From assembly GCF_000373105.1 (NCBI RefSeq), contig NZ_KB890497.1, positions 62,001 through 126,000 of the forward strand: a stretch of DNA of 64,000 bases, read 5' to 3'. Below the pieces are notes generated by a model. The model was not told the DNA's origin, searched no databases, and saw only the letters and a program-made list of their open reading frames with translations. Below are positions 1 through 64,000 of the stretch, in pieces. The first letter of the stretch is position 1. Every line of letters begins with the position of its first letter. This DNA is from Neolewinella persica DSM 23188. Its GTDB lineage: Bacteria; Bacteroidota; Bacteroidia; Chitinophagales; Saprospiraceae. The translations under genes were made by a program, and so were the position numbers.

Positions 1-2
1 AA

Positions 3-497
3 GGTCATATGGCCCTGGAAGCTCCAGTCATCACGCCCGACAGTATCACGATAACCGGCGCAACGGATGCGCTGGAAGGTGTTGAGGAATGGCCAACTTT
101 AGGTCTTATTTTGAAAGACGTAAACGAAGACATCGATAACATTGTAGGCCTTGAACCCTCCGAGGAAGGGATTACCTTATCCCGTCAGGAGGTGCGCGTT
201 CAACTCAATGTAGAAGCTTTTATCCAGGAAAAAATCACCGTTCCCGTCACCGTTGAAAATGCTCCGGTAGACCAGGCCTTCGAGTATTCCCCAAAGGAGG
301 TCCAATTAGTCATCAGCCTGCCGCAACGTGCGTTCGGCAGCTTTCGGCCCAGTGATTTTTTGTTGGTTGCTGACCTTTCCGGACATGCTTCCGGAACCAG
401 CTATAATACCGTACCGCTAACTTTGGTACGGAAGCCCGGTACGGTTGTCGGGGCTCGGTTTTCGCCTCGGGTGGTGGAGTATTATCTGGTGGAGTAG
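3..497 (+). CDS. YbbR-like domain protein, 3' end only
   Basis: The reading frame is open from the window edge, so the gene starts upstream; the ATG at 9 is probably internal. The visible 160 residues show two beta-rich segments of the kind found in YbbR (CdaR-like) repeats: a VTPDSITITG-like strand near the start, and IQEKITVPVTVENAP followed by PKEVQLVISLP. In Bacteroidota, YbbR-repeat proteins are envelope proteins with an N-terminal membrane anchor, usually encoded near coaE and yajC; the anchor would lie outside this window. The family call is from sequence feel of these segments and is only moderately sure. The gene is followed by a short copy of the AACCATTAAGGCACTAAGG repeat and then by a convergent gene. 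Confidence 0.6.
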   Translation, partial: GHMALEAPVITPDSITITGATDALEGVEEWPTLGLILKDVNEDIDNIVGLEPSEEGITLSRQEVRVQLNVEAFIQEKITVPVTVENAPVDQAFEYSPKEVQLVISLPQRAFGSFRPSDFLLVADLSGHASGTSYNTVPLTLVRKPGTVVGARFSPRVVEYYLVE

Positions 498-522
498 GTG
501 TGGGTGTACTTTACTCATGACG

Positions 523-573
523 CGGCAGAGAACCATTAAGGCACTAAGGGCTACACCAAGGGAAGGCTGGCTA
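523..573 (+). repeat. Single copy of the AACCATTAAGGCACTAAGG-type repeat
   Basis: GAACCATTAAGGCACTAAGG followed by CTACACCAAGGGAAGG resembles one unit of the 67/69-bp tandem arrays at 18010 and 41020. It lies between two convergent genes. Confidence 0.6.
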
Positions 574-602
574 CCAAGAAAACGAGCGCAGCGAGATTTA
601 GT

Positions 603-2270
603 CTATCTCCGCGAGCGAATCACCGAAACTGGCATTAGTTCATCATAAGTTCCCGTCAGCGTAGGCGTCTGGATGTTACCGGTATAACGGCGGACTTCGC
701 GGTGAACAAAGTTGAACAGTTCCTGGATGGAAACGAGCTTATCGCCATTGCTGTCGGCTTCTCCCTGCATACCCCGGATGAGGTAGTGGCTGAAGATACC
801 GGACCGGAGCCCACCGTCTTCTAGGCTGATCTCTTCGCCCTTGCTGGAGAGCAGAAGCGCGGTGGAGGCCTGGGCATTGTTCAGCGCGTCGTAGTAAGCA
901 TTCAGGGTGGCATCAACACCGCCGCCTCCGATACCACCTCCTTTAGCATTGTCCCTACCGCCAAGGCTGCCACTGTGGCAAGCATCGGCGATGACGAGTT
1001 TGTGGCGTGCACGGCTCGCCATCAAAGCGTCGCGCAATTGGTAGTGTTCGAGGCGATTGACGAATCCGTCGTAGTCGACGGGTAGGAAGGATCCCTTTAA
1101 ACCGTGACCGCTGAAATAAAAGAGGATGACATCGTTTTCATCGGCACGTCGGTAAGTTTCCCGCATGGCCATGATGATGTTGCGGTGGGTGGCGTCCTCG
1201 TCAATAAGCACTTTTACCTGCTCGTTGGGCAGGGCCCCTCCTTCCACACTGCGGAGGAAACCGGCAAGTTGGTAAGCGTCATCGTCGGTGTACTTGAGGG
1301 TCCGCATATGGGTGTACCGGGCTGCACCCACGACGACAGCCCATACTTTCACCGTTGGGTCGAAATCGGGGGTTATATTCTGAGCCGGGCGGCCCATGGC
1401 GGAAAATATTTTTCGGTAGAGCGCGCCGTTACGCCATATGCCTCCGTGCATTTCGCCGTCGGCGTAATACATAATGCCTAATCCTTCCGGCTGGTGGTTA
1501 TTGAATCCACCGTGGTAGGTATTGCCGTTTGTGTAAGCCACCGTTCCGTTTCCAGCGGGTAGGCTGGAATTCACCTTGCCGTAGAAGGTGGTGCCATTGG
1601 GGTAGCGATACTTGCCCCGGTTGTTGTCTCCACAACCTCCATTACAATCAGGAGCGGCAGCAAGGTCACCCTGGAAACCAAGGGAGGACCAGTCGGCGTG
1701 GAAATTGTCACCTTCCCAGTCTCCGGAGAGTTCGGTTCCGTCTTCGAAGATCATTTTGCCCCGTCCGTCCCGCTGATTATTTTTCCATTGCCCGATGTAC
1801 TTGTCGCCATTAGCGTACTGCATGGTGCCATTACCCGTAAGATTAGTGCCGTCAGTTTCCCCTTCGTAATAGTCGTTATTAGCAAAAGTGAAAGCGACTT
1901 CTCCTTTCAATCGGTCGAAGGCCCAGGTGGCTTTCATTTCATTCTTATTGGCGAAGGTTATGGTGCCTTCTCCATGACGTTTGCCCTGGTGGAAACCACC
2001 TACGTAGCTGGTGCCATCAGCTTCAGTCATCCGGCCTTCACCTTCCTGCAGAGAGTTCCGCCAATGGCCCACATAGCGTGCACCGCCGGGGTAGGTAAGC
2101 ATGCCAAGGCCATGAAATTCTGCTTTTCTAAAAGGACCTTCGTAGGTAGCGCCATCGGGAAAACGCATTTTTCCATTGCCACTCAGGCAATCTCCCCGCA
2201 GGCAGGTACCTTGAGCGGAAAGTGTGAAACAGGCACTGCAAAGGCAGGCCAAAATGAAAAGGCGAATCAT
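603..2270 (-). CDS. Secreted MORN-repeat protein with C-terminal caspase-fold (peptidase C14) domain
   Basis: 555 residues. A signal peptide (about 1-20, ending in LSAQ) precedes at least eight MORN repeats (about 28-285; pattern Y.G.W..G..HG.G.), then a caspase-like peptidase domain (about 305-550). The catalytic dyad is visible: His389 in YFSGHG and Cys431 in ADACHSG, with the expected spacing and beta-strand contexts (VWAVVVG before, KLVIADAC). MORN repeats usually bind lipids or act as scaffolds, and bacterial caspase-like domains are cysteine peptidases cleaving after Arg/Lys or Asp. The signal peptide suggests periplasmic or outer-surface action, which is unusual for death-effector caspases. 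It is monocistronic; the nearest gene upstream lies beyond a 640-bp repeat region. The substrate is unknown. Confidence 0.88.
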   Translation of the reverse strand: MIRLFILACLCSACFTLSAQGTCLRGDCLSGNGKMRFPDGATYEGPFRKAEFHGLGMLTYPGGARYVGHWRNSLQEGEGRMTEADGTSYVGGFHQGKRHGEGTITFANKNEMKATWAFDRLKGEVAFTFANNDYYEGETDGTNLTGNGTMQYANGDKYIGQWKNNQRDGRGKMIFEDGTELSGDWEGDNFHADWSSLGFQGDLAAAPDCNGGCGDNNRGKYRYPNGTTFYGKVNSSLPAGNGTVAYTNGNTYHGGFNNHQPEGLGIMYYADGEMHGGIWRNGALYRKIFSAMGRPAQNITPDFDPTVKVWAVVVGAARYTHMRTLKYTDDDAYQLAGFLRSVEGGALPNEQVKVLIDEDATHRNIIMAMRETYRRADENDVILFYFSGHGLKGSFLPVDYDGFVNRLEHYQLRDALMASRARHKLVIADACHSGSLGGRDNAKGGGIGGGGVDATLNAYYDALNNAQASTALLLSSKGEEISLEDGGLRSGIFSHYLIRGMQGEADSNGDKLVSIQELFNFVHREVRRYTGNIQTPTLTGTYDELMPVSVIRSRR

Positions 2271-2397
2271 GTTTTGGGAATTTAAGGCAGGTAAAAAAGC
2301 TTTCTGTAAATCGGTTATCTATTTAGCCTTCAAAAGTGAGTAAAAATTGTGGGCTTAAGTGTTAAGGTCAGCATAGCATGAGGGAACGGTAGGTTTG

Positions 2398-2414
2398 GGC
2401 GCAGACGCGGGTGC
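2398..2414 (-). repeat. Dispersed core repeat, copy 1
   Basis: GGCGCAGACGCGGGTGC, the reverse complement of the core GCACCYGCG-NNC-NCGCC. It faces copy 2 to form an inverted pair about 204 bp long. Confidence 0.75.
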
Positions 2415-2584
2415 AAAATTCCCCGGTTGCGCCGCTGGCGCAGCCCCGAAGGGCGGGGGTAGAGGAGCAGAGTGGTGGAGGAGGGGAGGAGAGCACTAAG
2501 GGACAAGGTTTTTCACTAAGTATGACCGAAAGGCTGTGGGCGAAAGGTCAGGCTCAAAACCTGGCTACTCCTCTCCCCAACTTT

Positions 2585-2601
2585 GCACCTGCGTCTGCGC
2601 C
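2585..2601 (+). repeat. Dispersed core repeat, copy 2
   Basis: GCACCTGCGTCTGCGCC, preceded by TCCCCAACTTT. The arm GCTCAAAACC lies further upstream (about 2550), matching the extended family arm though spaced wider than usual. Confidence 0.8.
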
Positions 2602-2913
2602 CTGAAATGCACATACCTGCACCTATAGCACATCTTTGGTCTATGCCCGATATTCCCGTTAGTATAGCTCTTATTGCCTGAGTGTCTTAGTGGTTATCTA
2701 TCCCGAGCAGCCCCAAACATACTGTAGGCTTACCGTCAAAATCTTGTTCTTCTTCACCGAGACCTCTTCAGTTGTCAGCAACCTCAGGGCCAACGGCAGT
2801 GAAACACTCGTAGACTTTCCAGCAACGTTCATCGATTTTAGACGGCAATGCTTGATTCCTGTAGAAATCTCCCGTACTATTGCACTGTATTACATAACTA
2901 ATACACTCAAGCA

Positions 2914-3753
2914 ATGATAATTCAAGCCAATAACCTGAAGCATTCCTACGGTAGCCTAAAGGTGCTGGACGGGGTGAATTTTTCGATACAAGAGGCTGGT
3001 ATAACCGGTCTGTGTGCTCCGAACGGGGAGGGTAAAACGACACTGCTTAAGCTGATTGCCGGCCTGCAATTTCCAGGTTCCGGAACCATTACTGCGCTGG
3101 ATCAAATCCCTCAGGACCGTCCGCTTGATTTGCTCCAACGGCTTTACTTCCTGCCGAGTGAACCTTACTTTCCCAAGTGGTCACCTCGCAGGATAGCGAA
3201 GTATTACGCGCCCTTTTACCCCAACTTCAACCATGAGCTTTTCGAGGAGACGCTCAAAGAGTTTCGGGTGGAGGCCAACAAGCCATTGAACAGGGTTTCC
3301 TTTGGCCAGAAGCGACGGGCGCAGCTCGCTTTTGCCCTCGCCACCCGAACCCAGGTATTACTGCTTGATGAACCCACCATTGGGCTCGATATTCAGGGCA
3401 AGGACCAATTTCGCCGCTCCCTGATTGCCGGCACCGAGGCTGGGCAGACGATCATCATTGCAACCCATCTGCTCAGTGAAATTGAACCGGTGCTCGACCA
3501 CGTCATATTGTTGAACGGTGGACGAATCGATGCACACCTTGCCATCGACGTCGCGCAGCGATTTTACAGCTTTAACCTAAGTACGAAACCATTGCCCTAC
3601 GGCGATAAAGGCTACGCCCGCAGGGTACCTGGCGGTTGGCTCACCGTACACGCCGACGGTCGCCCGGGAACCGCGACCTTCGACCTTGAAACCCTTTACC
3701 TGGCCCTTACCGACGGCGGCTTGCCCCGCCCGATTGATGCCGAAAAAAGATAA
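2914..3753 (+). CDS. ABC transporter ATP-binding protein
   Basis: 279 residues. Walker A is APNGEGKTT (35-43; the first Gly of the usual GPNGxGKTT is Ala), the signature is a divergent VSFGQKRR (128-135), Walker B is VLLLDEPT (148-155) and the H-loop His is in IATH (185). It is the energy-coupling subunit for the membrane protein that follows directly at 3758. Together with the GntR-type regulator at 4577 this resembles YtrA/YtrB-type modules, which in other phyla respond to cell-envelope antibiotics. The order here puts the regulator third rather than first. The substrate cannot be read from the sequence. ATG at 2914 is taken as start because the N-terminus begins right at the first beta-strand. 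Confidence 0.9.
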   Translation: MIIQANNLKHSYGSLKVLDGVNFSIQEAGITGLCAPNGEGKTTLLKLIAGLQFPGSGTITALDQIPQDRPLDLLQRLYFLPSEPYFPKWSPRRIAKYYAPFYPNFNHELFEETLKEFRVEANKPLNRVSFGQKRRAQLAFALATRTQVLLLDEPTIGLDIQGKDQFRRSLIAGTEAGQTIIIATHLLSEIEPVLDHVILLNGGRIDAHLAIDVAQRFYSFNLSTKPLPYGDKGYARRVPGGWLTVHADGRPGTATFDLETLYLALTDGGLPRPIDAEKR

Positions 3754-3757
3754 GACC

Positions 3758-4573
3758 ATGAATAGTTTTCAAAGAGTACTATTGGCTTCTCGTGCAGCCA
3801 TCAGAGAAATGCCGGGGGTATATTATTTGCTCTCGTCGGGCATTGTGCTTACTGTGTTATTCTTTATCGGTTTGATAGGAAAGGACGATGATGCAACGAG
3901 CGGGTTACTGTACAATCAATACACTGTTTTTGATGCCGACATAATGATGGGCATCATCATTATTGTTGGGTGGCTTTCCGCCACGATTATTTGCGGCGCT
4001 GCCTTTTTTAAGGACTTTAAGGAAGAGGATCGGGGAGTAAGGTACTTTTCACTTCCGGTGAGCAATAAGGAAAGGTTGGCCAGCTTGTTGTTGGTAAATT
4101 GGGGCTTCGTTTCCCTCATCTCTTTTGTGCCGCCCTTGCTATTAGCTGGTTTTAGTTGGTTAGTTGCCCCGGATTTTATCCTCTTTCCTTCACCACAGTA
4201 TTTGTTGCCAGTGTTGTTTGTTGGTCCGCTGGTTCATTTAATCTCTTCTTCCTACTGGATGTTCTCTTCGATCGCTTACCCGAAGCTTAGCGCCATATTC
4301 ATCCTTGGCTTTTTGGGTCTGGCAGCTTTGTACCTTTCTCAGACCCGAAATCTGTATTCAGACCGAATTGACATCGAACATACAACTACCGCATTTGATG
4401 CGACTAATGTGGTGGGAATGATGGATGATGGATTCCTTATTAAGGAGTCTGCGTCGTCACCGATCCCGTACTATTTGGAGGAGTGGAATACACTGGCAAT
4501 CTGCCTGATGGGAGTATGCTTGCTGTTTATGCTGATGTCAATGGGAATGGCCCTAAACCGAAAAACTACCTGA
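3758..4573 (+). CDS. ABC-2 type membrane permease
   Basis: 271 residues from the ATG at 3758, only a few bases after the ATPase stop; an in-frame ATG at 3686 would overlap the ATPase and give an unnatural N-terminus. About six hydrophobic segments are visible: near 20-41, 64-88, 113-145, 150-175, 180-205 and one at the C-terminus (CLMGVCLLFMLMSMGMAL). There is a charged loop after the second helix (FFKDFKEEDRGVRYFSLPVSNKERL), as common in ABC-2 subunits. It should pair with the preceding ATPase to form an exporter or membrane-remodelling complex. No close family is recognised beyond the general ABC-2 architecture. Confidence 0.8.
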   Translation: MNSFQRVLLASRAAIREMPGVYYLLSSGIVLTVLFFIGLIGKDDDATSGLLYNQYTVFDADIMMGIIIIVGWLSATIICGAAFFKDFKEEDRGVRYFSLPVSNKERLASLLLVNWGFVSLISFVPPLLLAGFSWLVAPDFILFPSPQYLLPVLFVGPLVHLISSSYWMFSSIAYPKLSAIFILGFLGLAALYLSQTRNLYSDRIDIEHTTTAFDATNVVGMMDDGFLIKESASSPIPYYLEEWNTLAICLMGVCLLFMLMSMGMALNRKTT

Positions 4574-4576
4574 TTT

Positions 4577-4951
4577 ATGGATATTCAAGAAACCAGTCAG
4601 GGAATTTACCGACAAATCGCAGAATTCGGCATTGAGCAGGTCTTGAGCGGTGTTTGGGCCGGGGGGGAGCGTATTCCTTCTGTACGCCAACTAGCTGCTG
4701 AAGTGGGGGTTAACCCCAATACTGTGATGCACGCCTACGACTATTTGAAATCGCTGGAGATCATTGAAACGCAGCGAGGTAAAGGCTTCTTCGTTACCGA
4801 AGCCGGTCGTAATGCTGCGGTCCAACTGCGCCGGCAAACTTTCCTGGAGGAGGAGTTGCCCCGACTCAGGAAGAACCTTGAGTTACTCGAAATCGATGCC
4901 AAGGAATTACACGAACTTCTTTTCCCACCCTCCATCACCAATCAATTATGA
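4577..4951 (+). CDS. GntR family regulator, YtrA subfamily
   Basis: 124 residues, starting 3 bp after the permease stop. The winged-helix domain occupies about 8-75, with the hallmark RIPSVRQLAAEVGVNPNTVMHAY and the wing RGKGFFV. The short helical tail (about 80-120) instead of a large effector domain is typical of YtrA-type regulators. These normally sit in front of the ABC genes they repress; here the gene lies third in the operon and its stop overlaps the next start (ATGA at 4948). Feedback control of the operon is inferred from context. No operator was identified. Confidence 0.9.
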   Translation: MDIQETSQGIYRQIAEFGIEQVLSGVWAGGERIPSVRQLAAEVGVNPNTVMHAYDYLKSLEIIETQRGKGFFVTEAGRNAAVQLRRQTFLEEELPRLRKNLELLEIDAKELHELLFPPSITNQL

Positions 4952-5652
4952 AAATCCCACTTCTAATTTTCGTCGGTAGTGTATTGGCACTTTTTGCCAG
5001 TGATTTTTTCCTGACCGTACTACCCAGGATTGAACAGCAAAAGCTGGGGGAGGAACATCCGGAGGTTAAGGCATTTATTGCCAGTATCGACAACGTAGTA
5101 GATGCTACGGGTGGGCCGGTCCTGGAAAAACGATTTGCTGTCGGTCTGCTTAACCGGGTGACGGTAAATCCTGGATTCAGGGTTATTCACAACCCGGAAA
5201 TGGGGCGTGAGGTGATCGCTTCTGGCCCGCAAGCAGCGTTGGAACAACTGGAGATCAGCCACAAGACGGGGCGGATCGTTCCGGACTTTAAAAGGCCGGT
5301 TCGCCTGACAAAGCTGGTGGAAATACGGTTAAATCTGCACGCTCATGGTTCACGGGAAATGCGGATCAGTTTAGCCAGAGTACCGGTAGAAAGCACCATC
5401 CTGCAACCGGACTTCGTCACCCAGGGGGCGTTGAATTTCCAAATGCTGCGCATCGCCAACTTTCCCGATCATCCGCTACAAATTGCGAGTCGGGACCTGA
5501 TGGTTTACTCTTTGGACGACCTGTCTAACCTGCATGGATCTGTTGATCGCCTGGAGATTATGTACGATGAGCCCGGCGATGCACGGAACCTGGCCACGGC
5601 GCCAAATTTGAAGTTTAGAAAGCTACTGCGGACTAAAATGGGGCGGGATTAA
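4948..5652 (+). CDS. Membrane-anchored protein of the ABC/GntR operon, unknown function
   Basis: 234 residues, translationally coupled to the GntR gene through an ATGA overlap. One N-terminal hydrophobic segment (about 3-22) acts as signal anchor; the rest is predicted periplasmic. The body has beta-strand-rich text with statements such as GLLNRVTVNPGFRV and GSVDRLEIMYDE, somewhat like the right-handed beta-repeat putative adhesin (DUF2807/4097) proteins that often accompany PspC or YtrA-type systems in Bacteroidota, but no firm match is claimed. Operon position suggests it is a partner or target of the ABC module. Confidence 0.65.
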   Translation: MKIPLLIFVGSVLALFASDFFLTVLPRIEQQKLGEEHPEVKAFIASIDNVVDATGGPVLEKRFAVGLLNRVTVNPGFRVIHNPEMGREVIASGPQAALEQLEISHKTGRIVPDFKRPVRLTKLVEIRLNLHAHGSREMRISLARVPVESTILQPDFVTQGALNFQMLRIANFPDHPLQIASRDLMVYSLDDLSNLHGSVDRLEIMYDEPGDARNLATAPNLKFRKLLRTKMGRD

Positions 5653-5678
5653 TTCTTTGGACCTGCTCAGGTTTAGGG

Positions 5679-5695
5679 GGCGGGGGCGCAGGTGC
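5679..5695 (-). repeat. Dispersed core repeat, copy 3
   Basis: GGCGGGGGCGCAGGTGC followed by an arm ACAGAGGGGGTTTTGAGCA, matching the extended family. It lies 27 bp after the stop of the anchored protein gene. Confidence 0.8.
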
Positions 5696-5757
5696 ACAGA
5701 GGGGGTTTTGAGCAAGGGCTACTGAACTTACAATATTTCGTGATCGCCTAACGAAAA

Positions 5758-5800
5758 CGAGGGGCTGCACTTGATCCTGCGGATCTACGCTGACCCCTCG
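5758..5800. repeat. Hairpin CGAGGGG...CCCCTCG
   Basis: Inverted arms CGAGGGG (5758-5764) and CCCCTCG (5794-5800) in the 270-bp gap before the serine hydrolase gene. It has no U-tract, so it is more like a REP-type hairpin than a terminator. Confidence 0.45.
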
Positions 5801-5925
5801 CTACGAGAGACGGCCCTCCGGGCCTTTGCGACACATCGAATGAACTGGTCAACGCTGTACTTACGGCGCTAGCTGTAGCTACTGTCCACATTCAACCATT
5901 CTCTAATTCACTAACTCAACACCCC

Positions 5926-7551
5926 ATGTTACGTTACCTACCCCTTCTCCTGCTATGTTTCTCCTGTGGAGAACCGGCACCAGAACTTGTCCTGAACGAA
6001 GGCGAAATTTATGATGACAGCCACCGTACCAACGTCGGTAAAATTGTCTTTATGACCGATTGGATCAGCTATGAAGACTTCAGGGAGGCCGATCATCTGA
6101 CCACCGTGGACCTGAATACCACCACCGAACTCAACGGCCGGATGTTCCTCGACAAAACCATCACCGCCCACCTGCATGACCTGGCCCCCGGTCTTTCCGT
6201 GCGTGAATTATGTGATGCCGGTAGTTTTCAATTCACCTTTTTAGTCGACGGTGCAGTAGTGTACGTGAACAACCTGCAAACGGGCGCCGGTTCCTGCGAA
6301 GACAAAAACGAGGTGACCGTTTTTGGAATTCCACTGCGCGGAGCCGAAGAACAAGACCATTGGGGGCGTTTCCTTTGGATGAAATTCATGAAACTCGGTG
6401 GAGGAGAAACGGCGCTTGATGGCGGTAACCACCTTTTGGAAATTGAAGTCCGGCCTTACCTGGACAAGGGCGAAGTGGTTACCGGTCCATTGATAGCAAA
6501 GGGAGGAATTAGGGTGAACACTACCGAACGGGAGGTTGACCCGGCAAAGGTCGTGGTACAAGCCATCGCTCCTACTGACCGGTTTCCCACAACTGAAGAT
6601 GTACTCGACTCAGACCGGATTGAGGCCATGAACCGAAAGATTGCTACCGGCCAGTTTGAAGATATAACCAGTGTCGTTGTACTCAAAAACGGGGCCCTTG
6701 TCCTGGAGGAATACTTTAATGGTGCAGACCGTACCACCATTCATGATACCCGTTCTGTGGGAAAATCGTTTGCCGGAGCCTTACTTGGGCAAGCAATTAA
6801 AGCGGGTCACCTAAAAAGTATTGATCAACCCTTAGCCGGATTCTATGACCTCAACAAATTTGGGCATCCTTCATCTTTTAAAGCGAAAACAACCCTCCGC
6901 CAACTCCTTACCATGACCGCAGGTTTTGCCAGCGATGATGCAGATCCGGATTCCCCCGGCCAGGAAGAGAAAATGTACCCTACCAGGGACTGGGTTCGGT
7001 TTACCCTCGATCTGCCCGCTCGTGAAAAGACGGACTGGCAGTACTCCAGTGCTGGCGTAGTGGTGCTGGGAGACATTGTGCACCGATTGGTGCCCGGAGG
7101 GTTGGAAGCGTTCGCTGCCAGGCAGTTGTTCTCCCCACTTGGTATTACTGATCAGCAATGGCAACGTACGCCAACGGGGGTGGGCAATACCGCAGGAAGC
7201 CTCCAAATGTCATCTCTTTCCCTTGCGGCTTTCGGGCAGTTGTACCTCGATGGCGGGCGGGATTTACTCCCCGCTGGCTGGGCCGAAGAAAGTCTATCTC
7301 CCCTTGTTGCCCGAAACGATGATAAGGACGGGCATTACGGTTACCTTTTCTGGCACGACGTCCTCACGGTAAACGGAGCAACTTATCCAGTAGCCTATGC
7401 AAGTGGGAATGGTGGAAATAAGGTGATGATGATTCCAGGGTTAGAGGTTGTTGTTGTTATTACCGGAACAGCTTACGGAATGCCATATGCCCATCTACAG
7501 ACTGAAGAGATGGTGGAGAATTATTTGCTGGAGGCAATTTTGGTTAAGTAA
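5926..7551 (+). CDS. Lipoprotein serine hydrolase (beta-lactamase/class C PBP fold)
   Basis: 541 residues. Lipobox LLCFSC at about 10-14 predicts a lipoprotein. Residues 20-210 are an N-terminal domain of unknown type, perhaps a beta-sandwich. Residues 235-540 are a serine beta-lactamase-like domain with the SxxK motif S277-V-G-K280 and Y373-S-S as the second motif; the third (KTG-like) motif is probably represented by ASGNGGNK. Proteins of this family are esterases, D-amino-acid or peptide hydrolases and rarely true beta-lactamases, so the substrate is left open. It is monocistronic, placed after a repeat region and before a repeat-rich gap. Confidence 0.85.
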   Translation: MLRYLPLLLLCFSCGEPAPELVLNEGEIYDDSHRTNVGKIVFMTDWISYEDFREADHLTTVDLNTTTELNGRMFLDKTITAHLHDLAPGLSVRELCDAGSFQFTFLVDGAVVYVNNLQTGAGSCEDKNEVTVFGIPLRGAEEQDHWGRFLWMKFMKLGGGETALDGGNHLLEIEVRPYLDKGEVVTGPLIAKGGIRVNTTEREVDPAKVVVQAIAPTDRFPTTEDVLDSDRIEAMNRKIATGQFEDITSVVVLKNGALVLEEYFNGADRTTIHDTRSVGKSFAGALLGQAIKAGHLKSIDQPLAGFYDLNKFGHPSSFKAKTTLRQLLTMTAGFASDDADPDSPGQEEKMYPTRDWVRFTLDLPAREKTDWQYSSAGVVVLGDIVHRLVPGGLEAFAARQLFSPLGITDQQWQRTPTGVGNTAGSLQMSSLSLAAFGQLYLDGGRDLLPAGWAEESLSPLVARNDDKDGHYGYLFWHDVLTVNGATYPVAYASGNGGNKVMMIPGLEVVVVITGTAYGMPYAHLQTEEMVENYLLEAILVK

Positions 7552-7653
7552 GCAAAGGTGAATGAGCTAGGCTTCAAGGGCGAGCGGGTTATGCCCCGAT
7601 GGGGTCTGGTTTTAATCAGGGCTGACATCCCACTCGCCCCAAAACCTTCCCAT

Positions 7654-7670
7654 GCACCTGCGGCCGCGCC
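7654..7670 (+). repeat. Dispersed core repeat, copy 4
   Basis: GCACCTGCGGCCGCGCC, preceded by the arm CGCCCCAAAACCTTCCCAT; the whole arm closely mirrors that of the copy at 62579. Confidence 0.85.
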
Positions 7671-7676
7671 TCCTGA

Positions 7677-7746
7677 GAAACTAGGAACCAGGAACCAGTT
7701 CCCCAGCTCCTGCTCTCCTGCTTTTAGCTCCTGGTTCCTGGTTTCT
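7677..7746. repeat. Inverted repeat of AGGAACCAGGAACC type
   Basis: AACTAGGAACCAGGAACCAG on the left and CTGGTTCCTGGTTTC on the right can pair into a stem around a pyrimidine-rich loop. It lies immediately upstream of the helicase promoter. Confidence 0.6.
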
Positions 7747-7752
7747 AATCCC

Positions 7753-7760
7753 TACCTTCG
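7753..7760 (+). promoter_or_regulatory. Candidate -7 box TACCTTCG
   Basis: One mismatch to the Bacteroidota TAnnTTTG box, 5 bp before the chosen GTG start of the helicase. The implied transcript would be nearly leaderless. Confidence 0.4.
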
Positions 7761-7764
7761 CACT

Positions 7765-9003
7765 GTGAAATTTACAGACTATCCCCTCGCTTCCGAAATC
7801 ATTCGTAGTATCGGTAAACTCGGTTGGAAACGCCCGACGGACATCCAGTATAAGGCCATCCGGCACATATTGGCCGGTGAGGACGTTATGGGCATTGCCC
7901 AGACAGGAACGGGGAAGACTGCCGCTTTCGCCATCCCTGTCGTACAATTAATCCATACAGGAAAAGAGAATGCGCGCCGTAAGGACGGAATCAAATGTCT
8001 GGTCATGGTCCCCACCCGGGAACTGGCGATGCAGTTGCATTCCGTTTTTGATGACTTGGCTAAGGGGACGCGTGTAAACGTATTTGCCCTGACCGGTGGG
8101 GTAGAACAAGATCCACAGATTCAACAATTACAGGAAGGTGTGGACATCCTGATCGCCACGCCAGGTCGTATGTTCGACCTCCTTAACCAAAAGGTCTTAC
8201 GCCTGGAACGGGTAAATATTCTGGTGTTGGACGAGGCAGACTTGATGCTAGATCTCGGGTTCATTGAAGATATTCGGGGCGTACTCGGACACCTGAAAAT
8301 GCGCCGGCAAACCTTATTCTTCTCCGCAACGATCAATGAAAAGATCAAAAAACTGGCGTATACGCTGGTGAAAAAACCGATCAGGATTCAGATCAGCCCT
8401 AAGGATCCAATTTCCAAAAACGTGGACCATTCCGTGGTTTTCATCGATATGGACGACAAACGGTTCTTTCTGGAACGGTTCATGAAAGAAAATCCAGAGG
8501 CTAAAATCCTCGCTTTCGTACGAACAAGAGTACGCGCTGAGCGGGTGAGCAAAGCGATGGCCCGGGTGAAAATTCCTTCTTTGGTCCTGCACGGAGAATT
8601 GAGCCAGGAGGACAGAAATATAGCGTTGGAAGCATTTCGTGAGAACGAGCAACGACTGATGGTTGCTACCGACGTTAGTGCACGTGGCATCGACATCCCC
8701 GATGTAACCCACGTGATCAATTACGATTTACCTGACCAGGCCGATAATTACGTTCACCGGGTTGGGCGGACTGGCCGTGGTACGCGCCGTGGCTTTGCCT
8801 ATTCCTTCTGTGCACCCGAAGAACACGACAAGCTGCGGGCGGTGGAGGCCTACACGGGTACGGAAATCAAGGTGGTAGAATTGGACCGGAGCAAGTACCG
8901 GGAAACCATCGCCTTTAGCCGCGAAGACGGTATGAATCTCGAAGAATTGATGAAGGAAGTTGAGGAAACGCTCAAGCGGAAAAAGAAAAAAAAGGGCAAG
9001 TGA
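7765..9003 (+). CDS. DEAD-box ATP-dependent RNA helicase (RhlE-like)
   Basis: 412 residues from GTG 7765. This start was chosen because VKFTDYPLASEIIRSIGKLGW matches the usual N-terminus and Q-motif region of the family, whereas the longer frame from 7558 translates a repeat (SHAPAAAPPE). Motifs in order: Q motif near 28, Walker A AQTGTGKT (45-52), PTRELA (83-88), TPGR (132-135), DEAD (156-159), SAT (187-189), then ATDVSARGIDIPD and HRVGRTGR in domain 2. The C-terminus is a short basic tail (KRKKKKKGK) that could bind RNA. Such helicases help ribosome assembly and RNA decay, often at low temperature. A start at the nearby -7 box would give a near-leaderless mRNA. Confidence 0.93.
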   Translation: MKFTDYPLASEIIRSIGKLGWKRPTDIQYKAIRHILAGEDVMGIAQTGTGKTAAFAIPVVQLIHTGKENARRKDGIKCLVMVPTRELAMQLHSVFDDLAKGTRVNVFALTGGVEQDPQIQQLQEGVDILIATPGRMFDLLNQKVLRLERVNILVLDEADLMLDLGFIEDIRGVLGHLKMRRQTLFFSATINEKIKKLAYTLVKKPIRIQISPKDPISKNVDHSVVFIDMDDKRFFLERFMKENPEAKILAFVRTRVRAERVSKAMARVKIPSLVLHGELSQEDRNIALEAFRENEQRLMVATDVSARGIDIPDVTHVINYDLPDQADNYVHRVGRTGRGTRRGFAYSFCAPEEHDKLRAVEAYTGTEIKVVELDRSKYRETIAFSREDGMNLEELMKEVEETLKRKKKKKGK

Positions 9004-9047
9004 TAAGTTTCCGATATTACGGCTGAACCAATAACCTAATATTGTCG

Positions 9048-11048
9048 ATGCGTAACCTACTCTTTTTTGTATTTTCCTTCTTTTTGTCAGCCGCGCTATC
9101 GGCACAACCCATGTTTTCAAACCAGTCTGGTTTGCTCTCCACCGGCAATACTCACAGTGGCGTTGCCATGGCCGTTGTGGATGTGAATAAGGATGGCCTG
9201 GATGACATCATACGAATAGGTGACGGTAGGAATATTCGTATTGAATTTCAGCATGTGGGCGGTAGTTTTTCCGCCTACCTGTTTCCTACGGCTCTTTCCA
9301 CCCGGACCTGGGGAATAACCGTGGCCGATGTCGATGGTAATGGCGTTAGGGATATTGCCGTGGGCGGGACCAATAACAGCACGGAAATTTGGTTTGCGGA
9401 AGATCCTTTGAACCCATTAGGTTTTAGCAGTACTCCCTTGCCTGAAGTCTTTTTCCTGCAAGGCGCTAACTTTATTGATATTAACAATGATGGGCTCGTC
9501 GAATTTTTCGCTTGTGATGATGTAGACATATCAAAGCCCTACCGCTACAGCGGAGGCCAATCTATGACTTACGACCTTAACCTTTTATCGGCCTATTCTA
9601 CTGTCCCGTCGGATAATTCAGGAAATTACGCTTCCGTTTGGACAGATTACGATGACGACGGTGACCTGGATATGTATTTAAGTAAATGTAAACTGGGGGT
9701 CGGGGATCCTACAGATGGCCGGCGTTTAAACCAGTTGTTTAGAAATAACGGTGACGGAAGTTTTACCGATGTAGCCGAGGCTGCTGGTTTGTTGCCATTA
9801 GCCCAGAGCTGGTCTGCTGATTTTGCGGATATTGATAACGATGGAGATATGGACTGCTTTGTAGTCAATCACGACAAAAGTGGCGCACTTTACCGAAACG
9901 ACGGTAATAATGTATTCACTGATGTAACCGTTGCTACGGGAATAGCGGCCTCCCTCCCCGTTACCTCCAGTGGGATTCAGTGTAATTTTGAAGACTTCAA
10001 TAATGACGGATGGATTGATCTCTTACTCACCCATGGACAGGGGATTCCGCTAATCATTTATCAGAATAATGCCGGGACCGGTATGGTGCAACTCATTGGC
10101 AGCCAGCTTATCGGACCGCTCAATGAACAAGCACCTCAAAGCGTAGCTACAGGCGACCTGAATAATGATGGATATATTGATTTCTACGGAGGATATGCCT
10201 CTGGCTATAATCTCCCCAGTACTTCGGAGCCAGACGTAATGATGATCAATACCAGGAGTGGTGCTAACCACCTGAAATTTCGGCTGCAAGGGGTAGCTTC
10301 CAATTTTGATGCTATAGGCACCAAGATTAAAGTGTACGATTCGGATTTCGGTGTCCAGGTACGGGAAGTCCGTTCAGGAGAAGGCTACGGCATCATGAAT
10401 TCGCTTACGCAGCACTTCGGTTTGGGGGCTACGACCATGGTGGACAGTGTCGTTATCCGCTGGCCGAGCGGGTTGACGGAAATCGCTTTCAACGTTTTGG
10501 CCAACCAGACCCTGGCTGTCGAGGAGGGCTCCTTTGATCAATCGCTACCCCTGGAATGGCAATCGTTTACTGCCATAACCGCAGGAAAGGAGGTGCAACT
10601 TGACTGGTCAACGAGTCAGGAACGGGGAACGAGTCATTTCATCATCGAACGTAGTACTAATCTGACGCACTGGACAGAAGCTGGCAGGGAAGCTGCGCGG
10701 AATGAATCTGGTGCCCAAGCCTACCTGGCCTTCGATGAAAGCCCACTCCCGGGTACGTCGTATTACCGGTTACGGCAGGTGGACGTAGACGGCGCATTTA
10801 CTTATAGCTCAATTGCGACCGTCAGTTTCGCAGTTGCTGCCTTCGAAATATTTCCTAATCCGGCCGGAGAATGGGTCAATGTGCGGAACGAAAGTAGTGC
10901 CGCCCTTTACAGCATCGAGTCTATTGATGGCCGGGTTCTTAGCCAGCCCGAAGTTGCGCGCGGTAACCGCTTGTCGTTATTGGGGCTGGCTCCTGGCGTT
11001 TACCTTATCCGGTCAGGTGGAGAGGCACGCAAACTCGTGGTTCGTTAG
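9048..11048 (+). CDS. CRTAC1-type FG-GAP/ASPIC protein with T9SS sorting domain
   Basis: 666 residues from ATG 9048 (a TTG at 9042 is also in frame). Signal peptide about 1-19. At least seven calcium-loop FG-GAP/VCBS motifs follow, for example DVNKDGLDD, DVDGNGVRD, DINNDGLVE, DYDDDGDLD, DIDNDGDMD, DFNNDGWID and DLNNDGYID, forming a beta-propeller. An ASPIC/UnbV region (about 425-490, VVIRWPSGLTE) follows, then a fibronectin-like segment, and finally a type A T9SS sorting domain (FEIFPNPAGEWVNV ... GLAPGVYLIR). It is therefore exported by the type IX system and attached or released at the surface. The specific ligand is unknown. Confidence 0.9.
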   Translation: MRNLLFFVFSFFLSAALSAQPMFSNQSGLLSTGNTHSGVAMAVVDVNKDGLDDIIRIGDGRNIRIEFQHVGGSFSAYLFPTALSTRTWGITVADVDGNGVRDIAVGGTNNSTEIWFAEDPLNPLGFSSTPLPEVFFLQGANFIDINNDGLVEFFACDDVDISKPYRYSGGQSMTYDLNLLSAYSTVPSDNSGNYASVWTDYDDDGDLDMYLSKCKLGVGDPTDGRRLNQLFRNNGDGSFTDVAEAAGLLPLAQSWSADFADIDNDGDMDCFVVNHDKSGALYRNDGNNVFTDVTVATGIAASLPVTSSGIQCNFEDFNNDGWIDLLLTHGQGIPLIIYQNNAGTGMVQLIGSQLIGPLNEQAPQSVATGDLNNDGYIDFYGGYASGYNLPSTSEPDVMMINTRSGANHLKFRLQGVASNFDAIGTKIKVYDSDFGVQVREVRSGEGYGIMNSLTQHFGLGATTMVDSVVIRWPSGLTEIAFNVLANQTLAVEEGSFDQSLPLEWQSFTAITAGKEVQLDWSTSQERGTSHFIIERSTNLTHWTEAGREAARNESGAQAYLAFDESPLPGTSYYRLRQVDVDGAFTYSSIATVSFAVAAFEIFPNPAGEWVNVRNESSAALYSIESIDGRVLSQPEVARGNRLSLLGLAPGVYLIRSGGEARKLVVR

Positions 11049-11078
11049 GCTATTTAATTGCATCAAAGCAAAAGGAGA

Positions 11079-12422
11079 TTAATGACTAGTGTTCGTCACC
11101 AAAGCCTCCTCTGCATTGCCGCGCTCCTTAACGAACAACCAAAGCACGGCCGAAATCCCCAAGGTAATCGCCGAAATCCAGAAGATGGAACTTTTGTCTG
11201 CTGAATGCTCGATGTAGCCGCCCAACCGGGAAGCGACGATCTGCGGCAACACCACCGATAGATTGAACAGCCCCATCATCAGCCCCATCCGGCGCTGGTC
11301 TACCACTTCAGACATAATGGCAAAAGGCAAGCTCACGATCGCCGCCCAGCCAATACCAACTACCGCCATCAGGGTGTAGAAGGCCGCCAGGGAACTACCG
11401 TAGGCCACGATCAGTCCGTAACCAATAGCACTGATGGCAATGGCTAAAGCGTGAGTTTTTACCCGCCCAATATGTCGGGCTACAGGCTCCAGGACGAGGG
11501 CCGGTAACAAGAAGCCAACGGTGTTCAGGATAGCGAATGATAAGCCTATGCTTGCCCCGATGGCATCGTTCTGGTCTCCGGTAAGTTTAGCTGCCGTGTC
11601 AAAACCCATGATCACTTCTTTGATGTAACCGAAGGTGTAGATAAACATCGTTTGTACGCCTACCCAGGTGAAAGCGTGCGCCAGGCAAATCATTAAGAAT
11701 GCTGGCCAGTTGGTGCCGCCAATCCGGACGGAGCTGGCGGTATTCACCTCGTCCGCTGCGTCTACGAATACGTCTGCCGCAGAAGCAACCCCGTCATCAA
11801 GGTCGTTGCCGGCCAGTTCCCGGGGTTCTTTGATGAAGAAAGGCGGGAAGACTGAGAATAGGAAAACAATGACTACCCCGACGTAGATCACGTTGTAATT
11901 ATTGGTGAAATACCCGATCAGGTAGGCGGCGACGCCGAAGGCACCGGAGATGGTTTGCATCCAGGTGTAGCCCTTTGTCCGGGCGTCTCCACTGGGGGTG
12001 ACGTCAGCAATGACTGACCGTGCGGGGTTGAAACTTACGTTAATGGCTAAATCCAGCATTAATGCCACCGTTAGCGCAACGCCAATGACACTTTCAAGGC
12101 CAAGGGCATTTTGGATAATGCCGAGGTAGGGCAGGGCAAAGATCATGGCCGCAGCAAGGGCGCCGCCAATGACGATAAATGGCCGCCTCCGGCCGCCCAT
12201 GAACCAGACGTTATCACTGATGACCCCCACGATCACCTGGCCCAAAATACCGGCCAGGGGGCCGGCTAGCCAAACATTGCCGATCTCCTCGAGATTAAGG
12301 CCATACTGCGTATTCAGGATCCAGCTTAATGCCGCAATTTGAACGCAGAGTGCAAAGCCCATCGCAGTTGCGGGCAATGACAACAGGGCATACGATGCCC
12401 GGGTAGGGGTGGTTTTTTTCAC
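11079..12422 (-). CDS. MFS transporter of the sugar/SLC45-GPH type
   Basis: 447 residues with about 12 transmembrane helices. The cytoplasmic GGRRRPF motif after helix 2 and the GFALCVQIAALSWIL first helix are typical of sucrose/maltose-type carriers (SLC45 and related GPH symporters). Charged cytoplasmic loop around 200-230 (ELAGNDLDDGVASAADVFVD) separates the two halves. A proton- or sodium-coupled sugar uptake role is inferred from the family; the actual sugar is not evident, and no glycosidase or kinase lies beside it. It is transcribed in the same direction as the following helicase gene with a 44-bp gap. Confidence 0.85.
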   Translation of the reverse strand: MKKTTPTRASYALLSLPATAMGFALCVQIAALSWILNTQYGLNLEEIGNVWLAGPLAGILGQVIVGVISDNVWFMGGRRRPFIVIGGALAAAMIFALPYLGIIQNALGLESVIGVALTVALMLDLAINVSFNPARSVIADVTPSGDARTKGYTWMQTISGAFGVAAYLIGYFTNNYNVIYVGVVIVFLFSVFPPFFIKEPRELAGNDLDDGVASAADVFVDAADEVNTASSVRIGGTNWPAFLMICLAHAFTWVGVQTMFIYTFGYIKEVIMGFDTAAKLTGDQNDAIGASIGLSFAILNTVGFLLPALVLEPVARHIGRVKTHALAIAISAIGYGLIVAYGSSLAAFYTLMAVVGIGWAAIVSLPFAIMSEVVDQRRMGLMMGLFNLSVVLPQIVASRLGGYIEHSADKSSIFWISAITLGISAVLWLFVKERGNAEEALVTNTSH

Positions 12423-12466
12423 TTCTTTTCGAGTTTACATGAACGACTAGAGGGGGAAGGTAAGGA

Positions 12467-14185
12467 TTAGTCCCTACTTGCCCCGAACGGCAGATCATCA
12501 AACAAACTCCCCTCTTCCTCCAACTCCTCGATATCTTCGCTTTCTACAAGGAATAAGGTGTTCTTGGCCCGGGTGATAGCAACGTATTTCAAATTGGTCT
12601 CCTGTACCTTCTCCCAGTCTTTTTGTTGTTGCCTGGCCCAGGGTAATTTATCGTAGTCAATGATGAAGACCCGGTCTTCTTCCAGGCCTTTGGCCCGGTG
12701 TATGGTAGACAATTTAATGGCATTCTCCTTGGCCGAAACCTGGTCCTTGATCCGCTCCAATATCTTGGTTACCGAAGTACACTTCTTCTGCCATAACTCG
12801 TAGCGCTTGTGCAGAAATTCCAGCCTTTTTTCCAGATAATCAGTCTCCTCCTGCAGGAATAACTCCCGCTCAGTGGCCTTAGGTATTTTTCCTGCGTTCT
12901 GGCGAATGACCCACATATTCCGATGGAATACCGTTTGCTTCAACGCCTCGAAGGTCTTGTATCGCCGTTTGACGGAGGCCTGTAGTTCATCCTGCTTAAA
13001 GAGCGTTTTTAGCTCGCCGATGAACTCCCTCGCTTCATCTTCAGAAACCTGGATCTTCGTTCCTCGTTCAATAAAATCGAAGACCAATACCAGCAGAGGC
13101 GCTCGTAGCCGGCTGATGACGAGATCACCCGGACGGGCAAGCTCAACCACCTGTTCAATTAAAATGGGTTCAACGTTGCCGACTTCAGTTTTGGCCCCAA
13201 CGATGTCTTCGCGAATCTCGCGGGCAAGGTCAATTATCGTGGTAGGGCACCGAAAGCAGGTCGTCAGCGGAAGTGCCGTGGCGCGGGTCATCCGCGCTAC
13301 CCGGCTGAAGGATTCCACATCAGCGCCAGTAAAGCCATAAATGGATTGCCGGGGATCCCCAACGGCCAGTACCCGGCTGCCCTGCTTGCCGTACTTGGCC
13401 GCTACGGCAAACTGTGCTTTGGAGAGGTCCTGGCATTCATCGATGAAAATCCAATCAAATTTTGTAGCTGCGTTGAGTTTCCAGACGAAGGGCAGGTAGA
13501 TCATGTCCGTGAAATCAATGATGAAGCTTCGGGCAGCCAGATCGTTTCCGGCGGTGAGCAGCAATCGGTGTGCGGCATAGTACACCTCCAGCTCCTCATG
13601 AAAGGTCTTACTTTTTTCTTCCGTAGGCGTGAAAACACCAAAGTGCTCAATCAACGAGGTGAAATCTTCAAAACTCGGCCCGTTCAAGGTAGCCCGGTGC
13701 TTTTGGTTGATGTTCAGTAACCGACTGCGAATGCGGTACATCAGGTTCTTGATGGCAAACTTCTGTCGGCTGTCGCCACTTTTTGCTGCTTCGGGATTGA
13801 GGTTGTTTAGTTCACAGAGCGCCTTAAAATGCGGGGAAAGCTTGGTCTGCATGTCCTCGCCCTGAAACAGCGTGGTGTATTTGTACTCTCTGAGTTGCAG
13901 GCGCGATCCATAGTCGCTATTCTCCCGCAATATCCTTAATCCGAGGGAATGGATGGTTTGTACCGTCACCTCCGGCATACCCCGATCTTTGAACTTCCGG
14001 CGGATTTCCTTGGCAATGCTGTTGTTGAAAGCACAGAACAATACCTTGGCTGGATCCCTGGCGTAGCTGGTACACTCCATGATGGTCGTCGTCTTCCCCG
14101 CGCCAGCCACGGCGTCTATGATGCCATGACCCTTGCCGGTGCGGACGAAGTCGAAGATGTGTTCCTGCTCGGGGGTAAAGGTCAC
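12467..14185 (-). CDS. UvrD/Rep-like superfamily 1 DNA helicase
   Basis: 572 residues, shorter than full UvrD (about 720). Walker A AVAGAGKTTT (25-34), motif II FIDECQD (247-253), motif III VGDPRQSIYGFTGAD, motif V STIHRAKGLEEDRVF and motif VI YVAITRAKNTLFL are all present, so ATPase and translocase function look intact. The 1B/2B subdomains are reduced, as in many small UvrD-like proteins of unknown role. There are no nuclease domains and no defence genes alongside, so a DNA repair or plasmid-type restriction role is unsettled. It lies upstream of the MFS gene on the same strand. Confidence 0.9.
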   Translation of the reverse strand: MTFTPEQEHIFDFVRTGKGHGIIDAVAGAGKTTTIMECTSYARDPAKVLFCAFNNSIAKEIRRKFKDRGMPEVTVQTIHSLGLRILRENSDYGSRLQLREYKYTTLFQGEDMQTKLSPHFKALCELNNLNPEAAKSGDSRQKFAIKNLMYRIRSRLLNINQKHRATLNGPSFEDFTSLIEHFGVFTPTEEKSKTFHEELEVYYAAHRLLLTAGNDLAARSFIIDFTDMIYLPFVWKLNAATKFDWIFIDECQDLSKAQFAVAAKYGKQGSRVLAVGDPRQSIYGFTGADVESFSRVARMTRATALPLTTCFRCPTTIIDLAREIREDIVGAKTEVGNVEPILIEQVVELARPGDLVISRLRAPLLVLVFDFIERGTKIQVSEDEAREFIGELKTLFKQDELQASVKRRYKTFEALKQTVFHRNMWVIRQNAGKIPKATERELFLQEETDYLEKRLEFLHKRYELWQKKCTSVTKILERIKDQVSAKENAIKLSTIHRAKGLEEDRVFIIDYDKLPWARQQQKDWEKVQETNLKYVAITRAKNTLFLVESEDIEELEEEGSLFDDLPFGASRD

Positions 14186-14511
14186 TGGTGGAGTTGCTGC
14201 TGGGCGGGCAAGATATGGATTAACTTACAATTTGTGGTTTAAAATTTTCAAATCGTTGTTGTGTTGGTAGTTTTAAGTCGACTTATTATAAGTGTTTAGG
14301 GCTGCTACGCAGCTAGTTGCTTTCACAGAGGGCAGCGCGGAGGGAGGCACGGAGGTGGCACAGAGTTCCCGTCAATGGAAGGGGATTGGTAGGGCTTTCG
14401 TATAAAGACATGGGCTCTTTGTTGCTCAAAGCGATGTCCTCTCTCAGTTAAACCAGGAATCAAGCAGCTCCACCACCTAAGTCGTAAACCAAAGTCTTCA
14501 GCCCACACCTC
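14186..14511. other. 325-bp gap with CACAGAGG/CACGGAGG-type repeat
   Basis: Around 14326-14365 there are successive units TTTCACAGAGGGCAG, GGAGGGAGGCACGGAGG and TGGCACAGAG, a common degenerate repeat style in environmental bacteria. No gene is apparent. Confidence 0.45.
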
Positions 14512-15171
14512 CTACTTCTCCTCGTAGTGGTAAGGAGTGGTTCGTCCCAGGCTGGCATAGAAAGCTTTGTTCATCCTAAAGTGAAGCTCCATTGTTTTAT
14601 TCAGATAGGCCTCCACGGAACCCAGGCCGATGGCTGCTCTGCGCACATTGACCGTCAGGCTGTCCGCCAATGGTTGGGGTACGGCCATCATATTATCGAG
14701 GTAGTCGAGTTGGGTGCCATACCACTGCTTTTCCCCTTTCGCTAGCCGGACCCGGTCGGTGAGGTAGGCAAAGTCGACAGCACTGACTGCCTGACGATCC
14801 ACCAACGGGCGCATTGCTACCAATACCTCCTCCTGAAATGTCGGATCATAGTCCATATGCTGCACCAGTAACCAGAATTGATGTTGCCCTTCCGGGCCAA
14901 CAAGCGTGGTATCTGGATAGCCCTGCATTTTAAATATTTCCTTGACCAACTCGCCGTTATGGCGGAAAACGCTGTCCCGCAAAAAATCCCGCCGTTCCAA
15001 CGGTAAGCTGTCCTGGGCGGTATAAAAGAATTGCTGTATTTCCTGGTCGACCTTCACCATGTCCGCCAACCGTTGCTGAAGGGCTGGGTCAGGAACGGTA
15101 GGTTCTGGTTGAGGCGCTGAGTTGCACGCCAATAGGAACATAAGCAGCAAGAAGGAGAAAGTTAGTTTCAT
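14512..15171 (-). CDS. DUF6624-like lipoprotein
   Basis: 219 residues. Signal peptide with lipobox LLACNS gives Cys16 as the probable lipidated residue. The body shows the pattern QHMDYDPTFQ ... VAMRPLV ... FAYLTDRVRLAKGEKQWYGTQ that characterises DUF6624 proteins (QHaD.dp.fQ; aYLtDRv..g..Q.YGtQ). The function of the family is not known. It sits downstream of the DUF4846 gene on the same strand, 78 bp apart, so the two may be co-transcribed. Confidence 0.8.
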   Translation of the reverse strand: MKLTFSFLLLMFLLACNSAPQPEPTVPDPALQQRLADMVKVDQEIQQFFYTAQDSLPLERRDFLRDSVFRHNGELVKEIFKMQGYPDTTLVGPEGQHQFWLLVQHMDYDPTFQEEVLVAMRPLVDRQAVSAVDFAYLTDRVRLAKGEKQWYGTQLDYLDNMMAVPQPLADSLTVNVRRAAIGLGSVEAYLNKTMELHFRMNKAFYASLGRTTPYHYEEK

Positions 15172-15249
15172 GTCGATGATAAATGAAGTACGCTGAACGG
15201 AGCGTGTGAATGAAAAAATTAGCTGATTAATTTTCTTGGGCCCTTACCC

Positions 15250-16122
15250 TTAGAAGCTCCGCAAAGCATTCCCGTCAAAACCATACTCGGCCGTCTGGAT
15301 CCAATCCCCAAAATCCTTAGTCACTGAATACCAGGGGTTGCCGTCTCTGTGGGCAGGGTTAACCAGCACGTGTATGTCTTGCGCCGGCATATAGCTCTGG
15401 GCCAGTAAGACCAGGACTTCGCCGGTGGTTTCATTTACGGCTTTGTCGACCACAATGACGGCGTGGCCCGGGCTGCCTCCTTTGATCAGGACATCACCGG
15501 CATCGATGTAGGCTTTGTCCTTCGGTTTTAACTCATGTACGAGCGAAGCGGTTCCAGCGTAACTGAAGACCATAGTGAGGTACTTCCGGAAGGATTTATA
15601 GTCGGGGGTAGCGCCGCTACCGGGGGTCCAGTCAACGCGGTTGCCCTTTACCCGGATGCGTTGGCCCTTGCGCCAACGGGCGTATTCGGCGTTGAAGCCA
15701 CTGACGAAGTTGAAGTGGATATCAGCAAACCGTTCCTGTTCATATAGGTATTCGGCCCGCAGGCGCATCACGGCGTCGGCGCATTGCTGGAGGTCCCGGT
15801 TTCCCACGTCTACGTCGAGGACGGCGGCGTGAGCCCTTTGGTTCCCCTTTTCGACGCCGTTGAACAGCAGGACTTTAGTACCGTGTGGTTTCAGCGGTTG
15901 GTGGCGAAGGTAGTGGCCGAAAGCATCTTCGATATAAGCAGTTCGGGTGTAGCCATCCGGTGTTGGGAAGCGAGTGGGGATGGTGGTGCCGGCTGGGTTG
16001 ACAAAACTGATCGTTACGGGAATGGTCGGTACAGTGTCTTTGGCGGTGTAAGGAAGCGATGGAGCCTCGGAATTACCGCAGGCGAACAAGCTGAAGGAAA
16101 GTAAAAGAATTATTAGGCGCAT
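15250..16122 (-). CDS. DUF4846 domain lipoprotein
   Basis: 290 residues; signal peptide and lipobox LFACGN (Cys15). The remainder matches the DUF4846 outline: RFPTPDGYTRTA near the start, then QCADAVMRLRAEYLYEQ, HFNFVSGFNAEYARWRKGQR, and a GDVLIKGGSPGHAVIVVD segment that contains the conserved GHA. The last is reminiscent of NlpC/P60-like folds, but I do not claim a catalytic triad. Envelope location is inferred from the lipobox. Confidence 0.82.
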   Translation of the reverse strand: MRLIILLLSFSLFACGNSEAPSLPYTAKDTVPTIPVTISFVNPAGTTIPTRFPTPDGYTRTAYIEDAFGHYLRHQPLKPHGTKVLLFNGVEKGNQRAHAAVLDVDVGNRDLQQCADAVMRLRAEYLYEQERFADIHFNFVSGFNAEYARWRKGQRIRVKGNRVDWTPGSGATPDYKSFRKYLTMVFSYAGTASLVHELKPKDKAYIDAGDVLIKGGSPGHAVIVVDKAVNETTGEVLVLLAQSYMPAQDIHVLVNPAHRDGNPWYSVTKDFGDWIQTAEYGFDGNALRSF

Positions 16123-16186
16123 AAGGGGTTAAGGGAGGATTCAGGAACTTAACGTTGTCAGCACCTTGCTTCTTGTTCTCCTTATT

Positions 16187-16203
16187 GCACCTGCGGCCGC
16201 GCC
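16187..16203 (+). repeat. Dispersed core repeat, copy 5
   Basis: GCACCTGCGGCCGCGCC, preceded by CACCTTGCTTCTTGTTCTCCTTATT (arm with weaker match) and followed by TGAAAAA. It lies between the Uma2 and DUF4846 genes. Confidence 0.85.
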
Positions 16204-16211
16204 TGAAAAAG

Positions 16212-16790
16212 TTACTCTTCGCCAAGGTCTACTCCTTGATAAATAACGGACATTGGGACAGAGATGCCAAGCGTATTGATTTCCACTTGCTGGTCTAACC
16301 GATAGTAATTACCAATTTGCCAATCGCCCCGGTCTTTTCGGTAGTAGGCATGGATTTGAAAGCTCTTACTATCAATCAGAATGTATTCTTTGAAGCTTGG
16401 AAGTGTTTTGTAAGCGTCGAACTTCTCGCCCCGGTCTTTTCGCTCTGTACTCAACGACAGTACTTCAATCAACAGGCTTGGGTTTTTCAATCGGGTAATC
16501 CCTCCTGGCTCGAATTCGGGTTCTTCACAAGTAGCGCTGATGTCCGGAAAGTAATGTGCTCCGGTCGCCTGAATGCTTACCGCCATATCACTTGATTTAA
16601 TGTAGCAGCCGCTTTTGCCCGTACGCAGCGCGACGAATGTATTGTCGGCGATGTCGCTATGGGCTCTATTACCACCGGAGATCATCGTGATTTTTCCACC
16701 AGAATACTCCAGTCTTACGTCGCTGTTGGCGAGCAACTCTAAATGTTCAGCAATTGAATATTGACGATCTTCTATTTCGCCGGCTTTCAT
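16212..16790 (-). CDS. Uma2 family (DUF820) PD-(D/E)xK nuclease-fold protein
   Basis: 192 residues. The pattern VRLEYSGGKITMISGG, HYFPDISATCEEP, LLIEVLSLSTERKDRGEKFDAYKTLPSFKEYILIDSK is the Uma2 signature: PD followed by IEV and the E..K..Y motif. The fold is that of restriction-like nucleases. Uma2 genes are widespread in cyanobacteria and Bacteroidota and often move about; biological function is unproven. It is divergent from the flavin monooxygenase gene at 16848, so a bidirectional control region of about 55 bp lies between. Confidence 0.9.
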   Translation of the reverse strand: MKAGEIEDRQYSIAEHLELLANSDVRLEYSGGKITMISGGNRAHSDIADNTFVALRTGKSGCYIKSSDMAVSIQATGAHYFPDISATCEEPEFEPGGITRLKNPSLLIEVLSLSTERKDRGEKFDAYKTLPSFKEYILIDSKSFQIHAYYRKDRGDWQIGNYYRLDQQVEINTLGISVPMSVIYQGVDLGEE

Positions 16791-16847
16791 GACTAAATAA
16801 CGTGGAAAAGATGAGTAATGTTAAATTTACGTCCAATCTCACAAAGT

Positions 16848-18005
16848 ATGCCTCCTCCCTACGTTCGTTCCGCCCACCTCGATGCCGCCGAAGTTTCCTG
16901 GTTTGCCCCCATCTGCAACGGCGATGATCGCTACCTGGGCGTCCGCGACCCTTTCTATAAAAGCAGCTACCGGAATGCTGCACAGATTGCGCGCACGGCG
17001 GACGAACTCGGCTACCGGAATATGCTGTTGCCGAGCAGCTACCAGGTAGGGCAGGATACCCTGACCTTTGCCGCCGCGCTGGCGCCACAACTCCGGCAAA
17101 TGAACCTGCTCACCGCCATCCGCTGCGGCGAGGTGCACCCACCGATGCTGGCCCGGGCGCTGGCTACACTTGACCATATGCTGTTGGGCAAACTGACCGT
17201 CAACATCATCAGCAGCGACTTGCCCGGGACCACCGTGGACAGCCCGACTCGGTACCGGAAAAGCCGGGAAGTGATTGAGATATTGAAGCAGTGCTGGACG
17301 CAGGATCACTTGTTGTTCAAGGGCGAATTCTATAACCTCGACTTGCCAACGGCACCGGTCAGGCCCTATCAGCAAAACGGTGGACCGTTGCTCTATTTCG
17401 GCGGATACAGCCCCGACGGCGTGGAACTATGTGCCGAGCATTGCGACGTGTACCTGATGTGGCCGGAAACGGAGGCGAAGATTCAGGCACTGATGGACAA
17501 TGTGGGCGCGGCCGCAGGTGCAAAGTTTGGCAGGAAGGTCGACTTCGGTCTCCGGGTGCACGTCATCGTCCGGGAAACCGAGGCGGAGGCCATCGCTGCC
17601 AGCCAATCGCTGATGCAAAACATTGACGCGGAAGCAGCAGAAGAACTGAAAAATCGGGCCCTGGACGCTAAGTCCTACGGCGTGAGCCGGCAGGCAGAGC
17701 TCCGCCAGAGCGCCGACAAAGACGGCTTCGCCGAAGAGCATCTGTGGACGGGCATCGGCCGGGCACGCTCTGGCTGCGGAGCAGCCATTGTTGGTAACCC
17801 CGACCAGGTGTACGAAAAACTGATGCGCTACCACGCAATGGGCATTCGGTCCTTCATCCTGTCGGGATACCCACACCTGGAGGAGTGTGAATTGTTTGCC
17901 CGGTACGTGTTGCCCAGGCTGAAGACTTGTTCTTTACCGGAGGTGCTCGGGCGGTGGCCGGTAGGGATTCCTGATACGCCTTTGGGTGGGGGCTTGCGGG
18001 TGTAG
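16848..18005 (+). CDS. LLM class flavin-dependent monooxygenase, SsuD (alkanesulfonate)-like
   Basis: 385 residues from ATG 16848, preferred to 16818 because the N-terminus then meets the family start. SsuD-like motifs: [14 protein letters not shown] early, [55 protein letters not shown] region, [23 protein letters not shown], and [12 protein letters not shown]. These proteins use reduced FMN to desulfonate alkanesulfonates or oxidise similar substrates. No ssuE or ABC genes are adjacent, so sulfur scavenging is inferred only from the family. Residues encoded at 17505-17521 (GAAAG) come from an in-frame copy of the dispersed core repeat in a loop before FGRKVDFG. Confidence 0.87.
17505..17521 (-). 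repeat. Dispersed core repeat, copy 6, in frame inside a gene
   Basis: GGCGCGGCCGCAGGTGC exactly matches the reverse core and is followed by AAAGTTTGGCAGG. It falls in the monooxygenase reading frame at a loop. Confidence 0.7.
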
Positions 18006-18009
18006 ATGG

Positions 18010-18260
18010 GGAATTAACCACTAAGGCACTAAGGGCATTGAGTACTACACTAAGAAGAGGCATACTAGGCAGGATGGGGAATAACCACTAAGGCACTAAG
18101 GACATTGAGTACTACACTAAGAATAGGCATGCTAGGCAGGAGGTGGAATAACCATTTAGGCACTAAGGACATTGAGTACTACACTTAAAATAGGCATACT
18201 GGGCGGGAGGTGGAATAACCACTAAGGCACTAAGGACATTGAGTTGTACACTAAGATTGT
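18010..18260 (+). repeat. 67-bp tandem array, about four units
   Basis: AACCACTAAGGCACTAAGG begins at 18016, 18083, 18150 (one variant ACCATTTAGG) and 18217, a strict 67-bp period. Each unit continues with CATTGAGTACTACACTAAG and a GGCATACTAGGCAGG tail. Confidence 0.92.
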
Positions 18261-18345
18261 GTGCGGAGCAGTCGCGTAGCGACAAAGCCATATTTGCCTG
18301 GGACAAGGAGGTACGACGCAATCCCTGGTAAAAAAGTCGCCCACT
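18261..18345. repeat. Arm of composite repeat, adjacent to the 67-bp array
   Basis: Contains GACAAGGAGGTACGACGCAA then TCCCTGGTAA. The reverse complement recurs at 40910-40945 next to the 69-bp array, in the same relative order. Confidence 0.75.
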
Positions 18346-18438
18346 TCCTAGCGCGGCGCTCCGCAAAGAACATCGCGACCCCCTCAGATTTATCGCCAGG
18401 AATACCTCCGGATTTACCCAAATTCAATAGCTTACAGC

Positions 18439-19716
18439 ATGAAAACGAAAGCCCTTCTATTCCTTGCTCTTTTGTTCCTGGTTGGCACCGGCGTCCGCGC
18501 CCAAACCTCCTTCGAACAGCAACTTTTAGGGCTCCCCGATCTTCAAACGGCCAGGAAGGTTGCCGGTCAAAATGGGGAGATGGTCTATGAGCTATTCTTC
18601 CGCCAACCGCTGGATCATGGCGATACAACCCAAGGCTTCTTCCAACAAAAGGTATTTCTGACCCACCGGGGTACGAATCAACCCACCGTCATTGTAACGG
18701 AAGGCTATACCGCCCCGAGGCCGGCCTACTATGAACTCTCGGACCTGCTGGGCGCCAACCAACTCCGGGTAGAGCATCGGTACTTTGGCGACAGCCAACC
18801 TGAGGGCGATGGTTTCGATTACCTGAACCTCAAACAAGCCACCGCCGACTACCACCACCTCCGGGAGATCTTTGCTGATCTCTACCCCGGAAATTGGGTC
18901 AGTACCGGCATCAGCAAAGGCGGCGCTACCACCGTCTTCTACCGTTACTTCTTCCCGCAGGATGTCTCCGTCAGCGTCCCCTACGTAGCCCCCATTAACC
19001 GGGAGTACGAAGAGCAGCGCATCTATGACTTTCTCGACAATGTGGGTACGCCTGAATGCCGTGCCAGGATCAAAGCACTGCAAACCAGACTGCTCGCTAA
19101 TGAGGCAGAAGTTCTTTCCTTACTCCGATTCTATAACCTGGGGAAGGGAGACAACTACACTTATAAATACTATGGTGAAGCCTTCGAACTCGGCGTGCTC
19201 GAATATCCCTTCGCCTTCTGGCAGTGGGGCGGCGACTGTGATGCCATACCCGATGAAAGAACTTCATTGGAAGGTGCACTGGAGTATTTCCTGGAGGTCG
19301 CAGGCATCGACCTTTTCAGTGATCAGCTGATCGATTTTTATGCTGCCCACTACTACCAGGCTGCCACCGAAATGGGGTACTATGGCTACCGGACCAGCAG
19401 GTTCAAAGAATTGCTCAAATTTCTACCCACCGACAAGAACGTCATGGCCATTCTTTCCCCCAAACCACTGGAAGCCAAATTTGATGGTAAGTTGCTAAAG
19501 GAGGTAGACCGGTGGCTGAAAAAGGAAGGTAATCAGATCGCCTACATCTATGGTGCCAACGATACCTGGACGGCAACGGCAGTACAACCCAACGAAAAGG
19601 TGGACGCCGAGTGGTTCATCATGGAAGGGAAGTCTCATGGGGATGCGCGGATCAAAAATATGACGGAGGCGGACCGGGTTAGGTTGCTGGCGGCGCTGGA
19701 ACGGTGGTTGGAGTAG
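18439..19716 (+). CDS. Secreted S37 family (PS-10) aminopeptidase
   Basis: 425 residues. Signal peptide about 1-22 (ending VRAQ). S37 peptidases remove dipeptides or tripeptides from chain ends. The nucleophile elbow GISKGG (157-162, Ser159) is the family hallmark; Asp375 in YGANDTW and His400 in GKSHGDA complete the likely triad. The N-terminal part (ELFFRQPLDHGD, VTEGY, HRYFGDSQ) fits family positions. It acts outside the cytoplasm, probably in the periplasm since no T9SS tail is present. The gene stands alone, preceded by a repeat region. Start ATG follows AGCTTACAGC without an obvious Shine-Dalgarno, common in Bacteroidota. Confidence 0.9.
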   Translation: MKTKALLFLALLFLVGTGVRAQTSFEQQLLGLPDLQTARKVAGQNGEMVYELFFRQPLDHGDTTQGFFQQKVFLTHRGTNQPTVIVTEGYTAPRPAYYELSDLLGANQLRVEHRYFGDSQPEGDGFDYLNLKQATADYHHLREIFADLYPGNWVSTGISKGGATTVFYRYFFPQDVSVSVPYVAPINREYEEQRIYDFLDNVGTPECRARIKALQTRLLANEAEVLSLLRFYNLGKGDNYTYKYYGEAFELGVLEYPFAFWQWGGDCDAIPDERTSLEGALEYFLEVAGIDLFSDQLIDFYAAHYYQAATEMGYYGYRTSRFKELLKFLPTDKNVMAILSPKPLEAKFDGKLLKEVDRWLKKEGNQIAYIYGANDTWTATAVQPNEKVDAEWFIMEGKSHGDARIKNMTEADRVRLLAALERWLE

Positions 19717-19870
19717 ATGGGGGGAAGAAAAGATCTCCTTAATAACCAAGGTCCCGGATCTCCGGGTCGGGTCATGAAAAATGGACCAGAAGGTTTGGTG
19801 CCTGAATTGATGAACGATCAGCCTGGTTTCAAAACTTTCAGAAAAAAATGAAAGTTTAATTATTTTCCCC

Positions 19871-19878
19871 TAACTTTG
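19871..19878 (+). promoter_or_regulatory. Bacteroidota -7 promoter box TAACTTTG
   Basis: TAACTTTG matches the TAnnTTTG consensus and sits 24 bp before the ATG at 19902, with T-rich sequence in the -33 zone. It supports ATG 19902 over the GTG at 19881, which would lie at the transcription start. Confidence 0.6.
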
Positions 19879-19901
19879 TCGTGTCACCAACCCCTAATGA
19901 C

Positions 19902-20534
19902 ATGGCTACCCACACTTTTCTTTTCGACGATGCCTGCCCGATGTGCAAAGGTTACACGGGTGTTTTTACCGGTTTAAACTGGAGTGAACGAAGGGCCTTC
20001 AGTAAGCTAAAAGCTGGAGATATCCCTAACCTGGACCTGGATCGTGGTCGCCACGAAATTCCGCTGTATAACGCCGAAACCGGAGAGGTTCGCTACGGCC
20101 TGGAGGCGATGACCACCGTTATTGGCAATGCTTTGCCGCACCTGAAACCCCTGATTCGCAGTCGCTTTTTCATTACTGCGCTGAAACCCCTTTACTGGTT
20201 GATTACTTACAACCGCCGCGTTATTGCGGGCACGAAACCTCCAAAGGAGGGCTTTGATTGCGCGCCAGATTATCACGTTGGTTGGCGGTTGGCTTACCTG
20301 TGCCTGATGACCTCCGCCATTCTTCTGCTGGGGCTTCCTGATGTTCCGTTATTGATTGGCTTTGGTCTGGCTTTGGTTGCAGGTCTGCTGCTTCACCGGG
20401 ATCGGCTGACTTTTCTTGGTCATTTTGTTACGGTCGTTTTTATGGCCACCATTTTGCTGGCAGTGGTACCCGGAGTGGGTGCGGTAGTCCTTGCTTATGG
20501 CGTGTCTTTAATTGAGGGATGGCGTAGACTTTAA
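19902..20534 (+). CDS. DCC-family (DUF393) thiol protein with membrane tail
   Basis: 210 residues. The N-terminal thioredoxin-like domain has FDDACPMC (8-15; CxxC at 12 and 15), a variant of the family DxxCxxC motif. Its later part (SKLKAGDIPNLDLDRGRHEIPL and ETGEVRYGLEAM) fits the DUF393 outline. After about 130 come three hydrophobic helices (YLCLMTSAILLLGLPDVPLL, GFGLALVAGLLL, FVTVVFMATILLAVVPGVGAVVLAYG), so it is membrane bound, a fusion seen in some Bacteroidota. Redox activity is assumed but unproven. The start is placed by the promoter at 19871. Confidence 0.8.
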   Translation: MATHTFLFDDACPMCKGYTGVFTGLNWSERRAFSKLKAGDIPNLDLDRGRHEIPLYNAETGEVRYGLEAMTTVIGNALPHLKPLIRSRFFITALKPLYWLITYNRRVIAGTKPPKEGFDCAPDYHVGWRLAYLCLMTSAILLLGLPDVPLLIGFGLALVAGLLLHRDRLTFLGHFVTVVFMATILLAVVPGVGAVVLAYGVSLIEGWRRL

Positions 20535-20855
20535 ATCTCCAGTGCTTTGTCTAGCTTGAGGTTGGCACAATCTGCGGCAGCTTTTTCCAACTGACTGCGT
20601 TGCTTGGATTCTCAGTTCACTGCGTAACTGCTTCGCAGTAGCTACGGCTAAACTCCGTTCAAGCTCTTTTTTATCTGAAAAAACCCACCTGCACCTTGCA
20701 CGCAAAATCAAACTTGACAAAGCGCTAGCCGTCCGACAAACTTTTGTCCGGCTGCGCCAGACCAAAAGAATTTGTCGGACGGCAGCCCGTCTTATGGATA
20801 ATGGTAGACCCCGAATGCGAAAACTTAAACCCCTTTCTTAAGTACTTCCTTTCTA
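20535..20855. other. 320-bp intergenic region with a long hairpin
   Basis: Has imperfect hairpin text around 20600-20660 (CTGCGTAACTGCTTCGCAGTAG) and the strong structure listed separately at 20729. No gene seen. Confidence 0.5.
20729..20782. repeat. Long hairpin, family CCGTCCGACAAA
   Basis: Outer arms CCGTCCGACAAA and TTTGTCGGACGG are perfect over 12 bp. Inside are CTTTTG and CAAAAG arms around GGCTGCGCCAG. The same design recurs at 46418-46477. Confidence 0.88.
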
Positions 20856-21746
20856 ATGAAAAACCTAACCAAATACGGTTGGCTATTCTCCGCCGTAACC
20901 CTAATTGCCGGATTTCTATGCCTTCATTTTGGCCTGGTCAATTACGGCACGACCTTCTTCGTCATTTTCCCTTTAGCGGTAGGTTTCTCCATCGGAACGC
21001 ACGATACACCAGCCCAACGTGGATGGATCTCCCTGGTGTTGGCACTGCTCATCTTCTTCGGTTTTTTGTTGGCCGGTGCGCTGGAAGGTCTGATCTGCGT
21101 AGCGATGGCGCTCCCTATTTATCTGATCGCCATGGGCATTGGTTATTTGATTCAGCGTAGTCGTAAGCGTCGTAAGCCTCTGGATATTTCGGACCACCTG
21201 ATCAATTCTCTGAGCCCGTTGGTTGTTCTGCTGGTGCTTAACCCGGTAGAGCAGGCGCTGATGCCGGAGCCTGGTTTGGTGGAGATAGAAACCTCGGTAT
21301 TGCTGCCTTACGAAGCTGACCTTGTCTTCGATCAGGTTAAGCAAATGGATAAACTCGACGCGGAGAAGCCCTGGGGCATCTGGCTTGGCCTCCCTGCACC
21401 GTATCGTTGCATCCTGGAGGCAGATACCATTGGTGCTAAACGCCACTGTCTTTTCGACAATGGTTCCATCATCGCCGAGATCACCCGCTACGAGAAAGGT
21501 AAAGTGCTGGAAATGGATGTGGTGGATTATAGCCTGACCGGTCGGGAGTGGTTCCATTTTGTAGATGCCACCTACACCTTTGAGCGCCAGGAAGGGCAGA
21601 CGAAGATTACCCGTACGAGTTCCTATAAATCGGTACTATATCCCCGGCTTTACTGGAAGCCGCTGGAAGGGTGGGGGATTGCGCAGGAACATAAGTTTGT
21701 GTTGGCCAGCTTGCGTAAGAATCTGGAAGAAATGTCGGCCGATTAA
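20856..21746 (+). CDS. Membrane protein with C-terminal SRPBCC/START-like domain
   Basis: 296 residues. Four hydrophobic helices (about 8-28, 30-48, 58-78, 80-100) are followed by a basic stretch (QRSRKRRKPLD), one more hydrophobic segment (LSPLVVLLVLNPVEQAL) and a soluble region 148-296. That region reads like a polyketide-cyclase/START fold: ETSVLLPYEADLVFDQVKQMDK at its start, DATYTFERQEGQTKITRTSSYKSVLYPRLYWKPLE near the end. These domains bind hydrophobic ligands. A lipid or quinone interaction is only inferred. No operon partner is apparent. Confidence 0.7.
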   Translation: MKNLTKYGWLFSAVTLIAGFLCLHFGLVNYGTTFFVIFPLAVGFSIGTHDTPAQRGWISLVLALLIFFGFLLAGALEGLICVAMALPIYLIAMGIGYLIQRSRKRRKPLDISDHLINSLSPLVVLLVLNPVEQALMPEPGLVEIETSVLLPYEADLVFDQVKQMDKLDAEKPWGIWLGLPAPYRCILEADTIGAKRHCLFDNGSIIAEITRYEKGKVLEMDVVDYSLTGREWFHFVDATYTFERQEGQTKITRTSSYKSVLYPRLYWKPLEGWGIAQEHKFVLASLRKNLEEMSAD

Positions 21747-21774
21747 AGACCTTGCTACTTAATCCCATTTCCTT

Positions 21775-21791
21775 GCACCCGCGGCCCCGCC
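21775..21791 (+). repeat. Dispersed core repeat, copy 7
   Basis: GCACCCGCGGCCCCGCC, with the arm CCTTGCTACTTAATCCC upstream that is nearly identical to copy 14 at 63000. Its last base is the end of the convergent lipoprotein gene's stop codon. Confidence 0.85.
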
Positions 21792-22978
21792 TAATCATCT
21801 AAATAGAAATCAAACGTAGCCAGGCGGCTCTTCAATTCTGTCTTTTTATAATTGGCGAAAACGGTAATTTCAACGAGGGCAGATATCCGTAGGTGATCCG
21901 GAGTAAACTGATCAATGTGCCAATAAGCCGTTGGTTCGCAGCCACCATTAAGTTCCAGCCACCGCTTATCTGCCGATATTTTATACAACCCATGCCGGAT
22001 GATCCGTTCACCGGCGAAGAGTGAAAAGCGGTAGTTCGGTTCAAAGTTCAGCCCCAACTGGCCCAGGTCTTCTGGCAAAAAATAGGCCCTGTTGGCCATC
22101 GCTTCATTTTCAACGATGATGGTGTAATCCTGCAAACTATCTTCCCGGCTCATAATCAGGTCAACGTAAACCTGAAGGCTATCGGCATCTGCCGGAGACC
22201 AGGGCTTCGTTAGCTGGTACCGCAGCTCTCCTTCATTAATCAGTTGGAAAAACCGATCGCTTTCAGCGGTTGAAAAAGCACGCTCCGGAACGATCAGTCG
22301 TTCTGATTTCCAGACGTCATCCGGCGTAGTGGTGGAAAACTGCCTTCCGTAAAGATGTTGGTTTTTTACGGAGTCAACCAAAGTGATCAACCCAAAACCT
22401 CCTTGCCAAAATTGCAAAATAGGTTGTCCAAACCGCCGGCACACTGCCCAGCCATCCTGGTTGTGCTGTAGCCTGATGTCATTCTTCGTAGCTCCTTCAC
22501 CAAAGCACCGCACTTTAAAGTAATTCTGGTTGATGAATTCTTCAATAACCGTGGCCCCTAAATAAACTTCCTGGTGTGGCCCTTCTGCTTGCTCCAGTAA
22601 AGTCCGGCCGATGAGCATCTCATCGACCAGGATGTTATCGGTTACCCGCATGGGGATTGCCCGAATGGGAGCTTTTGCACCGGGGCGTTGAAAAGACCAC
22701 AATTGATCCGTTTTTACGTAGAGGAAAGTGTCTTGACCAATGTATAAAGTGTCTTTTTTTACCCGAATGAAGGAAACGGTGGAGCGGGTATACCCTGGCT
22801 CGAAAATCTCCAGGGAATCCCCGACCGACCGAAGGACAGTTCCTTTGCTGAAAACTAGAGACGGTTCTCCGGAGATAATTATCCATTCTGCAGTTGTTCC
22901 CAAATTTGTGTGTTCGTGTTCGCAACCTAAAATGATGCACGATAACAGCAACAACAAAAATCTTGAGACGGGCGACAT
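21791..22978 (-). CDS. Lipoprotein of unknown function
   Basis: 395 residues. Signal peptide with lipobox ILGCEH (Cys19). The rest has no domain I recognise; the text is rich in aromatic and beta-prone segments (GLYKISADKRWLELNGGCEPTAYWHIDQFTPDHLRISALVE near the C-terminus looks like a lipocalin-like strand series). Length and lipidation suggest an outer-membrane-linked role. It is a single-gene unit facing away from trxA across a 305-bp gap; its stop touches a copy of the core repeat. Confidence 0.7.
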   Translation of the reverse strand: MSPVSRFLLLLLSCIILGCEHEHTNLGTTAEWIIISGEPSLVFSKGTVLRSVGDSLEIFEPGYTRSTVSFIRVKKDTLYIGQDTFLYVKTDQLWSFQRPGAKAPIRAIPMRVTDNILVDEMLIGRTLLEQAEGPHQEVYLGATVIEEFINQNYFKVRCFGEGATKNDIRLQHNQDGWAVCRRFGQPILQFWQGGFGLITLVDSVKNQHLYGRQFSTTTPDDVWKSERLIVPERAFSTAESDRFFQLINEGELRYQLTKPWSPADADSLQVYVDLIMSREDSLQDYTIIVENEAMANRAYFLPEDLGQLGLNFEPNYRFSLFAGERIIRHGLYKISADKRWLELNGGCEPTAYWHIDQFTPDHLRISALVEITVFANYKKTELKSRLATFDFYLDD

Positions 22979-23069
22979 ACTTAGAAAGGGTAGGTGAACG
23001 AAAAGGTATAAGAACGAAATAGCTACACAACGCGTGCGTTACCCGCTACCCCGGCCCCTCTCCTCGGGA

Positions 23070-23135
23070 GGTGCAGTTTGCCCACAATTTCCCCGTTTCA
23101 AGTGTTCGGACCGATTGATGTGGGCAAACTACACC
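23070..23135. repeat. Inverted repeat GGTGCAGTTTGCCCACA
   Basis: Arms GGTGCAGTTTGCCCACA (23070-23086) and TGTGGGCAAACTACACC (23119-23135) pair over 17 bp with one mismatch, loop about 32 bases. Confidence 0.8.
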
Positions 23136-23228
23136 CTTGGTAGATAGGAGACGTTTCCAGTGGCTCATCTATCGAATTACCGGGAAGAATGGTTAAGATA
23201 CTCCGACAACCCGATAACTTGACCAAAA

Positions 23229-23259
23229 AAAGCCCCGCCACAAAAAGTGACGGGGCTTT
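23229..23259 (-). terminator. Rho-independent terminator after trxA
   Basis: AAAGCCCCGCCAC and GTGACGGGGCTTT form a strong stem with loop AAAAA; on the minus strand it is followed by a run of T. It lies about 25 bp beyond the thioredoxin stop. Confidence 0.88.
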
Positions 23260-23283
23260 CTTTTTATCAAACAATGGTCGTGC

Positions 23284-23610
23284 TTAAGCAGCGGCCATCT
23301 GTGCTTCGATCTTGTCGATCAGTGCCTGCTTGGTGGTTACACCAACGTGCTTGTCAACAATTTCGCCATCCTTCAAAATAAGAATGGTGGGGATAGAACG
23401 AACGCCGAACTTCGCGCTGAGCTCAGAGTTTTCGTCTACGTCCACTTTAGCAATGAGTGCTTTACCGTCGTATTCGGTGGCCAATTCTTCGATGATGGGA
23501 CCGATCATGCGGCAGGGACCACACCATTCTGCCCAGAAATCGACAACAGCGACGCCTTTTTTATCAAGTACGTTTTCCTGGAAGTTTGCATCAGTGAGCT
23601 CGAAAGCCAT
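23284..23610 (-). CDS. trxA: Thioredoxin
   Basis: 108 residues from the ATG at 23610. A longer frame from 23667 adds 19 residues unlike any thioredoxin. The active site WAEWCGPC (Cys30, Cys33) and the cis-proline SIPT loop are in place, and FWAEWCGPCRMIGPIIEEL and KVDVDENSELSAKFGVRSIPT are typical. It is a cytoplasmic disulfide reductant, presumably recycled by thioredoxin reductase encoded elsewhere. It has its own terminator and is divergent from the DUF3810 gene. Confidence 0.97.
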   Translation of the reverse strand: MAFELTDANFQENVLDKKGVAVVDFWAEWCGPCRMIGPIIEELATEYDGKALIAKVDVDENSELSAKFGVRSIPTILILKDGEIVDKHVGVTTKQALIDKIEAQMAAA

Positions 23611-23703
23611 AGTTGTAATATTTTGTTTTTTGTGCAATGTGCACGGGAATACAACATCGGGTCGCAATCTTGGTTGAATTGCCAGACAAAATCCCTTTAT
23701 AAA

Positions 23704-24810
23704 TTGACGCGAAACGACATCAAGCCTTACAAAAGTATCTCTTTTTTATCCTGGTGGCCATTGCTTGTGCTGTCTATTTTGTTGGTAATCAGGTTGTTAT
23801 TGCCAGCGGCGACTATCGAGGCTGTTTATAGCAGGGGCATCTTTGTCGGAGTCCGGAATTTATGGGATTTTTTCCTTCCCCGCTTGCCAGTACCGCTTTT
23901 CTACCTGTTTTGGGCAGGGGTAATTTGGTGGATTTGGGCGACGGCGCGCAGGTGCAGGAAATGGTTTAAAGAAGCAGGGAGCTGGTCGGCCTGGGGTAAA
24001 CTCGGTCGGCGAATTCTTAATTCGGTCGCCCTTTTGATCTCAATTTTCTTGCTGGGGTGGGGCTTCAACTACGGTAGGGTAGAGGTGAGCGAGAAGATTG
24101 GCTTCGAACTCTATCAACCTACGCTCGATGAGCTCCGCGAGCGGGTTTACACTGAAGCCCGGGAGTTAGCCGCGCTTCGGAGACAGATCTCCAACGATAC
24201 CGTCGCGCTTACGGCAGCTGCGTTGCCCGCCAATCTTGAAAACGCCGTTCGGCCATTATTGATCGCTGCCCTGCAAAAGCATGGGTACCCCACGCCTGGT
24301 CATCCGCGCGCCCGGCAGCTGAAGCCAAAAGGTGTCTTACTTCGGCTGGGCACCGCTGGTGTCTATTGGCCCTGGGCGGGAGAAGGAAACATCGATGCAG
24401 GCTTGCACCCTCTGCAAAAACCCGCCGTCATGGCCCACGAACTGTCCCACGCCTATGGCTTTGGCGACGAAGGCACCTGCACGTTCTGGGCCTGGCTCGC
24501 CGGCCAGGAAACCAACGACCCGGTGCTGACTTACGCCTTCAAACTGGCGTACTGGCGGCGCATTGCCGGCCGGCTCCGGCAGCAGGAACCCGACGCCTAC
24601 TGGGCCTGGAGGGCCGAATCCCTCGCCCCCGGTATTCGCAACGACCTGCAGGCCATCTACGATAACTCCGAAATGTATAAGGACATCGCTCCCGTGATTC
24701 GTGACGTTACCTACGACACTTACCTGAAAGCACAGGGGATTCATGAAGGGCTGTTGAATTATGGCAAGGTGGTGCGAATGGTGGAAGGGTATTTGGTGGA
24801 TTCCCGGTAA
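23704..24810 (+). CDS. DUF3810 membrane metalloprotease-like protein
   Basis: About 368 residues if TTG 23704 is the start; the open frame extends upstream, but that part is antisense to trxA, and no ATG lies close. Three hydrophobic segments (about 12-35, 53-75, 97-118) are followed by a soluble domain with HELSHAYGF, an HExxH zinc motif, and EGTC downstream. The family is common in Bacteroidota but uncharacterised. ARRCRKWFKEAG at about residue 80 is encoded by a copy of the dispersed repeat (23943-23977). It is divergent from trxA. Confidence 0.8.
   Translation: MTRNDIKPYKSISFLSWWPLLVLSILLVIRLLLPAATIEAVYSRGIFVGVRNLWDFFLPRLPVPLFYLFWAGVIWWIWATARRCRKWFKEAGSWSAWGKLGRRILNSVALLISIFLLGWGFNYGRVEVSEKIGFELYQPTLDELRERVYTEARELAALRRQISNDTVALTAAALPANLENAVRPLLIAALQKHGYPTPGHPRARQLKPKGVLLRLGTAGVYWPWAGEGNIDAGLHPLQKPAVMAHELSHAYGFGDEGTCTFWAWLAGQETNDPVLTYAFKLAYWRRIAGRLRQQEPDAYWAWRAESLAPGIRNDLQAIYDNSEMYKDIAPVIRDVTYDTYLKAQGIHEGLLNYGKVVRMVEGYLVDSR
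23943..23977 (-). repeat. Dispersed repeat, shortened copy in frame inside DUF3810 gene
   Basis: GGCGCGCAGGTGC lacks 4 bases of the core but continues with AGGAAATGGTTTAAAGAAGC, matching the extended arm of copies 7 and 9 closely. Translated as part of the cytoplasmic loop after the second helix. Confidence 0.65.
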
Positions 24811-24812
24811 AA

Positions 24813-24931
24813 GACTTTTAGTCCGACGGCGAACGGCGCCGAAGGCTCCCGGAGCGTATGTTTTTATTAGCTTTGGGGAGTAGCATCGGCCAAAGTCGCT
24901 GCGCTCCCTTGTCCGACTCGGACTGAAAGTC
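24813..24931. repeat. REP-like inverted repeat GACTTTTAGTCCGA
   Basis: Arms GACTTTTAGTCCGA (24813-24826) and TCGGACTGAAAGTC (24918-24931) flank a GC-rich 90-base loop between the DUF3810 and DoxX-like genes. Confidence 0.75.
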
Positions 24932-24945
24932 CCCGACCATAGAAT

Positions 24946-25323
24946 ATGCTCCGCGCTAACCTCCTAACTCTTTTTATCGCCCTGGTCTGGCTAGCCAACG
25001 GCCTCTTTGCCAAAGTCCTCAACCTGGTGCCCCGCCATACCGAAATTGTGGCCAGTATCCTGGGAGAGGCATACGCCCGCCCGCTGACGATACTGATCGG
25101 CTGCTCAGAAATGGCTATGGCCATTTGGATTTGGCTTGATCGGCAGCGAAGACCTACTGCAGTTTTACAGATGGCCATTATCCTGACCATGAATACGTTG
25201 GAAAGCCTGCTGGTGCCTGATCTTTTACTTTGGGGTTACTTCAATCCAGTGTTTGCGGTGTTATTTTGCGGACTGATCTGGTACCATGGTTTCCGGGTTA
25301 AAGAATTGTATGAACCTGCTTAA
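24946..25323 (+). CDS. DoxX-like small membrane protein
   Basis: 125 residues, four hydrophobic helices: about 3-24, 40-60, 68-90 and 98-118. Phrases such as WLANGLFAKVLNLVPRH, FNPVFAVLFCGLIWYH fit the DoxX-like family (DoxX_3). No catalytic motif is visible. It is the first gene of a four-gene run in which each gene overlaps the next (25310, 26083, 26816), so it is almost certainly translated as a unit. The role of DoxX-like proteins is mostly unsettled, with redox and quinone links suggested for some. Confidence 0.78.
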   Translation: MLRANLLTLFIALVWLANGLFAKVLNLVPRHTEIVASILGEAYARPLTILIGCSEMAMAIWIWLDRQRRPTAVLQMAIILTMNTLESLLVPDLLLWGYFNPVFAVLFCGLIWYHGFRVKELYEPA

Positions 25324-26086
25324 ATGTCACCCTTTCGCGGTAGAAACCTTTTTCCGGCAATCGCTGGTCCTGACCTTCGCGCTGCCAGTGGAGCAGCTGG
25401 CGGCTTTGTTGCCGCCGCCATTCACTCCCGATGTTTTTGAGGATCGCTACGCTTTCGTTGCCGTGGCGATGGTGCAAACGGAGAAGCTTCGCCCAAAAGG
25501 CTTTCCACGCTTCCTGGGCAACGATTTTTTTCTGAGTGGCTACCGGATTTTCTCCCGCTATACCAATCAGGCGGGGAAGCGACTACGAGGATTGTACATC
25601 CTGGAGTCTCAAACGGATAGCCGGAAGATGCAATTTATGGGGAACCTGATGACGCACTACAACTACTCGCTGATTGAGGTAGCGCAGCATCGCTCGGGGG
25701 AATTACTTGCGGAAGATGATGCCAAGGAGGGGGAGGAAGTTCCCTTTTACGAAGTTTCTAGCCCGACTGCCGGGTTCGACGTCAGAGTCAGGTACGAAGA
25801 CCAACCGGCCTTGCCCGCCGGTTCTCCTTTTGCCGACTGGAAGCAGGCCCGTCGTTTTGCGGGGCCGTTGCCCTTTACGCTTACCTACGACGCGGCTGCC
25901 GGGCAGGTGCTCATCGTTCAGGGAGTACGACAAAACTGGAAGCCACGGCCGGTGGCCGTAGAGAAATTGGTCTTGCCCTGGCTGGAGCAACGCGGCTTCG
26001 GGAACGCGGTATTAGCCAGTGCCTTTGTGGTTGAGAACATTCCGTATTACTGGAAAAAGGGCATCATAGAAAATTGGCAACCATGA
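25310..26086 (+). CDS. DUF2071 family protein
   Basis: 258 residues from ATG 25310, which overlaps the DoxX-like stop by 14 bp; a longer frame from 25286 is less likely. DUF2071 outline: SLVLTFALPVEQLAALLPPPFTPDVFEDRYAFVAVAMVQ at the start, FFLSGYRIFSRY, LYILESQTDSRKM, and QGVRQNWKPRPVAVEKL later. Such proteins are acetoacetate-decarboxylase-like beta-barrels of unknown function; no signal peptide is seen, so it is cytoplasmic. It is translationally coupled upstream and downstream. Confidence 0.85.
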   Translation: MNLLKCHPFAVETFFRQSLVLTFALPVEQLAALLPPPFTPDVFEDRYAFVAVAMVQTEKLRPKGFPRFLGNDFFLSGYRIFSRYTNQAGKRLRGLYILESQTDSRKMQFMGNLMTHYNYSLIEVAQHRSGELLAEDDAKEGEEVPFYEVSSPTAGFDVRVRYEDQPALPAGSPFADWKQARRFAGPLPFTLTYDAAAGQVLIVQGVRQNWKPRPVAVEKLVLPWLEQRGFGNAVLASAFVVENIPYYWKKGIIENWQP

Positions 26087-26832
26087 GGCAACCATTTCAG
26101 GGAGTAAGCAACATTGTCAGATTCAACTGGCACTTTTACCTCATTGCAGTGGTGGGCGTTTCCCTCGGTCTGTGGTTTGCGTCCTGGCTGGGTGGCTGGT
26201 GGTTCGTGGCTGGCCTTTGTCTGGCCTTTGGGGCGGTAGCTACCATGGTTATCTCACTGATTGTTTCGTGGTACATCTATGACCGGTCAGACCTCTATCG
26301 GCTGACCTGGTTGCCTGACCTGCAACCAGGCTCCCAAATTGTCAACATCCATGCGGGATTTGACGAAACCAGTGGTTTACTCACTAAGCGCTATCCTGAA
26401 GCGAGCCTACAGGTGTTTGATTTCTATGATCCGGAGCTTCATACCGAGATCTCCATCAAGCGGGCACGCGAAGCTTATGCGCCACACCCTGGTACGATGG
26501 CCGTTTCCACTACGGATATGCCATTAAAGGATGGTTCCGTTGACGTAATCTTTTTGCTACTGGCTGCCCATGAGATCAGAAATGCTGCCGAGCGGACGCA
26601 GTTCTTTGCCCTGCTGCGCCAGGCGCTGAAACCGGGTGGACGAATCATCGTCACCGAACACCTGCGGGACCCGGCCAACTTTTTGGCTTACACCGTCGGC
26701 GCTTTTCACTTCCTTGCCCACGAGGATTGGCGGCGAACCTTCGAGGGCGCTGCTTTGGCTGTTGTTGAAGAAAAAAAGCTAACGCCTTTTCTGACGACTT
26801 TTACCCTAGTTGCGTATGCTGATCCATCTTAA
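26083..26832 (+). CDS. Membrane-bound class I SAM-dependent methyltransferase
   Basis: 249 residues from ATG 26083, overlapping the DUF2071 stop as ATGA. Two N-terminal membrane helices (about 17-37 and 42-66) precede a Rossmann-type domain: IVNIHAGFDETSGLL (motif I variant), QVFDFYDP (motif II, acidic residue), TTDMPLKDGSVDVIFLLLAAHEI (motif IV) and ALKPGGRIIVTEHLRDPANFLAY (post-IV). The HLRDPANFLAYTVGAFHFL segment suggests a membrane-facing substrate. Substrate unknown; lipid or quinone is the inference. It overlaps the next gene. Confidence 0.83.
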   Translation: MRQPFQGVSNIVRFNWHFYLIAVVGVSLGLWFASWLGGWWFVAGLCLAFGAVATMVISLIVSWYIYDRSDLYRLTWLPDLQPGSQIVNIHAGFDETSGLLTKRYPEASLQVFDFYDPELHTEISIKRAREAYAPHPGTMAVSTTDMPLKDGSVDVIFLLLAAHEIRNAAERTQFFALLRQALKPGGRIIVTEHLRDPANFLAYTVGAFHFLAHEDWRRTFEGAALAVVEEKKLTPFLTTFTLVAYADPS

Positions 26833-27217
26833 TCTTATTGGAGCTCTTTTGGCAGTGCTCTCCGTCTTACACGCTTTCATTCCCGGTTATCTTAACTGGA
26901 AGCGAGACTTGCAGCCCCTGAGTCTGATGAACCGGCAAATGATGCAGACGCACATGATCTTTATCGCCATCACCGTTTTTGGGATCGGTCTGCTTTGCCT
27001 CACTTCAGCGCCGGAGCTTATCGGTACGCCACTGGGGCGCAAAATCGCGCTGGGGCTCTCTGTTTTTTGGGCGCTCCGACTGATCTTCCAGTTCTTTGTC
27101 TACTCCTCAGAACTATGGAAAGGGAAGAAATTTGAAACTTTCATTCACGTCATCGCCGTTGGGTTCTGGATTTACATGATGGTGGTGTTTGGGATGGTGG
27201 GGTTAGCGCTAAACTAG
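26816..27217 (+). CDS. Four-helix membrane protein, last gene of the DoxX/DUF2071 operon
   Basis: 133 residues from ATG 26816 (a TTG at 26810 is alternative), overlapping the methyltransferase by 17 bp. Four hydrophobic helices: about 5-24, 46-64, 77-98 and 111-131. A His- and Met-rich stretch (NRQMMQTHMIFIAITVFGIG) lies at the start of helix 2. I do not recognise the family. Its only clue to function is complete overlap-coupling with the three genes before it. Confidence 0.68.
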   Translation: MLIHLNLIGALLAVLSVLHAFIPGYLNWKRDLQPLSLMNRQMMQTHMIFIAITVFGIGLLCLTSAPELIGTPLGRKIALGLSVFWALRLIFQFFVYSSELWKGKKFETFIHVIAVGFWIYMMVVFGMVGLALN

Positions 27218-27254
27218 AATTGGAGTTAGGGTGATGAGCGTTTCGTCAGTATCA

Positions 27255-27352
27255 GAATTTACAATGTACAATTCAAGGTGTACCATTTGTAATTGCCTTG
27301 TAGCATGTGTGGGCTGCTTGGCGGGAAATCCTGAATTGTACATCGTAAATTC
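27255..27352. repeat. Inverted repeat GAATTTACAATGTACAATTCA
   Basis: Arms at 27255-27275 and 27332-27352 are near-perfect inverted copies (21 bp, one or two mismatches). Loop about 56 bases. It lies just upstream of the lipoprotein gene. Confidence 0.85.
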
Positions 27353-27395
27353 AGACCCCGCCAAATCTGAGCATATTATGAAAGAAATTATATTG

Positions 27396-27944
27396 ATGCG
27401 TTTCTTTCTTCTCGTCGCGATATTGCTTCTGATTGGATGCAATGATAGAGTAGATGACAGTGAAGTTTTCGAAGAGGAAGAAGTCATCCCTAGTACTATT
27501 CACCGCACCGATCAACCCGTCGAGGTTGGCATGCCGCAAATCTCACAAGTAGCGGTACCCGCCCAGGCCGAACCTCCTGTACTCGGTAAAATATTGGTTG
27601 GTGACTTCAATGGAGATCAGCTGAATGATACCCTTCTGAGTGTAAGTCGAGGAAGACTCGCTGGTTATTTGACGATACTGTCAGGGAATAAAGTATCAGA
27701 CACCTTAGGCTTAGGAAGGGAATATGGCTCGTTGTTCAATGATTTTAGCTGGGTAGATTCCTCTAGAATTGTTAGCCCAGGTATTTTCGAGGAAGTGACC
27801 TTCTCTGAAGATGGTGATGTTTTAGGCAGTAGGAAAGTTGAGGTGCAGTTTGATGCAATAGAACTCCTTGCTAGCGAGATTGGAGGGGGGATTCTTGCTT
27901 GGGAAAGTGATCGTGGGTGGTACTGGATTCATCAGGCAGACTGA
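27396..27944 (+). CDS. Lipoprotein with one FG-GAP-like motif
   Basis: 182 residues from ATG 27396 (ATG 27378 is possible but lengthens a clean signal peptide). Lipobox LLIGCND sets Cys14 as anchor. An acidic linker (EVFEEEEVIP) follows. The segment VGDFNGDQLNDTLLSVSRGRLAG looks like a calcium-binding FG-GAP loop, and the C-terminus ends in WESDRGWYWI. No enzyme signature. The gene follows the inverted repeat at 27255 and is followed by a GC-rich hairpin. Confidence 0.62.
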   Translation: MRFFLLVAILLLIGCNDRVDDSEVFEEEEVIPSTIHRTDQPVEVGMPQISQVAVPAQAEPPVLGKILVGDFNGDQLNDTLLSVSRGRLAGYLTILSGNKVSDTLGLGREYGSLFNDFSWVDSSRIVSPGIFEEVTFSEDGDVLGSRKVEVQFDAIELLASEIGGGILAWESDRGWYWIHQAD

Positions 27945-27958
27945 TAATGGGCCTCCGG

Positions 27959-27999
27959 CCGAAGGGCGCTCCGCGCACGAGCGGAAGCGCCTGCTTCGG
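27959..27999. repeat. GC-rich hairpin CCGAAGGGCGCTCCGC
   Basis: CCGAAGGGCGCTCCGC pairs with GCGGAAGCGCCTGCTTCGG around GCACGA. A similar GGGCGCTTCCGC text occurs near 45395. It could double as a transcription stop for the lipoprotein gene, but lacks a T-run. Confidence 0.6.
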
Positions 28000-28118
28000 C
28001 AACGCGACTGGGTCGCGGCCGGAAGAACCATGGGCCAATTATTGGCCTCCTTCGTCGAAACTATTTTGCATTGGTTAAGGATAGGGTTAACTTCTTTACC
28101 ACACCAATACCCTAAAAG

Positions 28119-28682
28119 ATGATACACGGCCCTTCTCGCATTTCCGGCCATTCTGGTACGGATAAAAAACACAAGAAAGCATTTACAAAATGGCGTAAAT
28201 GGCAACGTGAAGACTCAATGACTTACGAAGGCGGCCGCGAAACTGCCCAGCGATCGGGTAGATACGTTAGTGAACATAAAAGGTCAGCTTCGGAGAGAAA
28301 TTGGCTGATCATACTTGGGCTTCCAATTGTCCTTATTGCGTTGATCGGTGGTGCTTGGTTGCTTTATCATGCAGCAGGTGGTGTGTTATCTTCGATCGAT
28401 CAGCCTGAAATATTGACGTTGCCTCCTCAGAATGATGTGCAACGACTACAGGCCTACCGATCCTATCAGAGGACGGCAAACAATAACCTTCAGAAAGGCG
28501 ACTACGAGGAAGCCCGGGATAACTTTTACCTTGCACTGGAAATGGCACCCTTTAGCCAGACTGCTCGGAAAGGATTAGTCGAAGTCGTGGAGTACATCTG
28601 CGAAAAAGACCTGAATTACTGCGAGGAAGCATTGACGCAGCGTGACTACCTGAACAAAACAGTGCGGAGAAAGGAGCCTTAG
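28119..28682 (+). CDS. Single-pass membrane protein with TPR-like tail
   Basis: 187 residues from ATG 28119; an in-frame ATG at 28218 is an alternative start. A basic N-terminal part (about 1-58, HKKAFTKWRKWQRED) precedes one membrane helix (about 62-88, WLIILGLPIVLIALIGGAWLLYH). The C-terminal region (about 105-187) contains one TPR-like helix pair: NNLQKGDYEEARDNFYLALEMAP. Topology therefore places the short tail outside. No family is recognised; no neighbours on the same strand are close enough to be an operon. Confidence 0.62.
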   Translation: MIHGPSRISGHSGTDKKHKKAFTKWRKWQREDSMTYEGGRETAQRSGRYVSEHKRSASERNWLIILGLPIVLIALIGGAWLLYHAAGGVLSSIDQPEILTLPPQNDVQRLQAYRSYQRTANNNLQKGDYEEARDNFYLALEMAPFSQTARKGLVEVVEYICEKDLNYCEEALTQRDYLNKTVRRKEP

Positions 28683-28714
28683 GTAACCTCCCCTGCTCCT
28701 TAATACTTCTCCTC

Positions 28715-28731
28715 GCACCTGCGACCGCGCC
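28715..28731 (+). repeat. Dispersed core repeat, copy 8
   Basis: GCACCTGCGACCGCGCC, preceded by CCTGCTCCTTAATACTTCTCCTC, matching the family arm. Confidence 0.85.
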
Positions 28732-28871
28732 AGAAAAGCATCTTATCAGTAGCCCGTAAAAGCCTTCGGCGTAAAATCTCCCATTAGCTATGCTGCTGCC
28801 TGCGGCGGTCCCTGATTCTCTCCTTCTCCATTTATTACCAACCAAGCCCTAAATTGTCCCCCAAAACCACC

Positions 28872-29303
28872 ATGCTAAGATTACTACTCCCCCTGCTTTG
28901 TTGCTGCTTACTCACCTACTCCTGCCAGGAGAAAAGAGAAGTGGTTGAAGAAGTCAACATCGAAAAGGTCGTAGACGGAGACGCGGAACCCGGGCTGATG
29001 CACACGGTCTATTTCTGGTTGAACGATGACGTAGACGAAGCCTCCGCCGAAACCTTCGAAGCCGGGGTATGGAACCTGGAAGGCATTCCTTCCGTAAAAC
29101 GGATGTTCTTCGGCCCGGCAGCGGGAACCCCCAGCCGGGATGTCACTGACAACTCCTTCGATTATGCGCTGATTCTTTGGTTCGACGATGTGGCTGGCCA
29201 CGATGAATACCAAACGCACGCTATACACACCAAATTTGTCGAAGAGCAAGGCGCAAAATTTAAGAAAGTCCGGGTTCGCGATAACTTGTTGAGTGAGCGG
29301 TAA
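28872..29303 (+). CDS. Lipoprotein with Dabb (stress-responsive A/B barrel) domain
   Basis: 143 residues from ATG 28872. Lipobox LLTYSCQ gives Cys18. A short acidic spacer (EVVEEVNIEKVVDGD) follows, and about 44-140 form a Dabb dimeric alpha-beta barrel: MHTVYFWLND at the start, IPSVKRMFFGP, DNSFDYALILWFDDVAGHDEYQTHAIHTKFVEE at the end. Dabb domains often act as homodimers and several are involved in stress response; here it is exported and lipid anchored, which is a usual arrangement in Bacteroidota. Substrate unknown. Confidence 0.82.
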   Translation: MLRLLLPLLCCCLLTYSCQEKREVVEEVNIEKVVDGDAEPGLMHTVYFWLNDDVDEASAETFEAGVWNLEGIPSVKRMFFGPAAGTPSRDVTDNSFDYALILWFDDVAGHDEYQTHAIHTKFVEEQGAKFKKVRVRDNLLSER

Positions 29304-29384
29304 ATAATAGTTGAAGCTTAATCTCAGGTAATTTTGACGGGATGTTAAGTGAAGAAACCAGGAAGGTATTATACCTGAATACTG

Positions 29385-29470
29385 CGCCCTGAATGCTTAA
29401 CGCTGATCGCTGAAAACTGAGCCTTGGATACTTAATGCTGATCACTGAAAACTGACTTCAAAATACTGAC
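29385..29470. repeat. Degenerate CTGATCGCTGAAAACTGA tandem repeats
   Basis: Successive CTGAATACTG, CTGATCGCTGAAAACTGA, CTTAATGCTGATCACTGAAAACTGA and AATACTGACCCCTGGCTGCTGAC text. It runs up to the start of the TSUP frame. Confidence 0.7.
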
Positions 29471-29472
29471 CC

Positions 29473-30249
29473 CTGGCTGCTGACTTCCTATTTCTTCTTC
29501 CAGTCTTCTTCTTCATCGCGCTGTTCTACGCCATGGCGGGCTTTGGCGGTGGTTCCAGCTATTTGGCGGTGTTGGCACTGGCTACCTTACCCACGACCGA
29601 GATGCGGGCCATTGCGTTAGTCTGCAACATCATTGTAGCCGGAGGGGGCGTTTTCCATTTTGTCAGAGCTGGTGAAATGCCCTGGCGAAGAGCTTTGCCA
29701 CTGGTGTTGTGCAGTGTGCCGGCAGCTTTTCTTGGCGGGAGGATAGCGTTGCCGCGCGAGCAATTTCTGGGGCTGCTCGGTGTCGTATTGCTGCTGGCCG
29801 GACTGGCGATGTGGTGGCGGACGGGAGTGGCAGCTACTAAGCCGGAGGAACAATCCGTGGAGCCAGAGAAGAAACAAGTAATCGGGAAGGAGGTTTCCTC
29901 AGGGCTGCTGGGTACCGTCCTGGGCTTCCTGGCGGGGCTGGTTAGCATCGGCGGCGGGATTTTCCTCAGCCCGGTACTCTTCCTGCAGCGCTGGGCCGCT
30001 GCCAGAGAAATTGCTGCGGTCACCAGTCTGTTCATTTTTGTGAATTCTGTGGCTGGGCTGGCCGGTCAATTTAGTAAAGGCATTGAGGTGACCTGGCAAC
30101 TAATGGCTGCTTTGGCAATTACGGTTCTTATCGGAGGGCAGATCGGGACGCGGCTCACGCTGAGAAGACTATCGCCAACGGCGATCCGCAGGGTCGCAGC
30201 CGTATTGATCATCGTGGTAGGGCTACGATTGCTGGTACAGGTGTTTTGA
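29473..30249 (+). CDS. TSUP (TauE/SafE) membrane permease, start uncertain
   Basis: The ATG at 29533 gives 238 residues, but the frame is open back to 29470 and encodes LFLLPVFFFIALFY just before it, which matches the first half of the usual first TSUP helix. The only upstream initiation candidate is CTG 29473, so the true start is either a rare codon or the gene was clipped by the repeats on its left. Downstream it is a normal TSUP: AMAGFGGGSSYLAVL, GFLAGLVSIGGGIFLSPVL (second half repeat), about eight helices and a cytoplasmic linker EEQSVEPEKKQVIGKE. TSUP proteins export or import small organic anions and sulfonates. No operon partner. Confidence 0.75.
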   Translation: MAADFLFLLPVFFFIALFYAMAGFGGGSSYLAVLALATLPTTEMRAIALVCNIIVAGGGVFHFVRAGEMPWRRALPLVLCSVPAAFLGGRIALPREQFLGLLGVVLLLAGLAMWWRTGVAATKPEEQSVEPEKKQVIGKEVSSGLLGTVLGFLAGLVSIGGGIFLSPVLFLQRWAAAREIAAVTSLFIFVNSVAGLAGQFSKGIEVTWQLMAALAITVLIGGQIGTRLTLRRLSPTAIRRVAAVLIIVVGLRLLVQVF

Positions 30250-30381
30250 GGTCGGCTGTCGCCGTCTTGTAAGTGCTACCTGCCAACGAAGTTGAGGTTG
30301 CCGGGGTTACGGACTTAGTGCCTATTAGCTACTTTATTAAACACAACTGATCTTTTTTCTGTCTATAAATAAAAAGCGTCT

Positions 30382-30389
30382 TATCTTTG
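30382..30389 (+). promoter_or_regulatory. Promoter -7 box TATCTTTG of rpsP
   Basis: TATCTTTG matches TAnnTTTG exactly, followed by CACGC. A T-rich tract (ACTGATCTTTTTTCTG) lies in the -33 zone. It would start transcription near 30393, giving an untranslated leader of about 70 bases. Confidence 0.75.
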
Positions 30390-30405
30390 CACGCTCTAAG
30401 ACAAA

Positions 30406-30436
30406 ACCGGTCGTCCCTTCCCGGGAGGAAACCGGT
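30406..30436 (+). promoter_or_regulatory. Leader hairpin of rpsP mRNA
   Basis: ACCGGT at each end, with CCCTTCCCGGGAGG between, can fold as a stem with the inner TCCCGGGA palindrome. It lies between the promoter and the start codon and could serve as an autoregulatory site; this is conjecture. Confidence 0.4.
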
Positions 30437-30464
30437 ACTTAACTAATAAAGATAATTTGTCATT

Positions 30465-31154
30465 ATGCCAGTACGTATTCGCCTCCAGCGCCACGGTCGT
30501 CGCAAGCGTCCCTTTTACCACATCGTAGCAGCTGATGCTCGCGCACCCCGCGACGGTAAGTTCATCGAGAAGCTCGGTACCTATAACCCAATGACGGTTC
30601 CTGCCACCATTGAGTTAGACCACATGGCTTCTTACAAGTGGATTATGAAAGGCGCCCAGCCTTCTGATACCGTTCGTGCCATCCTCCGTTTTAAAGGAGT
30701 AATGTACTTCAAGCACCTCATGCGCGGTGTTGAAAAAGGTGCCCTCACGCAAGAGGAAGCCAGCAAGAAGTTCCAGGAATGGATCGACGCAAAGGAAGGC
30801 AAAGTTGCCACCCGCCGCGAAGCAGAAGCTAAGAAGCAGGATGACCTCCTCGCGAAGATCTCCGGTACCGTTCCGGTCGTCAAAGCTCCAGCGCCCGTAG
30901 AGGTGGAAACGCCAGCAGCAGAAGCTGCTGCTGAAGAAGCCGCTCCCGTTGTAACGCCTACAAGCGCGCTCGATGCTGCCATCGCTGAAGCCGCAGGTGA
31001 TACTGCCGCAGTAACGGAAGAAACCAAAAAAGCTGCCGCTAACGTGGCAGGTGAAGCCAAAGCCTCAGCCGAAGCCACGGAAGCTGCCGGTGAAGCCCTT
31101 GAGGCCGCCAGTGAAGCTACCGATGACGCTTCTGACGTTGTTGTAGACGCATAA
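30465..31154 (+). CDS. rpsP: 30S ribosomal protein S16 with long C-terminal tail
   Basis: 229 residues. The first 80 or so are standard S16: MPVRIRLQRHGRRKRPFYHIVAADAR, RDGKFIEKLGTYNP. It is a core 30S protein binding 16S rRNA in the body of the small subunit. Residues about 115-229 are an Ala/Glu/Thr-rich tail without Trp or Tyr, presumably disordered (AAEAAAEEAAPV, AEATEAAGEALEAASEAT). Tails of various length occur on Bacteroidota S16, but this one is as long as the body. It stands apart from rimM and trmD, and has its own promoter and terminator. Confidence 0.95.
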   Translation: MPVRIRLQRHGRRKRPFYHIVAADARAPRDGKFIEKLGTYNPMTVPATIELDHMASYKWIMKGAQPSDTVRAILRFKGVMYFKHLMRGVEKGALTQEEASKKFQEWIDAKEGKVATRREAEAKKQDDLLAKISGTVPVVKAPAPVEVETPAAEAAAEEAAPVVTPTSALDAAIAEAAGDTAAVTEETKKAAANVAGEAKASAEATEAAGEALEAASEATDDASDVVVDA

Positions 31155-31196
31155 GCCGTCCCGCTCCGGATTTCCGGAAACAACCTAACGATTACA

Positions 31197-31229
31197 AAGC
31201 CCCGCTTGCCATCTGGTAAGCGGGGCTTT
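31197..31229 (+). terminator. Rho-independent terminator after rpsP
   Basis: AAGCCCCGCTT and AAGCGGGGCTT stem with loop GCCATCTGGT, followed by TTTGTTT. Confidence 0.92.
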
Positions 31230-31239
31230 TGTTTCAAGT

Positions 31240-31429
31240 CCTCAGTTTATCCAGTTGTCGAGTTATCTGGTTGTCCAGTTATCACAGGTTATCAGGTTAT
31301 CGAGTTGTCGAATCGAGTTGTCCAGTTATCCAGGTTATCGGGCTTTGTCCGAAACATTTAGCCGCACTTTATAATTAGAAGTACCCGACAACCCGGTTTG
31401 ACAACCCGACAACCTGACTCGATAACTCG
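31240..31429. repeat. Degenerate GTTATC/GTTGTC repeat array
   Basis: Repeated short units GTTATCTGGTTGTCCAG, GTTATCAGGTTATCGAGTTG on the left, and the inverse CGACAACCCG, CGACAACCTGACTCGATAAC on the right, so arms can pair. The last unit touches the deacetylase start. Its motif also occurs near 23207. Confidence 0.8.
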
Positions 31430-32335
31430 ATGTTGAAAATCGCCTTCTCTCCAATCTACCGTTACGACCTCCCGGCGAAACATCGCTTCCCAATGGACAA
31501 ATACACTTTGCTACCTGAGCAACTGCTGTATGAAGGTACGATCACCGAGGATAATTTCTTCGCTCCGCAGCCACTGGCTGAGGAAGCTATCCTTCGGACG
31601 CATACACCGGAATATTGGGAGAAGCTAAAGACCAATTCCCTTAGCGTTAAAGAAGCCAGGGCTATCGGTTTCCCCATGCGGGAGGCACTGATCTCCCGTG
31701 GAAGGGTAATCGCACAAGGGACCCTCGACTGTGCCCGCCTGGCGCTTAACGGAGCGGGGGTAGCGCTCAATATCGCTGGCGGTACACATCACAGCTTTGC
31801 CGACCGGGGGGAGGGGTTCTGCGTCTTCAATGACATTGCCATCGCCGCCAACGAACTACTGTTTACCGGTGAAATACAAAAGGTGATGGTGATTGACCTG
31901 GACGTACACCAGGGTAACGGAACAGCCCACATCTTTGCAAATGAACCGCGGGTCTTTACGCTGAGTTTTCATGGCGCGAAAAACTACCCTAACCGTAAGC
32001 CACCGTCGGACCTCGACGTAGGTTTCCCAGACGGAACCACCGACAAAGATTACCTGGAAACCCTCTACAAAATGCTGCCCGATCTTTTGGATGCGGAGCT
32101 ACCGGACCTGGTGTTTTTCCTGAGCGGTGTGGACATCCTGGCGTCAGATAAGCTGGGTCGACTGGCCGTTAGCCTTGCCGGTTGCCGGGAGCGGGATCGC
32201 TTCGTCTTCCAGTGCTGCAAGGATCGCGGCCTCCCCGTTGCCGTCTGTATGGGCGGTGGTTACAGCGAACGCCTGGCGACCATCATTGAGGCACACGCCA
32301 ACACCTTCCGAATGGCCGATGCCGTTTTCTACTAA
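31430..32335 (+). CDS. Histone deacetylase-fold (class IV/HDAC11-like) deacetylase
   Basis: 301 residues, full length for bacterial members. All catalytic landmarks are visible: GGTHHSF (His120, His121), GFCVFNDI, the zinc site DLDVHQGNGT (Asp156, Asp158, His160), LSGVDILASD (third zinc Asp near 240) and GGGYS with the transition-state Tyr. Bacteria have no histones of this kind, so acetyl-lysine on other proteins or an acetylated small molecule is the likely substrate; acetylpolyamines are possible but the polyamine gate loop is absent. It acts in the cytoplasm. The gene is preceded by a repeat array, and ATG 31430 follows directly after it. Confidence 0.92.
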   Translation: MLKIAFSPIYRYDLPAKHRFPMDKYTLLPEQLLYEGTITEDNFFAPQPLAEEAILRTHTPEYWEKLKTNSLSVKEARAIGFPMREALISRGRVIAQGTLDCARLALNGAGVALNIAGGTHHSFADRGEGFCVFNDIAIAANELLFTGEIQKVMVIDLDVHQGNGTAHIFANEPRVFTLSFHGAKNYPNRKPPSDLDVGFPDGTTDKDYLETLYKMLPDLLDAELPDLVFFLSGVDILASDKLGRLAVSLAGCRERDRFVFQCCKDRGLPVAVCMGGGYSERLATIIEAHANTFRMADAVFY

Positions 32336-32423
32336 GCACCAGTGATCCATCGTATCTTGCACCTACAACTCCTCAATAGCGTTAATAGTCCAACAGACCA
32401 ATAGCCTAAGCATGACCATAAGC

Positions 32424-32714
32424 ATGACCAAACATACCCTGAAAAAACTGGAAACCCTGGCTAAGGAGCTGGGGTACAAGGTCAGGTACGAGAAAGGGAA
32501 TTTTCAATCTGGCTATTGCCTGGTGGAGCATCAACGGGTAGCCATCGTCAACAAATTCTTTGACACAGAAGGAAGGATCAATGTGCTCTTAGATATTCTA
32601 AGCCAGTACCGGACCAGCGAGGGGGAAAGAAAGCCGGTGCTGGATGATACGTCTACAAAATTATGGAAAGACTTAAGGCCTTTCCTGGGGATTAAAGAGG
32701 ATGAGGAAGAGTAG
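32424..32714 (+). CDS. Conserved small Bacteroidota protein
   Basis: 96 residues from ATG 32424; the ATG at 32412 would add four. The text KKLETLAKELGYKVRYEKGNFQSGYCLVEHQRVAIVNKFF is a conserved Bacteroidota sequence I recognise only as a hypothetical family. A GYxVRYEKGxFxSGYC pattern followed by an acidic tail (IKEDEEE) suggests a small cytoplasmic alpha/beta protein. No known domain. It follows the deacetylase gene on the same strand after 88 bp and is followed by a shared terminator. Confidence 0.7.
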   Translation: MTKHTLKKLETLAKELGYKVRYEKGNFQSGYCLVEHQRVAIVNKFFDTEGRINVLLDILSQYRTSEGERKPVLDDTSTKLWKDLRPFLGIKEDEEE

Positions 32715-32749
32715 AACTTAGTTGATACTTGCCGGACGTTAATCAAAAA

Positions 32750-32779
32750 GCCGGCTTCCCCCAAGTGGGAGAAGCCGGC
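32750..32779. terminator. Hairpin terminator between convergent genes
   Basis: GCCGGCTTCCC and GGGAGAAGCCGGC stem, loop CCAAGT. Followed by TTTTT on the minus strand, so it mainly serves the gene ending at 32806. Confidence 0.85.
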
Positions 32780-32805
32780 AAAGCAGTATAATTCAGACAA
32801 ATTTC

Positions 32806-33495
32806 TTATTGATCGTCCAGACGTGGATCGAAGAATCGGACACTTGTCCATGGGACGTCCAATTGCTTAGATTTTTTCCATTTTCTGTTGCGGTCGTTCA
32901 GCAAAAAAGCATGGCGTTTCATGGCGGTTTCACCGCTCCTTCGCATGGTCCGGCTGATTTGTATCAGCTCCAGATTGGTATCAGCATTAAGGTTGGTCAG
33001 GTAGCTATCGAGTTGATCACATTTACCATTCAGGCATTTGCGGTAAGCGAGTGTCTTCAGGTGTTTGATCTTGTTTCCTCGAATGGCGAACATCTCCACC
33101 CGGCCGCTGGTCTGTCCCTCCATTCGTAGGATGTAAAGAGACTCATCAATACCCTTTACGGCCATGCTTCCGTAAAGTTTGGCATTCATTTTGTCTGCCA
33201 TCCGCTGAAACTTGGCAGGGAGCAATGCTTTAGTCGTGCTACTTATGGGGGTCCCTCGCATCAGGTAGACTTCATCCGGGGCGATGTCAGGATCGACGTA
33301 TACGTGGAGAAAGCCTACATTTTCTCCCGGGAAGCTGGCGTCAAATTCCTGAAGAGCCGGATTTTGGGGCCGGTTAGTTATGGGGTAAGCCTGGGTGGGA
33401 TCAGCGGCCCGGTTGGGTGCCGGCTTGGCGTCCTGAGCAAAAGAAGATAGGCTGGCTAACAGTAGAATAAGTAGTGGGGTGATGTACTTGAACAT
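32806..33495 (-). CDS. Secreted protein of unknown function
   Basis: 229 residues. Signal peptide about 1-20 (SSFAQ). A stretch of beta-prone text with two Cys in KCLNGKC (about 156-162), which may form a disulfide, and ALQEFDASFPGENVGFLHVYVDPDI near the start. No family recognised. It ends in a shared terminator and starts 60 bp from the neighbouring secreted gene, which is on the same strand, so both could be in one transcript. Periplasmic location is inferred. Confidence 0.65.
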   Translation of the reverse strand: MFKYITPLLILLLASLSSFAQDAKPAPNRAADPTQAYPITNRPQNPALQEFDASFPGENVGFLHVYVDPDIAPDEVYLMRGTPISSTTKALLPAKFQRMADKMNAKLYGSMAVKGIDESLYILRMEGQTSGRVEMFAIRGNKIKHLKTLAYRKCLNGKCDQLDSYLTNLNADTNLELIQISRTMRRSGETAMKRHAFLLNDRNRKWKKSKQLDVPWTSVRFFDPRLDDQ

Positions 33496-33544
33496 GGTTA
33501 TTTGATTTTCTATTAAAACGCAAGTGCCCCATGAGTAAGTTCGA

Positions 33545-34099
33545 TCACTCTGTTAATTGACGTAATATAGATCGTTGATAACCAGATACTTTGTAGGAAT
33601 TGACCGCAGGGATGTCTTCTCCGTCGTGTTTTGTCTCACCGGTTGTACGGACAGGCGCCTCTTTTCCGCTGAAGATAGCATAGACCAGGTGATCTCCCCG
33701 GTGCTCAACGCTGGACATCAGATAGGTGCCACCGATGGTGAATACACTTTGGTAAGTACTGCCCAGGTAGTAGCCATCGAGCAGGATGGTGTTCTTTTCG
33801 TCGCAAATCCAGTGATGTGGCCCATCAGGGCCTTGCACGATGTAGTAGTCGCGTTTGCCGGCAACTTTATCTTCTCCATAGATGATGGTATAGGTGTAGC
33901 TGGTGTCGGTAATTGGTAAAATGTGGAGCTCCATCGGGACAGTTTGACGAACGCCAGAAGGGCCGAAAATCTGTAGTTCCCCAGCCCATTTTCCGGTAAA
34001 ATCCTGGGGGAAGGTGGGGAGTTTATCCGTTTGCGCATAGCAAAAGCAGGGAAGGATAAGTAACAGAAGGCTAAATAGGTGGCGCGGCCGCAGGTGCAT
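33545..34099 (-). CDS. Secreted protein of unknown function; start lies in a repeat
   Basis: 184 residues from ATG 34099. The longer frame to 34333 only translates the tandem repeat. The start and first residues MHLRPRH are encoded by an intact copy of the dispersed core repeat (34081-34097); RPRH then supplies the positive n-region of a normal signal peptide (LFSLLLLILPCFCYAQ). The mature part has WAGELQIFGPSGVRQTVPMELHI, typical of a beta-sandwich or lipocalin-like domain, and no enzyme motifs. Same-strand neighbour downstream at 33495. Confidence 0.7.
   Translation of the reverse strand: MHLRPRHLFSLLLLILPCFCYAQTDKLPTFPQDFTGKWAGELQIFGPSGVRQTVPMELHILPITDTSYTYTIIYGEDKVAGKRDYYIVQGPDGPHHWICDEKNTILLDGYYLGSTYQSVFTIGGTYLMSSVEHRGDHLVYAIFSGKEAPVRTTGETKHDGEDIPAVNSYKVSGYQRSILRQLTE
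34081..34097 (-). repeat. Dispersed core repeat, copy 9, at a start codon
   Basis: GGCGCGGCCGCAGGTGC, with TGGAGGTGGTCTTTTGAGGAGCA as arm. On the minus strand it supplies the ATG and HLRPR of a secreted protein. Confidence 0.85.
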
Positions 34100-34549
34100 G
34101 GAGGTGGTCTTTTGAGGAGCAAAGATAGGGAGGGTTGTTGCATTGGTTTCCCGGCTGTCTTGCTTGTTATAGAGTATTATTTCGTTAGTCAACGTAGGGA
34201 AAGTCAAAAAAGGGTGGGGTTTAGGAAAGATGGTTGTTCGAGGTTGAAATTGGGGATTCTGGTAGTAACTATTTAACCCAACCCGTACTTCTACGGAAGT
34301 ACATTTTTTAGGATAGTGAAGTGGCTCAATCAACCCGTACTTCTACGGAAGTACATCTTTTAGGATAGTGTAGTGGCTCAATCAACCCGTACTTCTACGG
34401 AAGTACATTTCTGTAGTGAAGGGTGATGGCCTGGACCTTTCTTTATGACGACGGCAGTAATCCACCCGTTTCTATTCTTCCAAACTAAAAGACTTTGCTT
34501 TGAAGCACGTAGCCTGCCTGGCCCACGCCCAAGGCGCACGCAACTGAAA
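34100..34549. other. 450-bp gap with 52-bp tandem repeats
   Basis: Contains the core repeat at its left edge, plus the tandem array. Remaining 130 bases before the LytTR gene show no gene. Confidence 0.6.
34277..34413. repeat. 52-bp tandem repeat with perfect hairpins
   Basis: Units start with ACCCG at 34281, 34333 and 34385. Each holds GTACTTC-TACG-GAAGTAC, a perfect 7-bp stem. Confidence 0.93.
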
Positions 34550-35299
34550 CTATCGTACAAAGTACCGCATAAACTCCGCCTTCCTTCGCCTGCTTACGTC
34601 CAGGTGGTCACCGTTGGAGAGAATAACCACTCCGCCCTCACCTCTCTGGTAGGAGGTGACGTGGGAGATATTTACGAGGAAGGATTGGTGAATCCGGCAA
34701 AAGCCATTCCCGCTCAATAAGCGTTCGTATTCCTTCAGTGTTTTACTACTGAGCAACTCGGTCTTGTCTTCCAGGAAAAAGCGGGTGTAATTGATCTCTC
34801 CCCGCAGGTAAATGATGCTCGGTAGGGTAAGTACCCGAAACCCATTCACATCGGGCACCACCATACGGTTTTCCTCTCCCTGCCGGTTGGTCATGAAGGT
34901 TCGCAGTCGTTGATCCGCTGCCGGCCGGTTAGACTGCCGATCAAAAAAGCGGCGCAGTGTATCCCGTAAGTCGCTGATGCGAAGTGGCTTGAGCAAGTAC
35001 CCCAGAGCCGCAAAATCGAATGCCCGAATGGCGTACTGGTTGTAAGCCGTAACAAAAATCACCTCGCCGGCGATGTTTGGTAGCCGGGCCAGAATGTCGA
35101 ACCCAGTACCACTCTTCAGCTGAATGTCAAGAAAGATCAGGTCTGGTTGTAGTTGGCTGATCAACTTCGCACCGGCGTCTACGTCGTCCGCCTCTCCGAC
35201 GATGTCGAAGGGATAAGGTTGCTCGCCCAACAGCTTTCGCATTAGGTCGCGGGCGTTGGATTCGTCGTCGATGATGACGGTACTGAAGGAGGAGATCAA
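34550..35299 (-). CDS. LytTR family response regulator
   Basis: 249 residues. REC domain about 6-125 with the phospho-acceptor Asp58 in LIFLDIQL, acid pocket DDE (11-13), and signature Thr/Lys positions (VTAYNQYAI, LLKPL). DNA-binding LytTR domain about 150-249 with YLRGEINYTRFFLEDKTELLSSKTLKEYERLL and FCRIHQSFLVNISHV. The usual partner, a LytS-type histidine kinase, is not adjacent, so it is an orphan here. The gene is divergent from blaI (35499) with a 200-bp control region between, so cross-regulation of the BlaI/M56 operon is possible. Confidence 0.93.
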   Translation of the reverse strand: MISSFSTVIIDDESNARDLMRKLLGEQPYPFDIVGEADDVDAGAKLISQLQPDLIFLDIQLKSGTGFDILARLPNIAGEVIFVTAYNQYAIRAFDFAALGYLLKPLRISDLRDTLRRFFDRQSNRPAADQRLRTFMTNRQGEENRMVVPDVNGFRVLTLPSIIYLRGEINYTRFFLEDKTELLSSKTLKEYERLLSGNGFCRIHQSFLVNISHVTSYQRGEGGVVILSNGDHLDVSRRRKAEFMRYFVR

Positions 35300-35445
35300 G
35301 GGCGGAAGGTTGATGCGGTAAAAGGATATTCACTTTAGAAGAGTAGTAAGGCGGACCCACAAGAACGGAAAGATCCTTCCTAAAATCAAGCCAGAATGAT
35401 TAATTGGCAGGGTCTGTTGATTACCCGGCATCTGTTAAAATAGAC

Positions 35446-35483
35446 GTTCATCTAAAAAAATAGTTGTACATCTAAATATTTAG
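35446..35483 (+). promoter_or_regulatory. Candidate operator of the BlaI/M56 operon
   Basis: Two direct copies TTCATCTAAA and TACATCTAAA about 23 bp apart, the second leading into the perfect palindrome CTAAATATTTAG (35472-35483). The palindrome lies between the -33 and -7 promoter elements, a classic repressor site. Confidence 0.6.
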
Positions 35484-35494
35484 GCATAGCTTTG
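35464..35494 (+). promoter_or_regulatory. Promoter TTG-N20-TAGCTTTG of blaI
   Basis: TTG (35464-35466) and TAGCTTTG (35487-35494) match the Bacteroidota consensus with N20. The start codon is 4 bp after the -7 box, so the transcript is probably leaderless. Confidence 0.65.
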
Positions 35495-35498
35495 AGGC

Positions 35499-35858
35499 AT
35501 GGAACCATTAACCCGAAAAGAAGAAGAAGTGCTCCGTATCCTTTTTAAGCTGGAACGTGCTTTCGTGAAGGACATCATTGCCGAGATGCCAGGAAAGAAG
35601 CCAGCCTATAGTACGGTCTCGACTTTCATTACCAACCTGATGAAGAAAGGCTACGTTGGCCATGAGGATTTTGGTAGCACGCACCGCTACTTTCCCCTGA
35701 TTTCCAAAGAGCAGTTTTTTCAGAAAGACCTCAAGCGGGTCGTCTCTGATTTCTTTGGTGATAGCCACAAGGCCCTGGTCTCCCACTTCGCCCGCAACAA
35801 GAAACTAAGTCGTGAGGACCTGGAGGACATCCTCCGGATGATCGACGAGCAGGAATGA
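35499..35858 (+). CDS. BlaI/MecI/CopY family transcriptional repressor
   Basis: 119 residues, the normal length. The winged helix (about 3-75) shows LTRKEEEVLRILFKL, YSTVSTFITNLMKKGYVGHE and a wing RYFPLISKEQF. The C-terminal part forms the dimer domain and contains HARNKK-like basic text where BlaR1-type cleavage normally occurs. It represses an operon until its partner metalloprotease is activated by an extracellular signal. Here the two M56 genes follow, 105 bp downstream and after two stem-loops. The operator overlaps its own promoter, which predicts autorepression. Confidence 0.94.
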   Translation: MEPLTRKEEEVLRILFKLERAFVKDIIAEMPGKKPAYSTVSTFITNLMKKGYVGHEDFGSTHRYFPLISKEQFFQKDLKRVVSDFFGDSHKALVSHFARNKKLSREDLEDILRMIDEQE

Positions 35859-35866
35859 CCTTCTTT

Positions 35867-35907
35867 CAGCTGCCTTTAGGCAGCTGTACCTCAACCATCA
35901 GGTTGAG
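35867..35907 (+). repeat. Two tandem stem-loops between blaI and the first M56 gene
   Basis: CAGCTGCC-TTTA-GGCAGCTG (35867-35886) then CTCAACC-ATCA-GGTTGAG (35890-35907). There is no T-run, so processing or attenuation is possible but not termination. Confidence 0.7.
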
Positions 35908-35962
35908 CAGTTATGGTCTACAGTAAAAATAAGTACCTAAGTCTTTACCTAAATCACACCAA

Positions 35963-37936
35963 ATGTCTACTTTATTAACCGCCTCCATCCTCCTCCTGCT
36001 CCTCTGGCCCGCCTACGCGGTCTTACTGCGGTACTCCGACCGCTATGCCCTCAACCGCTTCCTGTTGGTGCTGGCGATGGTAGCCGTTTGTGCTTTGCCA
36101 TTTGTATCTCTGGAGAGTCCGGCTCCGGCCATTACACAAAGTCTGCAAGGAACGATTGAGTACGTTGAGCAGACTACCTACCAGTCGCCGACGGTTGTGC
36201 CAAATGAGGAGATGTTGACCGTTAGTACTGATTTAGCCAAGCCCGACAGTATAGTGGAACGGTCAGTAGAAAGGGGCGAGATTACGACCTTTATCTATCT
36301 GGGTGGGGTAGGGCTACTGCTGTTACTGCTGGGCGTGCGCCTGCTATTTCTACTTTCTCTGCACCTGCGTTCTCGCCAAAGTAGTAATGGCCAATACCGA
36401 CTGTTGCACGATGGAGTAACTTCCGGACAGGCTTTTACCTTCGGGAAATTCCTTTACTTCAGCGCTGATGTGGTCAGTGGTCCGGACTTTGACCATGTGC
36501 TCGCCCACGAGCGGGTACATGCCCGGCAGGGGCACTCCCTGGACATCTTCCTGAGCGAACTATTTCTGTGCATATTTTGGTTCCATCCCACCGCCTGGTG
36601 GCTGCGCGCCAAAATGCGTGCTAACCTGGAATTCCTGGTCGACAATGCCGTCATCTCCGCCGGCGCCGATCGGAGAGACTACCAGCTGGCGCTAGTGCGC
36701 CAGAGCCAGGCCACCCACGGCCTTGCCCTCACGCTTCCCTTTTCCGAACCAAGCCTTAAGAGCCGGATCACACGGATGACGGGAATGTCCGAATATCGCA
36801 TAATAAGCTTAATTGCTACGGTAGCACTCCTGTTTTGGTTGGGGGTAGCCGCGATGGTGGTGAAAGGGAGCGAGGCTGAAACCAAGTACAACACTTTCCA
36901 GTTTGATGACGTCACGCTCAAAGGTCAAAGCAGTCCCATCTCCGCGACGGAATTCCTGTACACTACCTACTTTACGGAATCCATTCCCGAGGAGATCAAC
37001 AGTTTCGAGCTCTACTTCCGGCGACTCCCCACGCCAGATGAGTACCTGCAGATCAAATCTATTCTACAACGGATTCCGCATACCAATTTCAGTATTTACG
37101 AACCGTGCAACGGTGCGCCCGGGACTTACCTGATGCAACTGAGTCATTACCTGAAACAGGAGGCTGTCTTCCGCAACCCGCTGCGGGAAGGAGATTTGTT
37201 ACCGCACCACTTCCTCTTTTCGCTGACAAAACGGATTACTACCCAACCAATTCCGGCTGACCTGCCATTGGAATCCTTCGGATATTATAATCCGGCAGTT
37301 GTCAGTACAGCTTTTGAGATCAAAGAAACTGATAACGGCATGGAGTACTTCGATGGTGTCAGGACTTTACCGGTCACGAATGGTAGTCCTGCGGAGGGGA
37401 AACAGTACTATGCACAAACCGCGACTGCTGAATTAGCTGAGGAAGAACTGGCAGTGTTCATCAACGGCGAACGGTTTAATCTTCTGCCTAAGCCGGAAGT
37501 GAAATTTGAGGACGGTATGCAGTTTGCCGGTTACGCCGCTAAGAATATGTGGATGGGAGTGGAAGGTAATGCAACCGACCCGAATGCTTTGCCGAGTAGC
37601 CTTGGGCAAATGCCAGTACGAACGGTTATGCCTCCCAATGCGCGTATGGCTTGTTTGCTGGGGATGGAAGGCAGTCCGAAAGGGATGGTACGCAGAATTG
37701 TAGACCTTGGTCTCCGTAGCCCCGGAGATTATGCCCGGGCATTTGTTGAGAGTATGGCTAAAGTAAATTATATGGCTAATGCTCCGGTGGACAGAACCGA
37801 AGTGTACCTCAATGACGAACTGATCAGTTTAACCAGACTATCGGAAATGGACTTTCCGGAAGGAACTTTTGTCCAGACCGGCTGGAACGAAAATGTAAAT
37901 AACGGGCCTTATGTGATTCAAGTTATCACTGATTAG
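35963..37936 (+). CDS. M56 family (BlaR1-like) sensor metalloprotease 1
   Basis: 657 residues. Four membrane helices (about 5-22, 33-50, 110-132, 282-301) frame the cytoplasmic protease domain with HERVH (182-186) as zinc motif and the LSELFLCIFWFHPTAWWL segment that helps bind zinc. The C-terminal part (about 303-657) is outside and would be the sensor. It holds one copy of a module SFELYFRRLPTPDEYLQIKSIL (349 on). On signal, M56 enzymes cleave or release BlaI. It is followed by a 150-bp gap and a paralogue. The ligand is unknown; the sensor is not penicillin-binding, as no SxxK is seen. Confidence 0.92.
   Translation: MSTLLTASILLLLLWPAYAVLLRYSDRYALNRFLLVLAMVAVCALPFVSLESPAPAITQSLQGTIEYVEQTTYQSPTVVPNEEMLTVSTDLAKPDSIVERSVERGEITTFIYLGGVGLLLLLLGVRLLFLLSLHLRSRQSSNGQYRLLHDGVTSGQAFTFGKFLYFSADVVSGPDFDHVLAHERVHARQGHSLDIFLSELFLCIFWFHPTAWWLRAKMRANLEFLVDNAVISAGADRRDYQLALVRQSQATHGLALTLPFSEPSLKSRITRMTGMSEYRIISLIATVALLFWLGVAAMVVKGSEAETKYNTFQFDDVTLKGQSSPISATEFLYTTYFTESIPEEINSFELYFRRLPTPDEYLQIKSILQRIPHTNFSIYEPCNGAPGTYLMQLSHYLKQEAVFRNPLREGDLLPHHFLFSLTKRITTQPIPADLPLESFGYYNPAVVSTAFEIKETDNGMEYFDGVRTLPVTNGSPAEGKQYYAQTATAELAEEELAVFINGERFNLLPKPEVKFEDGMQFAGYAAKNMWMGVEGNATDPNALPSSLGQMPVRTVMPPNARMACLLGMEGSPKGMVRRIVDLGLRSPGDYARAFVESMAKVNYMANAPVDRTEVYLNDELISLTRLSEMDFPEGTFVQTGWNENVNNGPYVIQVITD
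36361..36377 (+). repeat. Core-like match inside M56 gene 1
   Basis: GCACCTGCGTTCTCGCC fits the dispersed core (one mismatch) and encodes HLRSR. The family arm is absent and the same text is in the paralogue, so this could be chance plus common descent. Confidence 0.4.
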
Positions 37937-38086
37937 AAGCCGCGTTGAACAAGGTGACTTAGCTATCAATCAAAGTCAGCAACCGAATTCTTTTCACAAC
38001 CTGCGCTACCTGTCTTGAAAAGTTCGTCTGCCGACTTTAACAGAAACCCGGTCCGGAATTATCTACCACAAACCTTATTAACACCA

Positions 38087-40657
38087 ATGAATCACCTTCT
38101 CTCCGCCACCATCCTCTTGTTTGCCGTTTGGCCAGCCTACTATCTATTGCTCCGTTACTCCGATCGGTATTCGCTCAACCGATTACTGCTGTTGCTGGTC
38201 ATGGTGGCAGTAGTCACCTTGCCCTTTGTTAACTTTTCCAGCCCCGCGCCAGTGGTGACCCAAAGCATTCAGGGGACGATTTCTTACCTGGAGGAAGGCG
38301 TGATTACTGGTGGTGGCTCCATCGACCCCGTTCCTAAGGAAATTCGTTATGATGAAAACGGCGGAGAAATACTTATTGCTAATCGGACAGCTGTTACCTT
38401 TTTTATGTTGCCCAAAATGTACTATTTCGGCCTGAAGTTGCTGATAGTGGTTCTGGGCTTTCGCCTGCTTTTTATCCTGATACTGCACCTGCGTTCGCGC
38501 CTGAACGGAGATGGAACTTACCGGTTGCTACACCCCAGTGCCAAACCTGGCCAGGCTTACACTTTTGGTCGTAACCTTTACTTCAGCACCGATGTGCCCG
38601 ACGACAGAGATTTTAATCATATCCTGGCCCACGAGCGTATTCACGCCCGGCAGCTTCATAGTCTGGATATTCTCCTAAGCGAAGTTTTCCTCTGCATCTT
38701 TTGGTTTCACCCAGCGGCCTGGTGGCTGCGTGCTAAAATGCGCGCAAACCTGGAATTTCTGGTCGATCAGGCAGTCATCTCCAGTGGTGCTGACCGGCGC
38801 GACTACCAGCTGGCCCTGGTGCGCCAGAGCCAGGGCGCCTACGGCCTCGCCCTTGCCCTGCCATTCTCTGAACCTACGCTAAAAAGCCGGATCTTCCGCA
38901 TGACCGGGATACCCGAATACCGAGTTATAGCAGTTGTCGCGGCAGTAGTTCTGGTCTTCTGGCTGGGTGTCTCCCTACTCGTCATCAACGGAAACCTTTT
39001 CGACGATGCACCACATGGTCGTGAGTACCTCGAAGCCGCCGCTCACCCCGGCGACCCGTATTATGAATATTACCAAAATACGCTGCCCGAAGAACTCACC
39101 ACTTTGGAAATTTACACCAACCGGATGGTGACAGTGGATGAGTACCTGCAGCTGCGGGCGATATTGGGTAAGGTGCCGGGGGCTAAGCTGTTCGTTTTTA
39201 AGAATGCTTTTGATGAAGGTTATTCACTTGAATTGAGTCACGGTAAGCAGGAGGCCGGGGCAATACACAAACTGACTGTGGTCCCTTCCAATCAGTACGT
39301 TTCTATGCTTGGGATAGAAAAAATTGGAGACTACTTTCCGATTGCTATAAACATGGATTTCAATTCTGGTATGCCTTCAGGGGAGGCAGGTTTTTCGATA
39401 TATGGACTCACAAAGGTTCAATCAGACTACACCTCCAATCATTCACTGTTGATGCCCGAAACAATGGCTGACAACTTAATGGTGTACGTCAACCAGAAAC
39501 GGATTGAGCTCGTAGAAAACGATAAGGAGCCAGCAAGGCTGAACGGCGTCGATATCTCGGAATTCGATGCTGCGGACTGGCCCAAGGTCCTGGTGGAAGG
39601 ACGCACCCAGTTATCTCCCATAAAACGGATAGAAAAGCTGCTGAATGTTAAACCCGGCGCCATCAGGTCTTTCTCACAAGTAAGTACCAGCTCGGTGGAA
39701 GGTACCTACCGCGAGTGGTACGATGCTCTAGGTTTTCTGAAAGACCAACCCATGCTTACCTATTATAATGACCGCCCCGTCACGCTGGACTTCCTGCTGG
39801 ATACCGATTTTGGCAAAAATGCAATGATTCAGCACGCCGTAAATTATGATACCCCCATGGGGATTTATGCGCTGCAGGTACTTGACGATTATCCCGACGT
39901 GGAAGTGGTACGCAGCGGAAGAGTCATTAAGGTCGACTTGTCCGGGGGCGAGGCTACTCCCCCTACGGAGGTCAATCTCTACTTCCGCCGCCTGCCCACA
40001 CCGCAGGAGGTTGCGCAAATTCGGCCCTATCTCGCTGCCTTCCCTGATCACGGCCTCCGGGTTTTTCAGGATTGCAAACATTTGGAAGGGGACTACACGC
40101 TGTACTTCGGCGATGACTTTGGCGCTAAGATCACCGGCTTTTCCCAACTTGCCGTTGGGGAAGTTTACGACGGTCCACTCCGTTTTCAGTTGAAGCGGGA
40201 AGCCTCGGGAGAGGTGACTGGCACTACGCATAAACCCGGCCCCAAACCGGAGAATGCCCCCAATACCGAAGTCTTCCTGATGATCGATGGCGTCTACGTC
40301 AATATCTACTCCGACAACCCCACCCCCTACAGTAAATTGACCCTCGACCCCGCCCCTGATGCGGTGGCGATAGGTTGTAAAATAAACGCAATTGAGCGAC
40401 CATTAATGGACGTATGGCGGGGGAAGTCCCCTTGGGTCTACACTTATAAAGCAGTTCATGCTGGAATGGTAGAAGGCTTTGAAGCTATGCTAATGGAGAG
40501 GGGGCTTGGAGATCGCCCACGCCAGTTTTACGTCAACGATTTAGAGGTGACCCGAGAGTTCTTTACCAGCTATCAAGGAGGTAAATATGCTTATGTGCGA
40601 ATCGGAGGATGGTCGGGAAGAGAAAACACTCCCGTGATTCTTGAGATTGTGGATTAA
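38087..40657 (+). CDS. M56 family (BlaR1-like) sensor metalloprotease 2
   Basis: 856 residues from ATG 38087; an upstream frame from 38015 adds 24 atypical residues. The membrane and protease half is a close copy of the first protein, with HERIH at the same residue numbers (182-186). The external part is much longer (about 305-856) and contains the sensor module twice: a diverged EELTTLEIYTNRMVTVDEYLQLRAIL (near 335) and VNLYFRRLPTPQEVAQIRPYL (near 629). Tandem duplication followed by lengthening of the sensor is the simplest reading. It shares regulation with the upstream BlaI gene by inference. Confidence 0.92.
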   Translation: MNHLLSATILLFAVWPAYYLLLRYSDRYSLNRLLLLLVMVAVVTLPFVNFSSPAPVVTQSIQGTISYLEEGVITGGGSIDPVPKEIRYDENGGEILIANRTAVTFFMLPKMYYFGLKLLIVVLGFRLLFILILHLRSRLNGDGTYRLLHPSAKPGQAYTFGRNLYFSTDVPDDRDFNHILAHERIHARQLHSLDILLSEVFLCIFWFHPAAWWLRAKMRANLEFLVDQAVISSGADRRDYQLALVRQSQGAYGLALALPFSEPTLKSRIFRMTGIPEYRVIAVVAAVVLVFWLGVSLLVINGNLFDDAPHGREYLEAAAHPGDPYYEYYQNTLPEELTTLEIYTNRMVTVDEYLQLRAILGKVPGAKLFVFKNAFDEGYSLELSHGKQEAGAIHKLTVVPSNQYVSMLGIEKIGDYFPIAINMDFNSGMPSGEAGFSIYGLTKVQSDYTSNHSLLMPETMADNLMVYVNQKRIELVENDKEPARLNGVDISEFDAADWPKVLVEGRTQLSPIKRIEKLLNVKPGAIRSFSQVSTSSVEGTYREWYDALGFLKDQPMLTYYNDRPVTLDFLLDTDFGKNAMIQHAVNYDTPMGIYALQVLDDYPDVEVVRSGRVIKVDLSGGEATPPTEVNLYFRRLPTPQEVAQIRPYLAAFPDHGLRVFQDCKHLEGDYTLYFGDDFGAKITGFSQLAVGEVYDGPLRFQLKREASGEVTGTTHKPGPKPENAPNTEVFLMIDGVYVNIYSDNPTPYSKLTLDPAPDAVAIGCKINAIERPLMDVWRGKSPWVYTYKAVHAGMVEGFEAMLMERGLGDRPRQFYVNDLEVTREFFTSYQGGKYAYVRIGGWSGRENTPVILEIVD
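38485..38501 (+). repeat. Core-like match inside M56 gene 2
   Basis: GCACCTGCGTTCGCGCC fits the core exactly, in the same HLRSR codons as in the paralogue; no arm upstream. Confidence 0.4.
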
Positions 40658-40692
40658 GGTATCCTTTCTAACAGGCAAAACACCATAAATCT

Positions 40693-40977
40693 ATGAAATG
40701 TCTAGGCTTACTTTTCTTCTGCACAGCCTTGTTCACCTGTTCCTCCAACCAGAAGTTCGAGACAACGGCTCAGTACAGCGACAGCATCCCCGTAACCCTC
40801 GATCAGGTTATCGCACGGGACCAGGGTGTTCGGACCGGAGACATCCCGGGTAGCATGCAGGACATTGGACCAGCCGCTAGCGGTACACGTCGTCAGGTCA
40901 TAATGGCGCTTTCCTTACCTGGGATTGCGTCGAGCCTACTTGTCTTAAGCAACGATGATTGGGGAACTACGAGATAG
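40693..40977 (+). CDS. Small lipoprotein, C-terminus possibly replaced by a repeat
   Basis: 94 residues. Lipobox LFTCSS (Cys16). The central part TTAQYSDSIPVTLDQVIARDQG has no known family. The last 25 or so residues (ALSLPGIASSLLVLSNDDWGTTR) are encoded by the arm of the composite repeat found at 40910 and, inverted, at 18261. The gene may have been truncated and given a foreign tail. It follows the second M56 gene by 35 bp and could be in that operon. Confidence 0.55.
   Translation: MKCLGLLFFCTALFTCSSNQKFETTAQYSDSIPVTLDQVIARDQGVRTGDIPGSMQDIGPAASGTRRQVIMALSLPGIASSLLVLSNDDWGTTR
40910..40945. repeat. Composite-repeat arm, second copy
   Basis: TTACCTGGGATTGCGTCGAG then CCTACTTGTCTTA is the reverse complement of the text at 18302-18333, with few mismatches. 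Confidence 0.75.
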
Positions 40978-41019
40978 CTCTGTTGGCAACTGGCCGCGAT
41001 TTTACCCCCTGTTTGGTAC

Positions 41020-41241
41020 TTCCTCCTTAGTGTAGTCCTTAATGCCTGAATGACCTGAATGGTTATTCCTTCCCCTGCCGTTCGGTGCCTGCTCCTTAGT
41101 GTAGTCCTTAATTCCTTAGTGGCCTTAATGGTTATTCCTTCCCCTGCTTTTTGGCGCCTGCTCCTCAGTATATTCCTCAAAGCCTTAGTGACTTTAATGG
41201 TTACCCCTCCACTTGTCCCCCTGACCTCCTTCATAGTAGGA
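41020..41241 (-). repeat. 69-bp tandem array, about three units
   Basis: CCTTAGTGTAGTCC at 41025 and 41094 and a variant at 41163, a 69-bp period. Read on the minus strand it gives GAATAACCATTAAGGCCACTAAGG, the same family as the 67-bp array at 18010. Confidence 0.92.
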
Positions 41242-42603
41242 CTACACCAAATAACTAAGCCCCAAGCACCCCACTAACCCGATCAGGCTAACCACGGTCT
41301 CCATCACCGTCCAGCTACGCAGGGTCTGCGTAACCGTCAGCCCGAAGTACTCCTTGAATAGCCAGAAGCCGGTATCATTAACGTGACTGGCGGTCAGGGA
41401 ACCGGCACCGGTAGCCAGCACCAGTAGTTCCGGACTGGCAGCGCCGCTCTGCGCCAGCGGCAAGACAATCCCCGCGGCCGTAATCGCGGCTACGGTAGCC
41501 GAACCAAGTGTAACCCGCAGCGCTGCTGCGATCAGCCACGCGATAAGGATGGGGTGGGCGTTGAAGCCCTGGAGCACGTCAACGATGTATTCACTGGTTC
41601 CACTGTCGACAAGCACCTGCTTGAAGGCACCACCCGCAGCGATGATGAGCAAAACGGCGGCCATTGGCGCGAGTTGTTTGCTTACACGGGACATCAGGCT
41701 AGCCACGGGGATTGCTGACTGTCGGCCAAGAACAAACATCGCAATCAGTACACCCACCAGCAGGGCGATGGTGGCGTCGGTCAAGAGACCCGAGTTGACG
41801 AGCTCTGCGAAGAAACCCTGATTGCCAGCATTGGCAGTAATACCCCCGACAGCCTCTTCTGCTCCTCCAACCAAATATTGCACCAGCGTCCCCGCCGCCA
41901 AAAGCAATACGGGCAACAACGCGCACAGCACACTGGCACCAAATGATGGCAGTTTATCCGGAAGATTAGTCTCTTCGAAAGTCAATGCTCCCTTGGTGAA
42001 CGGCATATTACGCAAGGTGCGGGCGAACAACGGCCCCGCTAAAATCACCGCTGGAATGCCCAGCAGGATTCCGTACAATAAGACCTTGCCCACGTCCGCT
42101 CCATAGGTGTCGGAAATGAGCATTGGCGCAGGGTGTGGCGGTAAAAAACCATGGGTGACCGATAGGGAAGCAACTGCAGCCACCGCCACCATCGCCAGCG
42201 GTAACTTAGCCTTCTCCGCAGCGCTCATGATGATCGGTGCCATCATCACGAAGGCCACGGAATAGAACAGCGGTATTCCGATCAGAAATCCGACGGCACA
42301 CAAACCCCAGAGGATCGACATGCCTTCACGGCCCGCTACCAACTTATCGGTGATCACTTTCGCCGCTCCCGTTTCGGCGATTATGCCGCCCAGTACGGAG
42401 CCCAGTCCCAGGATCAGCGCCAACCCGCCCAGCGTTCCGCCAACACCGCTGGTTACTGCCGTCATCGTTCCCGCCGGACCCATGCCAAGCGCAAGTCCCG
42501 CACCGATAGCGACGAGTACTAAAGCAATAAAGGGATGCCATTTAAGGCCGATGATGAGGGCGAGTAGAGCGAGTACCGCCAGGAGCGTGATAAGTATTGG
42601 CAT
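41242..42603 (-). CDS. GntP family gluconate-type permease
   Basis: 453 residues, about 12-14 hydrophobic segments, the normal length. Family landmarks: [82 protein letters not shown]. These proteins import gluconate or related sugar acids with protons. No gluconate kinase or dehydratase is close, so the substrate stays open. It is preceded by a 16-bp inverted repeat and ends next to the 69-bp array. Confidence 0.93.
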   Translation of the reverse strand: [453 protein letters not shown]

Positions 42604-42606
42604 AGT

Positions 42607-42677
42607 GTTGGTGCTATTGGTCTGTTAGTGCTATTGAGGCTAAAGTACCAAAGAACCAACTGACCAATAGCACCAAC
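42607..42677. repeat. Perfect 16-bp inverted repeat upstream of gntP-type gene
   Basis: GTTGGTGCTATTGGTC and GACCAATAGCACCAAC are exact inverted copies with about 39 bases between. Related text (CCAACAGACCAATAG) is near 32390. Confidence 0.88.
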
Positions 42678-42693
42678 AGACCAATACGACCGA

Positions 42694-43008
42694 TTATTCC
42701 CCTTGCAATACCACATCCAGCATGCTGGGAAAACTAAGTACGGCATCTCCCCACTTATCCTTAATCGCCTTCTGGTGGTTCAAAGCGTGTTTCTCCTGAT
42801 AAATGTCGAAGACCAAACGAGATTTGAAGGTCAGCAACAGGGCATAGGTTGGGCCGTCGGACTCATCAACACCCAGTAGGCGAGTAAGGTGGTACCGCTC
42901 AACGGTGCCCGATTCCATTACGGCCGGAAGGTAGGCGCGTTCCATCCAGCTGAGCCAGGGGGCGTGTTGGCGATGGTCGACTTTGGAGGTAACGTTGTAG
43001 ATGATCAT
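42694..43008 (-). CDS. DUF4286 family protein
   Basis: 104 residues. Text IIYNVTSKVDHRQHAPWLSWMERAYLPAVMESG fits the start of DUF4286 (IlYNVTvkvd...W..WM...HlP.vm.TG), followed by HLTRLLGVDESDGPTYALLLTFKSR and a C-terminal FPSMLDVVL. It is a dimeric alpha-beta barrel-like fold by analogy, in the cytoplasm; function unknown. Situated between the GntP-type permease gene and murA, all on the minus strand. Confidence 0.82.
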   Translation of the reverse strand: MIIYNVTSKVDHRQHAPWLSWMERAYLPAVMESGTVERYHLTRLLGVDESDGPTYALLLTFKSRLVFDIYQEKHALNHQKAIKDKWGDAVLSFPSMLDVVLQGE

Positions 43009-43019
43009 GGGCGAAAAAC

Positions 43020-43105
43020 ATGCATTTGTCGATGGGTGATATTTGATAGGCGATTTGCGCGATCTCGTGCGGTAGCCAATCAGATATCAGATATCGCCAA
43101 TCGCA
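43020..43105. repeat. GATATC/CGATTTGCG-type simple repeats
   Basis: GATGGGTGATATTTGATAGGCGATTTGCG followed by CAGATATCAGATATCGCCAATCGCATATCGCATAT, partly self-complementary, in the gap between DUF4286 and murA. Confidence 0.6.
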
Positions 43106-43116
43106 TATCGCATATT

Positions 43117-44430
43117 TTACTCCCTTATTATAGAGGCACCCAGCGCATTCAATCGCTCGTCAATCCGCTGGTACCCCCGGTCAATCTGGTTGATGTTATC
43201 TATCCGGCTGGTGCCTTCGGCCGACATGGCGGCGATGAGCAGGGAAACCCCGGCCCGGATGTCGGGAGAACTCATCTTGATGCCGCGCAGTGGTGCCCGC
43301 TTGTCGAGGCCGATAACCGTAGCACGGTGCGGATCACAGAGGATGATCTGCGCGCCCATGTCGATCAGTTTGTCGACAAAGAAAAGCCGGCTCTCGAACA
43401 TCTTTTGGTGGATGAGTACGGAGCCACGGGCCTGAATGGCCGTAACCAGAGCGATACTCATCAAGTCGGGGGTGAAGCCGGGCCAGGGGGCATCGTAGAG
43501 GGTCATCAGACCGCCTTCGATGAAGGAACCGATTTCATAATGATCCTGGGCGGGAATATGGATGTCGTCTCCGGGGAAATTCATCTTTATGCCCAGCCGC
43601 TGGAAAGTAGACGGGATGATGCCCAGCTGATCCCTGCGCACGTCTTTGATGGTGATGTCGGATCCGGTCATGGCGGCCATACCAATGAAGGAGCCGATTT
43701 CGATCATGTCGGGTAGCATACGGTGTTCGGTGCCGCCCAAAGAGTCGACGCCCTGGATGCGGAGCAGATTGGAGCCGATGCCTTCGATCTTGGCACCCAT
43801 ACGGACGAGCATTTTACAGAGCTGCTGAAGGTAGGGCTCACAGGCAGCGTTGTAAATGGTGGTTTCGCCTTTGGCGAGGACGGCGGCCATCACGACGTTG
43901 GCAGTGCCGGTCACGCTGATCTCCTCCATGTGGAGGTAGGTACCAACCAGGCCGTCGGTGCTGAAAGTGTAGATGTGGCGGTCGGCGTCGTATTTGAAGT
44001 CAGCACCAAGAGCCTGAAGGCCCAGAAGGTGCGTATCGAGCCGACGACGGCCAATCTTATCCCCACCGGGCTTAGGCAGGCTGGCGCGTCCGTAACGGTT
44101 GAGCAGCGGCGCAATCAGCATCACGGAACCACGAATTTTCTGGGCATCGCGGACGTAATCTTCGCTCAGCACGTAATCGATGTTGATGTCTTTGGCGGTC
44201 ACCCGGACGCTCTCGCGGGTAAGGCGTTCCACCTTCGCGCCGAGGCCTTCCACGAGGTCGAGCAGCTTATTAATGTCGAGGATGTCGGGCAGGTTCTCGA
44301 TCAACACCGGCTCTGAAGTGAGCAGGGTGGCGGAGATGATCTGCAGCGCTTCGTTCTTGGCGCCCTGGGGGATGATTTCGCCGGAGAGCTTGTGGCCTCC
44401 TTCTACGATGAATGTTCCGTTGTCGGTCAT
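43117..44430 (-). CDS. murA: UDP-N-acetylglucosamine 1-carboxyvinyltransferase with Asp at the fosfomycin site
   Basis: 437 residues from ATG 44430. The longer frame to 44499 translates TTCTCGATTCTC-type repeats, so it is rejected. MurA transfers enolpyruvate from PEP to UDP-GlcNAc, the first committed step of peptidoglycan synthesis, in the cytoplasm. Signatures: QGAKNEALQ at 22-30, GYQRIDERL near the C-terminus, and the loop PKPGGDKIGRRRLDTHL. In E. coli this loop has Cys115 (PGGCTIG); here it is Asp124. Asp at this position is known from fosfomycin-resistant MurA enzymes, and the enzyme stays active. It is otherwise full length. Confidence 0.97.
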   Translation of the reverse strand: MTDNGTFIVEGGHKLSGEIIPQGAKNEALQIISATLLTSEPVLIENLPDILDINKLLDLVEGLGAKVERLTRESVRVTAKDINIDYVLSEDYVRDAQKIRGSVMLIAPLLNRYGRASLPKPGGDKIGRRRLDTHLLGLQALGADFKYDADRHIYTFSTDGLVGTYLHMEEISVTGTANVVMAAVLAKGETTIYNAACEPYLQQLCKMLVRMGAKIEGIGSNLLRIQGVDSLGGTEHRMLPDMIEIGSFIGMAAMTGSDITIKDVRRDQLGIIPSTFQRLGIKMNFPGDDIHIPAQDHYEIGSFIEGGLMTLYDAPWPGFTPDLMSIALVTAIQARGSVLIHQKMFESRLFFVDKLIDMGAQIILCDPHRATVIGLDKRAPLRGIKMSSPDIRAGVSLLIAAMSAEGTSRIDNINQIDRGYQRIDERLNALGASIIRE

Positions 44431-44524
44431 GGGCGCGAAGGTACCTTTGGATTCTCGATTCTCAATTCTCGATTCCGGATTTTTGATTGAAGGGTGCATT
44501 TTTATTGATTTTGAGTGAATAGTG

Positions 44525-44541
44525 GGCGGGGCCGCAGGTGC
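44525..44541 (-). repeat. Dispersed core repeat, copy 10
   Basis: GGCGGGGCCGCAGGTGC, arm AAGGGGAGGATTTTAAAGAGCAGGG. It lies between the secreted protein gene (ending at 44567) and murA. Confidence 0.88.
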
Positions 44542-44566
44542 AAGGGGAGGATTTTAAAGAGCAGGG

Positions 44567-45286
44567 TTAGCAGGCGACGCTGTAAAGAATGATGACTACT
44601 CCGAAGTATTCTTTGATAATGACTTCCTCCAGGTCCCTTTTAAAGGTTAGCGAGTCAGGTGTTTTATTGATCAGGTAAGCATTTTTCCACGCCATTCCGT
44701 TTGGGTTGTAATTATTAAGTTGGAACCATTTGGCGGCCAGGAGATAGCCCGCAGCCAAGGTGGCATTGGGCACCACGATTGTCTCTCCAGCACCGACCTT
44801 ATCCCAGAAACTGCTGATCGTGATTCCATTATCGTACAGCAGGCTGAGTTCTCCGTGCGTACTTTCTGCCGAAGACGGTAGAAAATGTAGCGTATCTACT
44901 ATCGCTACTCCGGGCTTTCCGCCACTAGCAAGGAAATTTACTGAAAGGGGCTTAGGATCGTAATTACTGATGTAGCCGTTAAAAGCATAGCCCTTCAGCT
45001 CACCGTACCGGACACCGACGAACTGCCCCAACATTTCCCAGCCAGGCAGTTCTTCTCCGTCCAGCTGGCGTACCGGGATGATGTCAATACTGAGGTCTTC
45101 TCCCCATTCGCCGGTCAGTTGGACGGTGGCGCCGTAGGGAATAACCGCCAGCTTTTTGCCTTGTGGATTGCCTTCGGCGCGCAGCACCAGGCCAGATGTT
45201 GCCCAAACGTATTTGTCGTTGGAGGTTGCCTGGTGTTGAGAAAGGAGGGTAGAGGAACAAAGTAAAAATAATGTGAGGTAACGCAT
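44567..45286 (-). CDS. Secreted protein with SH3-like region
   Basis: 239 residues. Signal peptide about 1-17. The segment YVWATSGLVLRAEGNPQGKKLAVIPYGATVQLTGEW is a typical bacterial SH3 (SH3b) start, with a following GYAFNGYIS. The remainder (about 110-239) is of unknown type and ends in a Cys (IILYSVAC). SH3b domains in secreted proteins usually bind peptidoglycan or other ligands, so envelope binding is inferred. No operon partner: it points away from the neighbouring DUF6304-like gene and is downstream of a repeat gap. Confidence 0.7.
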   Translation of the reverse strand: MRYLTLFLLCSSTLLSQHQATSNDKYVWATSGLVLRAEGNPQGKKLAVIPYGATVQLTGEWGEDLSIDIIPVRQLDGEELPGWEMLGQFVGVRYGELKGYAFNGYISNYDPKPLSVNFLASGGKPGVAIVDTLHFLPSSAESTHGELSLLYDNGITISSFWDKVGAGETIVVPNATLAAGYLLAAKWFQLNNYNPNGMAWKNAYLINKTPDSLTFKRDLEEVIIKEYFGVVIILYSVAC

Positions 45287-45384
45287 GGTGTGCTTGATTT
45301 GTTACCCCAAAGTTCGGTGGGTGGCGGGCAGGATTTGGGGCCGATTAGAATTCGTGGGGGTTGGGCCAGGATTCGCTTAGTGAC

Positions 45385-45435
45385 CCTGGGCGAGGGGCGC
45401 TTCCGCTCGCTGCCAGAGGCAGCTTCGACCGGGGG
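45385..45435. repeat. GC-rich hairpin with GGGCGCTTCCGCTCG
   Basis: GGGCGCTTCCGCTCGCTGCC and GGCAGCTTCGACC can fold; related to the hairpin at 27959. In the gap before the DUF6304-like gene. Confidence 0.5.
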
Positions 45436-45555
45436 GCATTCCTGACAACTGCGGCAGGATCCGGATTTTGCTCCTCAATCTTTAAAGGCTACGTTAAATA
45501 TTATGGGGACTAAATTTGCTCCTAATTAGGATCAATCCAAGAACCCTTGTTTACA

Positions 45556-46245
45556 ATGAAGCAACCAATCATCTACAGAGGCAAAGCCGGAACGATCAAT
45601 GGAACCTTAGTCAATAGATTCGTTCCAGAATGTGAGGTCCAGCCGTACCCGCTCCTAATTACCCTTGATGGCCTGGACTTTGAGGGCAACACCTTCACCG
45701 GCCTTTCCCCAGTTACTGAGCACGACGCAGCAAAAGCATTGGGGAAGTTTGAGTTTGTAGAATACGGGAACCAACACCCTTCTACAGCCTACGTTGAGTT
45801 AATGAATTACCAACTAGAGTTTGACTTAAGGATATTAATTGTAGATAAAAACAAGGCGCAGGATTTAGAAGTTGATGGCACCTGTACGGTCGATAAGGGA
45901 ATTGAGGCTGATTTAATCAAGTTTGAATTTACCTTATATGGCGATGGTCACGAAGTTTCCAATTGCGATTTTGACGGGCTTTTTGATTTCCTAAAGGAGA
46001 AAATCGGACCAGAATACTGCCTGAAAAACTGTCATGGTTGCGCCTATTCTGACTACAGTCCATACGGCAATGATACTTTTGGTACTATGATGTGCTTCAG
46101 AAATTGCAAAAGCGAATATTCTAAAGTGAAAAGCAAGGCGGACTTTTTCGAGGTGCTTAATCTGAACCAGGATATTACGGTTCAGGAAACCTACCTGTGC
46201 GATCAATTTGAGGCAAGGAAGAAGGGGACAGGTTATAGAGGATGA
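45556..46245 (+). CDS. Cys-rich protein, DUF6304-like
   Basis: 229 residues from ATG 45556 (TTG 45547 alternative). The C-terminal half has the cysteine pattern CLKNCHGCAYSDYSPYG, TFGTMMCFRNCKSEY and ETYLCDQFE, which fits DUF6304 as I remember it and suggests a metal site or disulfides. There is no signal peptide. The N-terminal half is beta-rich (EFDLRILIVDKNKAQ). Codon and base composition look a little richer in A/T than neighbours, which may mean recent acquisition. Function unknown. Confidence 0.62.
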   Translation: MKQPIIYRGKAGTINGTLVNRFVPECEVQPYPLLITLDGLDFEGNTFTGLSPVTEHDAAKALGKFEFVEYGNQHPSTAYVELMNYQLEFDLRILIVDKNKAQDLEVDGTCTVDKGIEADLIKFEFTLYGDGHEVSNCDFDGLFDFLKEKIGPEYCLKNCHGCAYSDYSPYGNDTFGTMMCFRNCKSEYSKVKSKADFFEVLNLNQDITVQETYLCDQFEARKKGTGYRG

Positions 46246-46299
46246 CTTGATTTGCGCTGAGCTATCCGGCTAAGGCCGGAGCTACACGTGTATTATCCG

Positions 46300-46366
46300 C
46301 CCGTCCGACGGATCCTTTTTCGCGGGGCGACGAAGGAGCCAACCGCGAAAAAGTCCGTCTGACGGG
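46300..46366. repeat. Hairpin CCCGTCCGACGGATCCTTTTTCGCGG
   Basis: Left arm CCCGTCCGACGG ... TTTTTCGCGG and right arm CCGCGAAAAAG ... CCGTCTGACGGG pair nearly throughout. Confidence 0.8.
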
Positions 46367-46417
46367 TTGGGGTAACCTTCCAATGCCGTCTTATGAATTA
46401 GGGAACCTTCCCCAAAG

Positions 46418-46477
46418 CCGACAGACAAACTTTTCGTCCGGCTGCGCCAGGCCGAAAAGGATTTGTCGGACGGCCGG
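46418..46477. repeat. Long hairpin, family CCGTCCGACAAA, second copy
   Basis: CCGACAGACAAAC and TTTGTCGGACGG outer arms, CTTTTCG/CGAAAAG inner arms around GTCCGGCTGCGCCAGGC. Shares the loop text with 20741-20770. Confidence 0.85.
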
Positions 46478-46502
46478 ACACTGTGCTCCTCTAACGAACT
46501 CT

Positions 46503-46519
46503 GCACCTGCGGCCGCGCC
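46503..46519 (+). repeat. Dispersed core repeat, copy 11
   Basis: GCACCTGCGGCCGCGCC, preceded by GTGCTCCTCTAACGAACTCT and followed by CTGAAAA. Confidence 0.85.
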
Positions 46520-46599
46520 CTGAAAATAAATTCCCCCCAAATTCCAACCTTTTACTTCCCCTTCCCATCAAATGAGCAAATGACCGCTTACCCGCCCGT

Positions 46600-47133
46600 A
46601 TGAGGACCCCTGAAAAAGATACGTTGATTGATCGTTGCCTGCGCGGAAACCGCGATGCGCAAAACGAGCTCTATCGGCGGGAAGTCCATGGCGTTTTTCA
46701 CCTGGTGATACGCCTGGTGGCCAACCGGATGGATGCGGAAGACCTCACTCAGGAGTGCTTCATCAAAGTATTTCAGCGTCTGCCACAGTTCCGTGGTGAA
46801 GCGTCGGTACGGACGTGGATAAAACGAATTGCCATCAACCTCAGCCTGGAGCACCTGCGACGGCAGCAACTACTTTTGGTACCCGTTGACGACGAGGTCC
46901 TGATTGAGGAACCACCGCTGCCTCAGGTGGATATGACTCAGGTGCATCATGCGATTAAAGACCTGCCGAAAGGCTGTCGGGTGGTACTGACTCTGTACCT
47001 CCTGGAAGGTTACCGGCATGCGGAGATAGCGGATATCCTGGCAGTTTCTGTTTCCACCGTAAAATCACAGTATTGGCGGGCCAAACACTTATTGCGGCTC
47101 GCTTTAACCCAAAAGATCACGCAACATGAATGA
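46600..47133 (+). CDS. ECF-type RNA polymerase sigma factor
   Basis: 177 residues. Region 2 is seen at about 15-75 with LYRREVHGVFHLVIRLV, DAEDLTQECFIKVFQRLPQF; region 4 at about 115-170 with LPKGCRVVLTLYLLEGYRHAEIADILAVSVSTVKSQYWRAK. It directs RNA polymerase to a regulon, normally held off by a partner anti-sigma factor; that role probably falls to the overlapping gene at 47126. Region 2.4/4.2 motifs are ordinary. The start at 46600 follows a core repeat and a 60-bp AT-rich leader. Confidence 0.95.
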   Translation: MRTPEKDTLIDRCLRGNRDAQNELYRREVHGVFHLVIRLVANRMDAEDLTQECFIKVFQRLPQFRGEASVRTWIKRIAINLSLEHLRRQQLLLVPVDDEVLIEEPPLPQVDMTQVHHAIKDLPKGCRVVLTLYLLEGYRHAEIADILAVSVSTVKSQYWRAKHLLRLALTQKITQHE

Positions 47134-47668
47134 ATTCGAACGACAGATTCAGCAGCGACGATCGGAACTGGATCGGGTCGAAGATGTCCCGGTTCCAAAA
47201 CTCTGGACTGGCATCGAGGAGCAAATGGCCGGACAGAAGTCTGGCGCCCGGGAACGAAAGTATCAACGTTGGTTGCTCGCAGCATCAGTACTCGTAGTAG
47301 TGTCTTTGGGTATAGCGTTTTTCGGCCAGCAGTCTTCGGTACCAGCTCCGATGGTGATGAGCGACCTTTCTCCGGAACTGGCCAAACAGGAAGCAGCTTT
47401 CTTGAGGACCATCGCACAAAAAGAGGCGGCATTGAAACTCAACGAACTGGACCGAGCTGCTTACGCGCCGTTTTTTGAAGAAATATCCTTACTCGATTCC
47501 TTTAAAACCGAATCCCAAAAAGAATTGCCGAATTACGGCGCCAATGACCGCCTGCTTAGCACCATCATAAGGTACTACGAACTGAAAATATTACTTCTCG
47601 AACAGCTGGAAAATGATCTGGCCAAACAACAATATTATGGTACACCATATCAAGCCCTTGAAATTTAG
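47126..47668 (+). CDS. Probable anti-sigma factor, single-pass membrane protein
   Basis: 180 residues, overlapping the sigma gene by 8 bp. A cytoplasmic N-terminal segment (1-48; RSELDRVEDVPVPKLWTGIEEQM) is followed by one helix (about 50-68, WLLAASVLVVVSLGIAFFG) and an outside helical part (about 80-180) rich in Leu and Glu. It lacks a recognisable zinc motif (no HxxxCxxC), so the anti-sigma call is from position and topology, not from family. It overlaps the next gene too (47637). Confidence 0.68.
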   Translation: MNEFERQIQQRRSELDRVEDVPVPKLWTGIEEQMAGQKSGARERKYQRWLLAASVLVVVSLGIAFFGQQSSVPAPMVMSDLSPELAKQEAAFLRTIAQKEAALKLNELDRAAYAPFFEEISLLDSFKTESQKELPNYGANDRLLSTIIRYYELKILLLEQLENDLAKQQYYGTPYQALEI

Positions 47669-48947
47669 TGCCCTGCTGGCCACTTTGCTCCTTTTCTCCT
47701 GTTTGACCGCCCAGGACGCGGCCAAAACTTATGATGAATCCTTTTCCAATCCTGGTGATGTCGGCATTACCCAAAGTCGCGGCCCGCTTACGATACTCCC
47801 TGCAACTGACGGTAAAATCAGGGTGGTTACGGAAATGAGTGTTGAGGGGAAAAACGGAACGGATGCCGCCGCTTTTCTCATAAAGCTACAAACGGAGGTC
47901 AAGGAAATGGGGGGACGCTTACTGGTGGAAACCGGTTTGAGGAATGTCCGTAGCTGGAATCAGAATAATAATTCGATGAAGATTGTCTTTCAGGACGGCA
48001 CAAAATTTTCTGGTATCCGTAATTTTGAACTTAGTACCACCGTCTACCTCCCCGAAACCCAAAGGCTGAAGATCGAGACCCGGTTCGAGCGGGTAGATGT
48101 TGATCCGACGGTGAAAATTGGAAATCTTGAGCTCGTGCTCAATAATTCAAAATACAGAGGAGGTAGTATTTCGGGAAGTCTGAAGCTAAGTGTTCGCTTC
48201 GGAGAACTTGAAATTGGGGACATAGGAGGTAACCTGACCGGAACGATGCACAACGTCAGAACAGAGTTCGGTAACGTTGGTGATGTGCGGCTTGATACCC
48301 GATTTTGCCGCCAGCGCATGGGGACGGTGAAGACATTGGAATTGACTTCCCATAACGACCACCTGGAAGTGAAATCAGTGCTGGGGGAAGTAGAAATTGA
48401 TGATCGTTTCGGTACCTATACAATAGGAAGTACTGGCAACGGAAGAATCAGCACCCACAACGGTACTTTCGAAATAGAGAGTGGGGGAGAATATAAAGTT
48501 ATGGGCCGCTTTGGCAACTTTGACTTTGACCGTATTGACGTATTGGAACTCAGGGATAACCACAACAGCGATTATGACGTCAAAGAACTCGGTTCCGTTA
48601 GTGGTGATGGCCGTTTCACGAATGTTGTGGCAGACCATCTCGGCCAAAGTGCAGACCTGAATCTGGAAAACGGTAAACTCCGTGTCGATGAAGTCGCTCC
48701 CGGTTTCCGTGGAATATCCGTAGAAGGCCGATTTTTCGAAGTAGATATTAATTTCCGCAAGCCCACCAATTACCGGGTATTTGCCAACCTTCGTTTTGGT
48801 GACCTCAGGGTTCCCGACAACCTGGTGACGGTTAAGAAGATCAAGGATCATTCAGATTTGGAGGTGGAACTCAAAACGTCAAATGCCTCTAACAACAGTG
48901 CGATGATTAAAGTGAAAGGGCAGAATGCAAAGCTGTTTATTGATTAG
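47637..48947 (+). CDS. Secreted beta-repeat protein (DUF4097/adhesin-like)
   Basis: 436 residues from ATG 47637, overlapping the anti-sigma gene by 32 bp. Signal peptide about 1-26. The body is a long series of short beta-strands with G/N turns (LKLSVRFGELEIGDIGGNLTGTM, GEVEIDDRFGTYTIGSTGNG, LEVKSVLG), the mark of right-handed beta-helix repeats of the DUF4097 type. It is probably periplasmic or surface exposed. Its co-translation with sigma and anti-sigma factors makes it either a target or the signal sensor of that system. Confidence 0.78.
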   Translation: MVHHIKPLKFSALLATLLLFSCLTAQDAAKTYDESFSNPGDVGITQSRGPLTILPATDGKIRVVTEMSVEGKNGTDAAAFLIKLQTEVKEMGGRLLVETGLRNVRSWNQNNNSMKIVFQDGTKFSGIRNFELSTTVYLPETQRLKIETRFERVDVDPTVKIGNLELVLNNSKYRGGSISGSLKLSVRFGELEIGDIGGNLTGTMHNVRTEFGNVGDVRLDTRFCRQRMGTVKTLELTSHNDHLEVKSVLGEVEIDDRFGTYTIGSTGNGRISTHNGTFEIESGGEYKVMGRFGNFDFDRIDVLELRDNHNSDYDVKELGSVSGDGRFTNVVADHLGQSADLNLENGKLRVDEVAPGFRGISVEGRFFEVDINFRKPTNYRVFANLRFGDLRVPDNLVTVKKIKDHSDLEVELKTSNASNNSAMIKVKGQNAKLFID

Positions 48948-48959
48948 CCTTAATACTTG

Positions 48960-49001
48960 AATCAAGCGCTAAAGTAGAGAGACCCACTTTAGCGCTTGAT
49001 T
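48960..49001. terminator. Strong hairpin between convergent genes
   Basis: ATCAAGCGCTAAAGT and ACTTTAGCGCTTGAT form a perfect 15-bp stem. It lacks a T-run, but its place between converging stop codons (48947, 49014) suggests termination or RNA protection. Confidence 0.75.
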
Positions 49002-49013
49002 CGCGTTTAATGG

Positions 49014-52000
49014 TTATTTGCTAACTGCTCCCCGCAAAAACTCCAGGGAAATCACTGCACCCATCACCGCCTCGGCCTCATCAGAGTCAGCTTTAAAACG
49101 GAAGAATAAGGGCTGAGCGCCAGCAGAAGCATCTTTAACCGGAAGCATTAATTCATTCAGGCCGTAGGTGGATAGGCCCTGTTTTATGCTTGCCTCGGCG
49201 ACTACCTTACCCGTTACGGGATGACCCGCCAGGACGGTGATGGTCCCCCCGGAAGTAATCTTTGGTGCCAGGGCGATGTCTACTTTAATATTCTTTATCC
49301 CGTCCAGGTCGATGTCGCCATAGCTGGCCCAGCCACCACCGGTGGCGACCAGCACGTCCGCATCGTCGTCACCCATTGGGTTGTCTTTCGCTTCTACGTG
49401 GTAGGCCATCACCTTGTTGCCCTTGGTAAATTTGTCAGCACGCAATCTCGAAGATCTCAATACCACCACTTTTTTGGTCGTTAGCCTGGGGAGGCCATCT
49501 CCGGCACCCTTGTCAGTATAACTGGCCTGCAGATAATACCTGCCGGGCGTTCCTGCTTTATGCTTATCGAGTTGGACGCTTGCTTTTGCCGGCCGTGTTT
49601 CTGCGTAAGGTGCAGGGCCGGCGAGGCTAAGGATATATTCTGCCATTTGCTCTGCATCTCCCGGAGCTAGGTCCGGATGAGCAGCCATGTTCTGTTCTCC
49701 CCAGACTCCACCGCCGCCATTGATGACCTTCCCGGCCAGATATTTAGCGGCTTCGGGATCTTTACGGTACCGGTCGGCCACCTTTTGGTAGCTGGGCCCG
49801 ATACTAGCTTCGTTGAGGGCATGACAGCCCGAACAATCTGCACCGTCGATCAGGCTTTTGCCAATGGCAAAAGCCGTTCCCTTGCCAGCCACCTGATGAC
49901 CCTGTTCAATCTGGACGAGATCTTCTCCTTCCAGGTAGTCCAGGCTTACGGTGATGGCTGCGGGATCAATGGTCCCATCTTCCGCATCACTTACTTTAAT
50001 ATCGTACTCCAGCGGTTCATCAGGGAAGAAAAAGGAGCTGTTTCCAGCTATAGCGATGGCAACTTCGGGTAGGCTGTTTCCTACAAGGATGGACGTTTCT
50101 TTTCGGGCAGTATTTCCCTGGCCGTCATCGACAAGGGCCGCTAGTGTATACTCCCCATTTGTAGTGATCTCGTGGGATATTTTTTCCCCTTTACCGATTT
50201 CCTTATCGTTAAGGAGCCAGGTAAAACTAAGGTCGTCTCCATCATAATCGAGGCTGTTCATGGCGTCGGCCTCAAGTTTGAAGGGAGATACGCCGATGGT
50301 ATGTGCTACTTCCATGGCTGGTACCGGCGCCCGATTGCCAGAATTGTACCGAATACGGAGGAGTCTGGCGTCATTGTTTCGGGAGAACCATTTCCTGCCA
50401 TATTCAATGATGTACAACTCGCCATCGGGGCTGAACAACATGTCCATTGGGTGGAGTAACTCCTCATTGGGCAAGAAGGGTTCAAACTCAGTCACGTAGC
50501 CGGTTTCGTCCAGGTCGGCGGCCATGATGTAGTCCCGCATCCAATCGTAGAAGAAGAATTTACCGTTGTAGTACTCGGGGAACCGTCCGCCATTGTCTGC
50601 ATAGTCCGCATGGTAGAATACGGGGCCAGCCATAGCGTTACGCCCACCGTTGCCTAATTGAGGGAATTCCTCACTCTGAGCATAGGGGTAATAGATCATG
50701 GCGGGCTGTGCCGGTGGGAGCTCACGTGCACCAGTGTTGTAGGCCGATTCATTGATGGGCTTTTTCGGGTCAAAGGATGCTCCTAGTGTACCTGTCTTGA
50801 AATCCCGGGCGTGATAGGCTTTATTGTCTCCAACGAATAAAGGCCAGCCAAAGAAACCTGCCTCCCGGGCAACGTTTACTTCATCATGCCCGCGTGGTCC
50901 CATGCCGGTACTGTCCTGCCTGGCATCAGGGCCAACGTCCCCCCAGTATACATTCCCATTGTGTTGGTCGACGTGAATCCGGAAAGGGTTCCGCATGCCC
51001 ATGGCATAGATTTCCGGACGCCCTTCTGCAGGATCGGTAAATAAATTACCCTTCGGAATGGAGTAACTACCGTCTTCTTCAACCTTTATCCGGACAATAC
51101 CACCCCGGAGATCCATGGTGTTGCCGGAGGACCGACGGGCGTCAAAGTTTTGAATTTCACGACTGTCGTCAATGGGGGCGAAACCGTCAGATTCGAAGGG
51201 GTTGGTATTGTCTCCAATCGAAAGGTGCAGCAGGCCAGTGCCACCAAACTCAATACTGCCGCCAGAGTGACAACACTTATTGCGGTCTGTAGGAACATCA
51301 AGAATGACCTGCTCACTGTCTTGATCCAATTTGTTGTTGGCGAACCTGAATCGACTAAGTCTGTTAACTGATTCTTCCCCGTTAGGGCTGTAATAGAGGT
51401 ACATCCAATTATTCTCGGAAAAATCGGGGTCAATGGCAATTCCCATAAGGCCGTCCTCGAACTCTGTCCAGACATCCAGCTGAGCGACTTTGGTTGAAGT
51501 TTCAAAGTCCAGATCATAAACGTGGATTTCACCCTGGCGGGTGATCCAGACCGGACGACCATCCGGGAGCAATTCCAATTCCATGGGCTCCTTCATTCCG
51601 GTAACCAGGGCTTCTACCTCAAAACGGTTGGTTTCGGGCGTACGTTTTACGCCCGCGTAATTAACCGGCTTACTGTTTTCTCCCCAGAGATATTCCATTC
51701 CACCCCAGATGTGGGAAACGAAGTTGGCGTCACGGTAGCTTTCGGGGGTATGTCCGATTCCAGTATAAAATGAGCGCCCGTTTTCGAAATCCCGGTACCA
51801 GGCCAGTGGGTGGAAATCTCCGTTTTCGCCACCTTCATAAGTAGATTCATCTGCCCTGAGAATCGTGGTCAAGCCTTCCTGAATATTTTTATAATTGTAC
51901 CACTCATCAAAGCGTGTCCAGGTTTCATTAAGGTGTTTTGTTGATGGGTGTGTGCGGTCATCGACTAAAATGGTCGCTTCCTGGTGCTTAGGGTGGCTCA

Positions 52001-52427
52001 GGAACCAAGCGCCGCAGAGCTGATTATACCAGGGCCATTTGTACTCCGTATCGGCAGCGGCATGGATGCCCATCCAGTTGCCTCCGGCCTGCATAAAGCG
52101 CCGGAGTTCGATCTGTTGGTCTTCATTTAGGATGTCTCCCGTAGTGCTAAGGAAGACGACGAGGTTATACTTAGACAGGTTTTCCTCTGTAAAAACGGAG
52201 GCGTCTTCAGTGGTGTCGACGTTGAAACCTTTTTCTCCCGCAAGTTGCAGGAACATCTCTTTACCATCTTCGATGGAAGCATGTCGGAATCCTGCTGTTT
52301 TCGAGAAGACCAATACGTTTCGGTGGTCATTGCCTCCCCCATTGCCACAGCCAAAAGCCAAGAAAATAAGTACAGAGAGGAGGAACAGCAATACTGCTGG
52401 CTGTAGTTGTGCTCTTGTTTGGTTCAT
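49014..52427 (-). CDS. ThuA/PQQ-dependent sugar dehydrogenase/PKD/cytochrome c fusion lipoprotein
   Basis: 1137 residues. Lipobox LAFGCGN (Cys27). Order: ThuA-like domain (about 37-250; VLVFSKTAGFRHASIEDG, GNWMGIHAAADTEY), six-bladed PQQ-dependent dehydrogenase-like propeller (about 275-690; DGLMGIAIDPDFSENNWMYLYYSP, GMRNPFRI, DVGPDARQD), PKD-type region (about 700-800), cytochrome c with CSGCH (865-869) and likely Met ligand in EQNMAAHPDL near 913, and a C-terminal carbohydrate-binding-like region (about 1000-1137). Probable role: periplasmic sugar oxidation with electrons passed to its own heme. Such fusions are common in Bacteroidota; none of the partners is nearby. Confidence 0.93.
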   Translation of the reverse strand: MNQTRAQLQPAVLLFLLSVLIFLAFGCGNGGGNDHRNVLVFSKTAGFRHASIEDGKEMFLQLAGEKGFNVDTTEDASVFTEENLSKYNLVVFLSTTGDILNEDQQIELRRFMQAGGNWMGIHAAADTEYKWPWYNQLCGAWFLSHPKHQEATILVDDRTHPSTKHLNETWTRFDEWYNYKNIQEGLTTILRADESTYEGGENGDFHPLAWYRDFENGRSFYTGIGHTPESYRDANFVSHIWGGMEYLWGENSKPVNYAGVKRTPETNRFEVEALVTGMKEPMELELLPDGRPVWITRQGEIHVYDLDFETSTKVAQLDVWTEFEDGLMGIAIDPDFSENNWMYLYYSPNGEESVNRLSRFRFANNKLDQDSEQVILDVPTDRNKCCHSGGSIEFGGTGLLHLSIGDNTNPFESDGFAPIDDSREIQNFDARRSSGNTMDLRGGIVRIKVEEDGSYSIPKGNLFTDPAEGRPEIYAMGMRNPFRIHVDQHNGNVYWGDVGPDARQDSTGMGPRGHDEVNVAREAGFFGWPLFVGDNKAYHARDFKTGTLGASFDPKKPINESAYNTGARELPPAQPAMIYYPYAQSEEFPQLGNGGRNAMAGPVFYHADYADNGGRFPEYYNGKFFFYDWMRDYIMAADLDETGYVTEFEPFLPNEELLHPMDMLFSPDGELYIIEYGRKWFSRNNDARLLRIRYNSGNRAPVPAMEVAHTIGVSPFKLEADAMNSLDYDGDDLSFTWLLNDKEIGKGEKISHEITTNGEYTLAALVDDGQGNTARKETSILVGNSLPEVAIAIAGNSSFFFPDEPLEYDIKVSDAEDGTIDPAAITVSLDYLEGEDLVQIEQGHQVAGKGTAFAIGKSLIDGADCSGCHALNEASIGPSYQKVADRYRKDPEAAKYLAGKVINGGGGVWGEQNMAAHPDLAPGDAEQMAEYILSLAGPAPYAETRPAKASVQLDKHKAGTPGRYYLQASYTDKGAGDGLPRLTTKKVVVLRSSRLRADKFTKGNKVMAYHVEAKDNPMGDDDADVLVATGGGWASYGDIDLDGIKNIKVDIALAPKITSGGTITVLAGHPVTGKVVAEASIKQGLSTYGLNELMLPVKDASAGAQPLFFRFKADSDEAEAVMGAVISLEFLRGAVSK

Positions 52428-52512
52428 TTATCACTTTATCTTGCCCAGGAAAAACATTAATCTTTAGCGATGCCAAAATACGTCACACAATGCTATTGCT
52501 CAGTCAAACCAC

Positions 52513-52643
52513 GCTTGGCACACCATCTGCAGGGCCCCTTTCCTGACTGGCGGCGTTGGTGAAACACTTTCATAGCTACGGCTATGCAAACGTTTCGCCG
52601 TCTTGCCAGCCTAAAAAACACCAGCAATTAATGGTATGCCAGC
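52513..52643. repeat. REP-like inverted repeat CTTGGCACACCAT
   Basis: Arms CTTGGCACACCAT and ATGGTATGCCAG (one or two mismatches) enclose TAGCTACGGCTA and CGGCG/CGCCG pairs. Confidence 0.6.
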
Positions 52644-52761
52644 ATTAGTCTGAAAGAGTACCAACGGATCAACTGACGGCTTTTGGTAACGAAAAGTACT
52701 ACGTTTTAAACGGGTTAAACTAGTTTTCGTTCGGTTGTTCAATAGCTGACCGGGTAAATAC

Positions 52762-52797
52762 AAAGGCGCGAACTCCGTTTCCGGAATTCGCGCCTTT
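52762..52797 (-). terminator. Terminator hairpin after the RlpA-SPOR gene
   Basis: AAAGGCGCGAA and TTCGCGCCTTT stem, loop with CTCCGTTTCCGGAA. Confidence 0.82.
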
Positions 52798-52821
52798 ACC
52801 TATTTCAAGGTAGCGTCTAAA

Positions 52822-54156
52822 TTATTTCAAAGCGGAGACGATGCCGGCAATCTGGTAATTACCCTGAATCAACTTGGATGCTTGCTGGGCATCGGCCATG
52901 GTGGGAAAAGTCCCTGCGTAGACCCGGTTGATGAACTGGCCATCAGGTTTCTGAAAACCACGGTAAAAAACGTTGCTAAGCCCCATTTGCTTTAGTTGAC
53001 TTACCCGGTTTATTGCGTACAGTTCATTGTTGTAGGCACCAAGCTGGACAACGTAGCCACTTTGCGTAGCGGCGGGAGTTGTAGCGGCGGGAGTCGGTGT
53101 TGCAACTCCACGGGCCGTCATGTCTGAAGGAGGGTTATATGGCTGAGGTGTAGCGTAAGTTGCCGGGGCAGGGACCGTACGGGATTCCTGGTACCGCAGC
53201 ACTGTAGAAGGGGGAGGAGTAGCCTGCTGAACGGGAGATGGCTGCTGCTGTACGGGGGCAGGCTGCTGGTAATATTGTGTTTGACTGCCTGCGGCACGAG
53301 GTGCCGGTTGGTAGCTTCGTGGCTGGGTATTGGCTTGCAGGGTAGGCGTTGTGGCCGTAGGGTAACGGCTGTAAGTGGTTGGTTCCCGGCTAACGGTGGC
53401 TGGCTGTACTTCACGAGACATTACCGAAGTGGCACCAGGAGCGTTCAATACAGCATAATTTCCTGAAACTGCAGCCTGTTGTGACGGCGTACCATAAACC
53501 TGCGGACTATTGTATCCCGTAGAAGGAGTGACTACCTGATTGCCATAAGCAAGAGGTGTTTGATTACGCTGCGTTGCAGGCGTGTTGGTCGTGGTGCCTC
53601 CGCGTGATTGCCATTGATTAGCGCGATTAATTTCAACGGGGCGTGTCACCTGCCCACCGTAGGCGGGCACGTTTGCGTAGGATTGCGGCTGAGTGGCTGC
53701 GGGTGAGGGGTTCCAGTTGCTGAAACCAGTCCGTTCAACTGAAACGCGACCACGGTAATTTAGGCCAAGTTGGTTGGCCGCAGCCTGACTAAGCATCAAC
53801 AGGCAGTTGGCGCATTCCTGGCCCCGATCGTTGATCCGGACACTTGCCTGGCGACCGTTATCCAGGTTCTGAACCTTAACGATGGTACCAAGTGGCAATA
53901 TTGGGTGACTCGCAGTCAGGAAACTATTGTTATAAATCTCTCCAAATGCGGTGCGGGCACCTTGAGCATTTGGATTGTAAATCCCCGCTAAGCCAGTTTG
54001 GCGCTCGTTGAACGCTTTATCGTAGGCTACCTGAGCTGGAGTTTTGGTCACCACCTCCTTTGGGTGGGCTTCTACAGACTTAGTATTCCATTCAAACTGT
54101 TGAGCTTGAATTATGGTAAAAGCACAACAGGCGATTAAGGTCAGTAAGTATTTCAT
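52822..54156 (-). CDS. RlpA-like double-psi beta-barrel protein with SPOR domain
   Basis: 444 residues. Signal peptide about 1-19. DPBB domain (about 55-145): GLAGIYNPNAQGARTAFGEIYNNSFLTASHPILPLGTIVKVQNL and VRINDRGQ. The middle (about 150-365) is Pro/Gln/Thr/Ala-rich low complexity, likely a flexible linker. C-terminal SPOR domain (about 372-444): GYVVQLGAYNNELYAINRVSQLKQMG and NRVYAGTFPTMADAQQ. SPOR binds denuded glycan strands and RlpA proteins cleave them at septa, so it probably acts in daughter cell separation. Its catalytic Asp sits in INDRGQ. It has its own terminator. Confidence 0.9.
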   Translation of the reverse strand: MKYLLTLIACCAFTIIQAQQFEWNTKSVEAHPKEVVTKTPAQVAYDKAFNERQTGLAGIYNPNAQGARTAFGEIYNNSFLTASHPILPLGTIVKVQNLDNGRQASVRINDRGQECANCLLMLSQAAANQLGLNYRGRVSVERTGFSNWNPSPAATQPQSYANVPAYGGQVTRPVEINRANQWQSRGGTTTNTPATQRNQTPLAYGNQVVTPSTGYNSPQVYGTPSQQAAVSGNYAVLNAPGATSVMSREVQPATVSREPTTYSRYPTATTPTLQANTQPRSYQPAPRAAGSQTQYYQQPAPVQQQPSPVQQATPPPSTVLRYQESRTVPAPATYATPQPYNPPSDMTARGVATPTPAATTPAATQSGYVVQLGAYNNELYAINRVSQLKQMGLSNVFYRGFQKPDGQFINRVYAGTFPTMADAQQASKLIQGNYQIAGIVSALK

Positions 54157-54607
54157 CGTAATAGTTGGGGATTATGTAAGTCAAAAAACAGGATGAAGGT
54201 CCGGAGAGTCAATGTGTTAGACGCAAAATAATGGCTTTGACACCTTAAATGCGGGAAAACCATCATCTTTTTGCCGAAACAGGTGGTTTTTTAACACCCT
54301 TTTGCGCCTACAGCTTATTAAATGGTCGTTTTTAGCGAAGGTTTAACGCGAATTGTTTAGGGAATGGTATGTTGGAGATAATAATATTTAACGAATATGT
54401 TTAGTGAGTAGTGGGTAGAGGGTGGTAGGTAGTGCTGCCTCACGTGGCTGCTCGTTGCGCTCAATTTAAGGCTTAAGTCAACAAAGTGAGCAACAAGCGT
54501 CAGCACTAACCACTTCTCCTTGCCCGATAGACAATGGCGAAAATGGACCTGACGAACGATGAGAACAAAGACGTGCGGCACCACTACTTATTACCCATTA
54601 TTTCCCC
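54157..54607. other. 450-bp gap with GAGTAGTGGGTAG-type repeats
   Basis: Around 54402-54440, TTAGTGAGTAGTGGGTAG and GGTGGTAGGTAGTG; inverse CACCACTACTTATTACCCATTATT near 54585. Nothing gene-like. Confidence 0.5.
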
Positions 54608-55228
54608 CTATTGATCCAATCGCCATTTCCGTACCTCCCGCCAGGCGTAGGTCTCGTCTTCCCATCGAATGAGCTCAGTTTGTTTGGCCCCTTTGTAATT
54701 GAGGAACCAGGCTTCGATGATGGAGCGGGCAGCGTCTTGTTCGAGGGCAAATTCCAGGAAGTTTTTGGGTTGGAAAACGCGAAGGGTCGAATCAGCCGGG
54801 ACTGCGATTATTTTAGTGTCGATCTCGCCCCGGTCTCGTAGTAAAAGTGCGGCAATTGGAATAACTGGAAGCAGCGTACCGGTAGGCACGCTCTCACAGA
54901 TGACCAGCACGTCAAGCGGGTCGCCGTCACCACCACGATTCCGATCCATCAGGGTGTTGGGAACGAACCCGTAATTGCCGGGGTAGGGCAGGAAGTTGAC
55001 GATTCGGGTGACGCCTCCGAGCAATGTGTCGTTGCTGAAGCCGGTCTCCGTTTTATACTCAATTTTATGGTTCGTGCCGGCCGGAATCTCCACGATCACA
55101 TTCAGGGCTTCCCCATCCATACTGGAAATAGCGTAAGGCGCGTTGGGAATATTATAGCCAGTTTTTTCATTTTTACATCCCACGAACAGGAGCGCAAAAA
55201 GAGGAAGGAAGAACAGGTAGTAACGCAT
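54608..55228 (-). CDS. ppa: Lipoprotein family I inorganic pyrophosphatase
   Basis: 206 residues from ATG 55228; a longer frame to 55324 is rejected because it lacks a signal peptide. Lipobox LLFVGCKN (Cys18) makes it a lipoprotein. The rest is a standard family I enzyme: NVIVEIPAGTNHKIEYK, LPYPGNYGFVPNTL, the metal site DGDPLDV (101-107), KIIAVPADS, FQPKNFLEFA. It hydrolyses PPi to two phosphates with Mg2+. The unusual part is export: soluble pyrophosphatases normally work in the cytoplasm and drive biosynthesis; a periplasmic one would take phosphate from external PPi. Confidence 0.93.
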   Translation of the reverse strand: MRYYLFFLPLFALLFVGCKNEKTGYNIPNAPYAISSMDGEALNVIVEIPAGTNHKIEYKTETGFSNDTLLGGVTRIVNFLPYPGNYGFVPNTLMDRNRGGDGDPLDVLVICESVPTGTLLPVIPIAALLLRDRGEIDTKIIAVPADSTLRVFQPKNFLEFALEQDAARSIIEAWFLNYKGAKQTELIRWEDETYAWREVRKWRLDQ

Positions 55229-55418
55229 AGGAATGTGGTAAGGGAATAAAGGTAGCAAAGGTAGAAGGGATTGGAGAGATTGTAGATTCCTAATTGTTGA
55301 TTTGGCAACAGGCGCTTCCATCACCCTTCTTAAACATGCTCTTTGTCCAAGTGGAAGGGGGCAAAATTAAGTATCAAGAATTAGCTATCATCAATCAATG
55401 CTCAGGGCTTTATTTTTG

Positions 55419-55435
55419 GGCGCGGCCGCAGGTGC
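55419..55435 (-). repeat. Dispersed core repeat, copy 12
   Basis: GGCGCGGCCGCAGGTGC, arm TAAGTCAGGTGAAAAGAGCACGG. Faces copy 13 at 55508 (106 bp outer length). Confidence 0.85.
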
Positions 55436-55507
55436 TAAGTCAGGTGAAAAGAGCACGGTGAGGACCTGCGCCGGTAAACCAACCTTGCTCCTTAAAACGT
55501 TCTCATG

Positions 55508-55524
55508 GCACCTGCGTTCGCGCA
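55508..55524 (+). repeat. Dispersed core repeat, copy 13
   Basis: GCACCTGCGTTCGCGCA (last base variant), arm CCTTGCTCCTTAAAACGTTCTCATG. Inverse of copy 12. Confidence 0.85.
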
Positions 55525-55557
55525 CAAAAACAATTACCTTACCAGAAAAAACTTCAG

Positions 55558-56739
55558 ATGAACGCTTTGCGCTTGATTTTACCCTTACTATTGATCGGTC
55601 AGCTTTTAAATGCCCAGGCCCCCGATAAATTTGCTGCCTATACAGATTTTCTCCAGGAAGAAATTGCTGAGGAACGCATTGCTGGAGCCGTGTCGCTGAT
55701 TGTAAAAGACGGCGAAGTTATCCACCAGGGCGCCTGGGGAATGAGTGACCGGGAAGCTGGCGTAGCGATGAAAAAAGACGACGTCTTTCACCTGATGTCG
55801 ATGACCAAGCCAATCATTTCCGTCGCCCTGATGCAACTGTGGGAAAAAGGAAACTTTAAACTTGACGATCCGGTAAGCAAGCACTTGCAGGGGTTCAGTA
55901 ACCTGCGCGTGGCAAAAGACGTGAATGAGGGGAAGGATGGACTTACGGACCCCGTCAAAAGCCCCGTCACCATTCGCCAGATCCTGTCGCATACCGCAGG
56001 TTTCAGCCACGGCCTTAGAGGTACGGCGCTCGACAAAGACGTAGCCCGGGCACTTTATTACCAACCACAAAAGGACATCAAATCTCGCGTGCGAACGCTC
56101 ACCCAACTGCCCATGATCGGCCAGCCGGGAGAGCAGTGGTCCTACAGCGCATCACCTGACATTGCCGCATTGTTGATCGAACATTTTACCGGAGAAACGG
56201 TGGATGATTACCTCCGAAAGCGCATTTTCAAACCACTGGGGATGAAGGATACTGGATACAATATGACGACCGAGCAGGCAGCACGGATGCCAAAGCTTTA
56301 TAAAGTAGTTGATGGTGAATTGGAGCGCGACGTTATGCAGATGCCCGCCAACGGCCATTCCGTTTTCGGTGGTAGCCATGGGCTATTGTCTACGACGGCC
56401 GACTACGGTAAATTCTGTGAAATGCTGGTGAACGGCGGTAAGGCCAACGGCAAACGGATCCTGAAGGCGAAGACCCTGGAACTAATGACCCAAAACCAAA
56501 TCGGCAACAACGTCTACGCCCCTGGCCAAACCTTCGGGCTTGGCTTCGGTGTTACCGCTGAATTACCGGAGGATGGGCTGGACAGCGTCGGCCGTTACTA
56601 CTGGAGCGGAGCCTACTCCACCTTCTTCTTTGTCGATCCGGCGAACGACCTGTATGCTATTTTGATGACGCAGACTTCGCCTTTTACTGGTAGGTACGGG
56701 GATGCTTTGCGGAAGTGGGTTTATAAGTCGATTAAATAG
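55558..56739 (+). CDS. Secreted serine hydrolase, beta-lactamase family
   Basis: 393 residues. Signal peptide about 1-20 (LNAQ). Class C/PBP-type fold: S81-M-T-K84 as SxxK, Y196-S-A as YxN-like, GGSHGLLSTTADYGKF and the third motif in YWSGAYSTFFFVDP, where a HxG/KTG is replaced by SGAY. The outline suits an esterase or D-peptidase rather than a true beta-lactamase. It is not in an operon, and the 31-bp array follows right after it. It is related in fold, not obviously in sequence, to the lipoprotein hydrolase at 5926. Confidence 0.9.
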   Translation: MNALRLILPLLLIGQLLNAQAPDKFAAYTDFLQEEIAEERIAGAVSLIVKDGEVIHQGAWGMSDREAGVAMKKDDVFHLMSMTKPIISVALMQLWEKGNFKLDDPVSKHLQGFSNLRVAKDVNEGKDGLTDPVKSPVTIRQILSHTAGFSHGLRGTALDKDVARALYYQPQKDIKSRVRTLTQLPMIGQPGEQWSYSASPDIAALLIEHFTGETVDDYLRKRIFKPLGMKDTGYNMTTEQAARMPKLYKVVDGELERDVMQMPANGHSVFGGSHGLLSTTADYGKFCEMLVNGGKANGKRILKAKTLELMTQNQIGNNVYAPGQTFGLGFGVTAELPEDGLDSVGRYYWSGAYSTFFFVDPANDLYAILMTQTSPFTGRYGDALRKWVYKSIK

Positions 56740-56747
56740 TTTGGTTG

Positions 56748-57090
56748 CGGGGGCGCTTCGCTCCTGTTGCGGGGTCGCTTCGCTCCGGTTGCAGTTGTTG
56801 CGGGGTCGCTTCGCTCCGGTTGCAGTTGTTGCAGGGTCGCTTTGCTCTGGTTGCAGGTGTTGCAGGGTCGCTTTGCTCTGGTTGCAGGTGTTGCAGGGTC
56901 GCTTCGCTCCGGTTGCAGTTGTTGCAGGGTCGCTTCGCTCCGGTTGCAGTTGTTGCAGGGGCGCTTCGCTCCGGTTGCAGTTGTTGCGGGGTCGCTTCGC
57001 TCTGGTTGCAGGTGTTGCGGGGTCGCTTCGCTCCTGTTGCAGGTGTTGCAGGGTCGCTTTGCTCCGGTTGCAGGTGTTGCGGGTCGCGCT
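56748..57090 (+). repeat. 31-bp tandem minisatellite, about 11 units
   Basis: Units of the form GGGTCGCTTCGCTCCGGTTG then CAGTTGTTGCG recur at exact 31-bp steps (56771, 56802, 56833, 56864 and on). Because 31 is not a multiple of 3 and no stop arises, several frames stay open across it, but this is not a gene. Confidence 0.95.
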
Positions 57091-57119
57091 TCATTCTAAT
57101 TCTATCGTTTGAGGGCACA

Positions 57120-57200
57120 TTGGGGTTTGTACCTGCAACCCCTGCAACTTCTGCAACGTGAGCGGAGCGAACCCCTGCAACGTGAGCGAAAGCGAACTTC
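57120..57200. repeat. Inverted copies of the 31-bp unit
   Basis: CTGCAACGTGAGCGGAGCGA and CTGCAACGTGAGCGAAAGCG are reverse-complement versions of the unit, so the array can fold back on itself. Confidence 0.8.
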
Positions 57201-57201
57201 C

Positions 57202-58095
57202 CTACCGCTTCAACCCATAAGACTGTTTCTCCCCGGTGCTCAGATCAATGATCTCCATTCGATAATCACCGGGGGGAAGATGGTAAACCGGAACCTGATC
57301 GATTTGCCGGCCTACGGGGACGCGAAAGCGGAGTTTGTCTCCCTGGTACAACTTCAACAACTTTTCGGTGCTTTCGAGGCGAAGGTAAAGGTGCTCGCGC
57401 TCCGAGGCGTCGAATTGTTTGAGCTCAGCGGGAGAGGAAGACGGAGTGAAATCTCCTTCGGTCAGGTCATAGCCACGCAGGGCCAGTCGAATATCGTAGG
57501 TCTGATTTGGCCCCGCCAGCTGAATTATTTTCATGCCTACGCCCGGAACCATATCTACGGTCACCTTCAATTCATGACTCCCTGGAGGCAGCGCTTTTCC
57601 GAGGCCGGAAAGGCTGATGTTATCGGGCTTGTTGATGAATTGCAGCGGGAGGTCTTCCTCTCCGCGAACCCAGATCTTCAGGATTGCGGTAGCCTTGGTG
57701 CCGGCATGCCCCGCTACGTGAACGATGTCTACGGCGGAAAGGCGGTCACTAAAATCCCGGCGCTTCTGCGCCAGCGGGTCAACGCGTTGCGCGGTTTTTT
57801 GCCGGACCGTGCCCGAAGTTTGGCTGCTGCCCGAATCCATTTCTTCAGCCGACCGTGTCCGGACCAATTTCCCTTCTGCGTTATAGACGCTGATGCTGTC
57901 GAGCTGCCATACTTCGTCTCCCATTGAAAGGCCGCGCTGAAAAAGGTACGATTTAGAGACCCCTTCCGTATCTATTTTGCTGAAATGTTTGATGTTGGAA
58001 ACCTGCCCCCAGCGGGTATAAACGGTGTCCTGGCGGTTTTGGCCGGCAAGTAGGGTAGTCAAGCAGAGGAAAGTGAGTGTTAGGATGTTTCTCAT
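57202..58095 (-). CDS. Secreted protein of unknown function
   Basis: 297 residues. Signal peptide about 1-19 (LLAGQ). N-terminal part DTVYTRWGQVSNIKHFSKIDTEGVSKSYLFQRGLSMGDEVWQLDSISVYN is MORN-like or antitoxin YwqK-like in character; the middle is Ser/Thr-rich; C-terminal 140-290 has beta-sandwich text VRGEEDLPLQFINKPDNISLSGLG, ending with PPGDYRMEIIDLSTGEKQSYG. No family is firmly recognised. It lies opposite in direction to the DUF1801 gene and reaches the repeat array. Confidence 0.6.
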   Translation of the reverse strand: MRNILTLTFLCLTTLLAGQNRQDTVYTRWGQVSNIKHFSKIDTEGVSKSYLFQRGLSMGDEVWQLDSISVYNAEGKLVRTRSAEEMDSGSSQTSGTVRQKTAQRVDPLAQKRRDFSDRLSAVDIVHVAGHAGTKATAILKIWVRGEEDLPLQFINKPDNISLSGLGKALPPGSHELKVTVDMVPGVGMKIIQLAGPNQTYDIRLALRGYDLTEGDFTPSSSPAELKQFDASEREHLYLRLESTEKLLKLYQGDKLRFRVPVGRQIDQVPVYHLPPGDYRMEIIDLSTGEKQSYGLKR

Positions 58096-58176
58096 AGCAG
58101 GTGCTTTGCTCTGTAAGATGCGGATTTTTTTGAAAACGGTGTAATGGGGCTCTACATTAGTACCTTAACATGATCT

Positions 58177-58599
58177 ATGCTGAAAATTAAAACAGACCCC
58201 AGGGTCGAACCGAAGTTTGAGACTTATCCTCCGGAGGTAAGGGAACGGTTGATGTATTTGCGCAAGCTGATCCTTGAAGTTGCCGCCGAAAGCGACACCA
58301 TCGGCGAAATAGAGGAAACGCTGAAATGGGGAGAACCAAGTTACCTGACGAAAAAAGGGAGTACCCTCAGGATGGACTGGAAGGCCAGGGCTCCGGATCA
58401 GTACGCGATGTATTTCAAATGTACCAGTAAGTTGGTAGATACCTTCAAGGTGGTACACGGAGATATTTTTCGATACGAGAACAGCCGGGCCATCCTGTTT
58501 AAGCTGGAGGAGGAGGTGCCAGTTGCTGGGCTAAAGTCCTGCATCAGTGCGGCACTTCATTACCATTTGGTGAAGCAATTGCCTGATTTGGGGATGTAG
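58177..58599 (+). CDS. DUF1801 family protein
   Basis: 140 residues. DUF1801 outline: YPPEVRERLMYLRKLILEVA at the start, EIEETLKWGEPSYLTKKGSTLRMDWK, FKCTSKLVDTFKVVHGDIFRYENSRAILFKLEEEVP, then a helical C-terminus. The fold is alpha/beta, close to YdhG/iron chaperone frataxin-like proteins. Cytoplasmic; function unknown. The start ATG at 58177 is near AACATG. It is single and divergent from the gene at 58095. Confidence 0.88.
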   Translation: MLKIKTDPRVEPKFETYPPEVRERLMYLRKLILEVAAESDTIGEIEETLKWGEPSYLTKKGSTLRMDWKARAPDQYAMYFKCTSKLVDTFKVVHGDIFRYENSRAILFKLEEEVPVAGLKSCISAALHYHLVKQLPDLGM

Positions 58600-58701
58600 C
58601 ACTTTGTATACCGTAGCGCTTCGCAACGTACCGCTAGCGGTTTGTCCCTTATCCCGCACTTCGTCCAGGGGAACAATCGTGTAATCGATACGCAAAACCC
58701 A

Positions 58702-61700
58702 CTACTGCTTCAGCCACCTCAAGCCCACGGAACCGCCCCCTGGCTCTCGCAGTTCCAGCCAGTAAGCGCCGGAGGCAACGTCGCCTAAACCGAAACTTTG
58801 CACCTGCGTCCCCGCCCGGAAATCAGCGTCGAATAACTGCCGGACTACCCGGCCCTGTGCGTCGATCAGGGTTGCCGTAAGGTGAGTGCTCCGACTGGCA
58901 GTGAAACTCAGGCGGAGCAGGCCGGTCGATGGATTGGGCGCAACCACGATGTCCCGAACACTGGTCAGGCTGCCATTCGGATCAGAAACGTTGTCGGTAT
59001 TTTCTGTAAATACGGGCCGCAGGGCCATTGGCCTGAACATGTTCATGTTCAGCTCTTCAGCGGAAGAGGTAATGTCCAACTCCCAGTATTGGAAAGTATA
59101 ATCTTCTTTCGCCACCGCTTTTACGCGGATGGGGATATTTTGGAAGTAATCGCCGGACCAGACATTCTCGTTGATCGTAAGACTGTTTACCTCCACGTAA
59201 CCCGCCAGGGTATCGGTAATCCTGACCGTAAGCTGATGGTGGGCCGGCAGGTTGTATTGCTGCTTGACGAAATTCTTCATGCTGGGCGCTCGATTTCTGA
59301 AAAACCGGCGGATGGATTCAACGGCACTCCGCCAATTATTGCCAGCTTCCCAACGCTGCTGGTGAAGGGGTATTTCACTTTCAATCGCGGCGGCCTGCCT
59401 GTTGATGTGTTCAATAACGGACGTTGGTAAGAAGCGGGAGTTCATCTCATCGGCTAACTGATTGATGAAACGATGGCGAAAGCCGGTGTTCTCCATCATC
59501 CGACGAAAGAGGAAGGTAGACCAGGGCGGATTTGGCCAGTTCGGTCCGTTGGCCTCCAGGGCAAACTGCAGGGTATTGGCGTTAGCCGCATTGCCGTTCC
59601 AGAGGCCGGCACCAAAATCGGTATCAAAGAGTATCCAGCGCCATTTTCCGCCGTCGGGCTGCCAGTATTTAATGTTGTTCCCCGGCCAATCGGTATTGTC
59701 ATAATAAATTTGAGCAACGAAGTACTGGATGAAATTGTCTAGATCGATCTGATCGGCGACCTGCCGGTAATTGGCCTCGTTGGTCAGCGTGTTGGCGGCC
59801 ATAAAATCAATCATCGCCCGGTAGCCCTCATTGCTGCCTTGAATCACGTCTGCATCAAACTCCAGCATGTTGATCTCGTCCGGATCATGACCGTGTAAGC
59901 TGGCCAGGTAGTGTTCGTTGACTTTCTCCCGCAGGTTGTAAAGCCCCCAGTATTCACCGTTCAGGTAGGTAGCCACACTGCGGTAGGCCTGGATGTCGAC
60001 GTTAGAGTTTTCCATCAGGCTGGTCAGCACCACATCGCGGAGCATGGAAGATCCGTTGTCGTTGCCGGCATTGCGGAGCACGAGTGCCTGGAATTCGGTG
60101 TAGCTACGTTGGGGGAAAAGGCCATAGTTGATCTCATCAACGCCGTAGCGACTACGGGCGAACAGAGACAGTGATCTTTGATCGTTGGCCCGACTCCAAC
60201 CGCCAAAGATTTTCACCCCTCCGTCGAATTGAAACCTGGCACTTCCGTCTGGCTCATGGAAGGTGAAGTTGATCGGATTTTCAATCTCTTCCCATATGTT
60301 GGAGCCGAAGAAGGGGAGATTACCTTCGTATCCTTCCCCGAGGACATACATGCCGGTAACCGGATGGAAGAAGTTGTCTGGTTCGGTCACCAGCGTCACT
60401 ACTGGTAAAGAGTGATTGGTACCGATCAGATAAGTCTCGGACTGGGTAGTGGAAGGCAGGTAATCGGGGCGGAAAATAGCCGCACGTACGACCGTGGTTG
60501 TATTGATGGCGAGGGGGGCAGTATACAGCGGGGAAGTGGCCGCTGGCTCCGTAGCGTCTAGCGTGTAACGGATCTGATAGGGGGTATCGGCGCCAGCCAG
60601 GCTAAGCGCAAAAGTTCCCGTAGGGCCGCCGCCTTGCGAGAAAATGACCGAACCGGGGGCCAGGCCGGCAAAGCCAGTGTCGGGGTTCCGTTCTCCGGGT
60701 GTGGTGGTGCGGAACAAACGGGGCACACCACCCATGCCGGGGATGCCGATGGAAACATTGGCGGGAACATCATGGACCCTGAGGCTGTCCACAAATACCC
60801 CGGCGGTGTCGTGCAGGAATAGGGTCTCTCCGTCGACAGACAGTTTAAAATTGGTGTGCAGGGTTGCTCTGGGAAGGGACAAGATTGTGGGAGGGGTCAC
60901 CCCATCACTATTGAGGCCGGCGTAGCGGGCCGTGAGGAAGGGAATCATGCTCATGTCTGACGAAAATGCGTTGACATTGTGGACCTGTATACTCAGTAGA
61001 TTCTCCCCGGCAACCAAAAGGGAAGCAGGATCGGCCACCACAAACCGAAGCGGGATACCCTCACCATAAATGCGTGCCTCGTAGTTGTTGTTGGCAAATG
61101 CATTCCAGGCCGGCCGGCTGTCGACCATGTTGAACCGGGCAATTTCTGTGCCGTTGAGGTAAGCCACGAAACCGTCGTCGAAGTCAACGTCGAAGAACAG
61201 TTCTTTCAGGTTTTCCAGGGTGTTGACGGTGAAGGTGCGGCGCAGAAAAACTGAGCTTGTACCGTTTGGTACGATCGTGGCGTCGTCGCCGTCGTCGTAG
61301 CCAAAGCCGCTTGGACCTTCGGCCCAGGCTGCGTCGTCAAAAAAGGGGCTTGTCCAGGAATCGTCAACGGAGCCAGTGGGAATGAGGTAGCGGAAATCAT
61401 CACCCCGGTTGACGAGGGTGCGGTAAGAAGCCACGTCGGACCGGTCCTTATCTGAGGCCCAGAAGAAGGCATATTGATCGGGGGCTAAGGTCAATCCATT
61501 GGGGATGGTCCACTTGCCGGGGTTGTCGGCTTTGTCTGACAAGGTGTAACCCGATAAGTCAACGGTTTGTGTGCCTGGATTATAGAGTTCAAACCAGTCG
61601 GGAGAGTCGTCATCTTCATCCAGGAAGATGCTGTTGGAAGAGACGGCTTCGTTGAGGCGAACCTGTGCGAATATTATATTCGGCAGGGTAAAAAGGCACA

Positions 61701-61722
61701 AAAGTAGCAGGCGTGTTGTCAT
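58702..61722 (-). CDS. CotH-kinase family surface protein with lamin-tail and T9SS domains
   Basis: 1006 residues. Signal peptide about 1-19. Lamin-tail domain (about 21-90: RLNEAVSSNSIFLDEDDDSPDWFELYNPG), galactose-binding-like part (about 110-270), chitobiase-like domain (about 350-430, QIRYTLDATEPAATSPLY), CotH kinase (about 430-760: LPVVTLVTEPDNFF, VKIFGGWSRAND, LVLRNAGNDNGSSMLRD, NGEYWGLYNLREKVNEHY, FDTDFGAGLW) and a T9SS type A end (VVAPNPSTGLLRLSF). CotH-type kinases phosphorylate secreted proteins. A core repeat inside encodes part of the sorting domain. Confidence 0.93.
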   Translation of the reverse strand: MTTRLLLLCLFTLPNIIFAQVRLNEAVSSNSIFLDEDDDSPDWFELYNPGTQTVDLSGYTLSDKADNPGKWTIPNGLTLAPDQYAFFWASDKDRSDVASYRTLVNRGDDFRYLIPTGSVDDSWTSPFFDDAAWAEGPSGFGYDDGDDATIVPNGTSSVFLRRTFTVNTLENLKELFFDVDFDDGFVAYLNGTEIARFNMVDSRPAWNAFANNNYEARIYGEGIPLRFVVADPASLLVAGENLLSIQVHNVNAFSSDMSMIPFLTARYAGLNSDGVTPPTILSLPRATLHTNFKLSVDGETLFLHDTAGVFVDSLRVHDVPANVSIGIPGMGGVPRLFRTTTPGERNPDTGFAGLAPGSVIFSQGGGPTGTFALSLAGADTPYQIRYTLDATEPAATSPLYTAPLAINTTTVVRAAIFRPDYLPSTTQSETYLIGTNHSLPVVTLVTEPDNFFHPVTGMYVLGEGYEGNLPFFGSNIWEEIENPINFTFHEPDGSARFQFDGGVKIFGGWSRANDQRSLSLFARSRYGVDEINYGLFPQRSYTEFQALVLRNAGNDNGSSMLRDVVLTSLMENSNVDIQAYRSVATYLNGEYWGLYNLREKVNEHYLASLHGHDPDEINMLEFDADVIQGSNEGYRAMIDFMAANTLTNEANYRQVADQIDLDNFIQYFVAQIYYDNTDWPGNNIKYWQPDGGKWRWILFDTDFGAGLWNGNAANANTLQFALEANGPNWPNPPWSTFLFRRMMENTGFRHRFINQLADEMNSRFLPTSVIEHINRQAAAIESEIPLHQQRWEAGNNWRSAVESIRRFFRNRAPSMKNFVKQQYNLPAHHQLTVRITDTLAGYVEVNSLTINENVWSGDYFQNIPIRVKAVAKEDYTFQYWELDITSSAEELNMNMFRPMALRPVFTENTDNVSDPNGSLTSVRDIVVAPNPSTGLLRLSFTASRSTHLTATLIDAQGRVVRQLFDADFRAGTQVQSFGLGDVASGAYWLELREPGGGSVGLRWLKQ
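58800..58816 (+). repeat. Dispersed core repeat inside CotH gene
   Basis: GCACCTGCGTCCCCGCC, flanked by TT and CGGAAA, differs by one base from copy 14 over 24 positions. It encodes FRAGTQVQ in the sorting domain of the protein. Confidence 0.7.
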
Positions 61723-61953
61723 GGTGGGGGGCAGTAAAGAGAATTGGCTAAGGTAACTAAGGACTTAGACTACAGGTCTCGTTTACATCGGCTGGTGTGT
61801 ACAACAGGTTGCACAACTTGAGTCTTTAGGAGGCTTTTACTTTATTTGATCTCGGTCAGTGTTGAATTGATGACCAGTAAATAAAATTGGGAGAATTCCT
61901 CTTTTAGTGCATTACTTTGATTTGAGCAGTCAATAAGTATTCTGAATCAACCG

Positions 61954-62415
61954 TCATACGATTCCCAGCACTTCAAAATCGAGTTCGTTGAAAGTAAAGG
62001 TGTCTCCGGTTTCCCGGCCGTGCAGTGCTTTGCCGATGGGGGCGTTCAAAGAGGTACAGAAGAAAATTCTTCCCTCCAGTTTGACTTTGCCCAGGCCAAT
62101 GGCGACCAAGTAGTTGCCCCGGTTGGTGGCTACCAGACTACCGGCAGAAATGCGTCCGGAGGAGGTTTCTGGTTTGATTTGATCGAGGACCTGGCGGACC
62201 TTAAGGACCTCAGCCAGCTGACCTTGCAGTTTGGCTTCTTCCATCTGCATCATGGCGCGCCCCGTCTCGAATTTATCGCCGGCACTCGACTTGGTTTCTC
62301 CGTTTCGGGCGGTTTCGATGCCGGCCAGCGCGTCGGTGATGCCGGTAATCCGTTCGTCCGTTTGGGTTTGGCAATGGGTTAGTAGGGCTTTTTTTAGTTG
62401 TAGGGGGGTGGCCAT
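61954..62415 (-). CDS. GreA/GreB-type transcription elongation factor C-terminal protein
   Basis: 153 residues from ATG 62415; an ORF extension to 62484 is a poor leader. The C-terminal FKBP-like Gre domain is seen (SLVATNRGNYLVAIGLGKVKLEGRIFFCTSLNAPIGKALHGRETGDTFTFNELDFEVLGI; SPLGKAL... equivalent SLNAPIGKAL, and GD-F). The N-terminal part is a helical hairpin that is less acidic than true GreA. In Bacteroidota databases it is often mislabelled as a 3-oxoacyl-ACP synthase. A role in RNA polymerase rescue is inferred. Confidence 0.82.
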   Translation of the reverse strand: MATPLQLKKALLTHCQTQTDERITGITDALAGIETARNGETKSSAGDKFETGRAMMQMEEAKLQGQLAEVLKVRQVLDQIKPETSSGRISAGSLVATNRGNYLVAIGLGKVKLEGRIFFCTSLNAPIGKALHGRETGDTFTFNELDFEVLGIV

Positions 62416-62578
62416 ATTGGAGTTGTTGGGGCGGCGCAAGGTAGAGAATAAGAGAATGGCTGCCGCAAGTACCGTTTGCGGCACTGTACTTGCTCACCTG
62501 GGCCGAAGTAGCACAGCGAAGTGCGTAGTCGTGGCGGTAGTTATTCACACATTCAATTATTCTCCCACTCACTTTTCA

Positions 62579-62595
62579 GGCGGGGCCGCAGGTGC
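62579..62595 (-). repeat. Dispersed core repeat, copy 15
   Basis: GGCGGGGCCGCAGGTGC, arm AGGGGAAGGGTTTTGGGGCGCAGAG. Confidence 0.88.
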
Positions 62596-62659
62596 AGGGG
62601 AAGGGTTTTGGGGCGCAGAGAGAAAGGTGCTGGTCCGAAGTGGTTTAGAGCGATTTGCT

Positions 62660-62710
62660 CATCGGATGCATCTTCCAGCCTGGCGTAGCCGGGTGGAAGT
62701 TCATCCGATG
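62660..62710. repeat. Hairpin CATCGGATGCATCTTCC
   Basis: CATCGGATG and CATCCGATG, CTTCCAGCC and GGTGGAAG pair. The CATCCGATAC stem at 62742 uses the same outer text. Confidence 0.75.
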
Positions 62711-62741
62711 TGTCGAATTGCGTGCCCGCCAGCATTTTATG

Positions 62742-62820
62742 CATCCGATACCACGTAGTAGACGCGAAGCGAAACTTTTGCGACTGCGTCAGCAAAAGAT
62801 GTATCGGATGTAGGGTGGTT
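62742..62820. repeat. Hairpin CATCCGATAC...GTATCGGATG
   Basis: Perfect 10-bp outer arms; inner GACGC ... GCGTC and CTTTTGC ... GCAAAAG. Confidence 0.8.
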
Positions 62821-62851
62821 AGAATTTCAAATCAGGAGGCTTTCGAGGAAG

Positions 62852-62965
62852 CGCTCGTCGGCCGAGGCGCGACGCAGGAGCTGACTCGTCCGCCGAGAGA
62901 TTCCGACCATCTACGCCCTCTCGGCCGACGAGTCAGGCCCTGTGGGCCGCCTCGGCGGACGAGCG
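62852..62965. repeat. Nested long inverted repeats CGCTCGTCGGCCGAGGCG
   Basis: Outer arms at 62852-62869 and 62948-62965 (18 bp, one mismatch), inner arms at 62882-62899 and 62918-62935 (18 bp, one mismatch), and the arms share their text. Confidence 0.9.
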
Positions 62966-62999
62966 GTCTTAACCCTTTTGCTACTTAATCCTTCCCCTT

Positions 63000-63016
63000 G
63001 CACCCGCGTCCCCGCC
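63000..63016 (+). repeat. Dispersed core repeat, copy 14
   Basis: GCACCCGCGTCCCCGCC, arm TTTTGCTACTTAATCCTTCCCCTT, followed by CGGAAAGCC. Confidence 0.88.
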
Positions 63017-63144
63017 CGGAAAGCCTTACGAATCGCCCGCGACCTGCCATAATGTCGCAACTCAGTCATAAAAAATGACAGTCCTGGCATTCATACCAAG
63101 GACCGACGGAAAAACTGACACCCGCCTCCCTGTCTTTGGCATGC

Positions 63145-63158
63145 GGCACGGACATTGC
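63145..63158 (+). promoter_or_regulatory. Candidate sigma-54 -24/-12 promoter of dnaK
   Basis: GGCACGGACATTGC has GG and GC exactly ten bases apart, with CGGCACG and TTGC close to the TGGCACG-N4-TTGC consensus. Transcription would start near 63170, 40 bases before dnaK. No TAnnTTTG box was found in this stretch. Confidence 0.5.
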
Positions 63159-63209
63159 CTGTAATGGCCGACAAGATTTTCAACTTACAACCATAAAATA
63201 TACAATCGT

Positions 63210-64000
63210 ATGAGCAAGATTATTGGTATCGACCTCGGTACAACCAACTCGTGCGTGGCGGTGATGGAGGGCAACGAGCCCACTGTGATCTACAACGAAG
63301 AAGGACGTAACACGACCCCTTCCATCGTAGCCTTTCTGGACGGCGGCGAACGCAAAATCGGCGAGCCCGCTAAACGTCAGGCAATCACGAATCCGACGCG
63401 TACTGTAGCCTCTATTAAGCGCTTCATGGGTATGCGCTTCGATGAATCCAAGAACGACGTAAGCCGCGTGGCCTACAAAGTCGTGAAGGGTGACAACGGC
63501 GTTGCCCGTGTCGACATTGACGGCCGTCTATACACGCCACAAGAGATCAGCGCCATGGTGCTGCAAAAAATGAAAAAAACCGCTGAGGATTTCCTCGGTA
63601 CTGAAGTAACGGAAGCCGTAGTAACGGTGCCTGCATACTTCAACGACTCCCAGCGTCAGGCGACGAAGGAAGCCGGCGAAATTGCCGGCCTTAAAGTCCG
63701 CCGGATCATCAACGAACCCACCGCAGCTGCCCTGGCCTATGGCCTCGACAAGCGGAGTAAGGACATGACCATCGTCGTGTATGACCTCGGTGGTGGTACG
63801 TTCGATATTTCTATCCTTGATCTTGGAGACGGTGTCTTCGAAGTAAAATCAACGAACGGTGATACGCACCTCGGTGGTGATGACTTTGACCGGGTGCTGA
63901 TCGACTTTTTGGCGAATACCTTCAAGGATCAGGAAAACATCGACCTGACGAAGGATCCGATGGCCCTGCAGCGCCTCAAAGAGGCCGCTGAAAAAGCTAA
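63210..64000 (+). CDS. dnaK: Chaperone DnaK (Hsp70), 5' part, truncated by window end
   Basis: The first 263 codons of an open gene; ATG 63210 follows TATACAATCGT. Hsp70 ATPase signatures are all present: [52 protein letters not shown], and [14 protein letters not shown]. The window stops before the substrate domain. DnaK folds proteins with DnaJ and GrpE, and no other chaperone gene lies upstream here, so it is not led by grpE. The putative promoter at 63145 is sigma-54-like. Confidence 0.98.

What the first reader, a model, noticed from the sequence alone, without database searches (positions are those of the whole stretch)
2398..63016. Dispersed 45-bp repeat family, about 17 copies in 64 kb
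A 17-bp core GCACCYGCG-NNC-NCGCC with an arm (reverse strand GGTGC-A-GGGGAAGG-TTTTAAGGAGCAAGG, spacing 19-24 bp) appears at 2398, 2585, 5679, 7654, 16187, 17505, 21775, 23943, 28715, 34081, 44525, 46503, 55419, 55508, 58800, 62579 and 63000. The 3-base centre varies freely (GCC, TCT, TCC, ACC, TTC, CCC) while flanks and arm are kept; copies occur on both strands. A central hairpin is not kept across variants, so a protein binding site or a mobile unit copied by an unseen enzyme is more likely than a simple REP hairpin. I know no description of it.
Basis: seen in the sequence. Interest (0 to 1): 0.78.

Follow-up and report, generated by a model that had tools for sequence, protein, structure and literature searches.

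The report
Evenly spaced strand-specific genome-wide DNA signposts
A marine bacterium and its relatives carry hundreds to thousands of copies of a short DNA signpost, spaced with unusual regularity on each strand separately and rewritten together as species diverge, which points to an unknown machine that reads the chromosome one strand at a time.

Summary
The repeat is real and larger than reported. The window holds 21 copies; the 7.08 Mb genome (Lewinella/Neolewinella, Bacteroidota) has 1790 matches to the core (up to one mismatch) against 29 for a reversed control. It is bipartite: box A (CCYTGCTCCTT), then 18-24 bp later YTTGCACCYGCG-N4-6-CGCC.

All seven congeners examined in detail carry a dialect of it; 39 genomes of other genera are near background. 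Copies evolve in place: in sdaA, 9 of 9 species of one clade keep a copy at the same codons, in differing dialects. So it is not a mobile unit.

The unexpected feature is a spacing rule. Same-strand copies rarely lie within 2.5 kb of each other (26 pairs, 132 expected) and each strand is evenly spaced (CV 0.5). Outward-facing opposite-strand copies are not excluded. A held-out 385 kb repeats this; relatives do too, G014 less strictly.

Promoter, REP, Chi and transposon readings fit poorly. DNA uptake sequences are the closest analogue, but the secretin was not found and pilus-ATPase matches were only partial. Best reading: a strand-directional recognition signal, kept and retuned by biased transmission, served by an unknown machine. 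No binding factor is identified.

The parts
2391..2442 (-). copy; core 2398-2414, weak arm; left half of an outward-facing pair
   Evidence: score 17.2
2557..2608 (+). copy; core 2585-2601; right half of the pair with 2398
   Evidence: 34.7
5672..5723 (-). copy; core 5679-5695; points into the 3' end of a + ORF
   Evidence: 38.1
7626..7677 (+). copy; core 7654-7670
   Evidence: 45.0
16159..16210 (+). copy; core 16187-16203
   Evidence: 42.7
17498..17549 (-). copy; core 17505-17521; antisense inside an ORF
   Evidence: 36.8
   Evidence: 26.8
21747..21798 (+). copy; core 21775-21791; between convergent ORFs
   Evidence: 40.3
23932..23983 (-). copy with 6-nt spacer; core 23937-23955; inside the DUF3810 ORF
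   Evidence: 24.2
28687..28738 (+). copy; core 28715-28731
   Evidence: 44.8
34074..34125 (-). copy; core 34081-34097; overlaps a possible start codon
   Evidence: 30.6
   Evidence: 35.1
   Evidence: 34.2
   Evidence: 31.5
44518..44569 (-). copy; core 44525-44541; upstream of an EPSP-synthase-family (MurA-like) gene
   Evidence: 49.8
46475..46526 (+). copy; core 46503-46519
   Evidence: 42.3
55412..55463 (-). copy; core 55419-55435; left half of an outward-facing pair upstream of an inorganic pyrophosphatase gene
   Evidence: 48.2
55480..55531 (+). copy; core 55508-55524; right half of that pair
   Evidence: 32.5
58772..58823 (+). copy; core 58800-58816; antisense near the 3' end of a long ORF
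   Evidence: 39.2
62572..62623 (-). copy; core 62579-62595
   Evidence: 51.0
62972..63023 (+). copy; core 63000-63016
   Evidence: 40.4

Best explanation
The repeat is a genus-specific DNA recognition signal that acts on one strand at a time. Shown here: 1790 core matches in the genome; a two-box anatomy (CCYTGCTCCTT, 18-24 bp, YTTGCACCYGCG-N4-6-CGCC, then A/T-rich); species dialects; change in place at orthologous sites; strong exclusion between same-strand copies up to about 3 kb with even spacing on each strand; no exclusion between outward-facing copies. Inferred: one dedicated protein or complex of the genus binds it and works directionally from it over a few kilobases, so that a second same-direction copy nearby is redundant. 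Inferred and most likely: copies are kept and retuned genome-wide by biased transmission, as is proposed for DUS and USS. The machine would prefer DNA that carries the signal during uptake or recombination, so mutations towards the current dialect spread. Because the secretin was not found in the own genome and pilus-type ATPase matches in the genus were only partial, the machine would not be the type IV pilus system of Neisseria and Haemophilus.
For: Counts 1790 against 29, equal on both strands. Genus restriction. Dialects found from over-represented words, consistent with a murA tree. Dialect change at orthologous coding sites. Many in-gene copies encode low-constraint peptides such as APAAAPK and GAAAGAK, or signal peptides; a PMC3630211 passage likewise mentions permissive locations for DUS. 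Same-strand pairs below 2.5 kb: 26 against 132.2 expected in 1.25 Mb, and 1 against 30.4 in the held-out 385 kb (sums of the bins). Seven relatives: 9 same-strand neighbour gaps under 2.5 kb against 45.3 expected; G010 per-strand CV 0.28. ComEC in 21 of 21 genomes. Coordinated retuning of very many sites is easier under biased transmission than under site-by-site selection (inference).
Against: No binding factor and no uptake experiment. No secretin match in the own genome (own only); PF00437 matches in 20 of 21 genomes cover at most about 85 of 370 positions, 11 of the genomes just over the cut-off, so the known DUS machinery was not found. PMC1939737 (passages) says these sequences show no orientation bias and are not spaced evenly enough for compaction, while citing Karlin et al. 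for significant even spacing; PMC7811141 (passages) calls USS distribution uneven. So the strand rule is not a known DUS property. ComEC also rings in 10 of 14 control genomes. A contig with terminase and head-protease genes carries copies. Low-GC windows have only somewhat fewer copies (1.5 per 10 kb, on 2 windows). G014 obeys the spacing rule less strictly (8 gaps against 21.5) and G010's close pairs mostly face each other (5 to 1), the reverse of the own genome.
Confidence: 0.4

Rival explanations
1. Chromosome organisation: the copies are anchors for a nucleoid, loop or supercoil-domain protein that binds with polarity, giving a regular ruler of the chromosome.
For: Copies per 10 kb have variance/mean 0.44 and 0 of 123 windows are empty; orientation-coded exclusion and outward-facing pairs; enrichment in intergenic regions.
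Against: Dialects differ between lineages of one genus at very many sites, hard for a structural protein (inference); no candidate binder was looked for or found.
Confidence: 0.25
2. Recombination or repair signal of the Chi type: a helicase-nuclease reads the sequence from one side and becomes recombinogenic beyond it.
For: Strand-specific behaviour and a density of one per 3.4 kb fit the logic of Chi.
Against: The element is longer and more flexible than Chi (8 nt, recalled). In 350 kb of E. coli, Chi is polar (47 against 24), has per-strand CV 1.81 (inflated in part by the polarity) and shows no same-strand exclusion. Copies here are balanced on both strands.
Confidence: 0.12
3. Transcription element (promoter, leader, antisense promoter or insulator) reading forward from the core.
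For: Densest in divergent intergenic regions; outward-facing pairs common below 300 bp (44 against about 8) and facing pairs reduced below 1.5 kb (17 against about 41); copies near gene starts are more often sense (26) than antisense (9) within 130 bp.
Against: In co-directional intergenic regions there is no preference for the gene strand (22 same, 33 opposite; 37 same, 40 opposite). Outward pairs occur in all gene arrangements. TAnnTTTG is not kept in the own genome. A conserved antisense copy lies inside sdaA.
Confidence: 0.12
4. Spacing artefact: the motif has some function, but the same-strand gap reflects loss of nearby direct repeats by deletion, not directional function.
For: Direct repeats can delete intervening DNA and inverted ones cannot (established knowledge).
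Against: The genome tolerates many same-strand tandem repeats; exclusion reaches about 3 kb with a 17-bp core; facing pairs are also reduced below 1.5 kb, which deletion does not explain.
Confidence: 0.08
5. REP/REPIN-like or MITE-like mobile element.
For: High copy number; intergenic enrichment; inverted pairs; RAYT genes present.
Against: Sites are orthologous and change by substitution and small indels; arms nearly independent between copies; close outward pairs range continuously over 50-270 bp, with no shared interior by eye; the RAYT flank read in full has its own palindrome.
Confidence: 0.03

Closest known systems
DNA uptake sequence (DUS) of Neisseriaceae
   Same: About two thousand copies, both strands, dialects by lineage, copies inside and outside genes (PMC3630211, PMC1939737, passages)
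   Different: DUS is 10-12 bp (12 recalled) without a box 20 bp away; it uses type IV pili, whose secretin was not found here and whose ATPase gave only partial matches; no strand-specific exclusion in the passages seen
Uptake signal sequence (USS) of Pasteurellaceae
   Same: Strong core plus weaker flanking segments; lineage variants; evolves by point mutation, not insertion (PMC7811141, passages)
   Different: USS spacing about 1 kb and described as uneven, uptake indifferent to orientation (PMC7811141, PMC1939737, passages); here 6-7 kb per strand and even
Chi recombination hotspot
   Same: Directional, one per few kb
   Different: 8 nt (recalled), polar, no same-strand exclusion in 350 kb of E. 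coli
REP/REPIN with RAYT transposases
   Same: High-copy, partly extragenic, inverted pairs
   Different: Copies evolve in place; no RAYT link seen
HIP1 of cyanobacteria (recalled; named in a reference of PMC1939737)
   Same: Genome-wide over-representation in one lineage
   Different: HIP1 is an 8-bp palindrome; this is about 45 bp, asymmetric, with spacing rules

Membership tests
DUS/USS | Strong genome-wide over-representation of one short asymmetric sequence on both strands | tested here: met
   902/888 against 14/15
DUS/USS | Lineage dialects that change in place by point mutation | tested here: met
   spacer indels occur too
DUS/USS | Type IV pilus uptake machinery (secretin, ATPase) | tested here: not met
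   no PF00263 match in the own genome (own only; rings in 6 of 14 controls); PF00437 only partial, up to about 85 of 370 positions, 11 of 21 genomes just over cut-off, the best in frames of about 950 residues that look like other ATPases
DUS/USS | ComEC channel | tested here: met
   21 of 21 genomes; also in 10 of 14 controls, so not discriminating
DUS/USS | The sequence raises DNA uptake | not testable with these tools
   needs an uptake assay
Chi | About 5-8 nt (recalled) | tested here: not met
   17-bp core plus arm
Chi | Distribution like E. coli Chi | tested here: not met
REP/REPIN | RAYT gene flanked by the same repeat | tested here: inconclusive
   C5:28630 is flanked by another palindrome; of six further RAYT loci (L188-L193) three hold one or two motif-like matches within 1.5 kb and three none, about what the density gives
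REP/REPIN | Mobility (insertion differences, recent identical copies) | tested here: not met
   no close strains were available
Bacteroidota promoter (TAnnTTTG recalled) | TAnnTTTG and a gene on the same strand | tested here: not met
   (own genome)
Known RNA family | Rfam match | tested here: not met
   0 matches in the window at gathering scores

The most novel reading that the evidence does not exclude
The chromosome carries two strand-specific rulers: a sequence-specific machine, present through a whole genus, acts on each DNA strand separately from sites about 6-7 kb apart with an exclusion zone of about 3 kb, and the whole set of sites is repeatedly rewritten in concert as the machine's specificity shifts.
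Probability: 0.35. Interest if true: 0.95.

Novelty: categorically new. Interest (0 to 1): 0.85.

Why it matters
PMC7811141 (passage) names two families, Pasteurellaceae and Neisseriaceae, as those with strong sequence preference in uptake. A comparable signal set in Bacteroidota, with dialects, would be an independent origin and a test of molecular drive. Even if it is not an uptake signal, a same-strand exclusion law does not match the arrangement of Chi measured here or the published accounts of DUS/USS seen in passages. It makes strand-directional reading of a chromosome testable in cultured marine strains; motif copies are visible in the one stretch held of Neolewinella aurantiaca SSH13.

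Tried and rejected
Promoter/5' leader: no gene-strand bias in co-directional gaps and no TAnnTTTG in the own genome. Signal peptide as the primary function: some copies encode signal peptides, but most are intergenic, mid-gene or antisense. RAYT/REP. MITE. Chi. Conjugative-element test of foreign DNA (PF12508): uninformative, nothing rang in any control. G021, another genus: no comparable dispersed word stood out in 117 kb. Own against G014: blocks found were 68-82% identical and rarely covered intergenic DNA, so gain and loss of single sites could not be dated. Papers: 15 of 135 listed; 5; 2; 10 of 44; none; 20 of 130 listed, titles on unrelated subjects; passages read from PMC1939737, PMC3630211 and PMC7811141, no paper in full.

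Full report
OBSERVATION. The core pattern GCACCYGCGNNCNCGCC has 21 matches in the window with up to two mismatches; shuffles give 1.17 on average and never more than 4. The whole genome (7.08 Mb, 84 contigs) has 902 forward and 888 reverse matches with up to one mismatch; the pattern read backwards has 14 and 15. In 1.25 Mb read directly there are 370 profile matches and 4 in reversed sequence.

WHO HAS IT. A pyrophosphatase from the window finds relatives at 79-83% identity in Neolewinella aurantiaca, Lewinella MAGs and one unnamed Bacteroidia MAG, and at 73% and 56% in two further MAGs. Of 20 congeners searched, 18 have clear excess over the control, from 104 matches (G006, control 26) to 1550 (G014, control 21); G001 (17, control 14) and G010 (11, control 7) are near control. 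Of 39 genomes of other genera (G021-G059) none exceeds 21 matches; the highest are G021 21 (control 17), G027 17 (6), G034 15 (13) and G049 11 (2). A faint excess in G027 and G049 was not followed up.

DIALECTS. G001, G006 and G010, the three congeners with fewest matches, carry their own versions. Over-represented words gave CCTGCGCTCCGCCGC in G001, CCTGCGCTCCGGCGC in G006 and TTGCTACTTTG, often followed by NNAGNCAAAA, in G010. G013 uses GCACCTGCGGCAGCGCC; G002 keeps TGCACCTGCG and CGCC(C) with 4-6 nt between. Dialects are consistent with a murA protein tree of 19 genomes, in which some nodes are weak: G001 pairs with G006, and G010 has a long branch. The GCG/CGC dyad around the variable loop is replaced by TTTG/CAAA in a good part of the G010 copies. 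That is one double change and only suggests a hairpin or a paired binding site.

ANATOMY. Conservation runs from about -25 to +22 around the core (166 exact copies). A second box, C-C-Y-TGCTCCTT, lies 18-24 bp before the core, peaking at 20-22; TGCT is present at -34 to -14 in 167 of 270 copies. Arm columns are close to independent: maximum pair identity 21 of 24 against 18.7 in column shuffles, standard deviation 2.65 against 2.32. The excess comes at least partly from the sliding of box A; a little shared ancestry cannot be excluded.

EVOLVES IN PLACE. In the L-serine dehydratase gene, 9 of 9 species of one clade carry a copy, antisense, at the same codons. Eight fit the strict expression and G008 differs by one letter. 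The copies read, for example, GCACCCGCGTCCCCGCC in G004, GCACCTGCGATCCCGCC in G011 and CTACCTGCGCTCGCCGCA in G001, so the site follows the dialect of its genome. The other 12 genomes, the own one included, have a distant version of the gene (53-58% identity to the query) and no copy at that place. Four of them (G000, G002, G009, G018) have a copy elsewhere in the gene; those of G002 and G009 lie at the same offset with the same letters. Within 250 bp upstream of murA, 12 of 19 genomes have a copy: the own one and G001-G006, G012, G013, G017, G019 and G020; G014, G018, G015, G008, G016, G011 and G010 do not. A raw tally of 109 of 185 aligned site-by-genome comparisons retaining a motif counts pairs in both directions and some sites twice, so it is only rough.

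SPACING RULE. In the first 868 kb (270 copies) same-strand pairs are at 0.08 of expectation below 300 bp, 0.14 at 300-1000, 0.32 at 1-2 kb, 0.38 at 2-3 kb and about 1 beyond. Opposite-strand pairs are not clearly depleted at 1-3 kb. Outward-facing pairs (arms inside, cores away from each other) are 4.6 times over-represented below 300 bp. Facing pairs were depleted at 300-1000 bp in that set (1 against 14.5). A further 385 kb, fetched later and not used to build the profile, has 100 copies (reversed control 1): 1 same-strand pair below 2.5 kb where 30.4 are expected, and 15 outward pairs below 300 bp against about 2. The facing depletion at 300-1000 bp did not repeat there (4 against 4.6), although below 1.5 kb as a whole facing pairs are low in both (all 17 against about 41; held-out 4 against about 10). 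In all 1.25 Mb, 26 same-strand pairs lie below 2.5 kb against 132.2 expected. Each strand alone is evenly spaced: mean 6.3 and 6.9 kb, CV 0.53 and 0.50, 5 gaps under 1 kb against 49.5 expected; no 10-kb window of 123 is empty and variance/mean is 0.44. A null that places 60% of sites in intergenic regions gives CV 1.06 against 0.63 observed for merged units. In seven relatives, searched with species-specific expressions, 9 same-strand neighbour gaps under 2.5 kb are seen against 45.3 expected; 8 of the 9 are in G014, where 21.5 were expected. G010, with the most distant dialect, is the most regular: 14 gaps, CV 0.28, none below 3.1 kb. Against the pattern, G010's close pairs are mostly facing (5 to 1); how its motif is oriented relative to the others is uncertain.

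GENE CONTEXT (own simple gene caller, approximate). 106 of 167 exact copies are intergenic (63%) against about 21% of random points; with the profile set 158 of 270 lie outside called genes. Divergent regions are richest (1.31 per kb, against 0.60 convergent, 0.55 and 1.06 for the two co-directional kinds). In co-directional gaps 22 copies follow and 33 oppose the genes, 37 and 40. Outward pairs under 1 kb lie in all gene arrangements: -- 15, -+ 14, ++ 11, +- 3. In-gene copies encode low-constraint peptides, APAAAPK in sense, GAAAGAK and ARTQVQ antisense, and signal peptides near gene starts.

WHAT IT IS NOT. No Rfam family matches in the window. No link to RAYT genes was seen; they occur in 20 of 21 genomes, and the flank read in full has a GATCCC...GGGATC palindrome. 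It is not Chi-like in arrangement: in 350 kb of E. coli, Chi is polar (47/24) and shows no same-strand exclusion (5, 6, 18 and 8 pairs below 3 kb by bin, against 3.0, 6.9, 9.8 and 9.7).

MECHANISM. A signal that is strand-specific, evenly spaced on each strand and retuned genome-wide within a genus suggests a directional reader. Coordinated retuning is most easily explained by biased transmission, as proposed for DUS/USS. PMC1939737 (passages) reports no orientation bias for those sets and judges them not even enough for a compaction role, while citing Karlin et al. for significant even spacing; PMC7811141 (passages) calls USS distribution uneven; PMC3630211 (passages) describes DUS dialects. 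The pilus machinery those systems use was not found: no secretin in the own genome, and only partial ATPase matches in the genus, 11 of 21 genomes just over the cut-off. ComEC is present in 21 of 21 but is widespread. I therefore say that it evolves like an uptake signal, and do not file it as one.

NOVELTY. Searches for a highly iterated Bacteroidetes motif, for uptake sequences with Bacteroidetes or Bacteroidota, and for the core word showed no description (listings only, and only 20 of 130 for the core word). This covers open-licence PMC papers alone.

Noticed in passing
window 56703-57136: Tandem array of a 31-bp unit at and beyond the end of a beta-lactamase-family ORF; the genome is rich in such repeats.
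   Followed up: no
window 18008-18256, 34279-34434, 41011-41217: Tandem arrays with 67-, 52- and 69-bp units.
   Followed up: no
own genome C5:28630-28968 (L072): RAYT-type gene flanked by a GATCCC...GGGATC palindrome, probably its own REP family, distinct from this motif.
   Followed up: partly
viral contig IMGVR_UViG_3300009467_000002 (L108, L135, L141): A contig with terminase and head-protease genes carries at least five good copies of the motif: an adapted prophage, or host DNA in the contig.
   Followed up: partly
own genome, many places: Other repeated words, TTGCAGGGGTTGCAG and TGCAACCTGCA, mostly in same-strand runs under 300 bp.
   Followed up: no
window 603-2270: Protein with MORN repeats and a caspase-like domain, preceded by an outward pair of the motif.
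   Followed up: no
G015:C6:146175-147494: murA homologue read with one in-frame TGA.
   Followed up: no
G010: Its dialect contains TACTTTG, which resembles the Bacteroidota -7 promoter element (recalled); whether this is chance is open.
   Followed up: partly
G027 and G049 (other genera): Slight excess of core matches over the reversed control (17 against 6, 11 against 2).
   Followed up: no
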